64,000 bases of DNA from Prevotella sp. oral taxon 475. GTDB taxonomy: Bacteria; Bacteroidota; Bacteroidia; Bacteroidales; Bacteroidaceae. How positions within the stretch are numbered: position 1 is the stretch's first letter; each line of letters starts with the position of its first letter. Of the stretch, positions 1 through 64,000 are shown one piece after another. The translations under genes and the position numbers were made by a program. The stretch is from assembly GCF_018127805.1 (NCBI RefSeq), contig NZ_CP072334.1, positions 846,001 to 910,000 on the forward strand. The letters are read 5' to 3'. The notes under the pieces were generated by a model. The model had not been told where the DNA came from. It saw only the letters and a list, made by a program, of their open reading frames with translations, and ran no database searches.

Positions 1-1
1 C

Positions 2-718
2 TTTTCGAACCGCATTTTCATGGGGCATTTGGGCAATCATCTGCTCAACGCGGCCGACTTCCACTCTAACGAGCGTGGCTTCGGTATGCATTTTCTCAAT
101 GGCATCCGCAAAACCTGGGTGCTCTCGCGTCTGGCGATCGAGGTGAACGAAATGCCTGTGGCCTATACCCGGCTCTCGGTAGAGACGTGGGTGGATAGCG
201 TGATGCGCTTTTTCACTCAACGCAACTTTAAAATTTCAGACCACGAGACGGGCAAAATCTATGGCTACGGACGCAGCGTCTGGGCGATGATCGACACCGA
301 AACGCGCCAGCCGGCCGACATTTTGGCGATCAAAGAAGGTTCCATCGCGGAGTATGTAGATAAGGAAACGATTTGTCCTATTGCTGCTTCGTCGCGCGTA
401 AGAATGAGCGACGAGGGCCAATGGGCGGGGAAGGTAGAGACGCACTACAGCGATGTGGACGTTAATGGGCACATCAATAGCGTGAAATATGTGGAGCATC
501 TGCTCGATTTGATGCCCGAAGCGTGGCACCGCACACACTGCATCGGTCGCATCGACGTGGCTTATGTAGCCGAAAGTCATTTCGGCGATGTGCTCAACTA
601 TTATTGCGAGACGACGGGCGAGGGCAAAACAGCTTATCGCATCATGAAGCAACGAGGCGAAGAGCCTCCCCTCGAAGCGTGTAGGGTGGAAATAACGACG
701 GTCAAGCCTCACCTTTGA
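2..718 (+). CDS. acyl-ACP thioesterase, 5' truncated by window edge
   Basis: Releases fatty acids from acyl carrier protein in the cytoplasm. The reading frame is open to the first base, and the residues before the first ATG (position 20) already fit the family, so the true start lies upstream of the window. Two hot-dog halves are visible: the first carries GNHLLNAADFHSNERGFGM and WVLSRLAIEV. The second carries YSDVDVNGHINSVKYVEHL near 445-500, whose Asn-x-His and following Asn resemble the active-site region of plant FatA/FatB and bacterial relatives. The gene ends with TGA at 716-718, about 100 bp before valS, which has its own promoter. Family assignment is strong; chain-length preference cannot be read. 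Confidence 0.88.
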   Translation, partial: FSNRIFMGHLGNHLLNAADFHSNERGFGMHFLNGIRKTWVLSRLAIEVNEMPVAYTRLSVETWVDSVMRFFTQRNFKISDHETGKIYGYGRSVWAMIDTETRQPADILAIKEGSIAEYVDKETICPIAASSRVRMSDEGQWAGKVETHYSDVDVNGHINSVKYVEHLLDLMPEAWHRTHCIGRIDVAYVAESHFGDVLNYYCETTGEGKTAYRIMKQRGEEPPLEACRVEITTVKPHL

Positions 719-762
719 GGGAGCTTGAGGCGGGAGAGGACCGGAAATTCGCGGTTTTTTCG

Positions 763-770
763 TAATTTTG
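763..770 (+). promoter_or_regulatory. -7 promoter element (TAATTTTG) for valS
   Basis: TAATTTTG fits the Bacteroidota TAnnTTTG -7 motif and lies about 47 bases before the valS ATG, putting transcription start near 777. No convincing -33 element is seen. Confidence 0.5.
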
Positions 771-816
771 CATCCCTGCGAACGATGATCAGAAATAGAA
801 ACAAAACAACGCAAAT

Positions 817-3456
817 ATGGAATTAGCAAGTAAGTATGACCCGAAGGAAGTGGAGTCGAAATGGTATCAATACTGGATTGACAACAAACTTTTTGCCAGC
901 CAACCCGACGATAGAGAACCTTATACGGTGGTGATTCCGCCGCCCAACGTCACCGGAGTGCTGCACATGGGCCACATGCTGAACAATACGATACAGGACA
1001 TCCTGGTGCGCCGAGCCCGAATGGAAGGCAAAAACGCGTGCTGGGTGCCGGGAACAGACCATGCCTCGATTGCCACGGAAGCAAAGGTGGTGGCCAAATT
1101 GGCCGAGCAGGGCGTGAAGAAAACCGACCTGAGCCGCGACGAATTTCTTCGTCATGCCTGGGACTGGACGCACGAACACGGCGGCATCATTCTCAAACAA
1201 CTGCGCCGACTGGGAGCTTCGTGCGACTGGGATCGGACGGCTTTCACAATGGACGAAGAACGGTCGGCCAGCGTCATACAGGTGTTTTGCGATCTCTACG
1301 ACAAGGGATTGATCTACCGCGGCGTGCGAATGGTAAACTGGGACCCGCAGGCACAGACGGCGCTCTCGGACGAAGAGGTGGTCTATAAAGACGAACATTC
1401 TAAGCTTTATTACCTCCGCTATCGGGTGGTGGAGGAGCCCGGGCGTTATGCTATCGTAGCTACCACGCGTCCCGAAACCATCATGGGCGACACGGCGATG
1501 TGCATCAACCCCAATGATGAGAAGAATACGTGGCTCAAGGGCAAACATGTGATTGTGCCGTTGGTGGGCCGGGAGATTCCGGTGATTGAAGATGAGTATG
1601 TGGATGTGGAGTTCGGGACGGGCTGTCTGAAGGTGACACCGGCACACGACATCAACGACCACAACTTAGGACTCAAACATGGGCTCGAGACTATCGATAT
1701 TTTCAACGACGACGGAACTCTCTCTCCTGCCGCAGAACTGTATGTTGGGATGGACAGAATGGACGTTCGCCGACAGATTGCCATCGACTTGGAGAAGGCT
1801 CAGCTGATGGAAAAGGTGGAGGACTACGACAATAAGGTGGGCTATTCTGAACGAACCCACGTGCCTATCGAGCCCAAGCTCTCCACCCAATGGTTCCTTC
1901 GGATGCAGCATTTCGCCGACTTGGCCCTGCAACCTGTCATGGACGACGACATCCGTTTCTATCCCCAGAAATACAAAAACACCTATCGCCACTGGCTGGA
2001 GAATATCAAAGACTGGTGCATCTCGCGCCAACTGTGGTGGGGACATCGTATTCCGGCCTATTATTTCACCGTCGACGGCAAGCGCGAATGCGTCGTGGCA
2101 CGCTCTGAAGAGGAGGCTCTCGAAAAGGCTAAAAAGGTGCTACCGACACTCGAAAAGGCTGATCTCGAACAGGATGAAGACTGCCTCGACACGTGGTTCT
2201 CTTCTTGGCTCTGGCCCATCTCCGTGTTCGACGGCATCCGGAAGCCCGACAACGAGGAAATCAACTATTATTATCCCACGAGCGACTTGGTGACTGGGCC
2301 CGACATTATCTTCTTCTGGGTGGCCCGAATGATTATGGCCGGCTATGAATATCGCGGACAAATGCCTTTCCGGAATGTGTATTTCACGGGCATTGTGCGC
2401 GACAAACTGGGGCGGAAGATGTCGAAATCGCTCGGTAATTCGCCCGATCCTCTCGAGCTCATCGACCGATACGGAGCCGACGGCGTTCGCATGGGGATGA
2501 TGCTTTCGGCACCGGCTGGCAACGATATTCTCTTCGATGAGGCCCTTTGCGAGCAAGGGCGCAACTTCAACAACAAGATTTGGAACGCCTTCCGATTGGT
2601 GAAGGGGTGGCAGACGGCCGACATCGAGCAGCCTGCGGCCAACGCAACGGCCGTGAGATGGTTTGAGGCCAAACTGCGGGAGACGAACCTGGAGGTGGCC
2701 CATCTTTTCTCGAAATATCGTATCTCAGAAGCCCTCATGGCTATCTATCGGCTCTTCTGGGACGAGTTCTCCAGCTGGTATCTCGAGATGGTGAAGCCTG
2801 TCTACGGCTCGCCTATCGACTGTGCCACGCTCAACGCTACGCTCCGCTTCTTCGAAACGCTGCTCAAACTGCTCCATCCCTTTATGCCTTTCATCACCGA
2901 AGAACTGTGGCAGCACCTCGTTAGTAGGGAAACGGGCGCCTCGATCATGCGCGAGCAGCAGGAGATTGCCGCCCCCTCTGAAGCCGATAGACAACTGAAC
3001 GCCGACATCGAGAGCGTGAAGCAGATCGTCTCCTCTGTGCGCACCGTTCGCAATCAGAAGAATATTCCGCCCAAAGAGCCGCTCGTGCTCTGTGCCATCG
3101 GTCAGAATCGTTTTGCGGATTATGATGATGTGATGATGAAAATGGCCAATCTCGAGCGCATCGATGTATGCCAAGAGAAGCCCGCTGACACGGCACAGTT
3201 CATGGTTGCGACGGACGAATACGCCGTTCCCGTGGGTCGTCTCATCGATGTCGAGGCCGAGATCGCTAAGCAGGAGTCACAGTTGGCCCATCTCGAAGGA
3301 TTCTTGGCCGGTATCAAGAAAAAACTCTCCAACGAGCGTTTTGTGGCCAACGCCCCCGAGGCCGTTGTGGCCCTGGAGCGCAAAAAACAGAATGACTCGG
3401 AGGAAAAAATCGCTGCACTCAAGCTCTCGCTCCTCGAATTGAGAAAGAAAAAATAG
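817..3456 (+). CDS. valS: valine--tRNA ligase
   Basis: Charges tRNA-Val with valine in the cytoplasm. The 879-residue product is the normal length. It has the class I HIGH-type signature in [14 protein letters not shown] (residues about 45-58), the editing-domain insertion, and the KMSKS loop in [14 protein letters not shown] (about 535). The tryptophan-rich region [16 protein letters not shown] is also present. The C-terminal 60 residues, with alternating charged and hydrophobic residues, are the usual ValRS coiled-coil arm. The start is the first ATG after a -7 promoter at 763. The following protease gene has no obvious promoter, so read-through from valS is possible. Confidence 0.98.
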
Positions 3457-3537
3457 CAAAATCGCATTTCGCCCATGACCGATGGCTCGAAATAAGAAAA
3501 GACAGGGCCTCGTTCATGGGCGATGAACAAAATGAGT

Positions 3538-3735
3538 CTTCCAAGTAGTTGGAAGGCTCGAAAATGAAAAAAACGGAGCTTCCAAGTAGTTGGAAGGCTC
3601 AAAAATGAGAAAAACAAAGCTTCCAAGTAGTTGGAAAGCTCGAAAATAAGAAAAACGAAGCTTCCAAGTAGTTGGAAAGCTCAGAAATGAGAAAAACAGA
3701 GTTTCCAAGTAGTTGGAAAGTTCAATAGAGAAAAA
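3538..3735. repeat. Array A: five 41-bp tandem units with a 16-bp palindrome
   Basis: The palindrome TTCCAAGTAGTTGGAA (TTCCAA stem, GTAG loop) recurs with unit starts at 3538, 3579, 3620, 3661 and 3702, a period of exactly 41. The A-rich spacer (GCTCGAAAATGAGAAAAAC type) is also conserved. The last unit is cut short by the next gene's ATG at 3736, so its hairpin ends about 17 bases from that start codon. Upstream, a 10-bp inverted repeat TCGCCCATGA/TCATGGGCGA (3469-3478 and 3514-3523) lies just after the valS stop. Confidence 0.92.
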
Positions 3736-4923
3736 ATGAAAAAAATCAAGCAACTCTTTTTAGGCTTTCTGGCCGTCGTAGCCTTGTCAGCCTGTCGCGA
3801 TGAGGTGGCTGCACCCTATCCCGTTCCGCAGGCGATGGCCCAGAAAACCCTGTTTGTCTATATGCCTTGGAGCGCAAGTCGAACCAGCGAGTCGGGCAGT
3901 TTGTATCATGCTTTTCAGCAAAACTTGGCCGATATACAGACAGCTATTGCTCGTAACGGCGGACTGGGGCGAAACCGACTCCTCGTTTTCATCTCCTCTT
4001 CTGCCACTTCGGCCGTTATGATGGAGGTGGTTTATCGTGGTGGCATTTGTCGGCAAGACACCCTCGAGCGATATTCTGCCGCTCATATGCCCGCTTTCAC
4101 CACCGCCGACGGCATTGCCGACATCCTCACTCGGGTGAAACAAACGGCACCCGCCCAGCGATACGCTCTCATTGTGGGCTGTCACGGCACGGGATGGCTC
4201 TTTGCCGGAGGTCGCAGCAGAGCACAGACGCGCTATTTCGGCGGATCGGAACCTTACTTTCAAACCAATATCTCCGCCCTGGCACAAGGAATCGGCAAGG
4301 CGGGGATGAAGATGCAGTTTGTCATGTTCGACGATTGCTACATGTCGAACGTGGAAGTGGCCTACGAGCTACGCCGTGCTACCGACCATCTCATCGGATG
4401 CGCCAGCGAAATCATGGCTTATGGCATGCCTTACGAACGCATTTGGAAGTATTTGGCACAGCCAGAACCCGACTATCAACGGGTGGTCGACGAGTTTCAT
4501 CGTTTTTATTCCGCCTATAGCACGCCCTGCGGAAACATCGGTGTTGCCGATTGCAGTCAGGCGCAGCAGATGGCCAGCGTGATGAAGCGAATCAACGCCC
4601 GCCATGTCTTCAACCTCTCAGATACGGTCTCGGTACAGAAGCTTGACGGATACCGTAACACCATCTTCTTCGACTTCGACAGTTACGTGCGAAAACTTTG
4701 CGGCAGCGACCCCCTTTACGCCGATTTTCAAACTGCTCTGAGTCGTTTCGTGCCCTACAAAGCCAGTACGCCGCAGATCTACACCAGTCTGGGCGAACTC
4801 CCCACACGCTACATCAACGTCGGTTCTTTCAGCGGCATCACCATCAGCGACCCCACCGTGTCTACCTACGAGCGGGCCATTGCCACGAAGACGCAGACCG
4901 CTTGGTGGGCAGCCACCCATTAA
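3736..4923 (+). CDS. clostripain-family (C11) cysteine peptidase lipoprotein
   Basis: Predicted cell-envelope cysteine protease. The 395-residue product starts with a short lysine-rich head, a hydrophobic stretch and the lipobox LSAC, so it should be exported and lipid-anchored. The clostripain core is visible: the catalytic His in ALIVGCHGTGWL (about residue 150) and the catalytic Cys in FVMFDDCYMSNVEVAYELR (about 198). Such enzymes usually cleave after Arg or Lys, but specificity is not readable here. The start ATG directly follows the last unit of a 41-bp hairpin array, which may affect translation. No promoter is visible between valS and this gene. Confidence 0.88.
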   Translation: MKKIKQLFLGFLAVVALSACRDEVAAPYPVPQAMAQKTLFVYMPWSASRTSESGSLYHAFQQNLADIQTAIARNGGLGRNRLLVFISSSATSAVMMEVVYRGGICRQDTLERYSAAHMPAFTTADGIADILTRVKQTAPAQRYALIVGCHGTGWLFAGGRSRAQTRYFGGSEPYFQTNISALAQGIGKAGMKMQFVMFDDCYMSNVEVAYELRRATDHLIGCASEIMAYGMPYERIWKYLAQPEPDYQRVVDEFHRFYSAYSTPCGNIGVADCSQAQQMASVMKRINARHVFNLSDTVSVQKLDGYRNTIFFDFDSYVRKLCGSDPLYADFQTALSRFVPYKASTPQIYTSLGELPTRYINVGSFSGITISDPTVSTYERAIATKTQTAWWAATH

Positions 4924-4958
4924 AAAAGGCGCGTGAGATGAAGAACATCTCACGCGCC
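4922..4958 (-). terminator. Intrinsic terminator of the 5348-4950 operon
   Basis: A perfect 13-bp stem (GGCGCGTGAGATG at 4928-4940, complement at 4946-4958, 5-base loop) is followed on the minus strand by six T. The right arm contains the last codon and stop of the minus-strand gene. It lies between convergent genes, immediately after the stop of the plus-strand protease, and could slow both transcripts. Confidence 0.85.
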
Positions 4959-5348
4959 GAATCCTAATACCGCCTCGATATATTGTTCGATGCGTTCGTT
5001 GGCCATGCGTCGCAGTTTGCGTTTCACCCTCCAACGGACGACAAGTTTGGCTCCTCCCGCCAACAAAAAGCCGATGGCCAGAGCCACGAAGAGCGACCAA
5101 CTACCCCAAGGCAGTTTCTTTTCGGGGAAAGCCGAGAGAACTACGACAGGCAGAATGATGAGCACACCGGACAGCGTATACTGCGAACGCAGACTGCCAA
5201 CACTGTCGAGGACCGCCTGTTTGTCGAAGAGATAACCGTCCACTTCTTCTTTCGTCACGCCGAAATCCTCCCGTTGGGGGAATCCGGGCATGGCACTGTT
5301 CAGTCGAATCTTTTGACTGACGCGTTGTTCAAAATCAATGATTTCCAT
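4950..5348 (-). CDS. hypothetical membrane protein, 132 aa
   Basis: I do not recognise a family. The 132-residue product has a hydrophilic N-terminal half. Two hydrophobic segments follow (about residues 59-78 and 84-103), then a basic stretch (RWRVKRKLRR) and an amphipathic tail, so it is probably an inner-membrane protein with both ends in the cytoplasm. It starts 12 bases after the stop of the YihY-family gene and is followed at once by an intrinsic terminator, so the two form an operon. The stop codon lies inside the terminator stem. Confidence 0.75.
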   Translation of the reverse strand: MEIIDFEQRVSQKIRLNSAMPGFPQREDFGVTKEEVDGYLFDKQAVLDSVGSLRSQYTLSGVLIILPVVVLSAFPEKKLPWGSWSLFVALAIGFLLAGGAKLVVRWRVKRKLRRMANERIEQYIEAVLGFGA

Positions 5349-5360
5349 CTTTTCTATTTT

Positions 5361-6731
5361 TTAATGGCGTGTGTTTAGCAAACCTGTGCCGATGGGCTGT
5401 TCGTCGAAAACCAAGTCTTTCAGTTCGATGGTGCGCATCTCGGCCAGATAATGCTTTCTCATTCTGTAAAACTCTTTCCATCCTCGACCTGTGAGATGTT
5501 TGCCAATATCGAGGTCGAGATTCCAAGTGCCCGAGGATTCGAGCCGGTCGATCATCAATCCGAGTGTGAGTTGTCTGAGCGAGAGAGCCGGCTGATAGCG
5601 CGCATCGACATCCTTTTCGTCGCCAGCGATGTAGGTCACCAGACCTGCGGTCTGCATTTCGAAGAGCAATTGCTGAACGATGCGCACCGGGATGTTCGTT
5701 TCCAACTTCAGTTCCACCGCCGTATAGGGCGGCTTAGCCTCGTCGAACCGCCGGCAAATCTTTCCCAACAACAAGGCACTCAGCATCATCCGGTAGCGAT
5801 AACTCAGCTCGTCCATCTGCCCCAGGAGGTCGAAGCTCTCCATGTTCTGACTGGTATAGCTCAATTCGGCACCGAAGAGACAGATGCTCCACGAAATCTG
5901 CACCCACAGCATGAACAGCGGTAAAGCTGCAAACGAACCATAGATGGCATTGTAGGACGAGAGGAAGATTTGCGAATGGATGTAGAACACCTGCAACACC
6001 TGCATCGCTACACCCGAAAGGATGCCCGGAAAGAAAGCCGCCGAGAAGTTGACTTTGGTGTTGGGCATGAAGATATAGAAGCCAACAAAAACGGCCGACA
6101 TCAAAACGTAGGGCATCACCGAGATAAACAAACGCATCATCGGACCGATAACAACGTATTCCTCGATGTCGCTGGCGAAAGTGGCCATCACAATCGACAC
6201 GCCCGACGTGACAACGATGATGATGGGTACGAGGAAGAACATGGCCAGATAGTCTGTCACGGTGCGAAACAAACTGCGTGGATGTTGTACCTGCCAGATT
6301 TTGTTGAAGGCTTTCTCGATGTTGCTGATGAGCATCAGCACGGTGAAGAGCATGAAAAGCAGTCCGATGCCAAGAAAGATTCCGCTTTTGGTGTGCACCA
6401 GGTAAGAGTTGACAAAGCCGATAATGGTATCAGCGGCCTGCGGTTGGCTCGAGAGCGCGTCTCTAAACCAAATCTCAATGTATTTTGAAAAGCCAAAACC
6501 GCGTGCAATGGCAAATACCACGGCCAAAATCGGCACAATGGCCAGGAGCGTGCTGTAGGTAAGGGCCGAAGCCATGTCGGTAACGCTGCGCGTAGTGAAG
6601 AATTTCACCGTCACGACGAGCCTCCGCAGGATGGTGAGCAGCACGAACACCAGCGGCGAAACCTCCTCGCGTCGCGTTTGCCACATTCCTCTTCGCAGGT
6701 ATAAAATGATGTTGTCAATCTTTCTTCTCAT
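5361..6731 (-). CDS. YihY/virulence factor BrkB family membrane protein
   Basis: Inner-membrane protein of the YihY/BrkB family, once misnamed RNase BN; its molecular role is uncertain. The 456-residue product has the family core: FFTTRSVTDMASALTYSTLL (about 43-62), then alternating membrane helices to about residue 290, including GIGLLFMLFTVLMLISNIEK and PLFMLWVQISWSICLFGAEL. The C-terminal 150 residues are soluble and resemble a winged-helix-like tail. It is the first gene of a two-gene minus-strand operon with the small membrane protein 12 bases downstream. Family call strong, function unknown. Confidence 0.9.
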   Translation of the reverse strand: MRRKIDNIILYLRRGMWQTRREEVSPLVFVLLTILRRLVVTVKFFTTRSVTDMASALTYSTLLAIVPILAVVFAIARGFGFSKYIEIWFRDALSSQPQAADTIIGFVNSYLVHTKSGIFLGIGLLFMLFTVLMLISNIEKAFNKIWQVQHPRSLFRTVTDYLAMFFLVPIIIVVTSGVSIVMATFASDIEEYVVIGPMMRLFISVMPYVLMSAVFVGFYIFMPNTKVNFSAAFFPGILSGVAMQVLQVFYIHSQIFLSSYNAIYGSFAALPLFMLWVQISWSICLFGAELSYTSQNMESFDLLGQMDELSYRYRMMLSALLLGKICRRFDEAKPPYTAVELKLETNIPVRIVQQLLFEMQTAGLVTYIAGDEKDVDARYQPALSLRQLTLGLMIDRLESSGTWNLDLDIGKHLTGRGWKEFYRMRKHYLAEMRTIELKDLVFDEQPIGTGLLNTRH

Positions 6732-6849
6732 GGGGTTTTAACGGGAAGATAAGTCTGTGTGTGTAGTCGGCAGTCTTCTCCTCAATGATGCATCGTCAAT
6801 CATTCATTGTTCATTCTCAACGATCAATTTTCAAGTGTCCATTAAAAAA

Positions 6850-7236
6850 GAAAGCAGTGTCTCTATAAGCCGGGTTCTGTTCTTTCCTCACGTTGTCGTG
6901 AGCGGAAAGCGTCTGCCATTTATCTACGCTGCGAGTCGCCCCGCAGCTTGAGCATTCTACCCTCCGTCGTAGCATCTTCGGGCGGACAACCCTCAAACGA
7001 CGGTTTACGCGAACTTGCAGCTTCCAGGAGGCACAGCTCGATGATCGCCCATCGACTGGTGGTCTCTTACACCACCTTCTCACCCTTACCACGGCGCGAG
7101 CCTTGGCGGTTGTTTTCTTCTACCTCTACCTACCGTCGCCGGTAGCTTCCATTTTCAGAAGTGGAACGTCCTGCGCTGCCCGGACTTTCCTCCCGCATCG
7201 CAAGGATGCCGGCGGCAGACCGAAACACTGCTTTCC
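6850..7236 (-). ncRNA. rnpB: RNase P RNA, class A
   Basis: RNA subunit of RNase P, which trims tRNA 5' ends. On the minus strand the 5' region carries the conserved GAGGAAAGTCCGGGC block (revcomp around 7181-7195), and the 3' end carries ACAGAACCCGGCTTAT (revcomp 6865-6880). The outermost P1 helix can be seen pairing 7222-7235 with 6850-6863, with one G-U pair. A T-run follows the 3' end (6842-6849 on the minus strand). The length of about 387 nt is normal. A TACATTTG -7 element lies just upstream of the 5' end. Confidence 0.95.
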
Positions 7237-7241
7237 GTCTG

Positions 7242-7249
7242 CAAATGTA
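7242..7249 (-). promoter_or_regulatory. -7 promoter element (TACATTTG) of rnpB
   Basis: Minus-strand TACATTTG lies about 6 bases before the inferred RNase P RNA 5' end (near 7236), the expected spacing for a Bacteroidota promoter. Confidence 0.65.
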
Positions 7250-7361
7250 CGAAAAATATGCAGCACCGCGGCTCAAAATCTGAAATTAATGCGCCTTTCG
7301 ACCCGATGCAGTCGCCCTTCGATTCCGATTTCCGAGGCGAACTCGCCGCCCTTTCATCTCA

Positions 7362-7473
7362 TCTCTTAGCTTTCGCACGCCAAAAGCTAAGAGAATGCAC
7401 TGCAAAAGCTAAGAAAATGCAGGACGAAAGCTAAGAGATGGGAAAACGTTTTATAAACGCTTGGATGTCAGAT
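7362..7473. repeat. Array I: 22-bp-period AAGCTAAG repeats with TTTATAAAC tail
   Basis: GCTAAG recurs at 7386, 7408 and 7430 (period 22), with an inverted unit CTTAGC at 7365. The first two units form a 12-bp stem (TCTCTTAGCTTT with its complement). The block ends in GGGAAAACGTTTTATAAACG. A related block in the opposite unit orientation but with the same tail lies at 40473-40580. It fills most of the gap between rnpB and the pheS terminator. Confidence 0.85.
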
Positions 7474-7595
7474 GTTGATCAAGGCGATCGAAAGAAGCCG
7501 CTTGTCTCTGTCGCAAGGTTGGCTTGGAGGCATCCTTTGCGACTTGGCAAGAAGTGCAACCTCTGTGGATGGGAAGAGAGAAACGGGACGGAACG

Positions 7596-7628
7596 AAAAA
7601 AGACCGCAGGGAAAATGGCCTGCGGTCT
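7596..7628 (-). terminator. Intrinsic terminator of pheS
   Basis: A 10-bp perfect stem AGACCGCAGG (7601-7610) with its complement (7619-7628) and an 8-base loop is followed by a run of T on the minus strand. It sits 24 bases after the pheS stop. Confidence 0.85.
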
Positions 7629-7652
7629 GTAAGAAATAGAAGGGCGGGAGCT

Positions 7653-8690
7653 TTAGTAGGCCGACTCGAACTGACGTAGAAAACGCACGTCGTTCTCTGA
7701 GAACAGACGCAGGTCGGCCACGTGATATTTCAAGTTGGTGATGCGTTCGATGCCCAGTCCGAAAGCATAGCCCGAATAAACGCTGCTGTCTATGCCGCAA
7801 GCCTCCAGCACATTGGGATCTACCATGCCGCACCCCAGAATTTCTACCCAGCCAGTGTGCTTGCAGAAGCCGCAGCCTTTGCCGCCGCAGATGTGGCAAG
7901 AGATGTCCATTTCGGCACTGGGCTCGGTGAAAGGAAAGTAGCTCGGGCGCAGCCGAATCTTGGTGTCGGGCCCGAAAAGCTCGCGGGCAAAGGTGAGAAG
8001 CACCTGTTTGAGGTCGGTGAAAGAGACATTTTTGTCGATGTAAAGACCCTCGAGCTGATGGAAAAAGCAGTGTGCACGGGCCGAGATAGCCTCGTTGCGA
8101 TACACTCGCCCGGGACAAATCACGCGGATAGGAGGCTGTTGCCGTTCCATGATTCGGCTTTGGTCGTTAGACGTATGCGAACGCAGAATTACGTTTTTCG
8201 TCACCTCATCGGGGTTGGTCTCGATGAAAAAGGTGTCTTGCATGTCGCGTGCGGGATGGTCGGGGGCGAAGTTCAGTTTGGTAAATACGTGCAGGTCGTC
8301 GTCGATCTCGGGCCCTTCGGCCAGCGTAAAGCCCATGCGCTGGAGAATATCGATGATTTGATTGCGCACGATTGTCAGCGGATGGCGCGTTCCTAAGCGG
8401 ATGGGGTAGGGCGTTCGGGTAAGGTCGAGCAGCTCGCGGCTTTGTTTTTCTGTGCCCACTGAGGCCTTAAGCTCCTCCAGTTTGTCTTGTGCCAGCTGCT
8501 TTAGTTCGTTGATTTTCATGCCGACAGCCTTTTTTTGGTCGGCAGCCACAAGGCGAAAATCGGCCATCAAGGCCGTGATCTCCCCCTTCTTGCTGAGATA
8601 TTTCAGTCGCAGTTGTTCGATTTCCTCCGCATTCTTGGCCGAAAGCTGTCCCACTTCGCTCAGAAGTTCGTTGATTCTCTCGAGTATCAT
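7653..8690 (-). CDS. pheS: phenylalanine--tRNA ligase alpha subunit
   Basis: Catalytic alpha subunit of the PheRS heterotetramer. The 345 residues begin with the coiled-coil arm (about 1-95) and continue with a class II core: motif 2 region in PPIRVICPGRVYRNEAIS with HCFFHQLEGLYID, and motif 3 near the end in GYAFGLGIERITNLKY. The cysteine-rich CHICGGKGCGFCKHTGW (around residue 265) is common in this lineage and could bind metal. pheT is not in the window. A TACCTTTG element at 8720-8727 supports the start at 8690, and a terminator follows the stop. Confidence 0.97.
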   Translation of the reverse strand: MILERINELLSEVGQLSAKNAEEIEQLRLKYLSKKGEITALMADFRLVAADQKKAVGMKINELKQLAQDKLEELKASVGTEKQSRELLDLTRTPYPIRLGTRHPLTIVRNQIIDILQRMGFTLAEGPEIDDDLHVFTKLNFAPDHPARDMQDTFFIETNPDEVTKNVILRSHTSNDQSRIMERQQPPIRVICPGRVYRNEAISARAHCFFHQLEGLYIDKNVSFTDLKQVLLTFARELFGPDTKIRLRPSYFPFTEPSAEMDISCHICGGKGCGFCKHTGWVEILGCGMVDPNVLEACGIDSSVYSGYAFGLGIERITNLKYHVADLRLFSENDVRFLRQFESAY

Positions 8691-8719
8691 GTCTTTTATT
8701 TCTTGTTATAATTTGCATG

Positions 8720-8727
8720 CAAAGGTA
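8720..8727 (-). promoter_or_regulatory. -7 promoter element (TACCTTTG) of pheS
   Basis: Minus-strand TACCTTTG lies 30 bases before the pheS ATG; it is back to back with the plus-strand element at 8771. Confidence 0.6.
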
Positions 8728-8770
8728 GTATTTTTATACCTAAATGCGGGAGGGTGTAGAAATAAAGTTG

Positions 8771-8778
8771 TACATTTG
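8771..8778 (+). promoter_or_regulatory. -7 promoter element (TACATTTG) for the 8803 gene
   Basis: TACATTTG lies 25 bases before ATG 8803. Because transcription should start near 8785, any in-frame start further upstream (an open frame reaches 8452) is excluded. Confidence 0.6.
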
Positions 8779-8802
8779 CAGCGATTTGAGAGACCAATCC
8801 AT

Positions 8803-9672
8803 ATGACAGACATGATGAAAAAAAGGGCCTTCCGGACAGCAATCGCCTGGGGCTTGCTGGCGATAGGATTTATCGCTGTTGGGTGTTCGGAGAAGAAGTC
8901 GACAGCCGGCGGTGCACAACGTGATTCTCTTGCTGTCGATTCTCTTCCGCAAGACACGCTCGAAAGCATCATCGAGGAACAGCCTATGCCCAAAGCGGCC
9001 GACGAACTCTTCGATGATTTCATCTTCAATTTTGCAGCCAACCGCAAATTGCAGCGTTCGCGCATACAATTTCCTTTGAAGGTGTATCAGCGTGGCAGCA
9101 AAACGGTGAAGCTCATCGAGAAAAAAGACTGGAAAATGGAGCACTTTTTTATGAAACAAGGCTACTATACCTTGATTTTCGATAGCCCCAAACAATTGAG
9201 TTTAGTGAAAGATACCACCGTGGGACATGTGGTGATCGAGAAGATCGGCTTGAAAAACCAAACGGTGAAACAATATGTTTTCCATCGCATCAATGGGCAA
9301 TGGATGATGACATCGATCAATAACAAGGCGCTGTATGAGGGCAGCAATGCTTCGTTCTTGCAGTTTTACCAGCGATTTGCGGTAGATAGTGCTTTCCAGG
9401 TGAGCAGTATGAACGACTTGGTTACATTCACCGCACCCGACCCGGACGATGATTTCAGTTCGATCACCGGCTCGATCTCGCCCGAACAGTGGGCTTCCTT
9501 CAAACCGGGACTGATCCCCAGCGGACAGATATACAATATTATATATGGTCAGACGTACACGGAGAGCCATCAAAAACTCTTTGTCATCCGCGGTGTTGCC
9601 AACGGAATGGAAACGGAGATGACGTTTAAGAAGATTCGAGGACGATGGAAACTGACCAAGTTCAATAGTTAA
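8803..9672 (+). CDS. lipoprotein, DUF4348-like
   Basis: Envelope lipoprotein of unknown function. The chosen 289-residue product starts MTDMMKKRAFR, followed by a hydrophobic stretch and the lipobox FIAVGC. After a Ser/Thr/Asp-rich linker comes FDDFIFNFAANRKLQRSRIQ and a beta-rich region repeated in style. This resembles the DUF4348 family of Bacteroidota, a call from memory of the family's opening motif. The start is placed at 8803 because the -7 element at 8771 lies inside the longer open frame; 8812 or 8815 are alternatives. murB follows after 12 bases and may be co-transcribed. Confidence 0.75.
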   Translation: MTDMMKKRAFRTAIAWGLLAIGFIAVGCSEKKSTAGGAQRDSLAVDSLPQDTLESIIEEQPMPKAADELFDDFIFNFAANRKLQRSRIQFPLKVYQRGSKTVKLIEKKDWKMEHFFMKQGYYTLIFDSPKQLSLVKDTTVGHVVIEKIGLKNQTVKQYVFHRINGQWMMTSINNKALYEGSNASFLQFYQRFAVDSAFQVSSMNDLVTFTAPDPDDDFSSITGSISPEQWASFKPGLIPSGQIYNIIYGQTYTESHQKLFVIRGVANGMETEMTFKKIRGRWKLTKFNS

Positions 9673-9684
9673 ACGCCCGGCGAG

Positions 9685-10689
9685 ATGAAAGATTGGCGAA
9701 ACGGCGACCTCTCTGGTCGCAACACGTTCGGCATCGCTGCCCGGTGCAAGCGGTGGGTGGAAGTAGACTCGGAAGAAGAACTGATGGCTTTTCTTCCCAC
9801 TCTTTCGACCGCTGATGCACCGCTGCTCGTGCTCGGCGCAGGCAGCAATCTGCTGCTCACGGCCGACTATCCCGGCACCGTTCTCCACGTCAACATTAAG
9901 GGTCGCGAGGCTACGGTGGAGGGGACGGACGTCTATCTGCGCTGCGGAGCGGGCGAGACGTGGGACGACATCGTGGCTTTTTGCGTGCAACAGGGATGGC
10001 ATGGGGCGGAGAATCTCTCGCTCATCCCCGGTGAAGTGGGGGCCAGTGCGGTGCAAAACATCGGTGCCTATGGCGTGGAAGCCAAAGAACTGATTGTGAA
10101 AGTGGAGGCTGTGGAGTGGGCAACGGCCCGGAAAGTGACGTTCAGCAATGCCGATTGTGCGTATGCTTATCGCCAAAGTCGATTTAAAAACGAGTGGAAA
10201 GGGCGTTTCGTTATTACGCATGTCACCTATCGACTCAGCACCGAGTTTCGACCCTGTCTCGACTACGGCGGTCTTCGCGCTCATCTCAGCTCCGATCATC
10301 CCACGGCCGAAGAGTTGCGTCGGGCCGTCATCGACATCCGACGCGCTAAACTGCCCGACCCGAAAGTGGAAGGAAACGCCGGCAGCTTTTTTATGAATCC
10401 GGTGGTGACGCGTGGGCAGTTGGAGGCTCTGCAACGGCAATATCCGCAGATGCCGCACTACGAGGTGGATGAGAATCGGGTGAAAGTGCCCGCCGGTTGG
10501 CTCATCGAGCAGTGCGGATGGAAAGGAAAAACGCTGGGCAAAGCCGGCGTGCACGATCGGCAGGCTTTGGTGTTGGTGAATCGGGGCGGAGCAACGGGGG
10601 CCGACATGCTGGCCCTTTGCCGAGCCATTCAGGGCGACGTGCAGCGCAAGTTTGAAATCAAGATAGAACCGGAGGTGAACATCGTATGA
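9685..10689 (+). CDS. murB: UDP-N-acetylmuramate dehydrogenase
   Basis: Reduces UDP-GlcNAc enolpyruvate to UDP-MurNAc with NADPH and FAD, an early step of peptidoglycan synthesis in the cytoplasm. The 334-residue product has the FAD-binding pattern LLVLGAGSNLLLT (about 48-60), the GEVGASAVQNIGAYGVE block (about 115-131), and the substrate-side VEGNAGSFFMNPVV. These are the type I MurB landmarks, and the length fits. The next gene overlaps by 4 bases (ATGA), so translation is coupled. Confidence 0.97.
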   Translation: MKDWRNGDLSGRNTFGIAARCKRWVEVDSEEELMAFLPTLSTADAPLLVLGAGSNLLLTADYPGTVLHVNIKGREATVEGTDVYLRCGAGETWDDIVAFCVQQGWHGAENLSLIPGEVGASAVQNIGAYGVEAKELIVKVEAVEWATARKVTFSNADCAYAYRQSRFKNEWKGRFVITHVTYRLSTEFRPCLDYGGLRAHLSSDHPTAEELRRAVIDIRRAKLPDPKVEGNAGSFFMNPVVTRGQLEALQRQYPQMPHYEVDENRVKVPAGWLIEQCGWKGKTLGKAGVHDRQALVLVNRGGATGADMLALCRAIQGDVQRKFEIKIEPEVNIV

Positions 10690-11456
10690 AGCTGAAGCTA
10701 TTGGGGACAGGGACATCGGGCGGTGTTCCTGTTTTAGGATGTCGCTGCGAGGTGTGTCAAAGCGGCGATGCGCGCGACAAGCGTTTGCGTTGCGTGTTGT
10801 TGGTGGAGACGGAAGACAGTAGGGTGTTGGTGGATTGCGGGCCGGACATTCGTCAACAGTTGCTCGGCGAGCCGTTCAGGCGTATCGATGGCGTGCTGAT
10901 CACCCACAGTCATTACGACCATGTGGCGGGTATCGACGACCTTCGGCCTTACTGTGCCTTTGGCGACATTGATCTGTATGCCCGACAAGACACGGCCCAG
11001 GCTTTGCGGCGGGCCATGCCCTACTGCTTCACCGATACGCTCTATCCCGGCGTGCCATTGCTGCGACTGCATGAAATCCGTCCGCATCAGTCGTTCTTGA
11101 TCGGCGACATCCCGGTGTTGCCCATCGAAGTGATGCATGGGCAGTGGCCCATTTTGGGCTATCGGTTGGGTGCGCTGGCCTATATCACCGACATGAAGAC
11201 GATTGCCGAGACGGAGCTGGCGTATTTGCAGGGGGTGGACACGCTCATCGTGAATGCCCTACGCTTCGAGAAGCCGCATCATTCGCATCAGTTGGTGGCG
11301 GATGCCATTTGGTTTGCCCGTCGGTTGGGCGTTCGTCGCACCATCTTCGTGCACATGACGCACCAGATTGGACTTCATTCGGCGGCTAACGGTCGACTGC
11401 CAGAAGGTTTCGAGTTCGGCTACGATGGTATGGAAATCCACCTCCCGCTGGTATAA
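10686..11456 (+). CDS. MBL-fold metal-dependent hydrolase (PhnP/RNase Z-like)
   Basis: Metallo-beta-lactamase-fold hydrolase, 256 residues. Visible features are the N-terminal GTGTSGGVPVLGCRCEVC, where the two cysteines resemble the extra metal site of PhnP-type enzymes, and the di-metal motif THSHYDHVAGIDDLRPY (about 75-91). Later ligands include the histidines in EVMHGQWP and the Asp in YITDMKT. Likely a cytoplasmic phosphodiesterase; the substrate is unknown. The start overlaps murB by ATGA, and serB follows. Confidence 0.85.
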   Translation: MKLKLLGTGTSGGVPVLGCRCEVCQSGDARDKRLRCVLLVETEDSRVLVDCGPDIRQQLLGEPFRRIDGVLITHSHYDHVAGIDDLRPYCAFGDIDLYARQDTAQALRRAMPYCFTDTLYPGVPLLRLHEIRPHQSFLIGDIPVLPIEVMHGQWPILGYRLGALAYITDMKTIAETELAYLQGVDTLIVNALRFEKPHHSHQLVADAIWFARRLGVRRTIFVHMTHQIGLHSAANGRLPEGFEFGYDGMEIHLPLV

Positions 11457-11498
11457 GTGATCTCTCTGTAACAAGAACATTGATTGAAAGGAATCCCT

Positions 11499-12734
11499 AT
11501 GACGAACAACATCCCCCAGAAGGAAGAACAAATCCTCATTCGCATCACCGGTCAGGACCGCCCGGGGCTCACGGCCTCGGTGATGGAAATTCTGGCCCAC
11601 TACGACGCTAAGATTCTCGACATCGGTCAGGCCGACATCCACAGCACGCTCTCTTTGGGCATTCTCATCCGCATCGACGAGACTCACTCGGGGCAGGTGA
11701 TGAAAGAACTGCTCTTCAAGGCCACCGAACTGAATGTGCACATCGGCTTTGAGCCCATCCAGGACGAACAATACGAAGACTGGGTGCAGGGACAGGGTAA
11801 GAACCGATACATCCTGACGCTCATCGGGAGGAGTCTTTCGGCCAAACAGATCGAAGCCGCCACCAGCGTGATTTCCTCTCAAGGGTTGAACATCGACTCC
11901 ATCCTGCGGCTCACCGGGCGCATCAGCATTAAGCATCCCGACCGCAACGTGCGAGCCTGCATCGAATTCTCGCTGCGCGGAACGCCGCAAGACCGTGAGG
12001 CCATGCAAACCCGACTCATGGAGCTCTCGGCCGACATGGGCATCGACTTCTCCTTCCAAAAGGATGATATGTATCGACGCATGCGTCGACTCATCTGTTT
12101 CGATATGGACTCGACGCTCATCCAGACCGAGTGCATCGACGAACTGGCCGTCTGTGCCGGTGTGGGCGACGAAGTGAAAGCCATCACCGAGCGAGCCATG
12201 CGCGGCGAAATCGACTTCAAAGAAAGTTTTCGCCAACGTGTGGCTCTGCTCCGTGGGCTCGACGTGAGTGTGATGCACGACATCGCCGAGCGCATGCCCA
12301 TCACCGAAGGCGTAGATCGGCTCATGGCTGTGCTCAAACGCTATGGTTACAAAATTGCCATCCTCAGCGGCGGATTCACCTTTTTCGGCGAATATCTGCA
12401 ACGGAAGTACGGCATCGACTACGTGTATGCCAACGAATTGGAAGTGGGCGACGACGGTCGGCTCACCGGTCGTTATGTAGGCGAAATCGTCGACGGCCGG
12501 CGCAAAGCCGAACTCCTCAAGCTCATCGCCCAGGTAGAAAAGGTGAATCTGGCGCAAACCATCGCCGTGGGCGACGGAGCCAACGACCTGCCCATGATTT
12601 CCGAAGCCGGACTGGGCATCGCCTTCCACGCCAAACCCCGCGTCGTGGCCAACGCCCAGCAATCCATCAACACCATCGGGCTCGACGGCGTGCTCTATTT
12701 CCTCGGATTTAAAGATAGCTACATTGAAAATTGA
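11499..12734 (+). CDS. serB: phosphoserine phosphatase with N-terminal ACT domains
   Basis: Last step of serine synthesis: phosphoserine to serine. The 411-residue product is long because two ACT-like segments precede the enzyme (ILIRITGQDRPGLTASVMEI about 12-31, and YILTLIGRSL from about 104). The HAD phosphatase core follows: motif I ICFDMDSTLIQTECIDE (about 198), motif II in KIAILSGGFTFF, and motif III GDGANDLPMI. The ATG at 11499 is preferred over upstream TTG because GAAAGGA lies 7 bases before it. The product ends before a 41-bp repeat array. Confidence 0.96.
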   Translation: MTNNIPQKEEQILIRITGQDRPGLTASVMEILAHYDAKILDIGQADIHSTLSLGILIRIDETHSGQVMKELLFKATELNVHIGFEPIQDEQYEDWVQGQGKNRYILTLIGRSLSAKQIEAATSVISSQGLNIDSILRLTGRISIKHPDRNVRACIEFSLRGTPQDREAMQTRLMELSADMGIDFSFQKDDMYRRMRRLICFDMDSTLIQTECIDELAVCAGVGDEVKAITERAMRGEIDFKESFRQRVALLRGLDVSVMHDIAERMPITEGVDRLMAVLKRYGYKIAILSGGFTFFGEYLQRKYGIDYVYANELEVGDDGRLTGRYVGEIVDGRRKAELLKLIAQVEKVNLAQTIAVGDGANDLPMISEAGLGIAFHAKPRVVANAQQSINTIGLDGVLYFLGFKDSYIEN

Positions 12735-12756
12735 CCAACCCATGAACAGAAAAAGA

Positions 12757-13018
12757 TTCCCCGTCGTGGGAAACGGTCGCTGGCATCCAGGGATGCTTTC
12801 TGAACTTTTCAGAACGGCCGCTGGCACCCAGGGAAGCTTTCTGAACTTTTCAGAACGGCCGCTGGCATCCAGGGAAGCTTTCTGAACTTTTCAGAACGGC
12901 CGCTGGCACCCAGGGAAGCTTTCTGAACTTTTCAGAACGGCCGCTGGCACCCAGGGATGCTTTCTGAACATTTCAGAACGGCCGCTGACACCCAGGGAAG
13001 ATTCCCCGCCGCGGGGAA
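12757..13018. repeat. Array B: 41-bp tandem units with 17-bp palindrome
   Basis: Palindrome TTCTGAACTTTTCAGAA recurs at 12798, 12839, 12880, 12921 and 12962 (period 41). Flanking units carry a different palindrome in phase: TTCCCCGTCGTGGGAA at 12757 and TTCCCCGCCGCGGGGAA at 13002 (40 after the last). The 24-base spacer (CGGCCGCTGGCACCCAGGG and a variable end) is kept. Open frames across it are products of the repeat. Confidence 0.93.
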
Positions 13019-13042
13019 CGGTCGTTTTCGCAGGATTCTATG

Positions 13043-13082
13043 TAGAAGCATTTGTCTTAACTCCCTTTCACTCCTTCACCCC
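13043..13082. repeat. 40-bp dispersed repeat, identical to 55226-55265
   Basis: Starts TAGAAGCATTTGTCTTAACT and ends in a pyrimidine-rich CACTCCTTCACCCC. All 40 bases match the copy after array D, and both copies sit just beyond a 41-bp array. Here it ends 16 bases before the wecB start. A diverged inverted relative is visible at about 48128-48170. Confidence 0.9.
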
Positions 13083-13098
13083 TTAACCCTCCAACAAA

Positions 13099-14205
13099 AT
13101 GAACGTATGTATCGTAGCGGGCGCCCGCCCCAATTTTATCAAAGTAGCACCCATTGTGCACGCCATCGACAAGGCCCGAGAGCAAGGCCGGAGAATAGAC
13201 TATCAACTGGTGTATGCCGGTAGAGCAGACGATCCCGCGCTGGAGCCAACCCTCTTTGCCGACCTGCAAATACCACGCCCCACGGCCTGCCTGGGCGTAG
13301 ACTGCACCAACCTCAACGAACTCACCGGGCAAGTGATGTCCGCCTTCGAGACCCATCTCCAAGCCCATCCCGCCACGGTCGTCATCGTCGTAGACGACCT
13401 CGCCTCGACACTCGCCGCCGCCATCGTCGCCAAAAAACAAGGACTCCTCTTGGCACACCTCGTGGCCGGAACACGCAGCTTCGACATCAACATGCCCAAG
13501 GAAATCAACCGGCTCGTCATCGACGGACTCAGCGACCTCCTCTTCACCGCCGGGCCCGGTAGCAACAGCATCGCCACGAGAGAAGGAGCCGAACCCTCCA
13601 AAATCTATCTCGTGGGCAACATCCTCATGGATACACTCCGGCACAACCGCAACCGATTCGTCCGTCCCCGTCAACTCGAAACACTGGGCGCAAAAGACGG
13701 AGCCTATCTCGTCTTCACCCTCAATCGCAAAGCCCTCATCGCCCGGCGCACCCTGCTGCAAGACATGCTCCAAGAACTCATCCGCCAGGCCGGGTCACAC
13801 CCCATCATCGCCCCTCTGCGTCAAGAAGCCGCCCAGATCGTCGGCGAATGTATCCAACGGTTCGACACCCACACCGCTGCCACCTTCCACCTCATTCCAC
13901 CGCTCTCCTATCTCGAGTTCGGCTACCTCACGGCACACGCCAAAGGCATCATCACCGACTCGGGCAACGTGGCCGAAGAAGCCACCTTCAACGGCGTGCC
14001 CTGCATCACACTCAATAGCTATACCGAACACATCGAAACCGTCAAAACGGGCACCAACCTCCTCGTCGGCGAAGATGCCCAACGGCTGGGACAGGCTATC
14101 GCCCAACTCGTGCAAGACCGCTGGAAAAATGCCGCCATCCCCGACCGATGGGACGGACGCAGCGCCGAACGTATCGTCAGCATTCTCCTCGAACAACAAC
14201 CCTAA
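13099..14205 (+). CDS. wecB: UDP-N-acetylglucosamine 2-epimerase (non-hydrolysing type)
   Basis: Interconverts UDP-GlcNAc and UDP-ManNAc for surface glycans. The 368-residue GT-B-fold protein opens with IVAGARPNFIKVAPIVHAI. It keeps the TDSGNVAEEATFNGVPCITL block (about 284-303), though family members usually read TDSGGxQEE, so the Gly-to-Asn and Gln-to-Ala/Glu region is slightly divergent. HLVAGTRSFDINMPKEINR replaces the usual HxEAGLRS...PEExNR, another divergence, so the substrate may be related rather than UDP-GlcNAc itself. It starts 13 bases upstream of a glycosyltransferase partner. Confidence 0.8.
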   Translation: MNVCIVAGARPNFIKVAPIVHAIDKAREQGRRIDYQLVYAGRADDPALEPTLFADLQIPRPTACLGVDCTNLNELTGQVMSAFETHLQAHPATVVIVVDDLASTLAAAIVAKKQGLLLAHLVAGTRSFDINMPKEINRLVIDGLSDLLFTAGPGSNSIATREGAEPSKIYLVGNILMDTLRHNRNRFVRPRQLETLGAKDGAYLVFTLNRKALIARRTLLQDMLQELIRQAGSHPIIAPLRQEAAQIVGECIQRFDTHTAATFHLIPPLSYLEFGYLTAHAKGIITDSGNVAEEATFNGVPCITLNSYTEHIETVKTGTNLLVGEDAQRLGQAIAQLVQDRWKNAAIPDRWDGRSAERIVSILLEQQP

Positions 14206-14218
14206 TCCCCCCACACAC

Positions 14219-14974
14219 ATGAACAACCCTCAGAGCGACAGCATCGTCATCATCCCCACCTACAACGAAAAAGAAAACATCGAGAAAATCATCCGGGCTG
14301 TCTTCGACCTGGAAAAATGCTTCCATCTCCTCGTCATCGACGACGGTAGTCCCGACGGCACCGCCACTATCGTACGTCGATTGATGGACGAGACGTTCGA
14401 GGGTCGCCTCTTCCTCCTTGAAAGAAGTGGCAAACTCGGACTCGGCACCGCCTACATCGCCGGTTTTAAATGGGCCCTGGAACGCAACTACGAATACATC
14501 TTCGAGATGGACGCCGACTTCAGTCACGATCCCGCCGATCTGCCCCGTCTCTACGCCGCCTGCCACGACGAAGGCAACGACGTAGCCATCGGCTCGCGCT
14601 ACGTCAGCGGCGTGAATGTCGTCAACTGGCCCATCGGGCGCGTACTCATGAGCTATTTCGCTTCGAAATACGTTCGCCTCGTCACCGGCTTCCGGGTGCA
14701 CGACACCACCGCCGGATTCAAATGCTACCGCCGGCGCGTGCTCGCCACCATCCCCTTAGACGAAGTGCGCTTCAAAGGCTACGGCTTCCAAATTGAAATG
14801 AAATACACCGCCTACAAAATCGGATTTAAAATCAAAGAAGTGCCCGTCATCTTTGTCAATCGGCGCGAAGGCACCAGCAAAATGAGCGGTGGCATCTTCG
14901 GCGAAGCCTTCTTCGGCGTGATGCGCCTCCGACTGGATGGATGGCTGAGGAAATATCCCCAAATGCCGGGATAA
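14219..14974 (+). CDS. GT2 glycosyltransferase, polyprenol-phosphate mannosyltransferase-like
   Basis: Likely transfers a sugar from a nucleotide sugar to polyprenyl phosphate at the inner face of the membrane. The 251-residue product has the GT-A pattern IIPTYNEKENIEKII (about 10-24), LLVIDDGSPDGTATIV, the DxD-type EMDADFSHDPADLPRL (about 98) and HDTTAGFKCYRR typical of DPM1-type enzymes. No C-terminal membrane helices are seen, so it is the short soluble form. It follows the epimerase by 13 bases and precedes mfd by 7, suggesting an operon. ATG 14219 is the start; upstream in-frame codons lie inside wecB. Confidence 0.88.
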   Translation: MNNPQSDSIVIIPTYNEKENIEKIIRAVFDLEKCFHLLVIDDGSPDGTATIVRRLMDETFEGRLFLLERSGKLGLGTAYIAGFKWALERNYEYIFEMDADFSHDPADLPRLYAACHDEGNDVAIGSRYVSGVNVVNWPIGRVLMSYFASKYVRLVTGFRVHDTTAGFKCYRRRVLATIPLDEVRFKGYGFQIEMKYTAYKIGFKIKEVPVIFVNRREGTSKMSGGIFGEAFFGVMRLRLDGWLRKYPQMPG

Positions 14975-14981
14975 AAACGAT

Positions 14982-17900
14982 ATGGACAAACAACAGATTC
15001 TACAAATGTACAGAGCGCAGCCGCAAACAGCTGCGCTCGAAAAAATTTTAGAAGAGAAGGAGATCAAAAATATCTTCCTTCAAGGCTTGGTGGCCTCTGC
15101 TGCCCCTACGTTCTTTGCCGGATGGGCGGCAAGAGAGCTGCAAACCGCCCTCTTCATCCTGCCCGATGCCGATGAGGCCGGCTATTTCTATCAAGACCTG
15201 GTTCAGCTCCTGGGACAGGAAGACGTGCTGTTCTTTCCCTCGTCCTATCGTCGCGCCGTGAAATACGGTCAGCGCGATGCTGCCAACGAAATCCTGCGCA
15301 CCGAAGTGTTGGCGCGCGTCGGTGCCGGCAGACCCTGCTATATCGTGGCTCCGGCAGAAGCTCTCTGCGAACGAGTGACATCCAAAGAACAAATCGACGA
15401 ACGTACGCTAACCATATCCGTCAGTCAAACCGTCGACCCCTCGGAACTGGCGCAGACGCTGCGAGGATTCGGATTCTCCGAAGTGGATTATGTCTACGAA
15501 CCCGGCCAGTTTGCCCTGCGTGGAAGCATTGTCGATGTCTACTCTTACAGCAGCGAACTGCCGTTCCGTATCGACTTCTTCGGGGATGAAGTAGACACCC
15601 TTCGGACGTTCGATGTAGAGAGTCAGCTCTCGCATGACCGACGTACGGCTGTCGAGATCGTTCCTCAACTCGGCGCGACCGTCAGCGAGAAAATCTCCTT
15701 TCTGCGCTTCTTGCCCAAAGAAACCCTGTTGGTGATGAAAGATTTCGGCTACATCCGCGACATCGTCGAGCGCACCTACAAGGAAGGATTTCTCTCGCAG
15801 TTCATGACCGAACGCATGGAAGGCATCAGCGAAATAGAACAACGACAACTGATGGACGACATGCAAAGAGAACGCCAACTCATCACTGCATCGGAGTTTA
15901 CCGCAGATGCCGCCAACCTTAAACACCTTTACATCGGTGCGCAACCCGTGGGTGTTCCACAGGTCACCATCCCCTTTCACACTACAGCCCAACCGTTGTT
16001 TCATAAGAACTTCGACCTCTTACGGCAAACTCTGGAGCACTATCAAGGGCAAGGCTATCGGTTGCTGATTCTAGCTGAAAGCCGGAAACAGCAGGAGCGT
16101 CTGCACGAAATTCTTTCTGCCGAAGAAGAACCTGACTCTAAAACCACGACCGACCGCTCCTCCCGTTTCGCCTCCTCTCCCCGGTCTCCGCTGCCTCTTG
16201 AGTATCCCGGAGAGTTTACGTTGCACGAAGGATTCGTCGACAACGACCTGCGCGTCTGCTTCTTCACCGACCATCAGATATTCGACCGTTTTCACAAATA
16301 CAGTCTTAAGAGTGACCGGGCGCGGGCAGGGAAACTCGCCCTAACGATGAAAGAACTGCAAGAGATGGAGCCCGGCGATTTCATCGTGCATGTCGATTTT
16401 GGTGTAGGGCGATTTGGCGGATTGATGCGCGTCCCCACCGGAAATTCGTATCAGGAGATGATACGCATCATCTATCAGAACAACGACAAGGTGGACGTCT
16501 CCATCCATTCGCTCTACAAGATAGCGAAATATCGCAAGAGCACTTCGGGCGAGCCGCCGCGACTCTCAACCTTGGGCACCGGAGCCTGGGAACGGCTGAA
16601 GGAGAGGACCAAGACGCGCATCAAAGATATCGCCCGCGACCTGATTCGCCTTTATGCCAAACGGCGTATGAAGAAAGGGTATGCCTTTAGTGCCGACTCG
16701 TTCATGCAGAGCGAGCTCGAGGCCAGCTTCCTCTACGAAGACACGCCCGACCAGCTGAAAGCCACCAACGAGGTGAAGGCCGACATGGAGCAGGAACGCC
16801 CCATGGACCGACTCGTATGTGGCGACGTAGGATTCGGCAAGACCGAGGTTGCCATCCGCGCCGCCTTCAAAGCCGCCTGCGACTCGAAGCAAGTGGCCGT
16901 CATGGTGCCCACGACGGTGCTGGCCTTTCAGCATTACAAAACATTCAGCAAGCGACTCGAAGGATTCCCCGTCCGAGTAGACTACCTCTCGCGAGCCCGC
17001 ACCTACCGACAAACCCGGCAAGTGCTCGACGATCTGGCTGCAGGAAAAATCGACATCCTCATCGGTACGCATAAGCTTGTTGGCAAGACCGTAAAGTGGC
17101 ACGACCTGGGGCTGCTCATCATCGACGAAGAACAAAAGTTCGGTGTCTCCACGAAAGAAAAGCTCCGAACGCTGAAAACCAACGTCGACACCCTCACCAT
17201 GTCGGCCACCCCCATTCCGCGCACCCTCCAGTTCTCCTTGATGGGTGCCCGCGACATGAGCATCATCAACACGCCGCCGCCCAACCGTCATCCCATCCAT
17301 ACGGAGATAGCCACCTTCAATAGCGAGACCATCGTCGATGCCATTAACTTCGAGATGAGTCGCAACGGGCAAGTCTATTTCGTCAACGACCGCATTTCGT
17401 TGCTCCCCGAGCTCGAAAATCTTGTCAAGAGATACATCCCCGATTGCCGCCTTGCCACGGTCCACGGTCGAATGAAGCCCGAGGAAACGGAAAATGTCCT
17501 CATCGGCTTCATGAACCACGACTACGACGTGTTGCTTTCCACCTCGATCATCGAAAACGGCATCGACATCTCCAACGCCAACACCATCATCATCAACTCG
17601 GCCCACAAAATCGGACTGAGCGACCTGCATCAGATGCGCGGTCGGGTGGGTCGCAGCAATCGCAAAGCCTTCTGCTACCTGCTGGCACCGCCTTTCTCGA
17701 CCCTCAGTCACGAAGCCCGTCAACGGCTCCAGGCCCTCGAAACCTTCTCCGATCTGGGCAGTGGATTCAACATCGCCATGCAAGATCTCGACATTCGTGG
17801 AGCCGGCAACCTGCTCGGAGCCGAGCAGAGCGGATTTCTCGAGGACCTGGGCTACGAAACCTATCAGAAGATACTCTCGCAGGCCGTCACCGAACTGCGC

Positions 17901-18431
17901 AACGACGAATTCGGCAATCTCTACGACGATGCCCTCGCCAAGGGTGAATCCCTCAGCGGCTCCCAATTCGTAGAAGATTGCAGTCTCGAGAGCGACCTCG
18001 AGATGTACTTCCCCGATACCTACGTGCCCGGCGACAGCGAGCGCATGCTCCTCTATCGCGAACTCGACAATATCGACGACGATGCTGAACTCGCAGCCTA
18101 CCGACAACGCCTCGTCGACCGTTTCGGTCCCGTCCCCCGTCAGGGAGAAGAGCTCATGCACGTCGTCGCCCTGCGTCGCGTCGGCAAACGATTGGGCTGC
18201 GAGAAAATCATGCTCAAGCAAGGGCGCATGATGATGCAGTTCGTCTCCAATCCCAAGAGTGCCTACTTCCGCAGTCGAGCTTTCGACAGCATTCTCAACT
18301 ACATCGCCCGCAACCCCAGTCGTTGCGACTTGAAAGAAATCCACGGTCGCAGGATGATGCATGTCAGCAACATCGCCTCCGTGGAAGAAGCCGTAAGCCT
18401 GCTGCGGAAGATGGAAAACACCCTATCTTAA
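14982..18431 (+). CDS. mfd: transcription-repair coupling factor
   Basis: Removes RNA polymerase stalled at DNA damage and recruits the UvrA repair machinery. The 1149-residue product contains the UvrB-homology N-terminal part, the RNAP-interaction region (MEPGDFIVHVDFGVGRFGG, about 460-478), and the translocase with Walker A GDVGFGKTEVAIRAAF (about 612) and the DEEQ box LLIIDEEQKFGV. The C-terminal TRCF domain follows. A Ser/Pro-rich low-complexity insert lies at about residues 379-410 between the first modules. It follows the glycosyltransferase by 7 bases. Confidence 0.97.
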   Translation: MDKQQILQMYRAQPQTAALEKILEEKEIKNIFLQGLVASAAPTFFAGWAARELQTALFILPDADEAGYFYQDLVQLLGQEDVLFFPSSYRRAVKYGQRDAANEILRTEVLARVGAGRPCYIVAPAEALCERVTSKEQIDERTLTISVSQTVDPSELAQTLRGFGFSEVDYVYEPGQFALRGSIVDVYSYSSELPFRIDFFGDEVDTLRTFDVESQLSHDRRTAVEIVPQLGATVSEKISFLRFLPKETLLVMKDFGYIRDIVERTYKEGFLSQFMTERMEGISEIEQRQLMDDMQRERQLITASEFTADAANLKHLYIGAQPVGVPQVTIPFHTTAQPLFHKNFDLLRQTLEHYQGQGYRLLILAESRKQQERLHEILSAEEEPDSKTTTDRSSRFASSPRSPLPLEYPGEFTLHEGFVDNDLRVCFFTDHQIFDRFHKYSLKSDRARAGKLALTMKELQEMEPGDFIVHVDFGVGRFGGLMRVPTGNSYQEMIRIIYQNNDKVDVSIHSLYKIAKYRKSTSGEPPRLSTLGTGAWERLKERTKTRIKDIARDLIRLYAKRRMKKGYAFSADSFMQSELEASFLYEDTPDQLKATNEVKADMEQERPMDRLVCGDVGFGKTEVAIRAAFKAACDSKQVAVMVPTTVLAFQHYKTFSKRLEGFPVRVDYLSRARTYRQTRQVLDDLAAGKIDILIGTHKLVGKTVKWHDLGLLIIDEEQKFGVSTKEKLRTLKTNVDTLTMSATPIPRTLQFSLMGARDMSIINTPPPNRHPIHTEIATFNSETIVDAINFEMSRNGQVYFVNDRISLLPELENLVKRYIPDCRLATVHGRMKPEETENVLIGFMNHDYDVLLSTSIIENGIDISNANTIIINSAHKIGLSDLHQMRGRVGRSNRKAFCYLLAPPFSTLSHEARQRLQALETFSDLGSGFNIAMQDLDIRGAGNLLGAEQSGFLEDLGYETYQKILSQAVTELRNDEFGNLYDDALAKGESLSGSQFVEDCSLESDLEMYFPDTYVPGDSERMLLYRELDNIDDDAELAAYRQRLVDRFGPVPRQGEELMHVVALRRVGKRLGCEKIMLKQGRMMMQFVSNPKSAYFRSRAFDSILNYIARNPSRCDLKEIHGRRMMHVSNIASVEEAVSLLRKMENTLS

Positions 18432-18440
18432 AGCAATACT

Positions 18441-18590
18441 CCCTAAGGGATGGGCAGAACGGGCTGAAAAATGAGTAACGCGCTCTATGGGATTGTCAGA
18501 ACTGGCCAAAAAACGAGAAAAACGCCCTACGGGATGGCCAGAATCGGCAAAAAACGAGCAACACGCCCTACGGGATGGCCAAAAATGCCT
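18441..18590. repeat. Array E: four units of 41-42 bp after mfd
   Basis: CCCTAAGGG/CCCTACGGG-type cores occur at 18441, 18483, 18525 and 18566 (spacings 42, 42, 41). Between them is an A-rich spacer (GGCAAAAAACGAGAAAAACG type) resembling the spacer of array A. The palindrome is shorter and weaker than in arrays A-D. Confidence 0.8.
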
Positions 18591-18597
18591 ACTTTTG
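18590..18597 (+). promoter_or_regulatory. -7 promoter element (TACTTTTG) at the edge of array E
   Basis: TACTTTTG fits TAnnTTTG and ends only 4 bases before ATG 18602, so a transcript from it would be leaderless for the small membrane protein or would serve mainly the kinase gene at 18777. Confidence 0.5.
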
Positions 18598-18601
18598 CAA
18601 C

Positions 18602-18802
18602 ATGAAAATAAAAATCAACTGGAGGCGACTCCTCCTCTTCCTCACCATCTCCGCCGGACTGCTCTACGTCACCCAGTCGGCCCTCATGGCAATAGGAATC
18701 CTCCTGCTACTCTTCGTGGCAGACCATCTGCTGGCAGATTATGCCGACACCCAGGCACGAAAGAAAAATAACAACCATGGAGAAACTGGCCCAACTCTAT
18801 AA
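18602..18802 (+). CDS. small membrane protein, 66 aa
   Basis: I do not recognise a family. The product has a basic head (MKIKINWRR), two closely spaced hydrophobic stretches (about 10-24 and 27-44) and a polar tail ending in HGETGPTL. The gene overlaps the start of the downstream kinase by 26 bases in another frame, which suggests translational coupling. Because the promoter-like TACTTTTG ends 4 bases before the ATG, the transcript would be leaderless. Real coding status is moderately supported by position and topology. Confidence 0.5.
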   Translation: MKIKINWRRLLLFLTISAGLLYVTQSALMAIGILLLLFVADHLLADYADTQARKKNNNHGETGPTL

Positions 18803-20336
18803 ACAATGGAAGGGCGCAGAGCCCGTAACGGTAGAGGCTCTACCCGAGGCAGGCAGCAACCGCCGATACTTCCGACTCACCGATGGCACGGGCATTAGCG
18901 TCATCGGTGTCATCGGAACCAGTCGCGACGAAAACCACACCTTCGTCTATCTCACACGCCACTTCACCGACCGACGCCTGCCCGTACCTCACATCTTAGC
19001 CGTGAGCGACGACGAACTGCGATACCTCCAAACCGACCTCGGACATACCTCCCTCTTTGAAGCCCTGCGTGGCGGACGAGAGTCGGGAGGACGGTACAAT
19101 CAACACGAAAAACAACTCCTCACAGCCGTCATCCGCGAGCTGCCCAACATCCAAATGCGCGGAGCCCGCGGGCTCGACTGGACCGCATGCTATCCACAAG
19201 CCGAGTTCGACGTAGATAGCGTGCTCTTCGACCTCAACTACTTCAAATATTGCTTTCTCAAAGCTACTGAACTCGACTTCCACGAGCTGAAACTCGAGGC
19301 CAACTTCCGACTCTTCGCCAAAGACCTCACCCAGGAGCACAGCGAAAGCTTCCTCTATCGCGACTTCCAAGCCCGCAACGTCATGCTCGGCAAAGACGGA
19401 CGACCTTACTTCATCGACTACCAAGGCGGACGGAAAGGTCCCTTCTACTACGACTTGGCTTCCTTCCTTTGGCAAGCCTCCGCCAAATACCCCTTCAAAC
19501 TGCGCCGCGAACTGGTCTACGAATACTACAACTCTCTCAAACACTACACCGAAGTACCCTCTGTGCGCCACTTCGTCGAGCGGCTCAGCCTCTTCGTTCT
19601 CTTCCGCACTCTACAAGTGCTCGGAGCCTACGGCTTCCGTGGCTACTTCGAACACAAACGTCACTTCATCGATAGTATCCCCCCGGCGATAGATAATCTG
19701 CGCGAGCTACTCAAACTCCGAAAATTCTTCCCCTATCCCTACATGATGGACATGCTACGGCGACTCACCGAGCTGCCCCAGTTTGCCCACATCGAAGAGC
19801 CCGCCCTGAGTCGGGCTGACGGATTCCGAACCACGCCCCACACCGTCTATAAAACTCACCCGCAGGACGGGCCCGCCACCTTCTCGAAGTACGACGGCGC
19901 GGGGCCTCTCGTCGTCAGTGTCTACAGCTTCTCTTACAGACGCGGCATCCCTGAAGATACCTCGGGCAACGGCGGCGGATACGTCTTCGACTGCCGTGCC
20001 ACCCACAACCCCGGGCGATACGAACCCTATAAACAGCTCACTGGACTGGACGAACCCGTCATCCGCTTCCTTGAAGACGATGGCGAAATCCTCACCTTCC
20101 TCAATGGTGTCTATGCTCTCGCCGACCACCATGTGCGGCGTTACATCCAACGCGGATTTACCAGTCTGATGTTCAGTTTCGGTTGCACCGGCGGTCAGCA
20201 CCGCAGTGTCTATTCCGCCCAACATCTGGCCGAGCATCTGCACAGCAAGTTCGGCATCGAAGTTCATATTACCCACCGCGAACAAAATATTCACTCCATT
20301 CTCCCACCCCAACGCAACACAAAAAAAGAACAATGA
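18777..20336 (+). CDS. APH-type sugar kinase fused to a RapZ C-terminal domain
   Basis: Two-domain protein of 519 residues. Residues about 1-330 are a choline/aminoglycoside-kinase fold: the catalytic loop FLYRDFQARNVMLGKDG (about 194-210) and the metal-binding IDYQGGRKGPFYYDLASF. This resembles AmgK, the anomeric MurNAc/GlcNAc kinase. Residues about 375-505 match the RapZ C-terminal domain, with VVSVYSFSYRRGIP, VFDCRATHNPG and FSFGCTGGQHRSVYSAQHLA. RapZ-C binds glucosamine-6-phosphate in E. coli, so the fusion may sense an amino-sugar phosphate; that is inference. The stop overlaps the MurU-like gene (ATGA). ATG 18777 is chosen as the first consistent with the kinase N-terminus. Confidence 0.85.
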   Translation: MEKLAQLYKQWKGAEPVTVEALPEAGSNRRYFRLTDGTGISVIGVIGTSRDENHTFVYLTRHFTDRRLPVPHILAVSDDELRYLQTDLGHTSLFEALRGGRESGGRYNQHEKQLLTAVIRELPNIQMRGARGLDWTACYPQAEFDVDSVLFDLNYFKYCFLKATELDFHELKLEANFRLFAKDLTQEHSESFLYRDFQARNVMLGKDGRPYFIDYQGGRKGPFYYDLASFLWQASAKYPFKLRRELVYEYYNSLKHYTEVPSVRHFVERLSLFVLFRTLQVLGAYGFRGYFEHKRHFIDSIPPAIDNLRELLKLRKFFPYPYMMDMLRRLTELPQFAHIEEPALSRADGFRTTPHTVYKTHPQDGPATFSKYDGAGPLVVSVYSFSYRRGIPEDTSGNGGGYVFDCRATHNPGRYEPYKQLTGLDEPVIRFLEDDGEILTFLNGVYALADHHVRRYIQRGFTSLMFSFGCTGGQHRSVYSAQHLAEHLHSKFGIEVHITHREQNIHSILPPQRNTKKEQ

Positions 20337-21100
20337 TGCAAGCCATGATTTTTGCAGCCGGACTGGGCACGCGCCTCAAACCTCTCACCGACACACGACC
20401 CAAGGCCCTGGTCGAGGTGGGTGGACAAACGTTGCTGCAACGAACGATCGAACGACTCAAAGGTGCCGGTGCTCGGCGAATCGTCGTCAATGTGCATCAT
20501 TTTGCTCGTCAGATAGTCGATTATCTCGAGGCAAACCGCCACTTCGGCGTAGACATCGCCATCAGCGACGAAAGTCAGGAGCTGCTTGACACTGGCGGCG
20601 GACTCAAACAGGCGCAGTCTCTTTTCTCCGCTGAAGAAAACATCCTCATCCATAATGTAGACATCGTGAGCAATGTCGACCTGCGGGAGTTTGCCCGACG
20701 ACATCAGTCGTGTCAGGCTCTGTTGCTCGTCAGCGACAGGCCCACCCAACGCTACCTGCTCTTCGACGACGACATGCGTCTTGTGGGCTGGACCCATCTC
20801 GCTACCGGCGAGGTACGCACGCCGCACGTCGGGCTCGACCCAACACGCTGCCGCCGACTGGCCTTTGCCGGCATCCACTCCTTCTCGCCCGCCTTGTTTG
20901 GCGAGATGGGCACCCGTCCGGCCCGCTTTAGCATCATCGACTTCTACCTCTCTCTTTGCGCCCGCTATGACATCCGCGGGTATGTTGAACCCCATCTGCA
21001 ACTGCTCGACGTGGGTAAGCTCGACACTCTTTCTCATCTGCCGCCAACGCTCCCGGGATGTCCCCTGAGCGATGCGCAAATCCTTGCCAATCTCTTTTAA
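20333..21100 (+). CDS. MurU-like sugar-1-phosphate nucleotidyltransferase
   Basis: GT-A-fold nucleotidyltransferase of 255 residues, opening [20 protein letters not shown], the consensus for sugar-phosphate nucleotide binding. [18 protein letters not shown] (about 83-100) and NVDIVSN supply the substrate and metal-binding Asp. Its nearest family is MurU (MurNAc-1-phosphate uridylyltransferase), which works with AmgK in recycling cell-wall sugars to UDP-MurNAc without new synthesis. The upstream gene is an AmgK-like kinase overlapping by ATGA, which supports that assignment. A mannose- or glucose-1-phosphate substrate cannot be excluded. Confidence 0.82.
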
Positions 21101-21113
21101 TAATAACAACGAT

Positions 21114-22658
21114 ATGCAACAGAAGATTATCATTCTCGACTTCGGGTCGCAAACCACGCAGCTCATCGGTCGCCGCGTGCGCGAACTCGACACCTTCTGC
21201 GAGATTCTCCCCTACAACAAGTTCCCCAAAGACGATGCCTCCGTCATTGGCGTCATCCTGAGCGGATCGCCCTATTCGGTGCACGATGCTGAAGCTTTCC
21301 GTACCTGCCTCGACGACTTTGTGGGACGAATTCCTGTCTTAGGCATCTGTTACGGCGCACAGTTCATCGCCAACGAGGGTGGCGGACGAGTAGAACCGGC
21401 CGGCACCCGCGAATATGGTCGGGCCCACCTGCAAGACATCGATCTGAACGATCCGCTCTTCCGCGGTTTCGAACCTCACTCGCAGGTGTGGATGAGCCAC
21501 GGAGATACCATTACAGCTATTCCCGCCCACTGTCGGCCTATTGCCTCGACGACCGATGTGCGTTTTGCTGCCTATGCCAGCACCACGCAACCGCTTTGGG
21601 CCGTACAGTTCCACCCCGAGGTGTTTCATACCGTGCAGGGGACGCAGCTGCTCAAAAACTTTGTGGTAGACATCTGTGGCAGTAGACAAGAGTGGAGCCC
21701 GGCTTCGTTCGTCGAGACCACCGTGCAGGAGCTCAAAGCCCAGCTTGGCAGCGACCGTGTGATTCTTGGTCTTAGCGGCGGTGTCGACTCCAGTGTCTGC
21801 GCCACCCTCTTGGCCCGTGCCATCGGTAACAACCTCACCTGTATCTTCGTCGACCATGGTATGCTGCGCAAGAACGAATTCCAAAAGGTGATGCAAGCCT
21901 ATCAGGGACTGGGTCTCAACGTCGTGGGTGTGGATGCCAGCGAGAAATTCTTTGCCGACCTCAAAGGCGTGACCGACCCTGAGGAGAAACGCAAAATCAT
22001 CGGCCGTGACTTCGTCGAGGTTTTCAACGCTGAGGCCCGCAAAATCTCCGATGCCCGTTGGCTGGCTCAAGGCACGATCTACCCCGACCGCATTGAGAGC
22101 CTCAGCATCACGGGCATGGTCATCAAAAGCCATCACAATGTGGGCGGACTGCCCAAGGAGATGCACCTCAAGTTGTGCGAACCTTTACAATGGCTCTTCA
22201 AAGATGAGGTACGTCGCGTGGGGCAGGAACTGGGCATGCCCGAGCGGCTCATCCGTCGGCATCCTTTCCCTGGTCCCGGACTGGCCGTGCGTATCCTCGG
22301 TGACATCACTCCCGAGAAAGTGCGCATTCTGCAAGAGGCTGATGACATCTATATCGAACACCTGCACAACTATCGCTGCGACGATGGCGAAGAACTCTAT
22401 CACAAGATTTGGCAAGCAGGAGCCGTCTTGCTTTCCAGCATCCGCAGCGTGGGGGTGATGGGCGACGAGCGCACCTATGAACATCCTGTGGCTCTGCGCG
22501 CCGTCACCAGTACCGATGCTATGACGGCCGACTGGGCTCATCTACCCTATGACCTCCTGGCCCGCGTCTCTAACGACATCATCAACCGCGTTAAGGGCGT
22601 CAACCGCGTCTGCTATGACATCTCCTCCAAGCCGCCCTCGACAATTGAGTGGGAGTAG
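21114..22658 (+). CDS. guaA: GMP synthase (glutamine-hydrolysing)
   Basis: Converts XMP to GMP using glutamine and ATP. The 514-residue product has a class I glutaminase ([20 protein letters not shown], nucleophile in [12 protein letters not shown], histidine in [10 protein letters not shown]). The ATP-pyrophosphatase follows with the P-loop [17 protein letters not shown] (about 218-234). The C-terminal dimerisation domain ends KPPSTIEWE, the usual terminus. The start at 21114 follows the nucleotidyltransferase stop by 13 bases, and a strong terminator follows. Confidence 0.98.
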
Positions 22659-22713
22659 ATGTTAATTGGAAATGAATAATTAGGAAATGTTCAATTGATG
22701 ATCGAACATTGAT

Positions 22714-22757
22714 AAAAGAGAACTGATCATGCCGCGCGCAGTGATCAGTTCTCTTTT
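22714..22757 (+). terminator. Intrinsic terminator after guaA
   Basis: A perfect 16-bp stem AAAAGAGAACTGATCA (22714-22729) pairs with 22742-22757 around a 12-base loop; the arms supply T-runs on both strands. Its core resembles the terminator after tatD at 40183. Confidence 0.85.
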
Positions 22758-22830
22758 GTTGAATAAACTTGCCATTTGCAACGAAATGAAGAGCGATCGA
22801 TGCTCAAGCCCCAATCATCCTTGTGACAGA

Positions 22831-22930
22831 TGACCTCCCGATGTGCGGGAGATGACCTCCTGATGTGCAGGAGATGATCTCCCGATACGCAAGAGGTGAC
22901 TTCCCGCACATCGGGAAGTCACCTCCTGTA
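22831..22930 (-). repeat. Array G: 22-bp-period array, 3' flank of cassette 1
   Basis: Units of the TGACCTCC type start at 22831, 22853, 22875, 22897 and 22919 (period 22). A 29-bp palindrome occupies 22895-22923 (GGTGACTTCCCG, 5-base loop, complement). Read on the minus strand, 52 consecutive bases are identical to array H at 59953-60004. Both lie 3' of a cassette of short-peptide genes, in the same orientation relative to transcription. Confidence 0.92.
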
Positions 22931-23009
22931 AATTTCTAACGGGTTATAAATTTTCTTGCAACGGGTTGGATATTTCAATGTCTCTCACCCTCCTTTCTCC
23001 AGTTAGGCT

Positions 23010-23057
23010 CCCTCCCCTTTACTTCCCTTCGGTCAGTGACCGTTGGTTCGGGGAGGG
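23010..23057 (-). terminator. Hairpin downstream of the fimbrillin-like lipoprotein
   Basis: An 8-bp outer stem CCCTCCCC/GGGGAGGG (23010-23017, 23050-23057) encloses a perfect GGTCAGTGACC hairpin (23031-23041). It begins about 20 bases past the lipoprotein stop. No T-run is obvious, so a pure terminator role is uncertain. Confidence 0.5.
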
Positions 23058-23077
23058 TCGGGGTGGGGCTTTTAGGA

Positions 23078-24664
23078 CTACTCGAACCCGTCGACCCTGT
23101 ACCCGCTGCTGCGGGTGTCGCTGCCCACGCCGACGTAGGCACTGCCGAAGGTCAGGCCGTACGCTTTGTCGCCGCTCCATGGGAGAGCACTTGACGACCA
23201 ATAGTTGCCAATGCCGCCAACGTCGTGCAGCTGACCAGAGATGTATCCACCCAGGGCGGGCAGGTAGAAGTAATTACCTGCATCGGCGGCGGAAGGGAGG
23301 CCTGAGTTGTTGATACTACTGCTGAAGTTGACGTAGTCCTTCCATGTTGTACGCATGTCGGTTGTACCGTCGGCAGATTTCTCGGTGTCGTAATTACCCT
23401 CTGCCTTTAACACAGACTTCTTCTTAAACCACATACCACCTTTATATAAATGACCCATAGTTGTCCATAATTCATCTGCATCCCAACGTGGATCGCCGTG
23501 CATACAATACCAAGACTGCTCGTTAGCGTTTGGAAGGTCTTTGCATGGTGTGTGAGTAGCGTTGAAAGTTGAACCGCTGCCCTCGTGGTACCAACGAGAG
23601 TCGCTGTTGTTCTGGGCGTAGTTGCCTGCTGGCTGACTAACATGTGTTGGCTGACCTACGCCTGCTCCCAAGTTTTTTGTCCATTCGTAACCATACCAAT
23701 ATTGCTGCTGTGCGTCCCACATGTAATAATGGTCGCCATCGTAGTCGCGTATGTTAAGGTTGCCATCTATATCATAATAGTTATTCACGTCATAGTTAAA
23801 AGCTTTAAAAGCCTTTGTAACAGTACCTTCTATTCCTGTTGAGCCATCCTTTAACCAATAACGTACCTTCAAGGTATGAGTGCCTGGTTTAATAACCATA
23901 TAGGCTCCATTAACTGCTACATTATCGGAAGCTGTATTCAAAGGGAAACCGTTAGCATAAACTCCACTGCCTTTGGTACTAAGAATTATCTCCTTGCCAG
24001 TTCCTGTACTAACACTTTGCAACGTGCCTGTAATTGCGTTCAAGGTATAGGTGCTTGCAATGTCATTATCCGAACTTACTTCTATCTTAGTTAAATAGCA
24101 GCTCTGCAACAATGTGTTGCTTACATAAGGGTGAAATACGAGGTAAGCCGCCTGATGCTCTAATTGGAAACTAAAAATTTTTCCTCCTACGCTTCCTGTC
24201 GCAGTTGCAGTACCGTAATCGCCAGATACGCCAAAATGCTCAGTATTATTTGGTGTTGACTGACTTTGAGCAGATGGAATAACAACTTGGTTATTGCTAC
24301 TGTTCTTACCGAAGTAATAAACTTTATAACTTGCACTTGCGCCAAACTTGCCAGGAACTCTATAACGGAAGGAAGCTACCTTCTGAGTTGGAGCGTTGCT
24401 ACTCTTCTGCAATACACCATCATCATCCTTTACGTAGATATAATCGCCTGCTTCCCAAGAGAAGTCGCTACTGTTATAATCCAACGACGTGCGGGTTTTT
24501 GTCTCGTCGCCTGCTACGAAAGTTGTTAGGTTCTTATTCCCCTCCTCGTTTGGCTTTGCTGGGTTCTGAGCCACGTCGTCCTTTGTACATGAGGCCAAGG
24601 CCAAGCCTAAGCTCAGCATGATGCCCAAAGACTTTATCCCAGATAAAAGAGACTGATGTTTCAT
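23078..24664 (-). CDS. fimbrillin-like lipoprotein with C-type-lectin-like C-terminus
   Basis: Predicted surface lipoprotein, 528 residues, lipobox ALASC at about 20-26. The N-terminal region (TFVAGDETKTRTSLDY, then FSWEAGDYIYVKDD) matches the opening of fimbrillin-type shell proteins of Bacteroidales. The last 65 residues (YFYLPALGGYISG, then NYWSSSALPW, AYGLTFGS and SSGYRVDGFE) match the C-type-lectin-like ends seen in many Bacteroidota surface proteins, including targets of diversity-generating retroelements. No reverse transcriptase or template repeat is in the window. The last 200 bp are visibly more GC-rich than the middle, suggesting module exchange. It follows the short-peptide gene by 53 bases. 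Confidence 0.75.
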   Translation of the reverse strand: MKHQSLLSGIKSLGIMLSLGLALASCTKDDVAQNPAKPNEEGNKNLTTFVAGDETKTRTSLDYNSSDFSWEAGDYIYVKDDDGVLQKSSNAPTQKVASFRYRVPGKFGASASYKVYYFGKNSSNNQVVIPSAQSQSTPNNTEHFGVSGDYGTATATGSVGGKIFSFQLEHQAAYLVFHPYVSNTLLQSCYLTKIEVSSDNDIASTYTLNAITGTLQSVSTGTGKEIILSTKGSGVYANGFPLNTASDNVAVNGAYMVIKPGTHTLKVRYWLKDGSTGIEGTVTKAFKAFNYDVNNYYDIDGNLNIRDYDGDHYYMWDAQQQYWYGYEWTKNLGAGVGQPTHVSQPAGNYAQNNSDSRWYHEGSGSTFNATHTPCKDLPNANEQSWYCMHGDPRWDADELWTTMGHLYKGGMWFKKKSVLKAEGNYDTEKSADGTTDMRTTWKDYVNFSSSINNSGLPSAADAGNYFYLPALGGYISGQLHDVGGIGNYWSSSALPWSGDKAYGLTFGSAYVGVGSDTRSSGYRVDGFE

Positions 24665-24717
24665 CTTTCTTTTTTCTTTGTTCGTTTTCTTTTTTTGTTA
24701 ATTAATCGCTTTAGGAA

Positions 24718-24951
24718 TTAGTCGTCCCATGATGAAGAGCTGTCATCGTTAGCTTCTTCGCTACTGTCCTCCTCAAAGTACTCATCACTCCATAAACCGA
24801 AAGACTTGGCTGGAGCCGTTGGACCAGTACCGTGATTTGCCTTCTTGTGCTGGCTCGGGAAGGACGTTTCCATGAGATAAGTCATTTCGCTCACTTGGAT
24901 GATCATGCAACGTGGTGCAGAATAATCCTTCTTTTCTTGTTTCTTTCTCAT
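24718..24951 (-). CDS. short acidic-tailed peptide, cassette 1 (77 aa)
   Basis: I do not recognise a family. The 77-residue product has a basic head with a Tyr-x-x-Pro-like pattern (MRKKQEKKDYSAPR), a central VSEMTYLMETSFPSQ, and a tail very rich in Asp, Glu and Ser that ends in DDSSSSWDD. The cassette 2 peptide at 59681 shares the layout: KKQ, Tyr and Pro, VSE, a Ser-Pro turn, Gly, AK, then an aromatic and acidic DSSEE tail. No classical signal peptide is seen. It lies between the 31-residue ORF and the lipoprotein. A precursor, chaperone-like or secretion-linked role are all open. Confidence 0.6.
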   Translation of the reverse strand: MRKKQEKKDYSAPRCMIIQVSEMTYLMETSFPSQHKKANHGTGPTAPAKSFGLWSDEYFEEDSSEEANDDSSSSWDD

Positions 24952-24968
24952 TGCTTTTTTTGATTTGA

Positions 24969-25064
24969 TTAAAAATTATAGCTATATGTACCCACCTGCG
25001 CTGATGCGTTGCCGGGCACGAGCAGTGCTACAAGTAAGAATAAAAATGTGATTGTCTGTTTCAT
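24969..25064 (-). CDS. 31-aa signal-peptide ORF, possibly a remnant gene
   Basis: ATG at 25064 opens a 31-codon frame ending TAA at 24969. The product is MKQTITFLFLLVALLVPGNA followed by SAQVGTYSYNF: a clear signal peptide with an ASAQ cleavage pattern and only about nine mature residues. Its position, first after the shared 5' element, equals that of the full-length secreted protein in cassette 2, whose mature part also starts shortly after an AQ cleavage site. It is therefore either a truncated remnant of such a gene or a small secreted peptide. Confidence 0.5.
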   Translation of the reverse strand: MKQTITFLFLLVALLVPGNASAQVGTYSYNF

Positions 25065-25228
25065 AAATCTCTAATATTTAAAGGGTGAAAAAATGCTGTG
25101 AATTCTCCTTTCGTCACCACGAATAGTGGGCACGAAAAGAGAAGCAAAGGGAACTTCGAAGAGCCCTTTGCCTATAGGGGTTGCGCTCGCTTCGCGCGCG
25201 CGTATGGAAAAAGCTAAAAAGTGTTACA

Positions 25229-25408
<180 letters not shown>

Positions 25409-25451
25409 TATATAATATATATCCTTTGCGATATGACCTAAAACACGGCGG

Positions 25452-25483
25452 CAAAGGTAGCACAATCTTTTGATACGAGCAAA
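25452..25483 (-). promoter_or_regulatory. Promoter of cassette 1 (TTTG-N20-TACCTTTG)
   Basis: Minus strand: TTTG, 20 bases, then TACCTTTG (25459-25452). This is a full Bacteroidota -33/-7 pair, with transcription starting near 25445, about 25 bases before the shared element. Confidence 0.7.
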
Positions 25484-25579
25484 CTTACGCGCTGCAAATT
25501 GCCTGTAACGAGATGGAAAAGAGCTATTCGGCAGACCGTCTGTATGAGAAGAGAGAAGGCTTAGTCGCTGGTACGTGGG

Positions 25580-27388
25580 TTATTCGTTGGAGAAGTCGGC
25601 CACCATCTTGCGATATAGCGCGTAGAGGCGGGTGCGCGAGATGAAGCCGATGAGTTTGCCGTCGATGTCGACGACGGGGAGCGAGCCTGCATCAGTCTTG
25701 TCGAACTTGGCCATGACTTCTTCCATCGGATCGTTGCAACCGAGGGTGGCCGGAGGTGGCGTCATCACCTGCAAGACGTTGAACTTTTGGTAGAGCTCGG
25801 TACGGAACATGATGTGGCGAATCTTCGTGACGTCGACTTCGCCCACGAGAGCACCGGCCTGATCGAGCACAGGGATAAAGCTGGTGTTGCTGCGACTGAT
25901 GGCGTGAACGAGTTGTCCCAGGGGCATATCGGGACGTACGGCGGTGTATTCTTTGTCGACGATGCTTTCCAGGTTCATCAAAGTGAGGATGGAGCGGTCG
26001 GTATGGTGGGTGATGAGCTTGCCTTCGCGTGCCAATCGCATGCCATAGATACTGTGAGGCTCGAAGATATTGATGGTGAGATAGGAACTGATGCAGACGA
26101 TCATCAGAGGTAGGAGAAGCTGATAACCACCGGTGATTTCGGCGATGAGGAAGATGCCTGTCAGGGGTGAATGCATCACGCCAGCCATGACACCGGCCAT
26201 ACCCAAGAGGGTGAAGTTTTTCTCAGGGATATAGACACCCACTTCGTACAGATTCCACAGACGGGCGAAGAAGAAGCCGCCGAAACCACCGATGAAGAGC
26301 GATGGGGCGAACGTTCCGCCGCAGCCGCCGCTGCCGTTGGTGGCCGAGGTGGCGAAGACTTTGGTGAAGAGCACCAAACCGACATAAACCACGAGTAGAT
26401 GGTTGTGCCCGTAGAAGAGAGAATTGTTGAGGATTTCGCTCCATTCGGCTTCCGTGTTGCCATTGAGCAGGGTGTTGATCGAGCCGAAGCCTTCGCCGTA
26501 GAGCGAGGGAAAGAGGAAAATGAGCGAGCTGAGGAGGGTTCCGCCCACGACGAGTCGCAGGTAGGGGTGATGAGCCATCCGGGCGAAGAAATTTTCGCAG
26601 GTGGTCATCATGCGCATGAAGTAGAGGCTGAGCAGACCGCAGAAGATACCGAAGAGGACGCTGGCCGGTACTCGCTCGATGTTCCAGGCTCCGTCAATGT
26701 GGAAGGTAAACATCGAGTCGCTGCCCACGAAGATATAGGTGAAGCAGGTGGCCGTGACGCAAGCGATGAGGATGGGTAGGAGGGAAGCCATGGTGAGATC
26801 GACCATCAGCACCTCGAGGGTGAAGACGAGTCCGGCGATGGGGGCTTTGTAGATGCCGGCGATGGCAGCAGATGCTCCGCAGCCTACGAGGAGCATCATG
26901 GTGCGGTTGTCGAGTTTGAAGAGTTGTCCTAAGTTCGAGCCGATGGCCGAGCCGGTAAGCACGATGGGGGCTTCTGCACCCACCGAACCGCCGAAGCCGA
27001 TGGTGATGGCCGAGGCGATGACGGACGACCAGCAGTTGTGCGCCTTCAGTCGGCTGCGCTTTGAGGAGATGGCGTAGAGTACCCGGGTGATGCCGTGAGA
27101 GATGTTGTCTTTCACGACATGGCGGATGAAGAGCGAGGTGAGATAGATGCCTACCACAGGGAAGACGAGGTAGAGCCAGTTGATAGACGAGATAGAGAAG
27201 CCGGCTGTGAGGAGAAGTTGTATCTGGTGGATGATCCAATGTAGGCAGTAGGCGGCGATGGCGGCAAAGAGGCCTACGAAGAAGGAGAGTATCAGGGTGA
27301 ACTGCCGAGTGGAGAGGTGTTCGGTTCGCCAATGGGCGAAGCGCACGAGCAGGGAGCGGTTGTTGAGTTCTGTTGCAGCGTCTGTCAT
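25580..27388 (-). CDS. ClC-family chloride channel/antiporter with CBS domains
   Basis: Integral membrane chloride transporter, 602 residues. The ClC core is recognised by GFGGSVGAEAPIVLTGSAIG (about 131-150), which keeps the gating glutamate though the usual GREGP reads GAEAP, and by GGTFAPSLFIGGFGGFF (about 352-368). Roughly residues 20-430 are hydrophobic helices. The C-terminal 150 residues hold two CBS motifs (IVDKEYTAVRPDMPLGQL and VMTPPPATLGCNDPMEEV), which in relatives bind adenine nucleotides. It follows the TsaC-type gene by 20 bases, so it is probably co-transcribed. Confidence 0.93.
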   Translation of the reverse strand: MTDAATELNNRSLLVRFAHWRTEHLSTRQFTLILSFFVGLFAAIAAYCLHWIIHQIQLLLTAGFSISSINWLYLVFPVVGIYLTSLFIRHVVKDNISHGITRVLYAISSKRSRLKAHNCWSSVIASAITIGFGGSVGAEAPIVLTGSAIGSNLGQLFKLDNRTMMLLVGCGASAAIAGIYKAPIAGLVFTLEVLMVDLTMASLLPILIACVTATCFTYIFVGSDSMFTFHIDGAWNIERVPASVLFGIFCGLLSLYFMRMMTTCENFFARMAHHPYLRLVVGGTLLSSLIFLFPSLYGEGFGSINTLLNGNTEAEWSEILNNSLFYGHNHLLVVYVGLVLFTKVFATSATNGSGGCGGTFAPSLFIGGFGGFFFARLWNLYEVGVYIPEKNFTLLGMAGVMAGVMHSPLTGIFLIAEITGGYQLLLPLMIVCISSYLTINIFEPHSIYGMRLAREGKLITHHTDRSILTLMNLESIVDKEYTAVRPDMPLGQLVHAISRSNTSFIPVLDQAGALVGEVDVTKIRHIMFRTELYQKFNVLQVMTPPPATLGCNDPMEEVMAKFDKTDAGSLPVVDIDGKLIGFISRTRLYALYRKMVADFSNE

Positions 27389-27408
27389 CTTCTGTTGCGT
27401 GGGGAGGG

Positions 27409-27978
27409 TTATTTTCGGATGACGGTCACTTCGCCGTCGCGGGTGAGTTTGATGATACTACTGGGTGCGTGGGGTTGATGTTCTTGACGGCGCGAGTGGC
27501 AAACATAGTCTACGGCCTGGAGTAGTTCGGCGCTGATGTCGGCATAGTTCTGCGCAGCCGGTTCGCCGCTGATGTTGGCACTGGTGCTCACCAAGGCTTT
27601 TTGAAATCGGTAGCACAGTTCGTGGGAGAAAGGCTCGGCCGTTACGCGCAGGGCGACGGAACCGTCTTCGGCTACGAGATTGGGGGCCAGGTTGACGGCA
27701 TCGTCGAGGATGACGGTAGTGGGTTTTGTGGCCAGTTCTACCAAGTCCCACGCCACGTTGGGCACGTTGCGTACATAGCGTGCCATGCGCGTGGGCGAGT
27801 CGACCAGACAGATGAGAGCCTTCGAGTCGGCGCGTCGTTTGAGGGCGTATACCTTGGCCACGGCCTCGGCGTTGGTGGCATCGCAGCCGATGCCCCAGAT
27901 CGTGTCGGTGGGATAGAGAATCACGCCGCCTTGGCGGAGCACTTCTATTGCGTTTTTGATGTCTTCTGTTTGAGTCAT
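27409..27978 (-). CDS. L-threonylcarbamoyladenylate synthase (TsaC/Sua5/YrdC family)
   Basis: Makes threonylcarbamoyl-AMP from threonine, bicarbonate and ATP for t6A modification of tRNAs. The 189-residue product has the YrdC core: GGVILYPTDTIWGIGCDATN (about 15-34), KRRADSKALICLV, and VSTSANISGEPAA (about 142-154). It is the short TsaC form, with no Sua5 extension. The frame is open to 28023, but the -7 element at 28021-28028 puts transcription start near 28014, so ATG 27978 is chosen. It is the first gene of a pair with the ClC transporter. Confidence 0.92.
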   Translation of the reverse strand: MTQTEDIKNAIEVLRQGGVILYPTDTIWGIGCDATNAEAVAKVYALKRRADSKALICLVDSPTRMARYVRNVPNVAWDLVELATKPTTVILDDAVNLAPNLVAEDGSVALRVTAEPFSHELCYRFQKALVSTSANISGEPAAQNYADISAELLQAVDYVCHSRRQEHQPHAPSSIIKLTRDGEVTVIRK

Positions 27979-28020
27979 AAACGTTTTGTTTTGAAGGGAG
28001 CTTTCCCTTGTTGAGTGATG

Positions 28021-28028
28021 CAAATTTA
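28021..28028 (-). promoter_or_regulatory. -7 promoter element (TAAATTTG) of the tsaC-type gene
   Basis: Minus-strand TAAATTTG lies about 43 bases before ATG 27978. Further downstream of thrC, an 11-bp inverted repeat GTTTCCCTCCG/CGGAGGGAAAC occupies 28120-28130 and 28168-28178 and may help end the threonine operon. Confidence 0.55.
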
Positions 28029-28202
28029 GAACAAATTACTGTAATACGTACCTGCTGGGGTGAACAAACCGCTCTTTGTTTTAGGGAAGGCAAGAGAGTT
28101 GGTCTTGGTCCGGCTCTGCGTTTCCCTCCGGGGGAAGCTCCAAAGATAGCGGATTCTATGTTTTCCTCGGAGGGAAACGAAAAGAGAAAACGTTTTGTCC
28201 TC

Positions 28203-29495
28203 TTACAGTAGGAGAGCTTTGAGCTGGGCGAAATCGTTCTCGATACGCAGCGTTTGTTTCTGCCCTTGCAGGAAACGGGAGAGCCGCTCAGGGATAGGGA
28301 CGGGGGTGGGAAGAAGAGCATCTACCGTTTCTTTGAACTTGGCAGGGTGGGCAGTCTCGCAGAACAGACCGTGCTCGCCGGTCTGAAGCTGTTGGCAGAG
28401 GGCTTGGTAACCACAGGCACCGTGAGGGTCGAGGATGTAGGAAGTGCGCTCATAACAGGTGCGGATGGCGGTGCGGATCTCATCGTCGGTGAATCGACTG
28501 CCGCTGATGAGTGCGTTGATTTTCTCGTAGGATTCGCCGTAGAGGTCGAGGATGCGGGCAAAGTTGCTTGGGTTGCCCACATCCATGGCGTTGGCGATGG
28601 TAGGGATGCTGGGCTTGGGGTGGTAGGTGCCAGTCTGGAGGTATTTGAAGAAAACGTCGTTGGCGTTGTTGGCGGCGATGAAACGTTTGATGGGTAATCC
28701 CATCTCGCGGGCGAAGAGGGCCGCGCAGAGATTGCCGAAGTTGCCGCTGGGCACGCAGACCACCAGTTGGTCTTCCCGTCCCATCAGCTTCATCTGTGCA
28801 TAAGCATAGAAGTAATAGAACGCTTGGGGCAGGAAGCGGGCCACGTTAATGGAATTGGCAGAGGTGAGGTGGAGCCTCTCATTGAGCTCGGCATCGATGA
28901 AGGCTTGTTTGACAAGGGATTGACAGTCGTCGAAAGTGCCGTTTACCTCTATCGCCGTGATATTCCGTCCGAGCGTGGTGAACTGGCTCTCTTGTATCGC
29001 GCTGACCTTACCCCGGGGGTAGAGCACTTTGACCTGCACACCGTCGACGCCTAAGAACCCGTTGGCCACAGCCGAGCCAGTGTCGCCGCTGGTGGCGACG
29101 AGCACTTGGATGGTTTGGCTATCTGTTGTAACGAAGTGGCGGAGCAGGCGGGCCATGAACCGTGCACCCACGTCTTTGAAGGCGAGGGTGGGCCCGTGGA
29201 AGAGTTCAAGAGTGTAGAGGTGGTCGTGAAGGGGGCGCACGGGGCAGTCGAACGTGAGTGTGTCTCGCACGATGGTCTCTAAGGCCTGTGCGTCGACATC
29301 CTCTCCGAAGAAAGCCTGGGCCACGGTTAGGGCAATGTCTTGGAAGGAGAGGCGGTGGATGTGTCGGTAGAATTCGTCGGGCAGCCGGACGATGCACTCG
29401 GGCATGTAGAGTCCGCGGTCGGGGGCCAGTCCCTTGATGACGGCTTCTCTCAAACTAACGGGAGAGGATTTTCGGTTGGTGCTGTAGTATTTCAT
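28203..29495 (-). CDS. thrC: threonine synthase
   Basis: PLP enzyme converting O-phosphohomoserine to threonine. The 430-residue product starts MKYYSTNRKSSPVSLREAVI. It carries the PLP lysine in TLAFKDVGARFMARLL (about 109-124), the SGDTGSAVANGF phosphate-binding loop, and VPSGNFGNLCAALFA. It is the last gene of the operon thrA - mutase-like gene - thrC, 18 bases after the middle gene, completing aspartate-to-threonine synthesis. Confidence 0.97.
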   Translation of the reverse strand: MKYYSTNRKSSPVSLREAVIKGLAPDRGLYMPECIVRLPDEFYRHIHRLSFQDIALTVAQAFFGEDVDAQALETIVRDTLTFDCPVRPLHDHLYTLELFHGPTLAFKDVGARFMARLLRHFVTTDSQTIQVLVATSGDTGSAVANGFLGVDGVQVKVLYPRGKVSAIQESQFTTLGRNITAIEVNGTFDDCQSLVKQAFIDAELNERLHLTSANSINVARFLPQAFYYFYAYAQMKLMGREDQLVVCVPSGNFGNLCAALFAREMGLPIKRFIAANNANDVFFKYLQTGTYHPKPSIPTIANAMDVGNPSNFARILDLYGESYEKINALISGSRFTDDEIRTAIRTCYERTSYILDPHGACGYQALCQQLQTGEHGLFCETAHPAKFKETVDALLPTPVPIPERLSRFLQGQKQTLRIENDFAQLKALLL

Positions 29496-29513
29496 CTGCT
29501 TTCGTTTTTACGG

Positions 29514-30758
29514 TTAGTCGATACCCATAAAGGTTTCCATCCATTCACCGAGCCGAAGCTGCCCGTATCGACCGGCTTGGCAACTCTGCTCATCGTAGGT
29601 CTGCACACTGTCGGGCGAGATGCCTCTGTGCCAAATCAGGAAAGGAACGGGCTCGTCCACATGTGTGCGTATCTCCACAGGGGTGGGATGGTCGGGTAGG
29701 AGGGCGATGCACACGGGTTCGCTCCACGTGCTCACTTCCTTAAAAATGGGGGCGACGATGCGGCGGTCGAGATCTTCGATGGTCTTGAGCTTGAGTTGGA
29801 GATCGCCGTCGTGCCCCGCCTCATCGCTCGCTTCGATGTGAAGATAGACGAAGTCGTCGGTTCGTAGAGCTTCGATGGCGGCTTGGGCCTTTCCCTCGTA
29901 GTTGGTGTTGGACAGTCCGGTGGCTCCGGAGACAGCGATGTTTCGCAGTCCGGCGTAATGACCGATGCCACGGATAAGGTCGACAGCCGAGATCACCGCT
30001 CCTCGCTTCACCTGTGGATAAAGCTGCATGAGAGTTTTCATCGACGGCCGATAACCACCACTCCATGGCCAAATGCTGTTGCCCTGAACCTGTCCCACTC
30101 GGGATCGCGCTTGGTTGAAGGGCAACTGCGGCAGAATCTTCTGAGATTCGAGGATGAGATGATTGAGCAGGTCGGCAGTCTCCTTCGCTGTCATCCGCCC
30201 CTCTTCGTACCTGTCCACCCAGTCGACGTCCGGTTTTACGAGTAATGGTTGCCAGGGCTCGTTGGGATGATCGTGCGGCGGAGCGCAGACGACGTGCTTA
30301 CTTCCGCCCTTGATGACCAACAGATGCCGATATTGCGTGCCCGTGATGAACTTCACACGCTCACTCCCTAAAGCCTCGTTCAGTGTAGCTATTATCGGCT
30401 CGCATGTTGTGGTATCGAGATGTCCGCCGTGATGGTTCTTGATCACTCCGTCTTGCAGAGAGACGATGTTGCACCGTATGGCCATATCGTCTGCCGCCAT
30501 TTCATATCCAATCGATGCCGCTTCCAACGGTCCACGACCCTCGTACACTTTGTTCAGATCGTAGCCCAGAATGGCTGTGTTGGCCACCTCCGATCCCGGT
30601 GCAAATCCACGGGGAATGGTTTGCAGCATCCCTGTTCGACCCTCTCTTGCCAATACATCCATGTAAGGCGTGTGGGCATATTGCAACAACGTTTTCCCGC
30701 CGAGCCGTTCCACCGAATGGTCTGCCATTCCGTCGCCTAAGATGATGAGATGTTTCAT
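29514..30758 (-). CDS. cofactor-independent phosphoglycerate mutase family protein, probable homoserine kinase
   Basis: Alkaline-phosphatase-superfamily protein of 414 residues. The opening HLIILGDGMADHSVERLGGK provides metal ligands, SEVANTAILGYDL (about 57) the phospho-acceptor serine, and ASDEAGHDGDLQLKL plus DHPTPVEIRTHVDEPVPF further ligands. The family is annotated as ApgM-type mutase. Here it sits between thrA and thrC with 11- and 18-base gaps, no classical GHMP-type thrB is in the operon, and relatives in Bacteroides have been reported to act as homoserine kinase. That role is therefore preferred, as inference. ATG 30758 is chosen because upstream in-frame codons lie inside thrA. Confidence 0.85.
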   Translation of the reverse strand: MKHLIILGDGMADHSVERLGGKTLLQYAHTPYMDVLAREGRTGMLQTIPRGFAPGSEVANTAILGYDLNKVYEGRGPLEAASIGYEMAADDMAIRCNIVSLQDGVIKNHHGGHLDTTTCEPIIATLNEALGSERVKFITGTQYRHLLVIKGGSKHVVCAPPHDHPNEPWQPLLVKPDVDWVDRYEEGRMTAKETADLLNHLILESQKILPQLPFNQARSRVGQVQGNSIWPWSGGYRPSMKTLMQLYPQVKRGAVISAVDLIRGIGHYAGLRNIAVSGATGLSNTNYEGKAQAAIEALRTDDFVYLHIEASDEAGHDGDLQLKLKTIEDLDRRIVAPIFKEVSTWSEPVCIALLPDHPTPVEIRTHVDEPVPFLIWHRGISPDSVQTYDEQSCQAGRYGQLRLGEWMETFMGID

Positions 30759-30769
30759 TTTTCTTTTCT

Positions 30770-33205
30770 TTAAATATTGGCAATGCTCATAATATTGGCG
30801 AACACTCCGGCGGCTGTTACGCTGGCTCCCGCTCCATAACCTTGTATCTGCATGGGATATTCCCGATAGCGTTCGGTGGTGAGTAGCACGATATTGTTCG
30901 AGCCTTCGAGGTTGTAGAACGGATGATTTTTGCCAACGGCTTTCAAGGCAACGACCATTTGCCCGTGGTTCATGGTGGCAACAAATCGCCATCGCTTACT
31001 TTCTTCCTCCAGTTTTTTGCGTTTAGCTTCGAATTCGGCATCGAGAAGTGGGAGGCGCGCCCAAAATTCTTCCTGCGTTCCTTTGAAATAACTGTCGGGA
31101 ACGAAGAGTTGCTTCTCCACCTCCTCCTGTTCTGCCCGATAGCCGGCTTCTCGTGTGAGAATCACCAGTTTTCTCACCACATCCGTCCCACTGAGGTCGA
31201 TTCGTGGATCGGGTTCGCTGTAACCTTCGATCTTGGCCTTTCGCACCGTTTCGGAGAAAGGGACAGTGGCCGAAAGCTCGTTGAAGATGAAGTTGAGCGT
31301 ACCGCTCAATACGGCTTCTATCTTGAGAATGTGATCGCCTGAGTTGCGCAGGTCGTTGATGGTGCCGATGATGGGTAAGCCGGCTCCTACGTTTGTTTCA
31401 TATTTAAACTTGATACCACGCGCCAGAGCCGTTTGTTTCAGTTGTTCGTACTTTTCGTAGGCCGACGAGGCGGCAATCTTATTGGCAGTGACAATGCTGA
31501 TATTATGGTCGAGGAAGGATTGGTAGAGCTCTGAAATCTCTTTGCTGGCTGTGCAGTCTACGAAGACGCTATTGAAGATATTCATTTCGATGATTTCCCT
31601 TCGCAAACTATCCGGTGTACACTTGTCGGCCTTTTTCAATTCCTCGGGATAGGTGTCGAGGTTGATGCCATTGCGATCGAAAAGCATATTTTTCGAACTG
31701 GCGATGCCTACCACTCGCAGTTTCAGTCGCGAATGCTCGCGCAGCTCCTCGGCTTGAGTTTTGATCTGTTCGAGTAACTTTCCGCCCACGGTACCGATTC
31801 CGCAGACAAAGAGGTTGAGCTCCTTATATTCGGAGAGGAAGAAAGAATCGTGAATCACGTTCAGTGATTTCCTCAGATACTGCGCATCTACCACAAATGA
31901 TATATTGGTTTCCGACGCTCCCTGTGCGCAGGCTATCACACTGATGCCCGACCGCCCCAGAACCCCGAAGAGTTTCCCGGCGATTCCCGGCGTATGCTTC
32001 ATATTTTCGCCAACGATGGCTACGGTAGCCAGTCCGCTTTCGGCATGCATCGGGAACATCGCACCGGTTTCTATCTCTTTTGAGAATTCGCTGTCGAGCA
32101 CAGCAACGGCCGCCTCTACATCCTCTTCGCGTACGCCGATAGAAGTTGAATTCTCCGAAGAGGCCTGACTCACAAGAAACACAGAGATGCCGTTGTTGGC
32201 CAAGGCGGTGAAGATGCGACGGTTCACGCCAATGACGCCCACCATCGACAGTCCGGTAACGGTGATGAGAGCCGTACCGCCGATGCTGGAGATGCCGCGT
32301 ATGGGTTTATCGCTTTCGGCCGCCTTTTGTTTGATGATCGTGCCCGCTCTGTCGGGGTGAAAGGTGTTTTTCACCTTGATGGGAATGTTTTTTACGCACA
32401 CCGGATAGATGGTGGGCGGATAAATCACCTTGGCACCGAAGTTGCAAAGCTCCATGGCCTCGATGTAGCTGAGTTCGTTAATGGTATAAGCCGTTTTGAT
32501 GATGCGTGGGTCGGCGGTCATGAATCCGTCTACGTCGGTCCAAATCTCCAGCACCTCGGCATCCAGAGCTGCAGCCAGAATGGCCGCCGTATAATCTGAC
32601 CCGCCTCGCCCCAGGTTGGTTGTCTCGTCGGTATCCTCGTCTCTGCTGATGAAGCCCGGCACGAGCGAGATGCGCGGCAACGGATCGAAAGCGTCTTCAA
32701 CCAATTTGTTGGTGAGTTCGCTATCCAGAACGTGTTGATGGTTTTTGCGTTGGGTCTTGATAAAATCTCTTGCGTCCATCCATTTGGCCCCTCTAATCAG
32801 GGTAGCAACGATGTTGGAGCTGAGCCGTTCGCCATAGCTTACGATGGCGTCTTGTGTTTTTCCACTCAGGTCGTGTATGAGATAGACGCCGAAATAGATG
32901 CTACGCAGCTGATCGAAGAGAGCGTCTACGGTTTGAAAAAGTTGTTCGCGGGCCGTCGTATCGGTGATGATGGTATCTATCATCTGATGGTGACGGGTGA
33001 TCATTTCGTCGAATGCCGCCTTCCATCCCTCGTTTCCCTCTACGGCCAGACGCGATGTGGCGAGCAGTTGATCGGTAATGCCGCCCAGTGCACTCACCAC
33101 GACAATCACGGGTTGGCGTTTGGCCTCGTTTTCTACGATTCTTTTTAAGCATAGAATGCTTTTTACGGAACCTACAGATGTTCCGCCAAATTTTAATACT
33201 TTCAT
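30770..33205 (-). CDS. thrA: bifunctional aspartokinase / homoserine dehydrogenase
   Basis: First and third steps of the aspartate pathway to threonine and methionine. The 811-residue product has the aspartokinase signature MKVLKFGGTSVGSVKSI (1-17) and GRGGSDYTAAILAAAL (about 220), two ACT regulatory repeats around 310-460 (GLSMVGVIGVNRRIFTAL), and the dehydrogenase with NADP loop FVCGIGTVGGKLLEQI (about 465). The C-terminal part includes SATVPFSETVRKAKIEGYSE. ATG 33205 gives the normal ThrA length; the frame runs on to 33376 but would pass the -7 element at 33270. First gene of the threonine operon. Confidence 0.97.
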   Translation of the reverse strand: MKVLKFGGTSVGSVKSILCLKRIVENEAKRQPVIVVVSALGGITDQLLATSRLAVEGNEGWKAAFDEMITRHHQMIDTIITDTTAREQLFQTVDALFDQLRSIYFGVYLIHDLSGKTQDAIVSYGERLSSNIVATLIRGAKWMDARDFIKTQRKNHQHVLDSELTNKLVEDAFDPLPRISLVPGFISRDEDTDETTNLGRGGSDYTAAILAAALDAEVLEIWTDVDGFMTADPRIIKTAYTINELSYIEAMELCNFGAKVIYPPTIYPVCVKNIPIKVKNTFHPDRAGTIIKQKAAESDKPIRGISSIGGTALITVTGLSMVGVIGVNRRIFTALANNGISVFLVSQASSENSTSIGVREEDVEAAVAVLDSEFSKEIETGAMFPMHAESGLATVAIVGENMKHTPGIAGKLFGVLGRSGISVIACAQGASETNISFVVDAQYLRKSLNVIHDSFFLSEYKELNLFVCGIGTVGGKLLEQIKTQAEELREHSRLKLRVVGIASSKNMLFDRNGINLDTYPEELKKADKCTPDSLRREIIEMNIFNSVFVDCTASKEISELYQSFLDHNISIVTANKIAASSAYEKYEQLKQTALARGIKFKYETNVGAGLPIIGTINDLRNSGDHILKIEAVLSGTLNFIFNELSATVPFSETVRKAKIEGYSEPDPRIDLSGTDVVRKLVILTREAGYRAEQEEVEKQLFVPDSYFKGTQEEFWARLPLLDAEFEAKRKKLEEESKRWRFVATMNHGQMVVALKAVGKNHPFYNLEGSNNIVLLTTERYREYPMQIQGYGAGASVTAAGVFANIMSIANI

Positions 33206-33269
33206 TCCTTTGGGTGTATTTAATATTATGTTGCCCCGAAACGGACGGGGGGAAAACAAAACTTCGCTG

Positions 33270-33277
33270 CAAAAATA
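33270..33277 (-). promoter_or_regulatory. -7 promoter element (TATTTTTG) of the threonine operon
   Basis: Minus-strand TATTTTTG is 65 bases before thrA ATG 33205, giving a 5' leader of about 58 nt. No run of Thr/Ile codons suggesting an attenuator was seen in that leader. Confidence 0.55.
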
Positions 33278-33321
33278 TGAAGAAAGGCCGATAATGCCAA
33301 CAGATAACGCTGGCAAATGCT

Positions 33322-33329
33322 TATTTTTG
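33322..33329 (+). promoter_or_regulatory. -7 promoter element (TATTTTTG) of the FAD oxidoreductase
   Basis: Plus-strand TATTTTTG is 66 bases before ATG 33395, divergent from the thrA promoter. Confidence 0.5.
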
Positions 33330-33394
33330 CACCTAAATACTGACGAGTTGTTATCTGCAACCTGAGTTTTGTTCAATGTTATAATCCCAACAGA

Positions 33395-34966
33395 ATGATC
33401 TACGAATATCAGTTGAGAGTTCTGCCCCAGCAGGCAGCCAACGAAGAGTCTTTACGAGATTTTATTGCCCGCGACAAGGGGTTGGATGTGCGCACGATCC
33501 ATCAGGTGCGCATCCTGAGGCGCAGCATCGACGCTCGCCAGCGCACGGTCTACGTCAATCTCTCTGTGCGGGTGTTTGTCAACGAGATGCCCGTCGACCC
33601 CGAGTTTCTACCGGTGCACTATCCGCAGGTAGCGGATCGGCCGCAGGCGATTGTCGTCGGGGCAGGTCCCGGCGGACTATTCGCCGCTCTCAAGCTCGTA
33701 GAACTGGGCCTGCGCCCCATCGTCATCGAGCGAGGCAAATGCGTGCAGGAGCGACACCGCGACCTCTCGCTCATCACCCGAGAACAGCGCGTTGACCCTG
33801 AGAGCAACTACTGTTTTGGCGAGGGGGGAGCCGGAGCCTACTCGGATGGCAAACTCTACACCCGCAGCAAGAAGCGGGGGAGCGTGGAGAAAATCCTCAA
33901 CGTCTTCTGTCAGCACGGTGCCTCGACCTCGATTCTTGCCGACGCCCATCCGCACATCGGCACCGATAAACTGCCGAAAGTGATCGAGGCCATGCGCCAC
34001 ACCCTCCTTCAGAGTGGCGGAGAGGTGCACTTCCGTACCAAGATGACCTCGCTCATCCTTGAGGCCGGAAGGGTCGTCGGCATACAAGCCATTGATGTCG
34101 AGACAGGCGCCGAGCGCATCTTCCGCGGCCCCGTCATTCTCGCCACCGGCCATAGTGCCCGGGATGTGTACAGCTATCTGGCGCAGGCAAAGATCGAAAT
34201 CGAAGCCAAAGCCCTGGCCATCGGCGTGCGCTTGGAACACCCGGCAGAGCTCATCGACCGCATCCAGTATCACAACCCGCACGGACGGGGGCGGTATCTG
34301 CCGGCGGCAGAATACAGTTTCGTAGCCCAATCCGAGGGACGGGGCGTCTACTCCTTCTGCATGTGCCCCGGCGGATTCGTCATCCCCGCCGCTACCGAGA
34401 GACAACAGATTGTCGTCAACGGCATGAGTCCCAGCAATCGGGGATCTAAATGGTCGAACAGCGGCATGGTGGTTGAGGTGAGGCCCGAAGACATCGAAGG
34501 CGATGATGTGCTCCGCGTGATGCACTATCAAGAAGAGATCGAACGCAACTGCTGGCTGCAAGGCAACCGCCGGCAAACGGCTCCGGCGCAACGCATGGCC
34601 GACTTTGTGAACAACCGCCTCAGCTACGATCTGCCCAAGAGCAGCTACAGTCCGGGACTGATTTCCAGTCCGCTGCACTTCTGGATGCCCGGCGGCATCG
34701 TTCGGCGTTTGCAAGACGGCTTTCGCCGGTTCGGAAAAACGAGCCACGGCTTCCTCACCAACGAGGCCGTACTGATTGCCACAGAGAGCCGCACATCCTC
34801 GCCGGTGCGAATCACCCGCCATCGCGACACGCTCCAGCACACCACTCTCGAAGGGCTCTTCCCCTGTGGCGAAGGAGCCGGATATGCCGGCGGCATCGTC
34901 TCGGCCGGAATCGATGGTGAGCGATGTGCCGAAATGTGCGCCCAATACATGGCCCGTCTTCTTTAG
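33395..34966 (+). CDS. NAD(P)/FAD-dependent oxidoreductase
   Basis: FAD-dependent dehydrogenase-like protein of 523 residues; substrate unknown. After an N-terminal extension of about 80 residues comes the Rossmann motif AIVVGAGPGGLFAALKLVEL (about 87-106) and IVIERGKCVQERHRD. Further on are FGEGGAGAYSDGKLYTR and ILATGHSARDVYSYL. The end GLFPCGEGAGYAGGIVSAGI (about 488-507) carries a second FAD-contact pattern. The family is annotated widely as an uncharacterised FAD-dependent dehydrogenase. It stands alone, divergent from thrA, and its terminator is the first unit of array C. Confidence 0.88.
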   Translation: MIYEYQLRVLPQQAANEESLRDFIARDKGLDVRTIHQVRILRRSIDARQRTVYVNLSVRVFVNEMPVDPEFLPVHYPQVADRPQAIVVGAGPGGLFAALKLVELGLRPIVIERGKCVQERHRDLSLITREQRVDPESNYCFGEGGAGAYSDGKLYTRSKKRGSVEKILNVFCQHGASTSILADAHPHIGTDKLPKVIEAMRHTLLQSGGEVHFRTKMTSLILEAGRVVGIQAIDVETGAERIFRGPVILATGHSARDVYSYLAQAKIEIEAKALAIGVRLEHPAELIDRIQYHNPHGRGRYLPAAEYSFVAQSEGRGVYSFCMCPGGFVIPAATERQQIVVNGMSPSNRGSKWSNSGMVVEVRPEDIEGDDVLRVMHYQEEIERNCWLQGNRRQTAPAQRMADFVNNRLSYDLPKSSYSPGLISSPLHFWMPGGIVRRLQDGFRRFGKTSHGFLTNEAVLIATESRTSSPVRITRHRDTLQHTTLEGLFPCGEGAGYAGGIVSAGIDGERCAEMCAQYMARLL

Positions 34967-35005
34967 TGCGGCTTCCCGTTTTCGGGCGTGGACTGAAATT
35001 TGAAT

Positions 35006-35041
35006 AACGGTGCTACTGAACAGTTCAGTAGCACCGTTTTT
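35006..35041 (+). terminator. Terminator of the FAD oxidoreductase, also first unit of array C
   Basis: A 16-bp inverted repeat AACGGTGCTACTGAAC (35006-35021) with complement 35023-35038 around one central base is followed by TTTTT. Later array units keep its right half. Confidence 0.85.
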
Positions 35042-35440
35042 GTCTCCCTGGCGTTACTGAACAGTTCAGTAGCACCATTTTTGCCTCCCTGGCGGTTTTG
35101 AACAGTTCAGTAGCACCATTTTTGTCTCCCTGATGGTTTTGAACAGTTCAGTAGCACCATTTTGGTCTCCCTGATGGTTTTGAACAGTTCAGTAGCACCA
35201 TTTTTGCCTCCGCGGTGGTTTTGAACAGTTCAGTAACATCATTTTTGTCTCCGCGGCGTTACTGAGCGACTCAATTTCATCATTTTTGTCTCCGCGGCGT
35301 TACTGAGCGACTCAATTTCATCATTTTCGTCTCCGCGGCGTTACTGAGCGGCTCAATTTCATCATTTTTGCCTCCGTGGCGTTACTGAGCGGCTCAATTT
35401 CATCATTTTTGTCTCCGCGGCGTTACTGAGCGACTCAGTA
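35006..35440. repeat. Array C: eleven 41-bp units after the FAD oxidoreductase
   Basis: The GAACAGTTCAGTAGC core starts at 35018, 35059, 35100, 35141, 35182 and 35223. It becomes GAGCGACTCAATTTC-like at 35264, 35305, 35346, 35387 and 35428. All ten spacings are exactly 41. The spacer keeps TTTTTGTCTCC followed by CTGATGG or GCGGCGT. A change in core sequence halfway, without any change of period, is clear. Confidence 0.95.
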
Positions 35441-35893
35441 ACATCCTATATTCATGTGAAAGGCGCAACCCATGTAGGTTCCGCCTTCTTAATAAGAGGG
35501 GAAAAACTAACGGTCTAATTTCACGACGGCAAAGGCAACATAATCTTTTCGTTCTGCCAAATAGGGTACAAAAAAGGAGCCCCTTCATCACGAAGAATCT
35601 CCTCCAAAAACAGTAATTAACTCAAAATTTATAATCTATTTTTACTGACAATTAGGATCTTACAATTCCTTATTTATATAACACTACCAGTTTTTCTTTC
35701 CATATCCCACAGCAATGGGGAATGTCTGCGTGCAAAGATAGAGAAGAAAAACAGAAAGAACAAATTTTCTTGTACGAAAAGATGTGAGGCACATCGATAA
35801 TTAATGCTTTTTGTGATACGTTTTGCACAAAGTCGCAGGTTTGTTCTTATTTTTTGTTCTGTTTGATCATTACTGCGTTTTTATCTTTTTTGT
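35441..35893. other. AT-rich intergenic stretch without a clear gene
   Basis: About 450 bases upstream of the array and downstream (3') of cmk. Contents: an imperfect 11-bp stem AAGGCGCAACC/GGTTCCGCCTT (35460-35487), a minus-strand -7-like TATCTTTG (35733-35740), and a purine-rich GGAGGA before a minus-strand ATG near 35588 that opens a weak 61-residue frame into the array (35403-35591) with no recognisable features. A GTTGCCTTTGCCG block near 35521-35537 resembles the promoter area of cassette 1. An unannotated small RNA is possible. Confidence 0.35.
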
Positions 35894-36589
35894 CTACACG
35901 CTGCCCACTGCTTCAAGGTAGCGTTGTCTGAGCCATTCTTGTTGTTGGGCCAGGGTGAGATGACTATTGTCGAGCTCGATGGCATCGGCAGCCTTGCGAA
36001 GCGGACTCACTTCGCGGTGACTATCGATGTAGTCTCGTTCCTGTACGTTTCTTAGAATCTCGTCGTAGCAGGCCGGCATACCCTTCTCCTGTAGTTCGTC
36101 GAAACGTCGCTGGGCGCGCACTTCGGCCGTGGCAGTGACAAAAATCTTGAGTTCAGCCTGTGGGAACACCACCGTTCCGATGTCGCGTCCGTCCATGACG
36201 AGTCCCTTTTCACGACCCATTCGCTGTTGTTGAGCCACTAAAGCAGCCCGCACAAAGTCGACCGCGGCAATCGGACTCACCCGCTCCGACACTTCCATCG
36301 ACCGTATCTCCCGTTCCACATTTTCGCCGTTGAGAAAAGTTTCGGGGCGTTTCGTGTCGGGGTTAAGCCGGAAAGAGATGTCGATTTCATGCATCCTATC
36401 TCGCAGTTCTTCTCGTTGGATGTTCCCATCGGCGTCAAACAATCCGGCCCGCAAGGCAAACAGCGTTACCGAACGATACATGGCACCCGTGTCTACATAG
36501 ATATATCCGATTTCCTTAGCCAACTCTTTGGCCATGGTGCTTTTGCCGCAAGACGAGAATCCGTCGATGGCGATGATGATTTTCTTCAT
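35894..36589 (-). CDS. cmk: cytidylate kinase
   Basis: Phosphorylates CMP and dCMP in the cytoplasm. The 231-residue product opens with the P-loop [20 protein letters not shown] (3-22). It has the family's [18 protein letters not shown] (about 29-46), the CMP-binding [19 protein letters not shown] (about 150) and the C-terminal [18 protein letters not shown] 36589 fits the family N-terminus; an open frame runs further upstream but into the porQ end. porQ ends 26 bases upstream, so a porQ-cmk transcript is likely. Confidence 0.97.
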
Positions 36590-36615
36590 GTGCTTGACTT
36601 TAAAATGTAACGATA

Positions 36616-37563
36616 TCATAGCGTATAGGCCAGATTCACCACGAGCGACGAACTGGAAACATGATATTTCCCGTAGGCCAATTGGAGTTTGAAACGCTCC
36701 AAATTCAAACCCGCTCCTAATGAAAGGCCCGCCCCTCTGCTGCTGTTGTTCACGCCATTGCCTACTTTCATCTCGTGTGCCCGGCGGAAATTGTAACCCA
36801 CGCCCACCCATATCGTTTGCGAAAGCAGAACATCGCAACCGGCAACGAGATGTCGCAGCAGAGCATAGTTCCAATGATGGAGGTCGACGAGCGTAGCCGA
36901 CAGCCGGAACGGCGTGTGTTTCACGCGTTTGCTCATACCCAATTGCACGTCCACCGGCAATCGTTCATATTGTTCGTTGTAGGCTTTGAGTTGTCCACCG
37001 AGGTTCTTTGCCACCAGCGAAACCGACCATTCCCGGTCTTCATCGTCGTAGTTCAGTCCCAGGTCTACCCCCATTGCGATGGAATGTTGATGCCCGATGT
37101 ACGACGTGATGAACCTTGCCGCGATGCCACCCGCCAGTTTGTCGGTGAGTAGATAGGAGAGATAGCCCGTCAGTGCGATGTCTTTCGCACTGAATTCGCC
37201 CGTCTGAACATTATTCGCATCTACCTCTTTCATCTTCCCGTAGTCGACGTATTGCGCCGAAAGGGCAAACGACGTGCGCTCCCGGTACACCCTGTTGAAG
37301 GCCGCACTCGCCGTGTTGACCCCCGACATATAATTCATATAATTCAGGTTGAGTGTCTTGTCGCTCACGGTAGAGAGCAGAGCCGGATTGTGGAAAATCA
37401 GCGTTTCGTCGTCTTCCACCAGCGAAATGTTGTCTCCTCCCAAAGCCGCAGCGTGCGCACTCACGGGCAATCGCAGAAAGTTATATACGTTTTGGCTTTC
37501 CTGCGCCCTTGATGTGGCTGCACAAAGGGCAAACAGAAAGACAAAGAATGCTTTTTTCATCAA
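36616..37563 (-). CDS. porQ: type IX secretion system protein PorQ
   Basis: Outer-membrane component of the Bacteroidota type IX secretion system, found with the sortase-like PorU/PorV/PorZ attachment machinery. The 315-residue product has a signal peptide ending ATSRAQ. It continues [20 protein letters not shown] and [12 protein letters not shown], the pattern shared by PorV/PorQ barrels, with alternating beta strands to the C-terminal [10 protein letters not shown]. Followed by cmk. Its presence implies T9SS cargo elsewhere in the genome. Confidence 0.9.
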
Positions 37564-37582
37564 ATTCTTTTATATTTATCCA

Positions 37583-37590
37583 CAAAGTTA
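37583..37590 (-). promoter_or_regulatory. -7 promoter element (TAACTTTG) of porQ
   Basis: Minus-strand TAACTTTG lies 20 bases before porQ ATG 37563. Confidence 0.55.
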
Positions 37591-37612
37591 CATCTTTTTC
37601 CAAGATCTCTAT

Positions 37613-37620
37613 TAAATTTG
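37613..37620 (+). promoter_or_regulatory. -7 promoter element (TAAATTTG) of tonB
   Basis: TAAATTTG puts the transcript start near 37627, ruling out the long in-frame extension that reaches back to 37509. Confidence 0.5.
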
Positions 37621-37682
37621 TGCTTGATTTGGCTTTCATCTCACATGAAACGGCAAACTTTCGTATCTCAATAGTCGACAGG

Positions 37683-38393
37683 TTGGAAATCAAGAAGTCA
37701 AATAAGGCAAATTTGGAGAACAGGCGAATAACAAACTATTTGCTTGGTTTGATTCTTGTACTTTCGTTACTCTTTGTAGGATTGGAATACAACAACCGTC
37801 CGCCCGCCTTTTCAGAAGAAGACGATCCTCCTGAAGATCTTTTCGAGGACATGGAAGTGCTGCCCGACATCGAGAAAAACGACATGATTGCCGCCGCTCA
37901 CCCCACTGCTTCTCCCGCCATTACCAGTCAAATAAAAGCGGTTGAAACCACTGTAGACCTACCCGACCAGGTGAATCAGAACACCGACGAGCAGAATGAG
38001 GGTAACGGAACCCCTGAAACAAAAACCGACTTGCCTGTTCCGCCCATCCCGCCGCCCACACCCGGCGACGACAATCAGCCCAAAGACTTTCGCATTGTGC
38101 AGCAATTGCCGGAGTATCCCGGTGGAATTGTAGCCTTCATGAAGTGGTTGCAACGCACCCTGAAATATCCTCCTGCTGCTCAACAACAGGGCATTCAGGG
38201 CAAGGTTGTCGTCTCTTTCATCGTCAATAAGGATGGAAGCATTACCGAAACAAGGGTGGCCAAGGCGGTGAACCCTCTGCTCGACGCCGAGGCTCTGCGT
38301 GTGGTGAGCCTCATGCCGAAGTGGAAACCCGGAATAGACAATGGCAAACCCTGTCGCACCCTCTTTGCCATTCCCATTGTGTTTAAACTCTAA
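37683..38393 (+). CDS. tonB: energy transducer TonB, probable TTG start
   Basis: Couples the proton-motive force to outer-membrane transporters such as the SusC here. Translation most likely begins at TTG 37683: MEIKKSNKANLENRRITNYL matches the usual start of Bacteroidota TonB proteins, and the only upstream ATG (37509) precedes the -7 element. The 236 residues have one N-terminal membrane helix (about 20-36), a Pro- and acid-rich linker (PVPPIPPPTPGDDN), and the C-terminal domain with YPGGIVAFMKWLQRTLKYPP, GKVVVSFIVNKDGSIT and LRVVSLMPKWKPGIDNGKP. The polyprenyl synthase follows after 12 bases. Confidence 0.92.
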   Translation: MEIKKSNKANLENRRITNYLLGLILVLSLLFVGLEYNNRPPAFSEEDDPPEDLFEDMEVLPDIEKNDMIAAAHPTASPAITSQIKAVETTVDLPDQVNQNTDEQNEGNGTPETKTDLPVPPIPPPTPGDDNQPKDFRIVQQLPEYPGGIVAFMKWLQRTLKYPPAAQQQGIQGKVVVSFIVNKDGSITETRVAKAVNPLLDAEALRVVSLMPKWKPGIDNGKPCRTLFAIPIVFKL

Positions 38394-38405
38394 AAACAAA
38401 TCGAT

Positions 38406-39380
38406 ATGCGCTCAGCCGACCAAATTCTCTCCCTCATCAATGCCTACATCGACAGCTTGCCCTACAACCGCAAGCCCGTTTCGCTCTACGAACCCATCCG
38501 CTACGTGCTTTCTATCGGCGGTAAACGCATTCGACCCACATTGATGTTGCTGGGCTACAACTTGTTTCAAGACGATCCGGAGCGCATTCTTGCTCCGGCC
38601 TGCGGACTGGAAACGTATCACAACTACACCCTTCTGCACGACGATTTGATGGATCATGCCGATTTGAGAAGGGGTCAACCCACCGTACACAAACGCTGGA
38701 ATGCCAACACAGCCATCCTTTCGGGCGACTCGATGCTCGTCCTGGCCTATCGTTATGTGGCCCAATGTCCTGTCGAAAAGCTGCCTGCCGTGATGCAGCT
38801 CTTCACCGAAACGGCTCTTGAGATTGGCGAAGGGCAACAGTATGACATGGATTTCGAACACCGAAACGACGTGACCGAGGAAGAATACATCGAGATGATC
38901 CGCCTCAAAACCAGTGTCTTGCTGGCCTGTGCACTGAAGATGGGGGCTTTGTTGGCCGACGCTTCGCCTGCCGATGCCGATCTTCTTTATAAGTTTGGAG
39001 AGCAAATCGGACTGGCGTTTCAGCTTCAAGACGATTTCCTCGACGTCTATGGTGACAGTCGATTGTTTGGCAAATCTATTGGCGGAGACATTGTCTGCAA
39101 TAAAAAAACCTACATGCTTATCAACGCTTTCAATAGAGCCGACGAGGCGCAACGAGCCGAACTCGCCCACTGGATAGAGCTGAAAACGTTCGATCCTGCC
39201 GAGAAAGTGGCCGCCGTCACCCATCTATATAATATAATAGGTATAGACAAGATGGCCGAAGAGAAGATTGCCCACTATTTTGAATGCAGTCAGAAATATC
39301 TCGATGCCGTATCGGTTGCACCCGAACGGAAGACGGAACTCATGGCCTATGCCGCCAGAATGATGAACCGTAAGTATTGA
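38406..39380 (+). CDS. polyprenyl synthetase family protein
   Basis: Condenses isopentenyl diphosphate with allylic diphosphates. The 324 residues hold the first aspartate-rich motif LLHDDLMDHADLRRGQPTVH (about 78-97) and the second QLQDDFLDVYGD (about 206-217), plus IGGKRIRPTLMLLG near the N-terminus and GKSIGGDI. Product length, such as octaprenyl or geranylgeranyl, cannot be judged from sequence alone. It sits between tonB and tatD with short gaps (12 and 22 bases), so the three are likely one operon. Confidence 0.93.
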   Translation: MRSADQILSLINAYIDSLPYNRKPVSLYEPIRYVLSIGGKRIRPTLMLLGYNLFQDDPERILAPACGLETYHNYTLLHDDLMDHADLRRGQPTVHKRWNANTAILSGDSMLVLAYRYVAQCPVEKLPAVMQLFTETALEIGEGQQYDMDFEHRNDVTEEEYIEMIRLKTSVLLACALKMGALLADASPADADLLYKFGEQIGLAFQLQDDFLDVYGDSRLFGKSIGGDIVCNKKTYMLINAFNRADEAQRAELAHWIELKTFDPAEKVAAVTHLYNIIGIDKMAEEKIAHYFECSQKYLDAVSVAPERKTELMAYAARMMNRKY

Positions 39381-39402
39381 ATCCTCTCAACCTTCGCTAC
39401 TC

Positions 39403-40191
39403 ATGAACATCATCGATACGCATATTCATCTTGATGCCGACGACTATCGCGAAGACCTCCCGCAAGTGATTTCGCGGGCACAGGCCGCCGGTGTGACGCG
39501 GATCTTTATCCCGGCCATTGACGAAAAATCGGCCATTGCCGCACAAGAGATTGCCCGCTGCTACCCTTCTTATGCCTATCCCATGCTCGGACTGCACCCC
39601 GAAGAGGTGAAAGCAGACTTCCAAGAGGTGCTCGCCACCATGAAACGGCACCTCCTGGGGCCACATCCTTTCATCGCCGTAGGTGAAGTTGGGCTGGATT
39701 TTTATTGGAGTAGGGATTTCGAACGCGAGCAATTGGTCGCCTTCGAAGAGCAAGTAGGCTGGTCGATAGAGCACCGGTTGCCCCTGATGATCCACTGTCG
39801 CAAGGGACAAAACGAGATGGTGCACATCCTCAAACAGTATGAAAAAGACCTTCCCGGCGGTGTTTTTCATTGTTTTACGGGCAACGAAAAGGAGGCCGAA
39901 GCCTTTCTTCAGTTCGACAATTTTGTGTTAGGCATCGGCGGAGTGCTCACCTTTAAAAAGTCGCACCTGCCCGAAGTGTTGCCCCACGTGCCGCTTTCGC
40001 GCATCGTTCTCGAAACCGACGGCCCGTATATGGCCCCCGTTCCTATGCGCGGAAAACGCAATGAGAGTGCTTTTTTGGTGTATGTCGTCCAGAAAATGGC
40101 CGATGTTTACGGTATTTCAATAGAGGAAATAGCCCGGCAAACCACCGAAAACGCACAACGCGTGTTGGGACAATTGACGATTGAGAACTGA
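39403..40191 (+). CDS. tatD: TatD-family metal-dependent hydrolase
   Basis: Amidohydrolase-superfamily deoxyribonuclease-like protein of 262 residues. Metal and active-site patterns in order: IIDTHIHLDADDY (2-14), AVGEVGLDFYW (about 90), LMIHCRKGQNE, VFHCFTGNEKEAEAF and ETDGPYMAPVPMRGKRNESA (about 205-224). Its stop codon lies inside the terminator stem that starts array F. Third gene of the tonB cluster. Confidence 0.93.
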   Translation: MNIIDTHIHLDADDYREDLPQVISRAQAAGVTRIFIPAIDEKSAIAAQEIARCYPSYAYPMLGLHPEEVKADFQEVLATMKRHLLGPHPFIAVGEVGLDFYWSRDFEREQLVAFEEQVGWSIEHRLPLMIHCRKGQNEMVHILKQYEKDLPGGVFHCFTGNEKEAEAFLQFDNFVLGIGGVLTFKKSHLPEVLPHVPLSRIVLETDGPYMAPVPMRGKRNESAFLVYVVQKMADVYGISIEEIARQTTENAQRVLGQLTIEN

Positions 40192-40425
40192 TCATCGACA
40201 ATGATCGGTTCTCTTTCATGGAGTCTCCATTTGCTTCATTGCCAAGGATTAGTTCTCTTTTATTGAGCCATTATGCTCTTTATTGTCAAGGATTAGTTCT
40301 CTTTTATTGAGCCTCTATTCGCTTCCTTGTCAAGGATTAGTTCTCTTTTATTGAACCTCTATTCGCTTCATTGCCAAGGATTAATTCTCTTTCATTGAGT
40401 CTCTATTCGCTTCATTGACAATGAA
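40183..40425. repeat. Terminator of tatD and array F (44-bp units)
   Basis: GAGAACTGATCAT (40183-40195) pairs with 40201-40213 (one U-G pair), followed by TTTCAT. TTCTCTTT then recurs at 40209, 40253, 40297, 40341 and 40385, a period of exactly 44, each unit repeating the terminator's right arm plus a CTATTCGCTTCATTGCCAAG-type spacer. The last unit closes with an arm reading CAATGAACAATTCTCAATGG. Confidence 0.9.
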
Positions 40426-40472
40426 CAATTCTCAATGGGCAATGCTTTCTTTCGCTCTTTCCTCCTCTATCT

Positions 40473-40580
40473 CTTAGCTTTTGCACTCCATTTTCTTAGC
40501 TTTTACGCATCGTTTTCTTAGCTTTTGCATCCTGTTTTCTTAGCTTTTGGAAATCGCTTTATAAACATCTGATTTTCAGA
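40473..40580. repeat. Array J: 22-bp-period CTTAGCTTTT repeats
   Basis: CTTAGC starts at 40473, 40495, 40517 and 40539 (period 22) and is followed by GGAAATCGCTTTATAAAC. This is the counterpart of array I at 7362 with inverted units but the same tail. Confidence 0.88.
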
Positions 40581-40599
40581 AAGATATGAAAGCGTATAC

Positions 40600-41690
40600 G
40601 AAGGAAGAGGAGTGAGAGGAGAAGGCATAAGGAATAAGGAGGGAAGGCATAAGGAGTGAGGGGTAAGGAGGGAAGGAGTGAGTAATAAGGGGAGGAATTG
40701 TGCGTAGCAAGGAGAGGAATTGTGCGTAGGTTTAACTAACAAACAACCCCAACGAGGTTGGTCTGTTGCCTGGTCTGCTCGGGATTATTCTTAACTACTC
40801 TTGCACAAACAACCCTGTAAGGGTTGGTCCGTTGGTAGAGCAGGGTTGGCGAGTGAAACGAGCCTACCCTGTTTAAGCGGCATCCACCCATAACAACCCC
40901 AACGGGGTTGGTCTGTTTTCATAAAAAAGTCCTTTAACTCAGGAGATCAAAACTTCTCCCCGACCCGCCTCACTTAAGGGAATCAAACAGACCAAGACCT
41001 ACGGCCTTGTTTTCTCTTTGCACGCCGTAGACAGGGTAGGCTCGTTTCACTCGCCAACCCTGCTCTACCAACAGACCAACCGCTACGCGGTTGTTAGCAC
41101 GAGGGGTGTTTGGCATCTGTTCTGAATAAGTTGTCAATGTGGCAATCACTATGCGGTAGGGGAGAGACCAAGACCTACGGCCTTGTTTTCTTTTTTCACG
41201 TCGTAGACAGGGTAGGCTCGTTTCACTCGCCAACCCTGCTCTACCAACAGACCAACCGCTACGCGGTTGTTAGCACGAGGGGTGTTTGGCATCTGTTCTG
41301 AATAAGTTGTCAATGTGGCAATCACTATGCTATAGGGGAGAGACCAAGACCTACGGCCTTGTTTTCTTTTTTCACGTCGTAGACAGGGTAGGCTCGTTTC
41401 ACTCGCCAACCCTGCTCTACCAACGGACCAACCTCGTTGGGGTTGTTTGTTAGTCAAACCTACGCACAAGTCCTCTCCTTCTCCCCATCCTCCTTATGTC
41501 TTCCCTCCTTATTCCTTATCCCTTCTTTCCTTACTCCTTATTCTTTCCCTCCTTAATCTCTATTCCTTCTCTCTTTACTCCTTATTCCCTTTCTCCTTAC
41601 TCCTTTTACTACTTCCTTCCTTACTACTTATTCCTTTTCTCCTTACTCCTTTTACGACTTCCTTTCTTTCCTTCCTCTTTTGAGAGATGC
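40600..41690. mobile_element. Palindromic non-coding element with 55-bp inverted ends and 176-bp tandem repeats
   Basis: Terminal inverted repeats 40709-40763 and 41426-41480 match at 53 of 55 bases. Outside them lie a purine-rich tract (about 40600-40708, GGAGTAAGGAATAAGG style) and its pyrimidine-rich mirror (41471-41690). Inside, a 176-bp unit is repeated: GACCAAGACCTACGG starts at 40990, 41166 and 41342, with copies 2 and 3 nearly identical. Each unit contains the stem CAACCGCTACGCGGTTG and CAGGGTAGGCTCGTTTCACT. Minus-strand open frames here are by-products. No transposase is present, so movement would need outside help. Confidence 0.82.
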
Positions 41691-41748
41691 AGCCTCTCGA
41701 TTTTTCAAATAATGACTTCTCAACGATACAACCTTTCTACTTTTTTTA

Positions 41749-41756
41749 TATCTTTG
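41749..41756 (+). promoter_or_regulatory. -7 promoter element (TATCTTTG) of the phosphodiesterase
   Basis: TATCTTTG lies 59 bases before ATG 41815, supporting that start over the in-frame codon at 41770. Confidence 0.55.
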
Positions 41757-41814
41757 CGGCATACAGCATATGGTGTACCGCCAGGCAACTCCCAACCACA
41801 AAGAAAAGAAAAAA

Positions 41815-42354
41815 ATGAAATATCTACTTATTTCCGACATTCACGGTTCGCTTCCTTGCCTGGAACGGGCTTTGGCTTTTTATCAAGAGCAACACTGCGA
41901 CTTGCTTTGTATCTTGGGCGACATCTTGAATTACGGGCCACGTAACGGTCTGCCCGAGGGGCTCGACCCAAAGGGCATCGTCCAACGGCTCAACGAGATG
42001 GCCGCCGACATTGTGGCCGTGCGTGGCAACTGCGATGCAGAGGTAGACCAAATGTTGTTGCAATTTCCCATCATGGCCGACTATCTCTTAGTAGTAGACA
42101 ACGGTAAACGCCTACTTCTCACCCACGGACATCTATATAATAAGGAGAAAATGCCGCCCGGCCGCTTCGATGCCATCTTCTACGGACATACCCATTTGTG
42201 GGAACTCTCACAAGGCACAGGCCCGGTGGTGTGCAATTTGGGGTCTATCACCTTTCCCAAAGGCGGCAATCCCCCCACTTTCGCCACCTACGAAGACGGC
42301 TTGATCTGCGTCTACCGTACTGATGGAACACTTTTAAAGAAAATAAAGATATAA
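41815..42354 (+). CDS. yfcE: YfcE-family phosphodiesterase
   Basis: Calcineurin-like metallophosphoesterase of 179 residues. The metal-binding signatures are YLLISDIHGSLPCLERAL (3-20), LGDILNYGPRNG (about 39), VAVRGNCDAEVD (about 75), LLTHGHLYN and FYGHTHLWEL. YfcE and MJ0936-type enzymes hydrolyse phosphodiesters in vitro; the natural substrate is unknown. It stands alone between the palindromic element and the SusC operon. Confidence 0.92.
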   Translation: MKYLLISDIHGSLPCLERALAFYQEQHCDLLCILGDILNYGPRNGLPEGLDPKGIVQRLNEMAADIVAVRGNCDAEVDQMLLQFPIMADYLLVVDNGKRLLLTHGHLYNKEKMPPGRFDAIFYGHTHLWELSQGTGPVVCNLGSITFPKGGNPPTFATYEDGLICVYRTDGTLLKKIKI

Positions 42355-42464
42355 ATCTTTCGGCTGTTAATGCAGAACAACGGCAGGCAGGAAAGATTTT
42401 TGTAGCATTCCGTTGTCTCTTTTAGCTTTATTTCTTTAAATCTCATATCATCAGCTCTGATTTG

Positions 42465-42496
42465 TTTGATTTTTGTTATAAAATTGCGTATATTTG
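42465..42496 (+). promoter_or_regulatory. Promoter of the SusC/SusD operon (TTTG-N20-TATATTTG)
   Basis: A full -33/-7 pair: TTTG at 42465-42468, 20 bases, TATATTTG at 42489-42496. The start near 42503 leaves a leader of about 130 nt before ATG 42634. Nothing else was seen in 42355-42633. Confidence 0.7.
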
Positions 42497-42633
42497 CAAC
42501 ATTATTCCCGTTTTCATCTCATTGAGGTATTTTTATCGATAGATTGTTGGCATTCGGAGATAAGCCTGCCGATGTTCGTCAACCGCTAATAAGAGTAGAG
42601 AAATAGAGAAACAAGTGAACAAAATTTAAAATA

Positions 42634-45600
42634 ATGGATATGCAGAAGAGAAATTTCATCAAACGTGTAGGAGTGTTCCTGTTGTTGAACATCCTGTGGT
42701 GTGGTTCGTTCTGCTCGCATGTGCTGGCACAGGATGTAGACAACATGACGGTGACGGTGATGATGAAGCAGGGCACACTGAAGTCGTTCTTCGACGAGGT
42801 TTCAAAGCAGACAGGTCTTCAGTTTGTTTATGAAGCAGACCTATTGGAGCAGGCAGACCGTGTAACGATAGATGCAGCCAACCAACCGGTGCGAGCCGTG
42901 CTGGGACAGGTGCTCAATCAGGTCTCGTGCGCCTATGTCATCACGGACAATAGCGTGAAGGTGACGCGCAAAAGTTTGAACCAACGCCGCAAAGGCGTTT
43001 ACGGACAGATTACCGATGCCGAAGGGTTGCCACTGCCGGGCGTAACCATCCGCATGCAGGGATTTGATGGTGGCTACATCACCGATCTGGACGGACGATA
43101 CGAAATCGAAACCAATCAGAAGGAAGTGCGCCTCACTTTCAACTACATTGCCTATAAAACACTGGAAAAAACGGTAAAAAACGGTACGGCAGGCAACTTC
43201 GTTATGCACGACGATGCCGACGTTTTAGGCGAGGTTGTGGTGACCGGCTACGGCACAAAAAACAAAAACAGTTTTACCGGTGCGCAGGTGTCGATTAAGA
43301 AAGACGAGCTACTGTCGGTAGGAACCAAGAATGTGCTGAAGAGTTTGGCCACGTTCGTTCCGGGAATGAACATCCTTGAGAACAACGTTTCTGGCTCGGA
43401 CCCCAATGCAATGGCAGATATCAACATTCGCGGACGGGCCACTTTCAGTGGACAGGCTAACATGCCGGTGTTTGTTGTGGATGGTTCGCAGGTGAAGGTA
43501 GACTATGTCTACGACATGGATATGAACGATATCGAGAGCGTTACGGTGCTGAAGGATGCTTCGGCCTCGGCGTTGTATGGCGCAAAGGCCTCGGCCGGTG
43601 TGATCGTTATTACGACAAAGGCGTTGACGGGCGGTAAACTGAAAGCGAACTACAGCGGAACGGTGCGCCTCTCCACACCCGACCTAAGCGACTACAACCT
43701 GTTAAATGCATCGCAGAAGTTGGAATACGAACGACTGGCAGGGCTATACTCTTCTACAGACATGAGTGAACAATACCAGTTGGATAAGAAATACGCCCGC
43801 TTGTTCCGGCAAATTCAAGACGGAGTGAACACCGATTGGATTTCAAAGCCGCTCCGCAACGCCGTTTCTCAGCAGCATAGCCTCAGCATCGACGGCGGAG
43901 ATGAGCGCACACGCTATAACCTGGGCGTGCGTTATGGCAATGATGGAGGTGTGATGAAGGGCTCGAGCCGCGAGCGTTTGTCGACTAACTTCAAGCTTTC
44001 GTACAATCTCTCGGGCAAAATCTTCGTTTCTAACACTTCCACCGTTTCTTCGGTGCATTCAACAGCTTCTCCTTACGGCGACTTTTCAGAGTGGGTGAAA
44101 CAGAATCCTTATGAAAATCCCTATGACGAGACTGGCGCACTGGTGCCAACGCTCAACTATCACTTGTCTAACCCTCTGTACGAGGCGTCGCTGGGCAGTT
44201 TTAATAAAGGCGATAATTTCGACTTTCTCAATACCACCACCCTGCAATTGTGGCTGGGAGAGAAGTTTCGCATCGATGGTGACTTCTCAATTCAGAAGAG
44301 TAAATACGACACACGCGTGTTTACCTCTCCCTTCTCCGCACAGCAACTCCGGGATGTGGCCGACGTTTCGCGCCGCGGACAACTCAAAGAGGGCTTTACA
44401 AAGACTACTACCTATCAGGGTAAGCTGATGGTTTCTTATAATAGCTATTTGGCTAAGAAGCTCTTCCTTACGGCAATGGCTGGCTCGAGCATCGAGTCTA
44501 CCTCGGTGGACGGCGGCACTTATACCTCTATCGGTTATTATACAGACAATATTGCCCATCCGTCGCTGGCCGGTTCGTATGCCACGGGCAAACCTACGGG
44601 AACGGATACCAAATATAATGGGGTGGGATTCTTTGTGAATGCCAACACGATTTGGGATAATCGATATTTTCTCGACTTGATTTATCGATACGAAGGGTCG
44701 TCGAAATTCGGTAAGAACACCCGCTTTGCACCCTTTTGGAGTGTGGGGGCAGGATGGAATCTACACAACGAGAAGTGGATGAAAAGTCTGCCTCTTCAAC
44801 TGCTGAAGCTCAGAGCCAGCGTGGGTTACTTGGGTAACATCTCTTTCGAACCCTATCAGGCTCTGACGATGTACACCTATAACAATGGTTACAATTATGT
44901 AAAAGGTATCGGAGCCGTGCCGATGGGCATCGGCAATACCAACCTGAAGTGGGAACGAACTTTGAGCACCAACCTTGGATTGGACCTCACTATGTTTAAA
45001 GGTAGATGGGATTTCTCGGCAGATTTCTATGTAAAGAACACCGATAATTTGCTGCTCGACATCACGAAAGCACCATCGGTAGGCGTGACAACCTCGCTTG
45101 AGAACGTGGGCGAGATAGAGAATCGGGGCTTCGAATTTCAAACACGCGTGATCCCTATCAGAAACAAAGACTGGCAATGGTCGCTGAGTTTGAACTATGC
45201 CTACAATAAAAATAAGATCAAGAAAATCAGTAACGCTCTGCGCGAACGGAACGAAAAGAATCAGAAAGAGGGCGGTCTGGCTCCACTTCCCGTTTATGAG
45301 GAAGGACAGTCGCTCACAGCTTTGAAGGTGGTTCCGTCGGCAGGAATCGACCCGATGACAGGTAATGAGATCTACATCAAACGTGATGGTAGCTATACTT
45401 ACGTTTATGATGCGAACGATAAGGTGGTGTTTGGAGACATGACACCCTTCGGTACGGGGTCGCTCAGCTCCTATCTCACGTACAAACAGTTCTCCTTGGG
45501 TGCATCTTTCCGCTATTCTTTCGGCGGAGCAGTGTACAATCAGACGCTGGCATCGAAGGTGGAGGGCTCGAATCCCCGATACAACGCCGACGAACGCGTG

Positions 45601-45894
45601 TTCAACAACAGATGGAAAGAGGTGGGCAACGCTGCAAAATACAAACGCATCAGCGACGAGAGCGTGCCGATGCAAACCTCACGCTTTGTTGAGACCAACA
45701 ATTATCTCACCTTGGGCAGTTTGACACTGGCCTATGAGGTGCCTCTCGAGGTCGTAAGAAAATACGGTTTGAAACGTCTGCACTTGGAATTGCTTGCCAA
45801 CGACTTGTTCTATCTCTCGTCGGTGAAGCGCGAACGCGGACTGTCTTATCCCTATGAACGCAGCGTGGAGTTCTCTGTGAGACTGGGATTTTAG
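42634..45894 (+). CDS. SusC/RagA-family TonB-linked outer membrane protein with STN domain
   Basis: TonB-dependent outer-membrane importer, 1086 residues. Order of parts: signal peptide to about residue 32 (HVLAQ), a secretin/TonB short N-terminal domain (about 37-110, TLKSFFDEVSKQTGLQFVYE), a carboxypeptidase-D-like domain (about 117-205, ITDAEGLPLPGVTIRMQGFD), the plug (about 215-330, GEVVVTGYGTKNKNSFTGAQ and VTVLKDASASALYGAKASAG) and the beta barrel to SVEFSVRLGF. STN domains usually take part in signalling to an anti-sigma factor, but none is adjacent. First gene of a six-gene operon. Confidence 0.96.
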   Translation: MDMQKRNFIKRVGVFLLLNILWCGSFCSHVLAQDVDNMTVTVMMKQGTLKSFFDEVSKQTGLQFVYEADLLEQADRVTIDAANQPVRAVLGQVLNQVSCAYVITDNSVKVTRKSLNQRRKGVYGQITDAEGLPLPGVTIRMQGFDGGYITDLDGRYEIETNQKEVRLTFNYIAYKTLEKTVKNGTAGNFVMHDDADVLGEVVVTGYGTKNKNSFTGAQVSIKKDELLSVGTKNVLKSLATFVPGMNILENNVSGSDPNAMADINIRGRATFSGQANMPVFVVDGSQVKVDYVYDMDMNDIESVTVLKDASASALYGAKASAGVIVITTKALTGGKLKANYSGTVRLSTPDLSDYNLLNASQKLEYERLAGLYSSTDMSEQYQLDKKYARLFRQIQDGVNTDWISKPLRNAVSQQHSLSIDGGDERTRYNLGVRYGNDGGVMKGSSRERLSTNFKLSYNLSGKIFVSNTSTVSSVHSTASPYGDFSEWVKQNPYENPYDETGALVPTLNYHLSNPLYEASLGSFNKGDNFDFLNTTTLQLWLGEKFRIDGDFSIQKSKYDTRVFTSPFSAQQLRDVADVSRRGQLKEGFTKTTTYQGKLMVSYNSYLAKKLFLTAMAGSSIESTSVDGGTYTSIGYYTDNIAHPSLAGSYATGKPTGTDTKYNGVGFFVNANTIWDNRYFLDLIYRYEGSSKFGKNTRFAPFWSVGAGWNLHNEKWMKSLPLQLLKLRASVGYLGNISFEPYQALTMYTYNNGYNYVKGIGAVPMGIGNTNLKWERTLSTNLGLDLTMFKGRWDFSADFYVKNTDNLLLDITKAPSVGVTTSLENVGEIENRGFEFQTRVIPIRNKDWQWSLSLNYAYNKNKIKKISNALRERNEKNQKEGGLAPLPVYEEGQSLTALKVVPSAGIDPMTGNEIYIKRDGSYTYVYDANDKVVFGDMTPFGTGSLSSYLTYKQFSLGASFRYSFGGAVYNQTLASKVEGSNPRYNADERVFNNRWKEVGNAAKYKRISDESVPMQTSRFVETNNYLTLGSLTLAYEVPLEVVRKYGLKRLHLELLANDLFYLSSVKRERGLSYPYERSVEFSVRLGF

Positions 45895-45917
45895 GAATTA
45901 TAAAAAAAGAACAAGTT

Positions 45918-47378
45918 ATGAAGAAAAGAATAATCCATATCGTCCTCTTGTCACTGTGTCTGTGCATCATGGTCGTAGCTACATCGTGTAGTGACTTCTT
46001 GAATGTTCATCCGGCTGGACAGGTGGATGAAGACGAACAGTTTAGCTCTATTCGAGGGTATCACAATGCGATGTATGGCATTTATGGTAATATGGCAACA
46101 GCCAATCTCTATGGCGGAAACATGAGTTATGGCTTTCTCGACCAGATTGGGCAGATGTTCGGTTACGACAATTCGAGCGATCTGAGTTATAATGTAACCC
46201 AATATAAATACACGCAATCTGGCGTGCGTTCTATGATCGACAACATCTGGGCAACGCAATATCAAACCATTTCGTATGTCAACAACGTATTAAAGAATGT
46301 GGCTTCGCCTCAGTTCAACCACAAAGAACTGAGCATCATAAAAGGCGAATGTTTGGGATTGCGTGCCTTTCTGCACTTCGACGTGGCTCGGCTTTTTGCC
46401 GAAGACTATACGCGCAGTACGGCAACGACACGCGGTATTCCTTATGCAAAGGAGTTCGACCTGAATAATAAACCGCTGAAGACATTGCACGAAACATTCC
46501 AACTCATACTCGCCGACCTCGATGAAGCGGAGAAATTGTTGGAAAACGATAGTGTGGTGAATGTCGAGACGACTCCGACGAGCGATTATCTCTCGGGGCG
46601 AGCGGTGTTTTTCAATAAATATGCCGTGGCCGCAACGAAGGCCCGCGTATATTATGCAATGGGCGACACGGCGCATGCGGCGCAGTATGCACGCAAGGTG
46701 ATAGCCGCGACAGGTGTTTTCACATTGAAGAAACTTACGACAATGGAGAACGTAAAACGTTTCCCTGCAAAGAACGAACTGATTTTCGGCCTGTATAATA
46801 CGACCCTTTCGAGCTCTATTGCCTCGACGTTCCTGCCTGTCTCGACAGCACGCGGCAACTTTATGGAGGGTCGACGCGATGCAGAAGACTTGTATGAGAC
46901 AAGCGCGTTCACTGCCTCCAGTTCTGATCTGCGCTATACGGGTTATTATCGGCAGAACACCGCGGCCGATGGAAACAAAACTTACTCGTTTATACGTCTG
47001 CTTGAGAACGAGGCTCAGGTGACGAGTAATCCGTTGCAGGGCCTTACACTGATTCGTTTGCCCGAGATGTATTACATCTTAAGCGAATGCACCTACGATA
47101 ACAATAAGACTGAGGCGAAACGATTGATGGACGTTGTGCGGGCCAGTCGTGGTCTCGATCCTGTTGCTGATGCGAAGGTGGCTACTCGCGATTTGTTCGA
47201 ACGCGAGATGCTACGTGAACGAATGCGCGAGATGCCGGGAGAGGGACAGGTGTTTTATGCTTTAAAACGATATAACCGAAGCTTTACCGACTATCGCGGA
47301 ATCACGACCTTCCAACCCTCGTCCGCCATTTTCATACTGCCTTGGCCTGAACGTGAGAACGAATATGGCAATAAGTGA
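45918..47378 (+). CDS. SusD/RagB-family nutrient-binding outer membrane lipoprotein
   Basis: Lid-like surface lipoprotein paired with SusC. The 486-residue product has lipobox VATSC (about 24), then SDFLNVHPAGQVDEDEQFSS, ECLGLRAFLHFDVARLFAED (about 137, a SusD helical-repeat signature), and the C-terminal ITTFQPSSAIFILPWPEREN. It starts 23 bases after SusC. The ligand is unknown; the downstream proteases hint at protein or peptide substrates. Confidence 0.95.
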   Translation: MKKRIIHIVLLSLCLCIMVVATSCSDFLNVHPAGQVDEDEQFSSIRGYHNAMYGIYGNMATANLYGGNMSYGFLDQIGQMFGYDNSSDLSYNVTQYKYTQSGVRSMIDNIWATQYQTISYVNNVLKNVASPQFNHKELSIIKGECLGLRAFLHFDVARLFAEDYTRSTATTRGIPYAKEFDLNNKPLKTLHETFQLILADLDEAEKLLENDSVVNVETTPTSDYLSGRAVFFNKYAVAATKARVYYAMGDTAHAAQYARKVIAATGVFTLKKLTTMENVKRFPAKNELIFGLYNTTLSSSIASTFLPVSTARGNFMEGRRDAEDLYETSAFTASSSDLRYTGYYRQNTAADGNKTYSFIRLLENEAQVTSNPLQGLTLIRLPEMYYILSECTYDNNKTEAKRLMDVVRASRGLDPVADAKVATRDLFEREMLRERMREMPGEGQVFYALKRYNRSFTDYRGITTFQPSSAIFILPWPERENEYGNK

Positions 47379-47409
47379 TTTTCCCTACTGTAAGAAATAG
47401 ACAATCATT

Positions 47410-48126
47410 ATGAGAACAACATTCAGACATACGTTGCTGGCCTGCACGGCCCTGATGGGTTTGGCGGCATGTAGCAATATCGATTACGATGGCGAATATA
47501 GTAAAGACGGCTATTACGATTCGCCCAATCAGGTGTATTTCTATTATGCCAATGCTTCGGACACGCTCATTAACTATTCCTTTGGTGTGAAGCCTGTCGA
47601 TACGCTTACGCATACGGTTTATATTCCCGTTCAATTGGCCGGGAGGATGCTCGACCGAGAACAGACGTTCAACGTGTCGGTAGATGCGGCGAGCACGGCG
47701 AAGAGTGGTGTACACTATGTGCTTTCTGCCACCTCGTTCAACATCCCTGCCAATGAGAAGAGAGCTTATGTGCCGATACAGTTGTTGCGCGCCGGACTAT
47801 CGGAAACGAAATACGATTCTATTCGCGTTGTGTTGCGACTGGTTCCCAGCAACGATCTCGGTGTACGCTTTGCCGAGAGCAATAAGGTGACAGTGACATT
47901 CGACAATATCCTTATGAAGCCCGACTTCTGGGAGATAATGGAAACCTACTGGGGATTGGGACCTTTCACCAAGAACAAATATCGCAAGTTGCTGTCTTAT
48001 TATGATAGCGATGAAGACAAAATCCGAAAGATTCTCACCGGAACAGACACAACGGCGCAAGGCTATCTCTATATGCATGTGCAAGAGGTGGTGGCCTATT
48101 TCGCCGCTCATCCGGACGAATTGTAG
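47410..48126 (+). CDS. DUF4843-type lipoprotein
   Basis: Surface lipoprotein of 238 residues, lipobox GLAAC (about 18-22) followed by SNIDYDGEYSKDG. The body, with VQLAGRMLDREQTFNVSVDA and MKPDFWEIMETYWGLGPFTK, matches the DUF4843 proteins found beside SusC/SusD and PKD-like genes; role unknown, possibly ligand binding. It starts 31 bases after susD. The next gene follows after 172 bases that contain a diverged inverted copy of the 40-bp dispersed repeat. Confidence 0.85.
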   Translation: MRTTFRHTLLACTALMGLAACSNIDYDGEYSKDGYYDSPNQVYFYYANASDTLINYSFGVKPVDTLTHTVYIPVQLAGRMLDREQTFNVSVDAASTAKSGVHYVLSATSFNIPANEKRAYVPIQLLRAGLSETKYDSIRVVLRLVPSNDLGVRFAESNKVTVTFDNILMKPDFWEIMETYWGLGPFTKNKYRKLLSYYDSDEDKIRKILTGTDTTAQGYLYMHVQEVVAYFAAHPDEL

Positions 48127-48298
48127 TTTTGAAGGAGTGAAGGTGTGAGAGGGAGTGAAAAAGAATAAAGACAAAAGTTTTAGAAATATCGATACATAAG
48201 GTCAGGACCCAAACATATAAGGAATTGTCTTTGCTCCTTTCATCCCCTTCACTTCATCACTTCTCTTTCGAATCCTTATTTATTTAACTCAAAAAGAA

Positions 48299-49723
48299 AT
48301 GAAAGCAAGATATATATTCGTACTCGCCGCAATGGCGTTTGTTGCACAATCGTGCATCACCGACGACTCCACCGCTCCCTCGGGAACGTCGTCCAAGCTA
48401 TCGCTCTCGCAGCCGTTGGCAACCACCTACACCCTTGACCGATGGGACACTCTCAAGATCGCGCCGCAGGTGGTGCAGACCAATGCCCAGAAAAATATAA
48501 AGTATGAATGGGAGGTGAATTATAAAGTGGTTTCTACCGACCCGCAACTCGATTACATCTGCTCCGAATTTGGCAACTATCCCTGTCGACTGAAAATTAG
48601 CAATGGCGACGACATCCAATACTACGAGTTTGCCCTTGACGTACAATATTCTTATGTCGGCGGCCTTTATATCCTGGCCCTCAACGCAGGGAAGACCATC
48701 GTCTCCTATCTGCCTGAGCCCACCTCGAAGAAGAGCTTCACCCTCGATGTATTGGAACGCAACAATCCAGGTATCGATTTCGGATCCGACCCGCGCGCCA
48801 TCGACTTCACCATCGCCCGCGACGGGAAAACGCCGCTGGTGTATGTAGCCGTGGGCAGTCCGACGGTGATTTACGAACTCAACGGCAACCTCATGACCAA
48901 GGTCTACACCACGACCACCGCAGGCAACCTGACTTGGATGAAGCGTAGTGCACTGACTTACCCGAAATCAGAACTCCTCATGGTCGACCACAAGCCTTAC
49001 CGGCTCACCCTCTCCGAGACCACGCCCTTCAATCTTGGCACAAGCATCGAATCGGCTCTCGGTTCATCGGTGACGCTGGCCGATGCCGCTGCTTCATGGA
49101 AGCGTCAGGATCTGCGTTACACCGACGGATACGTGCTCTTTGACAATGCTCAGGGCCGCCTCATCGGTCAGAACGTGGCCAGCACCAAAGTTCCCACCCA
49201 GCTACTGCCGGGCATTTTTACGGGCGATTCGCTCGTCGGCATGGGCTCTGTAGACAGCGAGCGCAACCTCGCTCTCATCACCTGGAACAAAGTCGCCTCG
49301 AAGTTCAAATTCTACTATCTTTTCCCTGGCTTCTATCCCAACAACGTGGCCAACACGCAAGCAGCCCTGGTGAAAGAACAGCGCAGCATGCCAACGACGT
49401 CGGGCATCGAGAAAGGTTCGATTGTGCGGTCGGCTCCCACGAAAAACCTCGTCTACTATACCTCGGGCAACAAACTCTACGCCTACAACGTGCTTTCGAA
49501 CGGCAACTTCCCCACTGCGCCGCTTCAAACATTCGGCCTCTCGGACGAGACCATCGTCGACCTCTACATCACCTCCGACGATAGTCGTCTCTACGTAGCC
49601 ACCAACGCCTCTTCAGGCACGCTGCCGGGTAGCATCTACTGTTACGACCTCGACACTCGTACCCTCTTGTGGCAGAAGCAGCATTTTACAGGCCGAATTC
49701 GAGGCATTGCCTTCCGCGAATAA
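48299..49723 (+). CDS. PKD-like family lipoprotein
   Basis: 474-residue surface lipoprotein with lipobox FVAQSC (about 14-19). The first 120 residues (SLSQPLATTYTLDRWDTLKI and YEWEVNYKVVSTDPQL) fit the PKD-like Bacteroidota family. The rest is a beta-rich repeat region that reads like a propeller: LTWMKRSALTYPKSELLMVD, LVGMGSVDSERNLALITWNK and LYVATNASSGTLPGSIYCYD. Probably a substrate-binding partner of the SusC/SusD pair. The 188 bases to the next gene contain one stray unit of the array A spacer (about 49838-49860). Confidence 0.82.
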   Translation: MKARYIFVLAAMAFVAQSCITDDSTAPSGTSSKLSLSQPLATTYTLDRWDTLKIAPQVVQTNAQKNIKYEWEVNYKVVSTDPQLDYICSEFGNYPCRLKISNGDDIQYYEFALDVQYSYVGGLYILALNAGKTIVSYLPEPTSKKSFTLDVLERNNPGIDFGSDPRAIDFTIARDGKTPLVYVAVGSPTVIYELNGNLMTKVYTTTTAGNLTWMKRSALTYPKSELLMVDHKPYRLTLSETTPFNLGTSIESALGSSVTLADAAASWKRQDLRYTDGYVLFDNAQGRLIGQNVASTKVPTQLLPGIFTGDSLVGMGSVDSERNLALITWNKVASKFKFYYLFPGFYPNNVANTQAALVKEQRSMPTTSGIEKGSIVRSAPTKNLVYYTSGNKLYAYNVLSNGNFPTAPLQTFGLSDETIVDLYITSDDSRLYVATNASSGTLPGSIYCYDLDTRTLLWQKQHFTGRIRGIAFRE

Positions 49724-49911
49724 CCTCCAACACAATTTCTGCAAGCGTAGAGTCATGGATTCTCCACCGGAATCTTCCCTTTGCACTTGCAGAAGTTTTG
49801 TTTTTGAAGTAAAACAAGGCTTCGTACCCCTACGACAGCTCGAAAATAAGAAAAACAGGCTTTCGACATCTGCCGACAACTGTTTTCAGACAAAACAATA
49901 TCGAAAAATAA

Positions 49912-52506
49912 ATGAGACGAACAACAACATGGGTTTGCTTGGCAGGAATCGTCGCCCTACTATGGGGCGTCTGCCCAAAAGTCGCAGCTGCCGATGAGAA
50001 AAAAGGCTCCGACGAGAAAAAAGCAAAGAAAGAAACCCGATACGACCGACTTTTTAAAGACAAACGGCGAGACACAGCCCGAAGCACTTTCATCACCTTG
50101 CACAAAACCGATGGGAAACTCTATGCCGAAATACCCCTCAAATACCTCGGTCGAGAGATGATGCTTGGCGGAAGTATCTCCTCCGTGACCGACCCCACCT
50201 ACGTCACCGTGGGTATGAAAAACTTCGCACCCCTGCACTTCTACTTCGAGCGTCAAGACAGCAGTCTGGTGATGAAAACACCCAACGCCGTGCTCTACAA
50301 CGACGGCACCGCCACCAGCGAACTGCGCGGGGCATTGGCCCTAACTTATCGCGATCCGGTGATGATGGGCTTTAAAATCGAGGCTTACAACAACGACAGC
50401 TCGGCCGTCGTTGTAGACGTTACGTCCTTGTTAGCCAAACCCAACTCGATGCTCCCGCTGATGCCCCAAAAGTCAGGCGATTTCGCCATCCGCACCACCC
50501 CAAAAAGCGAAATGTCCTATGTGCGTAGCATCAAAAGTTTTGAGGGCAACATAGTGGTGAACGTCGACTTCAACTATCTGCTCACGGCCCTGCTGATGAG
50601 CATCCCCGTGGCTAATGAGATTCCTACGACGGTGGGTGCGACCTACAGTCTGGTGCTCCTACCCGAGAGCAGAATGCGACCGCGGCAGGCAGACTCGCGT
50701 GTGGGTATTGCTTCGTCTTCGAAAATGACCTACGCCAACGACATCTCCAAAAGTCGCCGCACCTATTTGGCCCATCGCTGGCATCTCGTTCCGCGCAATC
50801 TCAAGGCCTACGCCCAGGGAAAGGGCAGCGAGCCGGTGAAGAAAATCAGATTCTATCTGGACAACGCCTTCCCCGAGACGTGGAAAGAGCCTGTTCGCCG
50901 GGGGGTAGACGTGTGGAATCGGACATTTGAAAAGGCTGGATTCCGCAACGTTCTCGAGGTGGTAGACTTCCCTAAGGACGACCCGAGCTTCGATCCCGAT
51001 AATATCTTATATTCCTGCATCCGATATGTGCCCAATGGTTCGGAGAATCCCACCAGTTCGTTTTGGGTGAACCCCACCACGGGCGAAATCCTCAATGCCT
51101 CTATCTTCGTCTATAGCAATGTGGGGCAGATGCTTCATCGCTGGCGGTTTGTGGGAACGGCTGCCGCCGATGCCTCGGTGCGTTCATCACAGTTGCCCGC
51201 AGATCAACTGGCCGAGGGGCTCACTTATCTCGTGGCGCGCGAGGTGGGACATTCGCTCGGACTGCTCGACAATTTTGGAGCCTCCTCCACCTATCCCGTC
51301 GATTCGCTTCGCAACGCCGCTTTCACCCACGCCAATGGGCTTGCGGCCTCGTTGCTGTCGGGGGTGAACTTCAACTACGTGGCCCAGACTGCTGATCGTG
51401 GCGTTCGGCTCATGCCCACCGCACCTGGCGTTTACGATCAGCATGCCATCGAGTGGAATTATCGCTACTTCGACCCCCAGCGGGTGTCGGCACAGGAAGA
51501 GGCAGCCGAGCTTGAGAAGTGGGTCGACCAGCGAGTGAAGAATCCCCGCCTACGCTATTTCCGCACATCGTCGCAACGTTGGGACCCCCGTGTGCAAGAG
51601 GGCGCATTGGGCAATAACGCTCTCCGCGCCGCCAACTACGGCATTGCCAATCTCTGTCAGATAGAAAAACATCTCTACGACTGGGTGAAGAACGACGAAG
51701 ACAGTCGCATCAAAGAAAAACTCTATCTCACCATCGCCCAGCAGCATTACGCTTATTTCAAGCGCGTGATGAGCAACGTGGGCGGTATTCTGCTCAACGA
51801 TATGAAGTTCTCGTCGGGTGTACCCCGCTATCAGGTGGTCGACAAAGATCTCCAGCGCAAGTCGCTGCAATGGTGTCTGTGGCAGGCTAAACGCTTTAAA
51901 AGTTATGCCGACAAGAATTTCGAACGGCGTGGTTTTATCTCGGTGAGCTACTACGATCAGCTGCTCGAGTTCATCGGCTACGACCTGCTCGGAGCTCGCA
52001 CCCGCCTGGCCGTCTCGTCACACCTCGTCCCCGAGAGTTATACGCAGAAAGAATATTTTGCCGACCTCTTCAATGGCATTTTCCAAAGTGTCATCGAGGG
52101 TAAGGCTCCCTCGCAGGAGGAACGAGTTTTGCAACGAACCTACCTCACCTACTCGCGTGCCGTTGTCGATAAAGCCAACAAGCAAGGCGGAAACGGTCCG
52201 GCAGCTCTACAGGGTCAGGGTTCTTTGCAGGAGAATCTTCCGAAAGAGAATTTCTTGCAAGAGCATTTCCTATCCTCCGTCTCTCGTGAGTCCGCTTCCT
52301 CGGCTTACGGCGACCCTAACGCCTCGCTCTCTCCCACGGTAGATGCCGCCCTGCTCGACCATTCTGCACTTTATTTCTACAGCTCCCTGTTGCGCCTCAA
52401 GCCGTTGCTCGAGAAATGTCTGAAAGGCTCTCTTCCCGCCGACGCGCAATCGCATTATCAGATGTTGCTCTTCAGGTTGAACAAAGCATTGGAGGACGGA
52501 AAATGA
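49912..52506 (+). CDS. zinc-dependent metalloprotease family protein, degenerate zinc site
   Basis: Exported 864-residue protein (signal peptide ending VAAADE) of the DUF5117-type metalloprotease family in Bacteroidota. In the active paralogue next door the zinc motif is HEIGHTLGFMH. Here it reads REVGHSLGLLD (residues 443-453), so the first and third ligands His are replaced by Arg and Asp, and the Met-turn SIMDY is SLLSG. Only Glu444 and His447 remain. It is therefore probably not catalytic and may bind substrate or regulate the partner. The stop overlaps the active paralogue by ATGA, so the two are translated together. Confidence 0.88.
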   Translation: MRRTTTWVCLAGIVALLWGVCPKVAAADEKKGSDEKKAKKETRYDRLFKDKRRDTARSTFITLHKTDGKLYAEIPLKYLGREMMLGGSISSVTDPTYVTVGMKNFAPLHFYFERQDSSLVMKTPNAVLYNDGTATSELRGALALTYRDPVMMGFKIEAYNNDSSAVVVDVTSLLAKPNSMLPLMPQKSGDFAIRTTPKSEMSYVRSIKSFEGNIVVNVDFNYLLTALLMSIPVANEIPTTVGATYSLVLLPESRMRPRQADSRVGIASSSKMTYANDISKSRRTYLAHRWHLVPRNLKAYAQGKGSEPVKKIRFYLDNAFPETWKEPVRRGVDVWNRTFEKAGFRNVLEVVDFPKDDPSFDPDNILYSCIRYVPNGSENPTSSFWVNPTTGEILNASIFVYSNVGQMLHRWRFVGTAAADASVRSSQLPADQLAEGLTYLVAREVGHSLGLLDNFGASSTYPVDSLRNAAFTHANGLAASLLSGVNFNYVAQTADRGVRLMPTAPGVYDQHAIEWNYRYFDPQRVSAQEEAAELEKWVDQRVKNPRLRYFRTSSQRWDPRVQEGALGNNALRAANYGIANLCQIEKHLYDWVKNDEDSRIKEKLYLTIAQQHYAYFKRVMSNVGGILLNDMKFSSGVPRYQVVDKDLQRKSLQWCLWQAKRFKSYADKNFERRGFISVSYYDQLLEFIGYDLLGARTRLAVSSHLVPESYTQKEYFADLFNGIFQSVIEGKAPSQEERVLQRTYLTYSRAVVDKANKQGGNGPAALQGQGSLQENLPKENFLQEHFLSSVSRESASSAYGDPNASLSPTVDAALLDHSALYFYSSLLRLKPLLEKCLKGSLPADAQSHYQMLLFRLNKALEDGK

Positions 52507-55049
52507 CACATTGCTCTCGTTATCTCTCCGCTGACCGTCGAGTTTTTTTGCTCACGGCCCTTTTGCTGTGCTTCGCAATGGCGGCACAGCCTGCATCGTT
52601 GTTCAAACGTAAGAAGAAAACGCCTGCCACCGAGGTGAAGAAAACAGCCTACGAGCGTACCCTTACCGATCATCCCTGCGAGTCGAGCCGCGGAGGTTTC
52701 ATCTCACTGCACAAGACTGATGGCAAGTTGCTGGTCGAACTTCCGCGTACATCGCTGGGTCGCGACATGCTGGTGGGGGCCACCATCTCGTCGGTTTCCA
52801 ATCCCAAGTTGGGTGATCTTGGTTTTAAGAATTCTAATCTGGTGCACGTTCGTTTCGTCGAGAAAGACAGCTCCGTGGTGATGCAGGTGGTGAATACCGA
52901 CCTCTACTTCGACCCCTCGAAGTCCAACGCAGCCTTAGCTGCGCGGCGCAACTACGACCATCTCGACTTCTTCTCCTTCCCCATTAAGGCCCGCAGCGCA
53001 GACAAGGCAGTGCTGTTCGACGCCTCCTCGTTCTTTCTTAAAGAAGACCGTTTCTTCCCCATCATCGCCAAGACGGTGGGCTCCTACAGCGTCAATTCTA
53101 CCTTCAAAGAAGACCTCTCGCGCATCACTGCCCTTAAGACCTTTGAGGAGAATGCCTGCGTGAAGATGGACCGGCACTATCTCATCAGTCTTTCGGGCAA
53201 GAACGGTACGCCGGTGAGCAATTATCCGGTCACCATCGGTGTCAACTTTACCCTCGCTCTTCTGCCCGAACAGCAGATGACGCCCCGACTGAGCGACACG
53301 CGCATCGGCATGTTTCTCATCAACAAAGAGGTGGAGACAGAGGGAGCCATCGAGAAATGCACCTTCGTGAAGCGGTGGCGGATAGAGCCGAAAGACACGG
53401 CCGCCTATTTCGCTGGTCGGCTTTCCGAGCCGGTCAAGCCCATTGTGTATTACGTCGAGAACACCTTTCCCCCATTGTGGAAGCGTGCCATCAAGGCCGG
53501 CATCTTGTGGTGGAACAAGGCTTTTGAGCGGATTGGCTTCAAGAATGTGTTGCAGGCGGTGGACTTTCCCGAGGGCGACCCTAACTTCGACCCCGACAAC
53601 TTCCGTTATTCTTGCATCCGCTATCTTCCCACCGACGTAGAGAATGCCATGGGACCCTCGTGGACCGACCCGCGGACGGGCGAAATCATCAATGCCACGG
53701 TGCTGGTCTACAACGACGTCGTCAACACCATCAACAACTGGCGATTCGTGCAGACGGCGCAGGTAGACCCTACTGCCCGCGCCGCCACTATGCCCGACAG
53801 CATCATCTCCGAAACCCTCGAGTATATCATTGCTCACGAGATCGGTCACACGCTTGGGTTCATGCACAATATGGCCGCCTCGGCTGCTCTGCCGGTAGAC
53901 TCGCTGCGGTCGGCCCGCTTCACTCAGCAATACGGCACGACGGCCTCTATTATGGATTACGCCCGTTTCAACTACGTGGCCCAGCCTACCGACCGCGGTC
54001 TGCGCCTCACTCCTCCGCGTCTGGGCGTATACGATTTCTACGCCGTAGAGTGGGCCTACCGTCTTTTTCCCCATTCAACGGGCTACGAAGACGATGCTCA
54101 GCACCTGCGCCGCCTTGTGGCCCAGCACGAGGGCGACCCTTTCTATCGCTATGGTTTGCAGCAAACGTCTACCCGATACGACCCCTCGGCCATTGAAGAG
54201 GATTTGGGCGACGACCCCGTTCGCGCCTCCGACTACGGGATGGCCAACCTGCGCTACATCCTCTCGCATCTCGACCATTGGATCGCCAACGAAGACGACA
54301 CTCGTCGCAAAGAAGAACTTTATAATGAAATCCTCTCTCAGGCCATCCGCTACGTGCACAATGTCTATGCCAACGTGCCCGGCATCTACCTCCACCCCAC
54401 CAGTGAATCTTCCGGTCTGCCTCGCTACCGGGTGGTACCCAAAGCCCGTCAGCGCGCCTCGGCCCAATGGCTCTTGCGCATGGCCCGCACCTTTGCCACC
54501 CTGGGCAACGACACCATCGAACGCAAACTGCCCTACGGCTCCAACCGGCCTTTCAAAGTGATGGCGCGCGACGTGCAGGCCCTGGCCATGATGGCCGCCT
54601 CGAAGCTCTCGCTCTCGTTCTATCTCGACTCCACTTCCTATTCGCCTTTAGCGTATATGGAGGATGTCTACTGCGATGTTTTTGCCAAGACGCTCTCGGC
54701 CGACGAGCATCTCACTCCCGCCGACCTCTCCTTGCAACGTCTCTACGTCGACTATCTGCAAGGCGGTGTGGCCGACATGAAGCAAGCACCCAATGTTCAT
54801 AATTTGTGTTCTGCCCTCCGGAGCGGATGCCATCACGGCGAGGCCTGCGGCTTTCTGAACTTCGGCAGCGGATATGGCGAACCCGAACCGCTGTGGGGCA
54901 CTACCGTGGGGCGTACCTCCGAGTTTCAGTTTTTCTACGCCCAAAAGTTATCTGCCCTCTTGGCCGAGCGCATTCCGCGCACCATCGATTCCGAGCTCAA
55001 AGCCCATTACCTGTTGCTGGCCAAACGCCTGAAGAGCTACCTCAAATAG
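52503..55049 (+). CDS. zinc-dependent metalloprotease, active-site intact
   Basis: 848-residue exported protease of the same family as the preceding gene. Signal peptide to about residue 30 (FAMAAQPA). The metzincin-like motif HEIGHTLGFMH occupies residues 445-455, with ligands His445, His449 and His455 and catalytic Glu446. A Met-turn lies at Met484 in SIMDYARFNYVAQ. Shared landmarks with the degenerate partner include FISLHKTDGKL, FDPDNFRYSCIRY and FNYVAQPTDRGLRL. ATG 52503 overlaps the upstream stop; the frame is open earlier only inside the neighbour. Last gene of the SusC operon, followed by array D. Confidence 0.92.
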   Translation: MTHCSRYLSADRRVFLLTALLLCFAMAAQPASLFKRKKKTPATEVKKTAYERTLTDHPCESSRGGFISLHKTDGKLLVELPRTSLGRDMLVGATISSVSNPKLGDLGFKNSNLVHVRFVEKDSSVVMQVVNTDLYFDPSKSNAALAARRNYDHLDFFSFPIKARSADKAVLFDASSFFLKEDRFFPIIAKTVGSYSVNSTFKEDLSRITALKTFEENACVKMDRHYLISLSGKNGTPVSNYPVTIGVNFTLALLPEQQMTPRLSDTRIGMFLINKEVETEGAIEKCTFVKRWRIEPKDTAAYFAGRLSEPVKPIVYYVENTFPPLWKRAIKAGILWWNKAFERIGFKNVLQAVDFPEGDPNFDPDNFRYSCIRYLPTDVENAMGPSWTDPRTGEIINATVLVYNDVVNTINNWRFVQTAQVDPTARAATMPDSIISETLEYIIAHEIGHTLGFMHNMAASAALPVDSLRSARFTQQYGTTASIMDYARFNYVAQPTDRGLRLTPPRLGVYDFYAVEWAYRLFPHSTGYEDDAQHLRRLVAQHEGDPFYRYGLQQTSTRYDPSAIEEDLGDDPVRASDYGMANLRYILSHLDHWIANEDDTRRKEELYNEILSQAIRYVHNVYANVPGIYLHPTSESSGLPRYRVVPKARQRASAQWLLRMARTFATLGNDTIERKLPYGSNRPFKVMARDVQALAMMAASKLSLSFYLDSTSYSPLAYMEDVYCDVFAKTLSADEHLTPADLSLQRLYVDYLQGGVADMKQAPNVHNLCSALRSGCHHGEACGFLNFGSGYGEPEPLWGTTVGRTSEFQFFYAQKLSALLAERIPRTIDSELKAHYLLLAKRLKSYLK

Positions 55050-55061
55050 TAGGTCGCAGTG

Positions 55062-55211
55062 AAATCCCGCCGCGGGAAATCTCCACGGAGACTCCCTGAT
55101 GCTTCTGCAGCGTGCAGAACGGCCGCGGAGACTCCCTGATGAATTCTGCAGCGTGCAGAACGACCATAAAGACAAAAACGGCGTCTCTGAACATCTCAGA
55201 GACGCCGTTTT
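55062..55211. repeat. Array D and operon terminator (41-bp units)
   Basis: Palindromes spaced 41: CCCGCCGCGGG in the unit at 55062, TTCTGCAGCGTGCAGAA at 55103 and 55144, then in phase the centre (about 55193) of a 16-bp perfect stem AAAACGGCGTCTCTGA (55175-55190) with complement 55196-55211 ending in TTTT. That last hairpin is an intrinsic terminator for the SusC operon and, by its A-rich left arm, for feoAB too. The spacer CGGCCGCGGAGACTCCCTGA shares parts with arrays B and C. Confidence 0.9.
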
Positions 55212-55225
55212 CGTCGTATTTGATA

Positions 55226-55265
55226 TAGAAGCATTTGTCTTAACTCCCTTTCACTCCTTCACCCC
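55226..55265. repeat. 40-bp dispersed repeat, identical to 13043-13082
   Basis: All 40 bases match the copy beside array B. It starts 14 bases after the terminator and ends 8 bases before the feoAB stop codon, which reads on the other strand. Confidence 0.9.
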
Positions 55266-55273
55266 CTTTCCTC

Positions 55274-57709
55274 CTAAAAAAATATCCTCCCCACCTGATA
55301 AACCCCCGCACTGACCAACCAGGCCAACGCCGTGGTGTAGAAAGCCGCGAAGAGCGCCCAACGCCACGAACCACTCTCGTTGCGGATGGCGGCCACCGTG
55401 GCCACACAGGGGAAATAGAGGAGAACGAAAAGCAGGTAGGCATAGGCCGAGAGAGGCGATACGCCATCGGAGAGCATCTGTCGCCGCAGTCGGGTGTACT
55501 TGGCGTGGTCGGTGCTGAAGTTTGAGTCGTCGGCAAAACTATCGTCGTCGGCATAGAGCACACCCATGGTCGAGGCCACGATCTCCTTGGCACCCACGCC
55601 GGCCAGCAGACTCACGTCGAGCTTCCAGTCGAAACCCTGCGCGCGGAAGAGCGGCTCGATGGTCTTTCCCAGTCGGCCGATGTAACTTTGTTCCTGCTGT
55701 TGCTGCGGCGTGAGATCCTCGCCCTGCGGGAAATAACCCAAAGCCCAGACAATGATACTGGCCACGAGAATGATGCCACCCATCTTTTGGAGATATTGTC
55801 GGCCCTTCTCCCAAGTGTGCCGCAGGATGGCCTTGCGAGTGGGAAAACGATAGGGCGGCAATTCCATGACGAAAGGCACGTCGGCCCCCGTGACGAGAAA
55901 TCTACTGAAAAGCCTGCTCATCACCACCGCCATGAGGATGCCTACCACGTAAAGCGAAATCATGATGGCCGAACGATATTCAAGAGCGAAGAACGTTCCC
56001 GTTATCATGATGTAAATGGGCAGCCGGGCCGAACAGCTCATCATCGGCAGAATGAGCATCGTGACCAGTCGGCTGCGCCTGCTCTCAATCGTTCGCGTGG
56101 CCATGACGGCAGGCACGTTGCAGCCGAATCCCATGATCAATGGGATGAACGACTTGCCGTGCAGACCCATCTTGTGCATCAGTTTATCCATGATGAAAGC
56201 GGCACGAGCCATATAGCCGCTGTCTTCCATGAAAGAGATGAAAAAATAGAGCAACAGAATCTGCGGCAGGAAAACGATGACAGCTCCTACGCCGGCTACG
56301 ACACCATCGATGAGCATCGCCTTGACCGGGCCCGGGGGGAGCGTCTGCCCGAACCAAGAACCGAGCTGGGAAACGCCGGCTTCGATCCAGTCCATCGGAT
56401 ATTGCCCCAAAGTAAAAGTGATTTGGAACATGACGTAGAGCAGGAAGAAGAAGATGGGGAAACCCCAGTAGCGATGGGTGATGATCGCATCGAGGGCGTG
56501 GGTGAGCCGATAGGTATCGCGGGTGGAACCCTCCTCGTAGTCGGCTTCCTGCAGAGCCCCATGAATAAAACCGTATTTGGCATCCATGAGGGCCGTCTCA
56601 CTGTCTACTTTCACGTCGGCCTCGAGCGTGCGGACGGCGGTTGTGCGGGCGGCATCCACCTGCGGGAAGTGGGGCAGCGAGGAGACGTAAGTCAGGGCCT
56701 CGGCATCCCCCTCGAGCAGTTTGATGGCCAGGTAGCGGGTGGAATATTGATGGCACGACTGCGAAACGATTTCCAACTGCGATTTGATGCTCTCGATGGC
56801 CCGTTCGACATACTGTCCATGGTTGATGTGGATGTGGCGTGAAATGCCCTCGGCTCCCTCGTAGAGCTGGATGATGGTATGAAAAAGCAGCTCCACGCCG
56901 CGCCCGGTTTTGAAGACGGTGGGCACCATCGGTACACCCAAGAGACGACTCAGGGTGGGAAGGTTGAGGCGGTCGCCGCGCTCTTCAAATTCGTCGAACA
57001 TGTTCAAGGCACATACCATGGGCAGGTTCATGTCGATGAGTTGGGTAGTGAGGTAGAGATTGCGTTCGAGATTGCTCGCATCGAGCACGTTGACGATGAC
57101 GTCAGGCGTTTTCTCTACGATTTGTCGCCGCACGTAGAGCTCTTCAGGACTGTAGGCCGAGAGCGAGTAGGTGCCGGGCAGGTCTACCAGCCGGAACTCA
57201 TATCCCTCGAACCGTGCCCGCCCTTCCTTAGCGTCTACGGTGACGCCGGAGTAGTTGCCCACCCGTTCGTGCGCCCCCGAGGCGAAGTTGAAGAGCGAGG
57301 TCTTGCCGCAGTTGGGATTCCCCACCAAAGCCACGTTGATGGTTCGGCTGCGTTGCATCGCCACTTCGCGCAGACGACGGTCTGTGGAAGGCTCCTTTTC
57401 CGTTTCCTTTCCGGTCGCACCTTCGACAGCTTTCTCTGTCACTTTCTCTGTCGCGATAGATGACATGTCGATAGCTTCGGCCTCCTCTCTTGATACCACT
57501 TCAATCATTCGGGCCTCGTCGTGACGCAGCGAAATCTCGTAGCCCAGGATGCGGTATTTCACCGGGTCGTGTAACGGAGCGTTGAGCATCACCTCTACCG
57601 TCTTGCCCTTGATAAAGCCCATTTCCACGATGCGCTTTCTAAATCCGCCGTGCCCCAGCACCTTTACCACTACGGCGCGTTCTCCTGTTTTGAGTTCCGA
57701 TAATCTCAT
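55274..57709 (-). CDS. feoB: ferrous iron transporter, FeoA-FeoB fusion
   Basis: Inner-membrane Fe(II) importer with GTPase domain, 811 residues. Residues 1-72 are a FeoA domain (MRLSELKTGERAVVVKVLGH and the SLRHDEARMIEV end). A Glu/Thr/Lys-rich linker (about 80-110) leads to the G domain: G1 ALVGNPNCGKTSLFN (about 127), G3 DLPGTYSLSAYSPEE, G4 LNMFDE. The membrane part contains FIPLIMGFGCNVPAVMATR and VSLLAGVGAKEIVASTMGVL, the two Gate motifs, with cysteines in GFGCNVP. A TATCTTTG element lies at 57734-57741. Confidence 0.97.
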   Translation of the reverse strand: MRLSELKTGERAVVVKVLGHGGFRKRIVEMGFIKGKTVEVMLNAPLHDPVKYRILGYEISLRHDEARMIEVVSREEAEAIDMSSIATEKVTEKAVEGATGKETEKEPSTDRRLREVAMQRSRTINVALVGNPNCGKTSLFNFASGAHERVGNYSGVTVDAKEGRARFEGYEFRLVDLPGTYSLSAYSPEELYVRRQIVEKTPDVIVNVLDASNLERNLYLTTQLIDMNLPMVCALNMFDEFEERGDRLNLPTLSRLLGVPMVPTVFKTGRGVELLFHTIIQLYEGAEGISRHIHINHGQYVERAIESIKSQLEIVSQSCHQYSTRYLAIKLLEGDAEALTYVSSLPHFPQVDAARTTAVRTLEADVKVDSETALMDAKYGFIHGALQEADYEEGSTRDTYRLTHALDAIITHRYWGFPIFFFLLYVMFQITFTLGQYPMDWIEAGVSQLGSWFGQTLPPGPVKAMLIDGVVAGVGAVIVFLPQILLLYFFISFMEDSGYMARAAFIMDKLMHKMGLHGKSFIPLIMGFGCNVPAVMATRTIESRRSRLVTMLILPMMSCSARLPIYIMITGTFFALEYRSAIMISLYVVGILMAVVMSRLFSRFLVTGADVPFVMELPPYRFPTRKAILRHTWEKGRQYLQKMGGIILVASIIVWALGYFPQGEDLTPQQQQEQSYIGRLGKTIEPLFRAQGFDWKLDVSLLAGVGAKEIVASTMGVLYADDDSFADDSNFSTDHAKYTRLRRQMLSDGVSPLSAYAYLLFVLLYFPCVATVAAIRNESGSWRWALFAAFYTTALAWLVSAGVYQVGRIFF

Positions 57710-57733
57710 GTCTTCGTCTATTTAACTTGGGAA

Positions 57734-57741
57734 CAAAGATA
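57734..57741 (-). promoter_or_regulatory. -7 promoter element (TATCTTTG) of feoAB
   Basis: Minus-strand TATCTTTG is 25 bases before feoAB ATG 57709. No Fur-box-like palindrome was recognised with confidence. Confidence 0.5.
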
Positions 57742-57781
57742 TTATATTTTCCTCGTTCGCCGAATATTCACCTTTGCTTTC

Positions 57782-57812
57782 TTGCGTATTTCGGCCCGTT
57801 TGCCTACCTTTG
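57782..57812 (+). promoter_or_regulatory. Promoter of cassette 2 (TTG-N20-TACCTTTG)
   Basis: TTG at 57782-57784, 20 bases, then TACCTTTG at 57805-57812; same spacing and same -7 as cassette 1. Transcription would start near 57819, leaving a leader of about 450 nt. Confidence 0.65.
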
Positions 57813-57856
57813 CACACATCTTTCAGGTAACAGAACTGGAGGGTATATATTATATA

Positions 57857-58024
<168 letters not shown>

Positions 58025-58269
58025 TGTAACACTTTTTAGCTTTCTCTTACGCGCGCGCGAAGCGAGCGCAACCCCTATTAGCAAAGGGCTCTTCGGAGTT
58101 CCCTTTGCTTCTCTTTTCGTGCACATTTGGAAAATTGTTGAATAAAATCATGTAGCAAATAGAATCAAAGGAAGGTTTTTCCCGGTTAACCTTCTGCTTA
58201 TATATAATCGATCAGAATAACAAGGATGTCTGCCGGGGATGTCCGACAAACCCAATTAAACCTAAAAGA

Positions 58270-59661
58270 ATGATGAAAAAGAGAGCTTTTACTTTTATCT
58301 TGTTGTGTTTGGCCATTGGATTGTCTACCACAACATTGGCGCAAACCCAATATCATACAGCCACTGTTAATGGAATCACCTGGACCTATAAGTTAACCGG
58401 CAATAACGCTGCCATTGTTAATCCCCGTGCCTTTACTGGCGGCATCGGTCCGTCAGAATATAGCAGTTGGTCTGATGCAACATGGACAGACCATTTAGGC
58501 ACTTATACCGGTGTGATCAAAATTCCCGCAGAGCTGGACGGGCATCCCGTAACAACTATTTCTGGCGGAACTTTTGATGGAAGCGGTGCAAAAGGATATA
58601 TCTTCGAAGAGACTACACAAACTTTGGATCTACAAGGACGCATTTGGAAGACAGACTATACTATGGGAAGTCCGCTTCAATACATCGATATGACGAATAT
58701 CAAAACGCCTCCTACCTGGGTATTGGATAATGGTAAAATAAGCCGAGACTATCATGCCGGAACTTTCTACCGCATCAATCCCGGCGTTTTGATCTATCTA
58801 CCCAACGGAACGAGTAAGAACTACGGACCAACAACCGGTTGGCTTTCGAATGAACCCGCGTGTACCAATTTCATCATCGATGGTGAGTGTGAGATCTTTA
58901 AAGTATTCGATCAGAATTTCGATATAGGGGGTAACATGAAGAGTCTCACCCATAACGTGTATGTTCCTCACGCCTTTACAGCCAAGAAGGCAACGTATGA
59001 CCGCACCTTCAGCAATGTGGCCGGCAAAGCGGTGAGCACACTCTACCTGCCTTATCCTACCGACCTGCCCACAGGTATGCAGGCCTATGAGTTCCAATTC
59101 AAGGGAATAGACGCAAGTGGCGACAAGGCTTTCTGCTTTGTCGCCGTACCCCTCGGTACCCGACTCGCAGCCAATAAACCTTATCTTGTACGCATCACCG
59201 ACGGACAGAATCACACCCTGCCTGTGATGCAGAACGTACAAGTGCCTGTAACACCCGACATCCTCACCACGGCTCAAACCTCTGCCGACGGCCATTGGGC
59301 CTTTTACGGCACCACCGAGCAACTCGACAACGCCGACGCTTATGCCAAGAAGGCCTACTATCTCAATGGCAACAAGTGGTGGGCGGTGCAGAGCGGTGTG
59401 ACCAACGACTATATCGCGCCCTTCCGCTGTTTTATCTCCAGTCCCACCAACGCCACGCCGGCCAAGAGTTTCCTCATGGTATTAGACGATGACCATACCA
59501 CCACCGACATCCACCAGCTTGAGAACGAGACGGAGCAAGATGTAAAAAGCGGCCGTCACACGTTCTATTCTATCGACGGTAAGCGCATGGGCACCAACTA
59601 TGATGCCCTCGAGCGCGGCCAGATGTACGTCGTGAACGGCAAGAAATTCTATAAATTTTAA
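58270..59661 (+). CDS. secreted BspA/LRR5-like protein, payload of cassette 2
   Basis: 463-residue exported protein. Signal peptide to about residue 25 (TTTLAQ). Residues 81-102 (IKIPAELDGHPVTTISGGTF) match the first turn of BspA-type leucine-rich repeats, but no long repeat array follows. Residues about 240-400 form a beta-rich domain (STLYLPYPTDLPTGMQAYEF). The end (HTFYSIDGKRMGTNYDALER, then VVNGKKFYKF) resembles C-terminal sorting-like tails of Prevotella surface proteins and may be a type IX secretion signal; porQ in the window makes that possible. MM start: 58270 or 58273. It begins about 148 bases after the shared element, and the peptide gene follows by 19. Confidence 0.75.
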   Translation: MMKKRAFTFILLCLAIGLSTTTLAQTQYHTATVNGITWTYKLTGNNAAIVNPRAFTGGIGPSEYSSWSDATWTDHLGTYTGVIKIPAELDGHPVTTISGGTFDGSGAKGYIFEETTQTLDLQGRIWKTDYTMGSPLQYIDMTNIKTPPTWVLDNGKISRDYHAGTFYRINPGVLIYLPNGTSKNYGPTTGWLSNEPACTNFIIDGECEIFKVFDQNFDIGGNMKSLTHNVYVPHAFTAKKATYDRTFSNVAGKAVSTLYLPYPTDLPTGMQAYEFQFKGIDASGDKAFCFVAVPLGTRLAANKPYLVRITDGQNHTLPVMQNVQVPVTPDILTTAQTSADGHWAFYGTTEQLDNADAYAKKAYYLNGNKWWAVQSGVTNDYIAPFRCFISSPTNATPAKSFLMVLDDDHTTTDIHQLENETEQDVKSGRHTFYSIDGKRMGTNYDALERGQMYVVNGKKFYKF

Positions 59662-59680
59662 TCTTTAGGAGGAACCAACA

Positions 59681-59881
59681 ATGAAAAAACAAACATACAT
59701 CCGCCCCACCACAAGCGTACTGAACACCGTCTCCGAAGGCTTCATCTGCCTATCCATTCCCATTGGTCAGGGTGGTGGCCCTGGTGGTGGTGGACAAGCC
59801 AAGGATGGATTCTTTGAAGAGGAAGATGAAGAAACATTCGACTCCTCGGAAGAAAAGCCCTGGGGAGAGGTGAGCTATTAG
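59681..59881 (+). CDS. short acidic-tailed peptide, cassette 2 (66 aa)
   Basis: Unknown family. MKKQTYIRPTTSVLNTVSEG opens a 66-residue product. The middle has SIPIGQGGGPGGGGQAKDGF, and the tail FEEEDEETFDSSEEKPWGE is strongly acidic. A strong AGGAGG site lies 9 bases before the ATG. The layout matches the cassette 1 peptide (basic head with Tyr-Pro, VSE, a Ser/Pro turn, Gly, AK, acidic DSSEE tail, Trp near the end) though overall identity is low. Its immediate downstream position after the secreted protein suggests the two work together. Confidence 0.65.
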   Translation: MKKQTYIRPTTSVLNTVSEGFICLSIPIGQGGGPGGGGQAKDGFFEEEDEETFDSSEEKPWGEVSY

Positions 59882-59952
59882 GTTCTGACGGAATGTTCTT
59901 CTGCCGGAATCATCTGCAGAATCGCTGCGTGCCATCACCATTAAAAATAGCG

Positions 59953-60045
59953 GAGGTGACTTCCCGATGTGCGGGAAGTCACCTCTTGCGTATCGGGAGA
60001 TCACCTCCCGTGCATCAGGAGGTCACCTCCCGCGCATTGAAATCC
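59953..60045 (+). repeat. Array H: 22-bp-period array, 3' flank of cassette 2
   Basis: Units at 59957, 59979, 60001 and 60023 (period 22), with the 29-bp palindrome GGTGACTTCCCG-ATGTG-complement at 59955-59983. Bases 59953-60004 equal the minus strand of array G. A stray unit (GCATCAGGAGGTCAT) appears at about 60384-60398. The array starts 72 bases after the peptide stop and may end the transcript. Confidence 0.9.
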
Positions 60046-60066
60046 TATCTGCCACCTATTGGGAAT

Positions 60067-60430
60067 GTTGTGCGCAAACAACCCCAACGGGGTTGGTCTG
60101 TTTTCGTAGAAAAGCCCTCTGACTCAGGAGATCAAAATAATCTCTCCAACCCGCCTCACTTAAGGGGTTTAAACAGACCAAGACCTACGGCCTTGTTTTC
60201 TCTTTTCACGTCGTAGACAGGGTTGGCGAGTGAAACGAGCCTACCCTGTTTAAGTGCCACCCACCCATAACAACCCCAAGGGGGTTGGTCTGTTTTCATA
60301 GAAAAGCTCTACCAACAGACCAACCACCATGCGGTTGTTGGCGGGAGAGGTCATCTACCTATATATCGAAATTGTATCTGTCATGCATCAGGAGGTCATA
60401 TTCTGAATAAGTTGTCAACGGGCCAACTGC
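60067..60430. repeat. Second, rearranged copy of the palindromic AACCCC element
   Basis: Contains AACAACCCCAACGGGGTTGG (60077-60096), GACCAAGACCTACGGCCTTG, CAGGGTTGGCGAGTGAAACG, ACCAACCACCATGCGGTTG and ATTCTGAATAAGTTGTCAA, all found in the 40709-41480 element, in altered order and with gaps. The clean terminal repeats are lacking, so it is a decayed or partial copy. The rest of 60431-60613 is AT-rich with a perfect palindrome GAGGTTCGAACCTC (60481-60494). Confidence 0.8.
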
Positions 60431-60613
60431 TATGTTGCAAAGTTAGAGATGCGGGTGTTAAGAGAAAGAATGTTCGGAACGAGGTTCGAACCTCTGTTTG
60501 GGCATGGAGCGAAAAAAAGGAAAGGCTCTGTCGAAAGACTTACTAAATGTTAAAAAAAGGAGACGAAGAAAGGAATTGTCCATGCGCAAAGGCCGATTGT
60601 GAAAGAAAACGAT

Positions 60614-60621
60614 TAACTTTG
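60614..60621 (+). promoter_or_regulatory. -7 promoter element (TAACTTTG) of rpsO
   Basis: TAACTTTG lies 52 bases before the rpsO ATG, giving a leader of about 38 nt. Confidence 0.6.
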
Positions 60622-60665
60622 CAACCGCATTTTGCATATTATCAATTAATTCACAACCAAGTTCT

Positions 60666-60935
60666 ATGTATTTAGATCAAGCAAAAAAACAAGAGATCTT
60701 TGGACAGTACGGAAAGTCTAACTCTGATACCGGCTCGGCAGAGAGCCAGATAGCATTGTTCTCCTACCGTATTTCCCATTTGACGGAACATCTTAAGAAG
60801 AACCGTAAAGATTATAGCACAGAAAGAGCATTGACCATGTTGGTAGGTAAACGTCGCCGTTTGCTCGACTATCTCTACGATCGCGATATCGAACGCTATC
60901 GTGCCATTATCAAAGCTCTTGGTCTTCGTCGTTAA
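60666..60935 (+). CDS. rpsO: 30S ribosomal protein S15
   Basis: Small-subunit protein that binds the central domain of 16S rRNA. The 89-residue product is the standard length, with FGQYGKSNSDTGSAESQIAL (about 11-30), RISHLTEHLKKNRKDYSTER and the C-terminal LVGKRRRLLDYLYDRDIERY then RAIIKALGLRR. Monocistronic with its own promoter and terminator. Confidence 0.98.
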   Translation: MYLDQAKKQEIFGQYGKSNSDTGSAESQIALFSYRISHLTEHLKKNRKDYSTERALTMLVGKRRRLLDYLYDRDIERYRAIIKALGLRR

Positions 60936-60972
60936 GACGAAGGTGCAAACATTTTTGCACACCCAACAATTG

Positions 60973-61017
60973 GCTCTCCACAAGTGTTCAGCTCACTTTG
61001 CGGAGAGCTTTTGTTTT
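60973..61017 (+). terminator. Intrinsic terminator of rpsO
   Basis: GCTCTCC (60973-60979) pairs with GGAGAGC (61002-61008), with an inner partial stem CAAGTG/CACTTTG, followed by TTTTGTTTT. Confidence 0.8.
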
Positions 61018-61116
61018 GATCCCTTGTCCCATTTCAGAGACACCGAATGTAGATGAGAGTATGAGTTCTTTTCCGTTCGATCGGTGAAAACATGTGGGGT
61101 AAAGGAGAAAAAACGA

Positions 61117-61162
61117 ACACAGGAGGCAGAACATCCGATGAGAGGATGTCTGCCTCCTGTGT
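61117..61162 (-). terminator. Intrinsic terminator of cysK
   Basis: ACACAGGAGGCAG (61117-61129) pairs with 61150-61162, extended by ACATCC/GGATGT past a bulge; the minus strand continues into a T-rich run after about 4 bases. Confidence 0.8.
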
Positions 61163-61204
61163 TTTGGGGAGAGGAAACACCGGCATTCTCGGTGCGAGGG
61201 AACC

Positions 61205-62152
61205 TTAGAGCGGATATTCTTCGAAGGCGAAAAGCACGGTGGAGAGGTAACGTTCGCCGGTATCGGGCAGTAGTGTAACGATACGTTTGCCGGCGTTTTC
61301 GGGACGTTTGGCCAATTCGGAAGCGGCAAATGCGGCTGCACCTGACGAGATACCGACCAGTAGGCCTTCGATTTGAGCCAACTGCCGACCTGTGCGAATG
61401 GCATCGTCGTTGTCTACCAGGAATACCTCGTCTACCACATCGCCGTTATACGTCTTGGGAACAAAGCCAGCACCGATGCCCTGAATCTTATGCGGACCGC
61501 TTTGCCCGCCACTCAACACGGGCGAGGCCGATGGCTCGACGGCAACGATGCGCACGTTGGGGTTACGTTCTTTTAGATATTTTCCCACGCCCGAGACGGT
61601 TCCGCCTGTGCCTACGCCGGCCACGAAGATGTCGACATTGCCGTCGGTGTCGTCCCAAATCTCACGTCCGGTGGTGAGATAATGGCGGTTGGGATTAGCC
61701 AAATTTTCGAATTGCTGCAAAATGATGGATCCCGGAATGGCGGCTCGGAGCTGCTGAGCCGTCTCGATGGCTCCCTTCATACCGTCTTTTCCGGGGGTGA
61801 GTTTCACCTCGGCTCCATAAGCTTTGACGAGGTTTCGACGTTCGATGCTCATGGTTTCGGGCATGGTGAGGATGAGATGGTAGCCTTTGACGGCGGCCAC
61901 CAATGCCAAACCCACGCCGGTGTTGCCGCTGGTGGGCTCGATGATGGTGGCTCCGGGCTGGAGGAGACCTTGCTGTTCGGCCTCTTCAATCATGGCGAAG
62001 GCGATGCGATCTTTCACACTACCACCGGGGTTGAAGCTCTCGATTTTGGCGATGATGGGAGTAGAAAGGTCTTTCGAGGCTGAGAATTTGTTGAGTTCCA
62101 ACAGGGGGGTGCTTCCGATGAGTTCGGTCAGCTGTTTTGCAATGCGTGCCAT
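61205..62152 (-). CDS. cysK: cysteine synthase A (O-acetylserine sulfhydrylase)
   Basis: PLP enzyme joining O-acetylserine and sulfide to cysteine. The 315 residues carry the PLP lysine in [20 protein letters not shown] (about 41-60), [18 protein letters not shown] (about 73), [13 protein letters not shown] (about 176) and [11 protein letters not shown] near the end. [20 protein letters not shown] is the usual start. A TACCTTTG element at 62193-62200 supports ATG 62152. Monocistronic. Confidence 0.97.
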
Positions 62153-62192
62153 ATACTTTTGTGTTAAATGTGAATGATTCGTTTGGATGGTG

Positions 62193-62200
62193 CAAAGGTA
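62193..62200 (-). promoter_or_regulatory. -7 promoter element (TACCTTTG) of cysK
   Basis: Minus-strand TACCTTTG is 41 bases before ATG 62152. The 176 bases up to the next gene hold a CTACCA/TGGTAG stem (62249-62266) and a GC-rich AGCAGCCGC/GCGGCTGTT pair that may end the upstream gene. Confidence 0.55.
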
Positions 62201-62376
62201 GGGTGAAAAATGGGGTGAGGCAATCGCATAAACAGGGCATTTTGTCTACCACAAAGATGGTAGAACGCAGCAGCCGCAGCCCAAGGACAGGGCCGCGGCT
62301 GTTGAGGATGATACTCGCTGAGGCCCAGAAAACGGTGTTCGAGGCGGAGAGGGCAACGAGTGGGGTAGGGAGAGGA

Positions 62377-63801
62377 TTAGATCAGAGCCATTTCTCGAGC
62401 TTTCTGCATGAGCAACTGCATGAGTGGTTTGCGCTCGTTGGGCACGCGATTGTCTAAGACGGCATCTTTGAGGGCCTGTTTGAGCAGGCCCACCTCGCGA
62501 CACGGACCGAGGTGGAAGAGTTCCATAATTTCGTTGCCATCGATGACGGGTTGGAGCAGACGTTTGTAGTCGCGCTCTTTGAGGTCGGCCAGTTTTTCGC
62601 GAACGATGCGGAAGTTGTCGAGGAATCTGCGTTTGCGGACGGCGTTTTTACTGGTGATATCGGCTTCGCAGAGGGTCATGAGGTCGTCGGTGTCTTCGCC
62701 GGCATCGTTCATGAGTCGGCGAACGGCACTGTCGGTCACCTCCTCGTCGGCAATGGCGATGGGGCGCATGTGTAGGTCGACGAGCTTCTGAACATACTTC
62801 ATCTTGGCATCTAAAGGCAGTTTGAGGCGTCGGAACAGTTCGGGCACCATTCGTGCACCGATGAAGTTGTGGTTGTGGAAGGTCCATCCCGCGGCGTTGT
62901 CCCATCGTTTGGTTCGGGCTTTTCCGATGTCGTGCAGCAGAGCCGCCCAGCGCAGCCAAAGGTTGTCGGTGTGGCAGCAAATATTGTCGAGCACTTCGAG
63001 GGTGTGATAGAAGTTGTTTTTATGGGCTCGTCCGTTGCGTGTTTCCACGTTGTCGAGCTGTGAGAGTTCGGGAAAGATGAGTGGGAGCAGACCGCAGCGT
63101 TGGAGATCGACGAATCCACGACTGGGTTGTGACGTCATCATGATTTTGTTGAGTTCGTCGGCAATGCGTTCGCCGCTAATGATGCGGATGCGTTCGGCAT
63201 TGCGGGTGAGCGCGTCGAAGGTTTCGTCGTCAATGAAGAAGCGCAGTTGGGTGGCGAAGCGGATGCAGCGAAGCATGCGGAGAGGGTCGTCGGAGAAGGT
63301 GATATCGGGGTCGAGAGGTGTGCGGATGAGGCCGTCTTCGAGGTCGGCGATTCCGTCGAAAGGGTCGGTGAGTTGTCCGAAACGTTCGGCATTGAGGCAG
63401 ATGGCCATGGCATTGATGGTGAAGTCGCGTCGGTTTTGGTCGTCCTCGAGGGTGCCATCCTCTACGACGGGTTTGCGCGAGTCGTGGCTGTAGCTTTCTT
63501 TCCGCGCTCCGACGAACTCCACCTCATAGTCGCGGTATTTGACCTGGGCTGTCCCGAAATGGCGAAACACCGAGATGTGCGCTTTCCTTCCCAGTCGTTG
63601 CCGCAGGGCATCGGCTACGCGAATACCGCTCCCGACGACCACGACGTCGATGTCATTCGAAGGACGTTCGAGAAAGAGGTCGCGCACGTAGCCGCCTACG
63701 ACGTAGCATTCGAGTCCGAGCGCATCGGCAGCTTCGGAAATACGGTGAAAAATATCTTGATCGAGCAATTCTGCCAGTTGGGCATCGGATAGCATCTTCA
63801 T
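62377..63801 (-). CDS. CCA tRNA nucleotidyltransferase with HD domain
   Basis: Adds or repairs the 3' CCA of tRNAs. The 474-residue product has the class II polymerase-beta head CYVVGGYVRDLFLERPSNDI (about 32-51) with the DxD in NDIDVVVVGSG, followed by FGQLTDPFDGIADLEDGLIR and DPLRMLRCIRFATQLRF. The HD phosphohydrolase motif RWAALLHDIGKARTKRW (about 283) follows. ATG 63801 is used because the -7 element at 63828-63835 lies inside the longer open frame; ATG 63795 is an alternative. Divergent from the PurH-type gene. Confidence 0.95.
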   Translation of the reverse strand: MKMLSDAQLAELLDQDIFHRISEAADALGLECYVVGGYVRDLFLERPSNDIDVVVVGSGIRVADALRQRLGRKAHISVFRHFGTAQVKYRDYEVEFVGARKESYSHDSRKPVVEDGTLEDDQNRRDFTINAMAICLNAERFGQLTDPFDGIADLEDGLIRTPLDPDITFSDDPLRMLRCIRFATQLRFFIDDETFDALTRNAERIRIISGERIADELNKIMMTSQPSRGFVDLQRCGLLPLIFPELSQLDNVETRNGRAHKNNFYHTLEVLDNICCHTDNLWLRWAALLHDIGKARTKRWDNAAGWTFHNHNFIGARMVPELFRRLKLPLDAKMKYVQKLVDLHMRPIAIADEEVTDSAVRRLMNDAGEDTDDLMTLCEADITSKNAVRKRRFLDNFRIVREKLADLKERDYKRLLQPVIDGNEIMELFHLGPCREVGLLKQALKDAVLDNRVPNERKPLMQLLMQKAREMALI

Positions 63802-63827
63802 ATTGCGTATATCTGTTTTTAGGCTTG

Positions 63828-63835
63828 CAAAGGTA
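63828..63835 (-). promoter_or_regulatory. -7 promoter element (TACCTTTG) of the CCA-adding enzyme
   Basis: Minus-strand TACCTTTG is 27 bases before ATG 63801. Confidence 0.55.
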
Positions 63836-63913
63836 AGCATAAAAGTTGAAACGCTCCGCTCTCCCTTTTTCTCCTTACTCTTTCTCTCCTTCCTACTTCC
63901 TCTCTTTTTTTCG

Positions 63914-63921
63914 TATCTTTG
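63914..63921 (+). promoter_or_regulatory. -7 promoter element (TATCTTTG) of the PurH-type gene
   Basis: TATCTTTG is 26 bases before ATG 63947, divergent from the tRNA nucleotidyltransferase promoter. Confidence 0.55.
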
Positions 63922-63946
63922 CACCGCAATACAAACAAGAATCAAG

Positions 63947-64000
63947 ATGAAAGAACTCGAATTGAAGTACGGATGCAATCCGAACCAGCAACCCTCGCGG
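63947..64000 (+). CDS. phosphoribosylaminoimidazolecarboxamide formyltransferase (PurH-type), 3' truncated by window edge
   Basis: Only the first 18 codons are inside the window: MKELELKYGCNPNQQPSR. This matches the N-terminus I remember for the Bacteroidota AICAR transformylase-type PurH, which carries out the penultimate step of IMP synthesis. The promoter element 26 bases upstream supports a real start. With so few residues the call rests on recall of that opening motif. Confidence 0.6.
   Translation, partial: MKELELKYGCNPNQQPSR

Follow-up and report, generated by a model that had tools for sequence, protein, structure and literature searches.

The element of about 280 bp that recurs in two cassettes of the window, a 64,000-nucleotide stretch of the Prevotella sp. 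oral taxon 475 genome, forms the 5' leader of about 40 surface-protein operons, a family scattered over that genome. On balance, the reading favoured here is that these adhesin operons are under the control of an attenuator-like leader in which a hypermutable dinucleotide tract tunes or switches expression, and that their payloads are swapped by recombination.

Two cassettes and a dispersed operon family

Cassette 1 lies on the minus strand and cassette 2 on the plus strand. The sequence-only reading of the window had placed a promoter before each element, and this promoter (P1) was found as TTTG-N20-TACCTTTG at 25452..25483 (-) and as CTTG-N20-TACCTTTG at 57781..57812 (+). The elements themselves, described there as near-identical and 280-290 bp long (25130-25421 and 57844-58122), occupy 25128..25421 (-; e08, matched by RNA model R1 at 25128-25250) and 57842..58125 (+; e01) and share 92% identity. 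The family is larger than this pair: a genome-wide BLAST search with e01 as the query returned 38 leaders, and 42 are counted when diverged copies are included.

Every BLAST leader (38/38) is preceded by P1 in the canonical Bacteroidota form, (T/C)TTG-N20-TANNTTTG, which in all 38 cases faces its operon. The median distance from P1 to the first gene is 386 nt, falling between 300 and 500 nt in 35/38, and the first gene starts 61-180 nt past the end of the BLAST match in 35/38. All 38 stand ahead of an operon encoding a small acidic peptide with a YxxP motif. Overall, the peptide gene follows 40 of the 42 leaders, and a leader precedes 40 of the 43 peptide loci in the genome.

These operons have two layouts. 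The peptide gene comes first and is followed by a lipoprotein gene (some products being fimbrillin-like), or it comes second, behind a gene for a Sec-type, often BspA-like, secreted protein. Cassette 1 has the first layout, with a 77-aa acidic YxxP peptide (24718..24951, -) ahead of a 528-aa lipoprotein (payload 1; 23078..24664, -) that carries the lipobox LASC-TKDD and a hypervariable C-terminus. Cassette 2 has the second, with a 463-aa secreted protein (payload 2; 58270..59661, +), which contains BspA-type LRR_5 repeats (PF13306) in many relatives, ahead of a 66-aa acidic YxxP peptide (59681..59881, +). An array of 22-bp units closes each cassette (22828..22913, -; 59965..60045, +), the second being foldable into a single long hairpin. 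The claim of common parts in a common order stands for the parts: behind both elements come a gene for an exported protein, one for an acidic-tailed peptide and an array with a 22-bp period. It does not stand for the gene order. The signal-peptide ORF said to head cassette 1 (24969..25064, -; MKQTITFLFL...) is a 31-codon stub, left over from the e02/e06 cassette type and lying at about the point where homology to that type stops.

No curated protein family covers the YxxP peptide: a scan of 28 peptides matched no NCBIfam family and two Pfam families, each with one member (E 0.026 and 0.15). Sequence comparison of the two payloads and the peptide turned up no relative of solved structure, and the AlphaFold prediction for payload 1 has a mean pLDDT of 48.8.

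Leaders were found in 31 of 298 family genomes, this one counted, and leader and genes co-occur across genomes. At the gathering level, no Rfam family matches the window leaders or 12 leader loci, and a known RNA family was rejected as the identity of the leader. The lone sub-threshold match is to an animal scaRNA, on the opposite strand and over the dinucleotide repeat.

Leader architecture

Three features inside the element extend the sequence-only reading: a microsatellite, (AC)25 in cassette 1 and (AC)19 in cassette 2; a pair of strong hairpins; and a further box resembling a promoter. The first hairpin, H1 (25347..25370, -; 57895..57918, +), has in cassette 1 a 9-bp stem followed by ATCTTTT. 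Covariation is clear, with 90 doubly changed cells across 73 distinct sequences against 27.8 in shuffles. The second promoter-like box, P2, reads TTTG-N20-TACCTTAC at 25297..25328 (-), where it can alternatively fold as a hairpin (H2), and at 57937..57968 (+). Its general form is TTTG-N19/20-TA, with a spacing of 19-20 in 36 of the 37 tract-bearing leaders of this genome; it was also seen in 36 relatives, in 18 of which the search pattern itself demanded it. The terminator-like hairpin H3 (25144..25171, -; 58080..58109, +) stands ahead of the genes with a T-rich tail and folds at -16.1 and -27.3 kcal/mol in the two main sequence types. The covariation model that contains it shows 62 doubly changed cells against 19.7 in shuffles. 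A terminator scan called H1 a terminator, although its T-tract is short, and recovered only a partial stem of H3. With a conserved and apparently structured RNA between promoter and gene, the leader qualifies as a candidate attenuator; no alternative pairing of the antiterminator kind was noticed for H3.

As both promoter-like boxes have a terminator-like hairpin behind them, the element could instead be an independent pair of small-RNA genes (P1-H1 and P2-H3) that happens to precede operons with unseen promoters of their own. This is improbable given the constant placement of the 38 BLAST leaders ahead of peptide operons and the narrow range of distances to the first gene.

The dinucleotide tract

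Between H1 and H3, directly behind the P2 box, lies a pure dinucleotide tract: (AC)25 at 25248..25298 (-) in cassette 1, reading TG on the plus strand, and (AC)19 at 57967..58005 (+) in cassette 2. Throughout the 2.56-Mb genome, all 36 (AC)n tracts of at least 10 units are inside leaders. Lengths range from 2 to 36 units here and reach 263 units in P. koreensis. Four of the 38 leaders have fewer than 10 units (8, 4, 3 and 2) and may not be variable; in several relatives the tract has 3-6 units.

The unit itself differs among relatives, with the position kept. Among 80 named loci, found with a search pattern allowing both units, 64 carry AC and 16 carry CT, and both occur in Hallella seregens (nine CT and one AC) and in the MAG SUG325. 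In leaders detected without that pattern, the sense strand reads AC or CT in all 57 readable tracts (37 from this genome and 20 from relatives) and never GT or AG.

Repeat number is also polymorphic. Matched leaders carry 24 versus 4 units at 98.4% flank identity, 17 versus 7 at 97.4% and 22 versus 10 at 94.5%; in comparisons made between species or paralogues rather than within a clone, the number is unequal in seven of eight matched pairs from distinct genomes and equal in one. A pure short tandem repeat thus occupies a regulatory position of surface genes and varies in number at matched loci between distinct genomes, both of which are marks of a simple-sequence-repeat contingency locus. Because the tract is non-coding, it cannot act as a frameshift switch, and an effect on expression would need a length-sensitive step. 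Rho prefers YC steps, which are absent from (AC)n, and a Rho/rut reading of the tract is an idea at most.

Alternatively, the leader could be an ordinary structured one, responding to a protein or ligand by attenuation or antitermination, with the operons forming one regulon and the tract serving as an unstructured spacer of neutral length. A single conserved leader on about 40 operons does resemble a regulon, conserved covarying hairpins stand on either side of the tract, and G-free AC or CT tracts would lack structure in RNA. However, a neutral spacer has no need of a pure repeat, each of the 36 long (AC)n tracts in this genome sits in a leader, and lengths extend over the wide range given above. 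The presence of a second unit, CT, in the same place further argues against neutrality of the long tracts. This alternative is considered unlikely.

The 3' array and mosaic cassettes

The 22-bp-unit arrays occupy 18 sites in the genome. Twelve of these lie within 5.2 kb behind a same-strand leader, where about 4% would be expected; with 38 leaders present, this association is not due to chance. Nevertheless, only 12 of the 38 BLAST leaders have an array, six of the 18 sites are away from leaders, and at E<=0.001 the array is absent from all 22 leader-bearing relatives, being confined to this genome among the 23 searched. The array was therefore rejected as part of a conserved frame. The regulatory frame proposed by the sequence-only reading is supported for the leader, with its 42 copies, near one-to-one pairing with the peptide, covarying hairpins and presence in 31 of 298 family genomes, and is not supported for the array. 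Independent scatter with no tie to pairs of secreted-protein and peptide genes, the finding that would have spoken against that reading, is not seen for the element but is partly seen for the array.

Some 40 dispersed copies, together with arrays that look like species-specific minisatellites, might suggest a MITE-like mobile element inserting ahead of genes, comparable to BrickBuilt of P. gingivalis. Yet neither window copy has terminal inverted repeats of at least 9 nt (the inverted repeats of that size are H1, H3 and an AT palindrome), the leaders precede one operon type in one orientation, and leader and genes are found together across genomes. A mobile element was rejected on the lack of terminal repeats and the tie of placement to gene type, and we regard it as highly improbable.

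The cassettes themselves are mosaic. In cassette 1, the leader and signal-peptide stub match the e06/e02 type (93/90%), with homology ending at about the stub; the peptide and lipoprotein match the e24 type (89%, then 81%); and the array again matches the e02/e06 type (96/94%). By these matches, cassette 1 is a chimera, in which a payload of one cassette type stands between the leader and array of a second. In cassette e29, a peptide 3' end and array resembling those of cassette 2 follow a leader of a different kind. When the leader halves on the two sides of the tract are compared, their nearest relatives clearly differ in 20/38 leaders; for instance, e31 and e34 differ by 0.01 in the 5' half and 0.28 in the 3' half. 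Overall, the two halves are correlated (Mantel r 0.45; none of 2000 permutations as high).

The suggestion that payloads are swapped by recombination between flanks is supported as history by cassette 1. Its direction may be read in two ways. ClcA has leader marks within 1.5 kb only in this genome and in one relative (G003), whose cassette at ClcA carries an e08-type payload. On this evidence the payload of cassette 1 may just as well be the old part, and its leader and array the converted ones. In an empty-site test by synteny, FeoB lay within 1.5 kb of rpsO in 0/30 genomes; the two are 3 kb apart in the window, so that this genome also fails the 1.5-kb test.

Mosaicism of this kind, in cassette 1 with its breakpoints at both flanks, in e29 and in the leader halves, would also fit a leader and array that serve mainly as DNA-level homology, possibly non-B DNA, for payload exchange, with regulation secondary. 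Against this, the halves remain correlated, the strand asymmetry of the tract and the covariation point to a function in the transcript, and the relatives that retain leaders lack the array. Moreover, expression requires no swap, since none of the cassettes lacks a promoter of its own. We consider such a primary role in exchange quite unlikely.

Proposed mechanism

In the favoured model of attenuator-like control, P1 would transcribe the structured 5' leader and then the gene pair for the YxxP peptide and an exported protein. H1 and the terminator-like H3, placed between promoter and genes, would act in the manner of an attenuator, with termination probably at H3. Strand slippage would alter the length of the tract, and this length would set the amount of transcription or translation reaching the genes, allowing each adhesin to be tuned or switched independently. 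Homologous recombination between cassettes would swap payloads and leader halves, made possible by the near-identical leaders and, in this genome, by some of the 3' arrays.

A more far-reaching version is put forward tentatively. The leaders would form a new phase-variable RNA class, in which a transcribed G-free tract, its length controlled by slippage, serves as a rheostat flanked by two terminator-like hairpins, with an independent setting in each of about 40 adhesin operons. As a dedicated partner, the YxxP peptide would serve either the exported protein or the leader circuit. Payloads would gain further diversity from recombination between leaders and, in some cases, from a C-terminal domain that is hypervariable.

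The leader copies of this one genome offer a natural length series for testing. If tract length sets expression, adhesin states could be read from long-read assemblies of oral communities. The YxxP peptides form a family that has no curated model and, in this genome, pairs almost one-to-one with surface-protein operons. Cassette 1 would directly exemplify the exchange of payloads between operons with common flanks.

Comparison with known systems

An expression site of the pilS/vls type combines promoterless silent copies with one expressed copy. All 38 leader-bearing cassettes have P1, and among them such an arrangement is not seen. Diversity-generating retroelements use a reverse transcriptase and a template repeat to produce adenine-directed variation. 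The payload 1 C-terminus (e08/e24) resembles their targets in being variable at 34 columns, mostly NNC codons; it differs in that neither an RVT_1 gene nor a template repeat for the e24 C-terminal end was found in this genome, and an active element of this kind was rejected here.

Among titles and the openings of abstracts, a literature search returned no description of the leaders or the YxxP peptides, and leader-controlled adhesin operons look like a hitherto undescribed way to vary the cell surface. BrickBuilt of Porphyromonas gingivalis (PMC4596501) is an intergenic array of 23-nt units in 19 copies with small inverted-repeat ends. Its array is comparable to the 22-bp 3' array, whereas the present leader has no such ends that were found and is tied to one operon type. 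Bacteroides surface loci, in the same bacterial order, likewise show phase variation of surface components, but through DNA inversion of promoters or genes (PMC11868660); here the variable feature is a repeat, and the promoters consistently face their operons.

Two systems share the use of a repeat. In Neisseria meningitidis nadA (PMC2791445), a repeat among repressor operators and distal promoter elements tunes adhesin expression through spacing rather than frameshift, as may occur here; nadA is a single gene, in contrast to about 40 operons with a common structured leader and no known repressor. In Mycoplasma gallisepticum, the vlhA genes carry a (GAA)n promoter repeat, which precedes the start of transcription by about 40 nt (PMC6258824). 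The likeness lies in many variable surface lipoprotein genes with a conserved upstream simple-sequence repeat of strain-variable number. The repeat of the present system is instead a dinucleotide (AC or CT) that sits within a covarying leader, past the promoter; the small YxxP peptide is co-encoded, and the hosts are Bacteroidota. If the proposed mechanism is true, a sizeable part of the surface in a number of oral Prevotellaceae would be under repeat-length control, for which the closest parallel here is found in mycoplasmas.

A multicopy leader ahead of surface-protein operons

The genome (2,560,308 bp, one contig) was searched by BLAST with the leader of cassette 2 (57842-58125), the roughly 280-bp element ahead of the plus-strand surface-protein operon; cassette 1, on the minus strand, carries its counterpart at 25128-25421. 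After split pieces were merged at four places, 42 BLAST pieces resolved into 38 distinct leaders. A covariance model of the leader 3' half (R1) recovered all 38 together with two weaker places. The 3' array, a 22-bp-unit repeat behind the genes, occupies 18 places (22 pieces before merging). It accompanies the cassette 2 leader and its seven closest leaders in 8/8 cases, versus 4 of the 34 remaining leaders (Fisher 4e-6), and this group of eight spans three payload (exported-protein) families and both gene orders.

The array is one among several window repeats of similar size class, and minisatellites with 41-bp and 44-bp units lie at 3538-3725, 12772-13000, 35014-35429, 55086-55162 and 40208-40421. 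A bacterial class A RNase P RNA is found at 6850-7231 on the minus strand.

Anatomy and conserved structure of the leader

In transcript order, a promoter, P1, of the form (T/C)TTG-N20-TANNTTTG comes first for all 38 leaders, 303-668 nt (median 386) ahead of the first start codon. It is followed in many leaders by an AT-rich stretch, then by hairpin H1 (GCAGAAAAG..CTTTTCTGC, -13.6 kcal/mol) and ATCTTTT, and by a promoter-like box, P2 (TTTG-N19/20-TA), which is also foldable as a hairpin. A dinucleotide tract of 2 to 36 units (median 22 in this genome) comes next. Behind it lie a conserved block, which in most leaders includes CGCACC, a pyrimidine-rich stretch and TACGCGCGCG, followed by hairpin H3 and its T-rich tail. 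H3 folds at -16.1 and -27.3 kcal/mol in its two main sequence versions, which occur in 29/38 and 8/38 leaders; one leader has another. The BLAST match ends 61-180 nt before the first start codon in 35/38. The P2 box is present in 36 of the 37 leaders whose tract has at least 3 units, and in 36/36 readable relatives, 18 of which came from a pattern requiring it.

Compensatory changes across this and related genomes support H1 (73 distinct sequences) and the helices of the 3' half (76). Paired cells reach 95.4% and 95.9%, respectively, against at most 71.7% and 62.5% in slid controls, and doubly changed cells number 90 versus 27.8 in shuffles for H1 and 62 versus 19.7 for the 3' half, figures tilted toward structure because the alignments were fitted to the models.

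The dinucleotide tract

Complete counts give 262 and 214 overlapping (AC)10 places on the two strands, and the tract lengths of the 38 leaders explain 244 and 214 of them. The remaining 18 are runs at 92687 and 666976 (among the matches listed), both in leaders that have diverged in sequence but head operons of this type. Since these explain every (AC)10 place, all 36 (AC)n tracts of the genome with n of at least 10 lie inside leaders.

The tract keeps its position in relatives: at 80 named loci, found with a pattern admitting only AC- or CT-like starts, the unit is (AC)n in 64 and (CT)n in 16. Both units occur within one genome in Hallella seregens (9 CT, 1 AC) and in MAG SUG325 (one each), and a Prevotella koreensis tract reaches (CT)263. 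Among tracts found without a tract pattern, the sense strand reads AC or CT in 57/57 readable cases (37 own, 20 relatives) and GT/AG in none; these are kin sequences rather than independent draws, and R1 starts with the tract's last two bases.

Tract length is unequal in seven of eight matched leader pairs between distinct genomes. At high identity the tracts measure 24 versus 4 units (98.4%) and 17 versus 7 (97.4%). Further pairs are 22 in leader e34 of this genome versus 10 in Hoylesella marshii (94.5%), 18 versus 25 (90.9%), 7 versus 4, 7 versus 13, and 13 versus 4; the eighth has 4 and 4, and the last two pairs of the series align over 473 nt only.

Genes behind the leader

A long exported-protein frame follows 37 of the 38 leaders, e17 being the one without. 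We classified these payloads as 24 lipoproteins, some of whose tabulated frames start upstream of the likely start codon, and 13 Sec-type proteins with C-terminal ends such as GIYIVNGKKVV or MYVVNGKKFYKF. Pfam assigns BspA-type LRR_5 to 10 of the 37, fimbrillin-like Mfa_like_1 to 5 and Mfa_like_2 to 1.

Payloads are co-encoded with a small acidic YxxP peptide (34 were read, with lengths of 60-79 aa), in which Y and P are the sole invariant residues (28 aligned peptides of 40). It precedes the 24 lipoproteins and follows the 13 Sec-type proteins. Because this pairing is fixed, the peptide may be a partner of export or control. At E<=0.1 its profile matches 43 loci, 40 of them behind a leader, and 40/42 leaders carry it. 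The exceptions are a decayed cassette at 1007315 (minus), with its tract down to a few bases and P1 degraded, and a leader at 2089322 (plus) before a carboxypeptidase-regulatory-like-domain protein (786 aa, CarboxypepD_reg domains, TonB-receptor-like by eye). Weak matches away from leaders lie at 530401 (+), 1198672 (-) and 2198334 (+). The peptide has no NCBIfam family and no Pfam match above cut-off; public proteins include 641 relatives, a few of the best 120 being named Hoylesella or Prevotella.

An HU-like gene lies behind 8/38 cassettes by motif filter (PF18291 HU-HIG in one tested; e.g. L065:4586-5005), and a DUF6261-like gene behind 5/38 (PF19775 in one tested; e.g. L061:3815-4936).

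Distribution in relatives

R1 matches 11/100 same-genus and 31/298 family genomes (own genome in both, sets overlapping; stricter Infernal filters drop weak matches in the larger sets), so most searched genomes are without the leader. N runs abut the tract in relatives' loci L305 and L316, so draft assemblies may undercount leaders.

A pattern search yielded 115 stretches, of which 80 were analysed, with records including those of Segatella maculosa, Hallella seregens, Hoylesella marshii, H. oralis, H. enoeca, H. saccharolytica, Prevotella micans, P. veroralis, P. vespertina, P. bivia, P. falsenii, P. koreensis and Phocaeicola oris. A CG-rich block follows the tract in 65/80, and the TANNTTTG box precedes it in 68/75 with enough upstream sequence; some stretches may therefore be diverged or chance matches. 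By a simple filter, an acidic YxxP peptide lies downstream in 34 of the 40 relatives' loci having at least 3 kb, although L160 is by eye not one. The nearest genome by RpsO among 29 others tested is G076 (96%).

Mosaic cassettes and a variable payload end

Judged by its segment matches, cassette 1 is a chimera. Positions -62 to 425 resemble cassettes e06 (93%) and e02 (90%), the match stopping within a truncated signal-peptide frame; 445 to 1394 and 1509 to 2480 resemble e24 (89%, 81%); from 2495 to 2594 the e02/e06 match resumes (96% and 94%). Either the payload or the frame could have moved, since in the relative G003 a cassette with an e08-type payload, that of cassette 1, likewise adjoins ClcA. 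Cassette 2 and e02 are alike in leader (96%) and rear part (88%) and differ in the payload front. Cassette e29 has a leader just 85-92% like that of cassette 2, but shares with it the peptide 3' part and array at 94.8%. In 20/38 leaders the 5' half and the 3' half clearly differ in their nearest relative, yet the halves remain correlated overall (Mantel r 0.45, 0/2000 permutations as high).

The C-terminus of payload 1 (23078-23350; paralogue e24 at L076:4890-6458) has the appearance of a DGR-like variable region. An alignment of 38 sequences, with relatives at 69-86% identity, has 37 columns holding at least 8 residue types, and 34 of these fall in residues 441-522. Variable codons end in C in 25/34 for e08 versus 27% elsewhere, and in 26/34 for e24 versus 31%. 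The 940-aa paralogues e03, e04, e05 and e07 lack this bias (12-16 of 30 versus 44-48%), and neither an RVT_1 gene nor a template repeat was found in the genome.

A model of tract-length control and its parallels

The way promoter, structured leader, hypermutable tract and genes are arranged, with H3 resembling a terminator, fits a model in which output depends on tract length. The leader would be transcribed from a promoter ahead of the genes, H3 would terminate transcription, and slippage within a clone would change tract length and thereby expression downstream. Because it is G-free, the tract is predicted to be structureless as RNA. Its lack of G, its constant strand and its freedom to be either AC or CT make a length effect acting at the transcript level more likely than a sequence-specific DNA-binding site. 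Under such a length effect, the tract may provide spacing or timing between hairpins, offer a single-strand landing site, or act in initial transcription from P2. Against this model stand tracts of fewer than 10 units in four own leaders and of 3-6 in several relatives, the short T-tract behind H1, and a consensus scan that called H1, yet H3 in part only; an unsystematic look also turned up no antiterminator partner for H3.

No description of these leaders or YxxP peptides was found among the papers listed by searches of the open PMC literature. A 2025 phase variation review refers to Bacteroides inversions, and the terms Prevotella, UTR and dinucleotide do not occur in its available sections (PMC11868660). 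As far as the available part of its description goes, the vlhA family of Mycoplasma gallisepticum (PMC6258824) offers the closest parallel in how it works.
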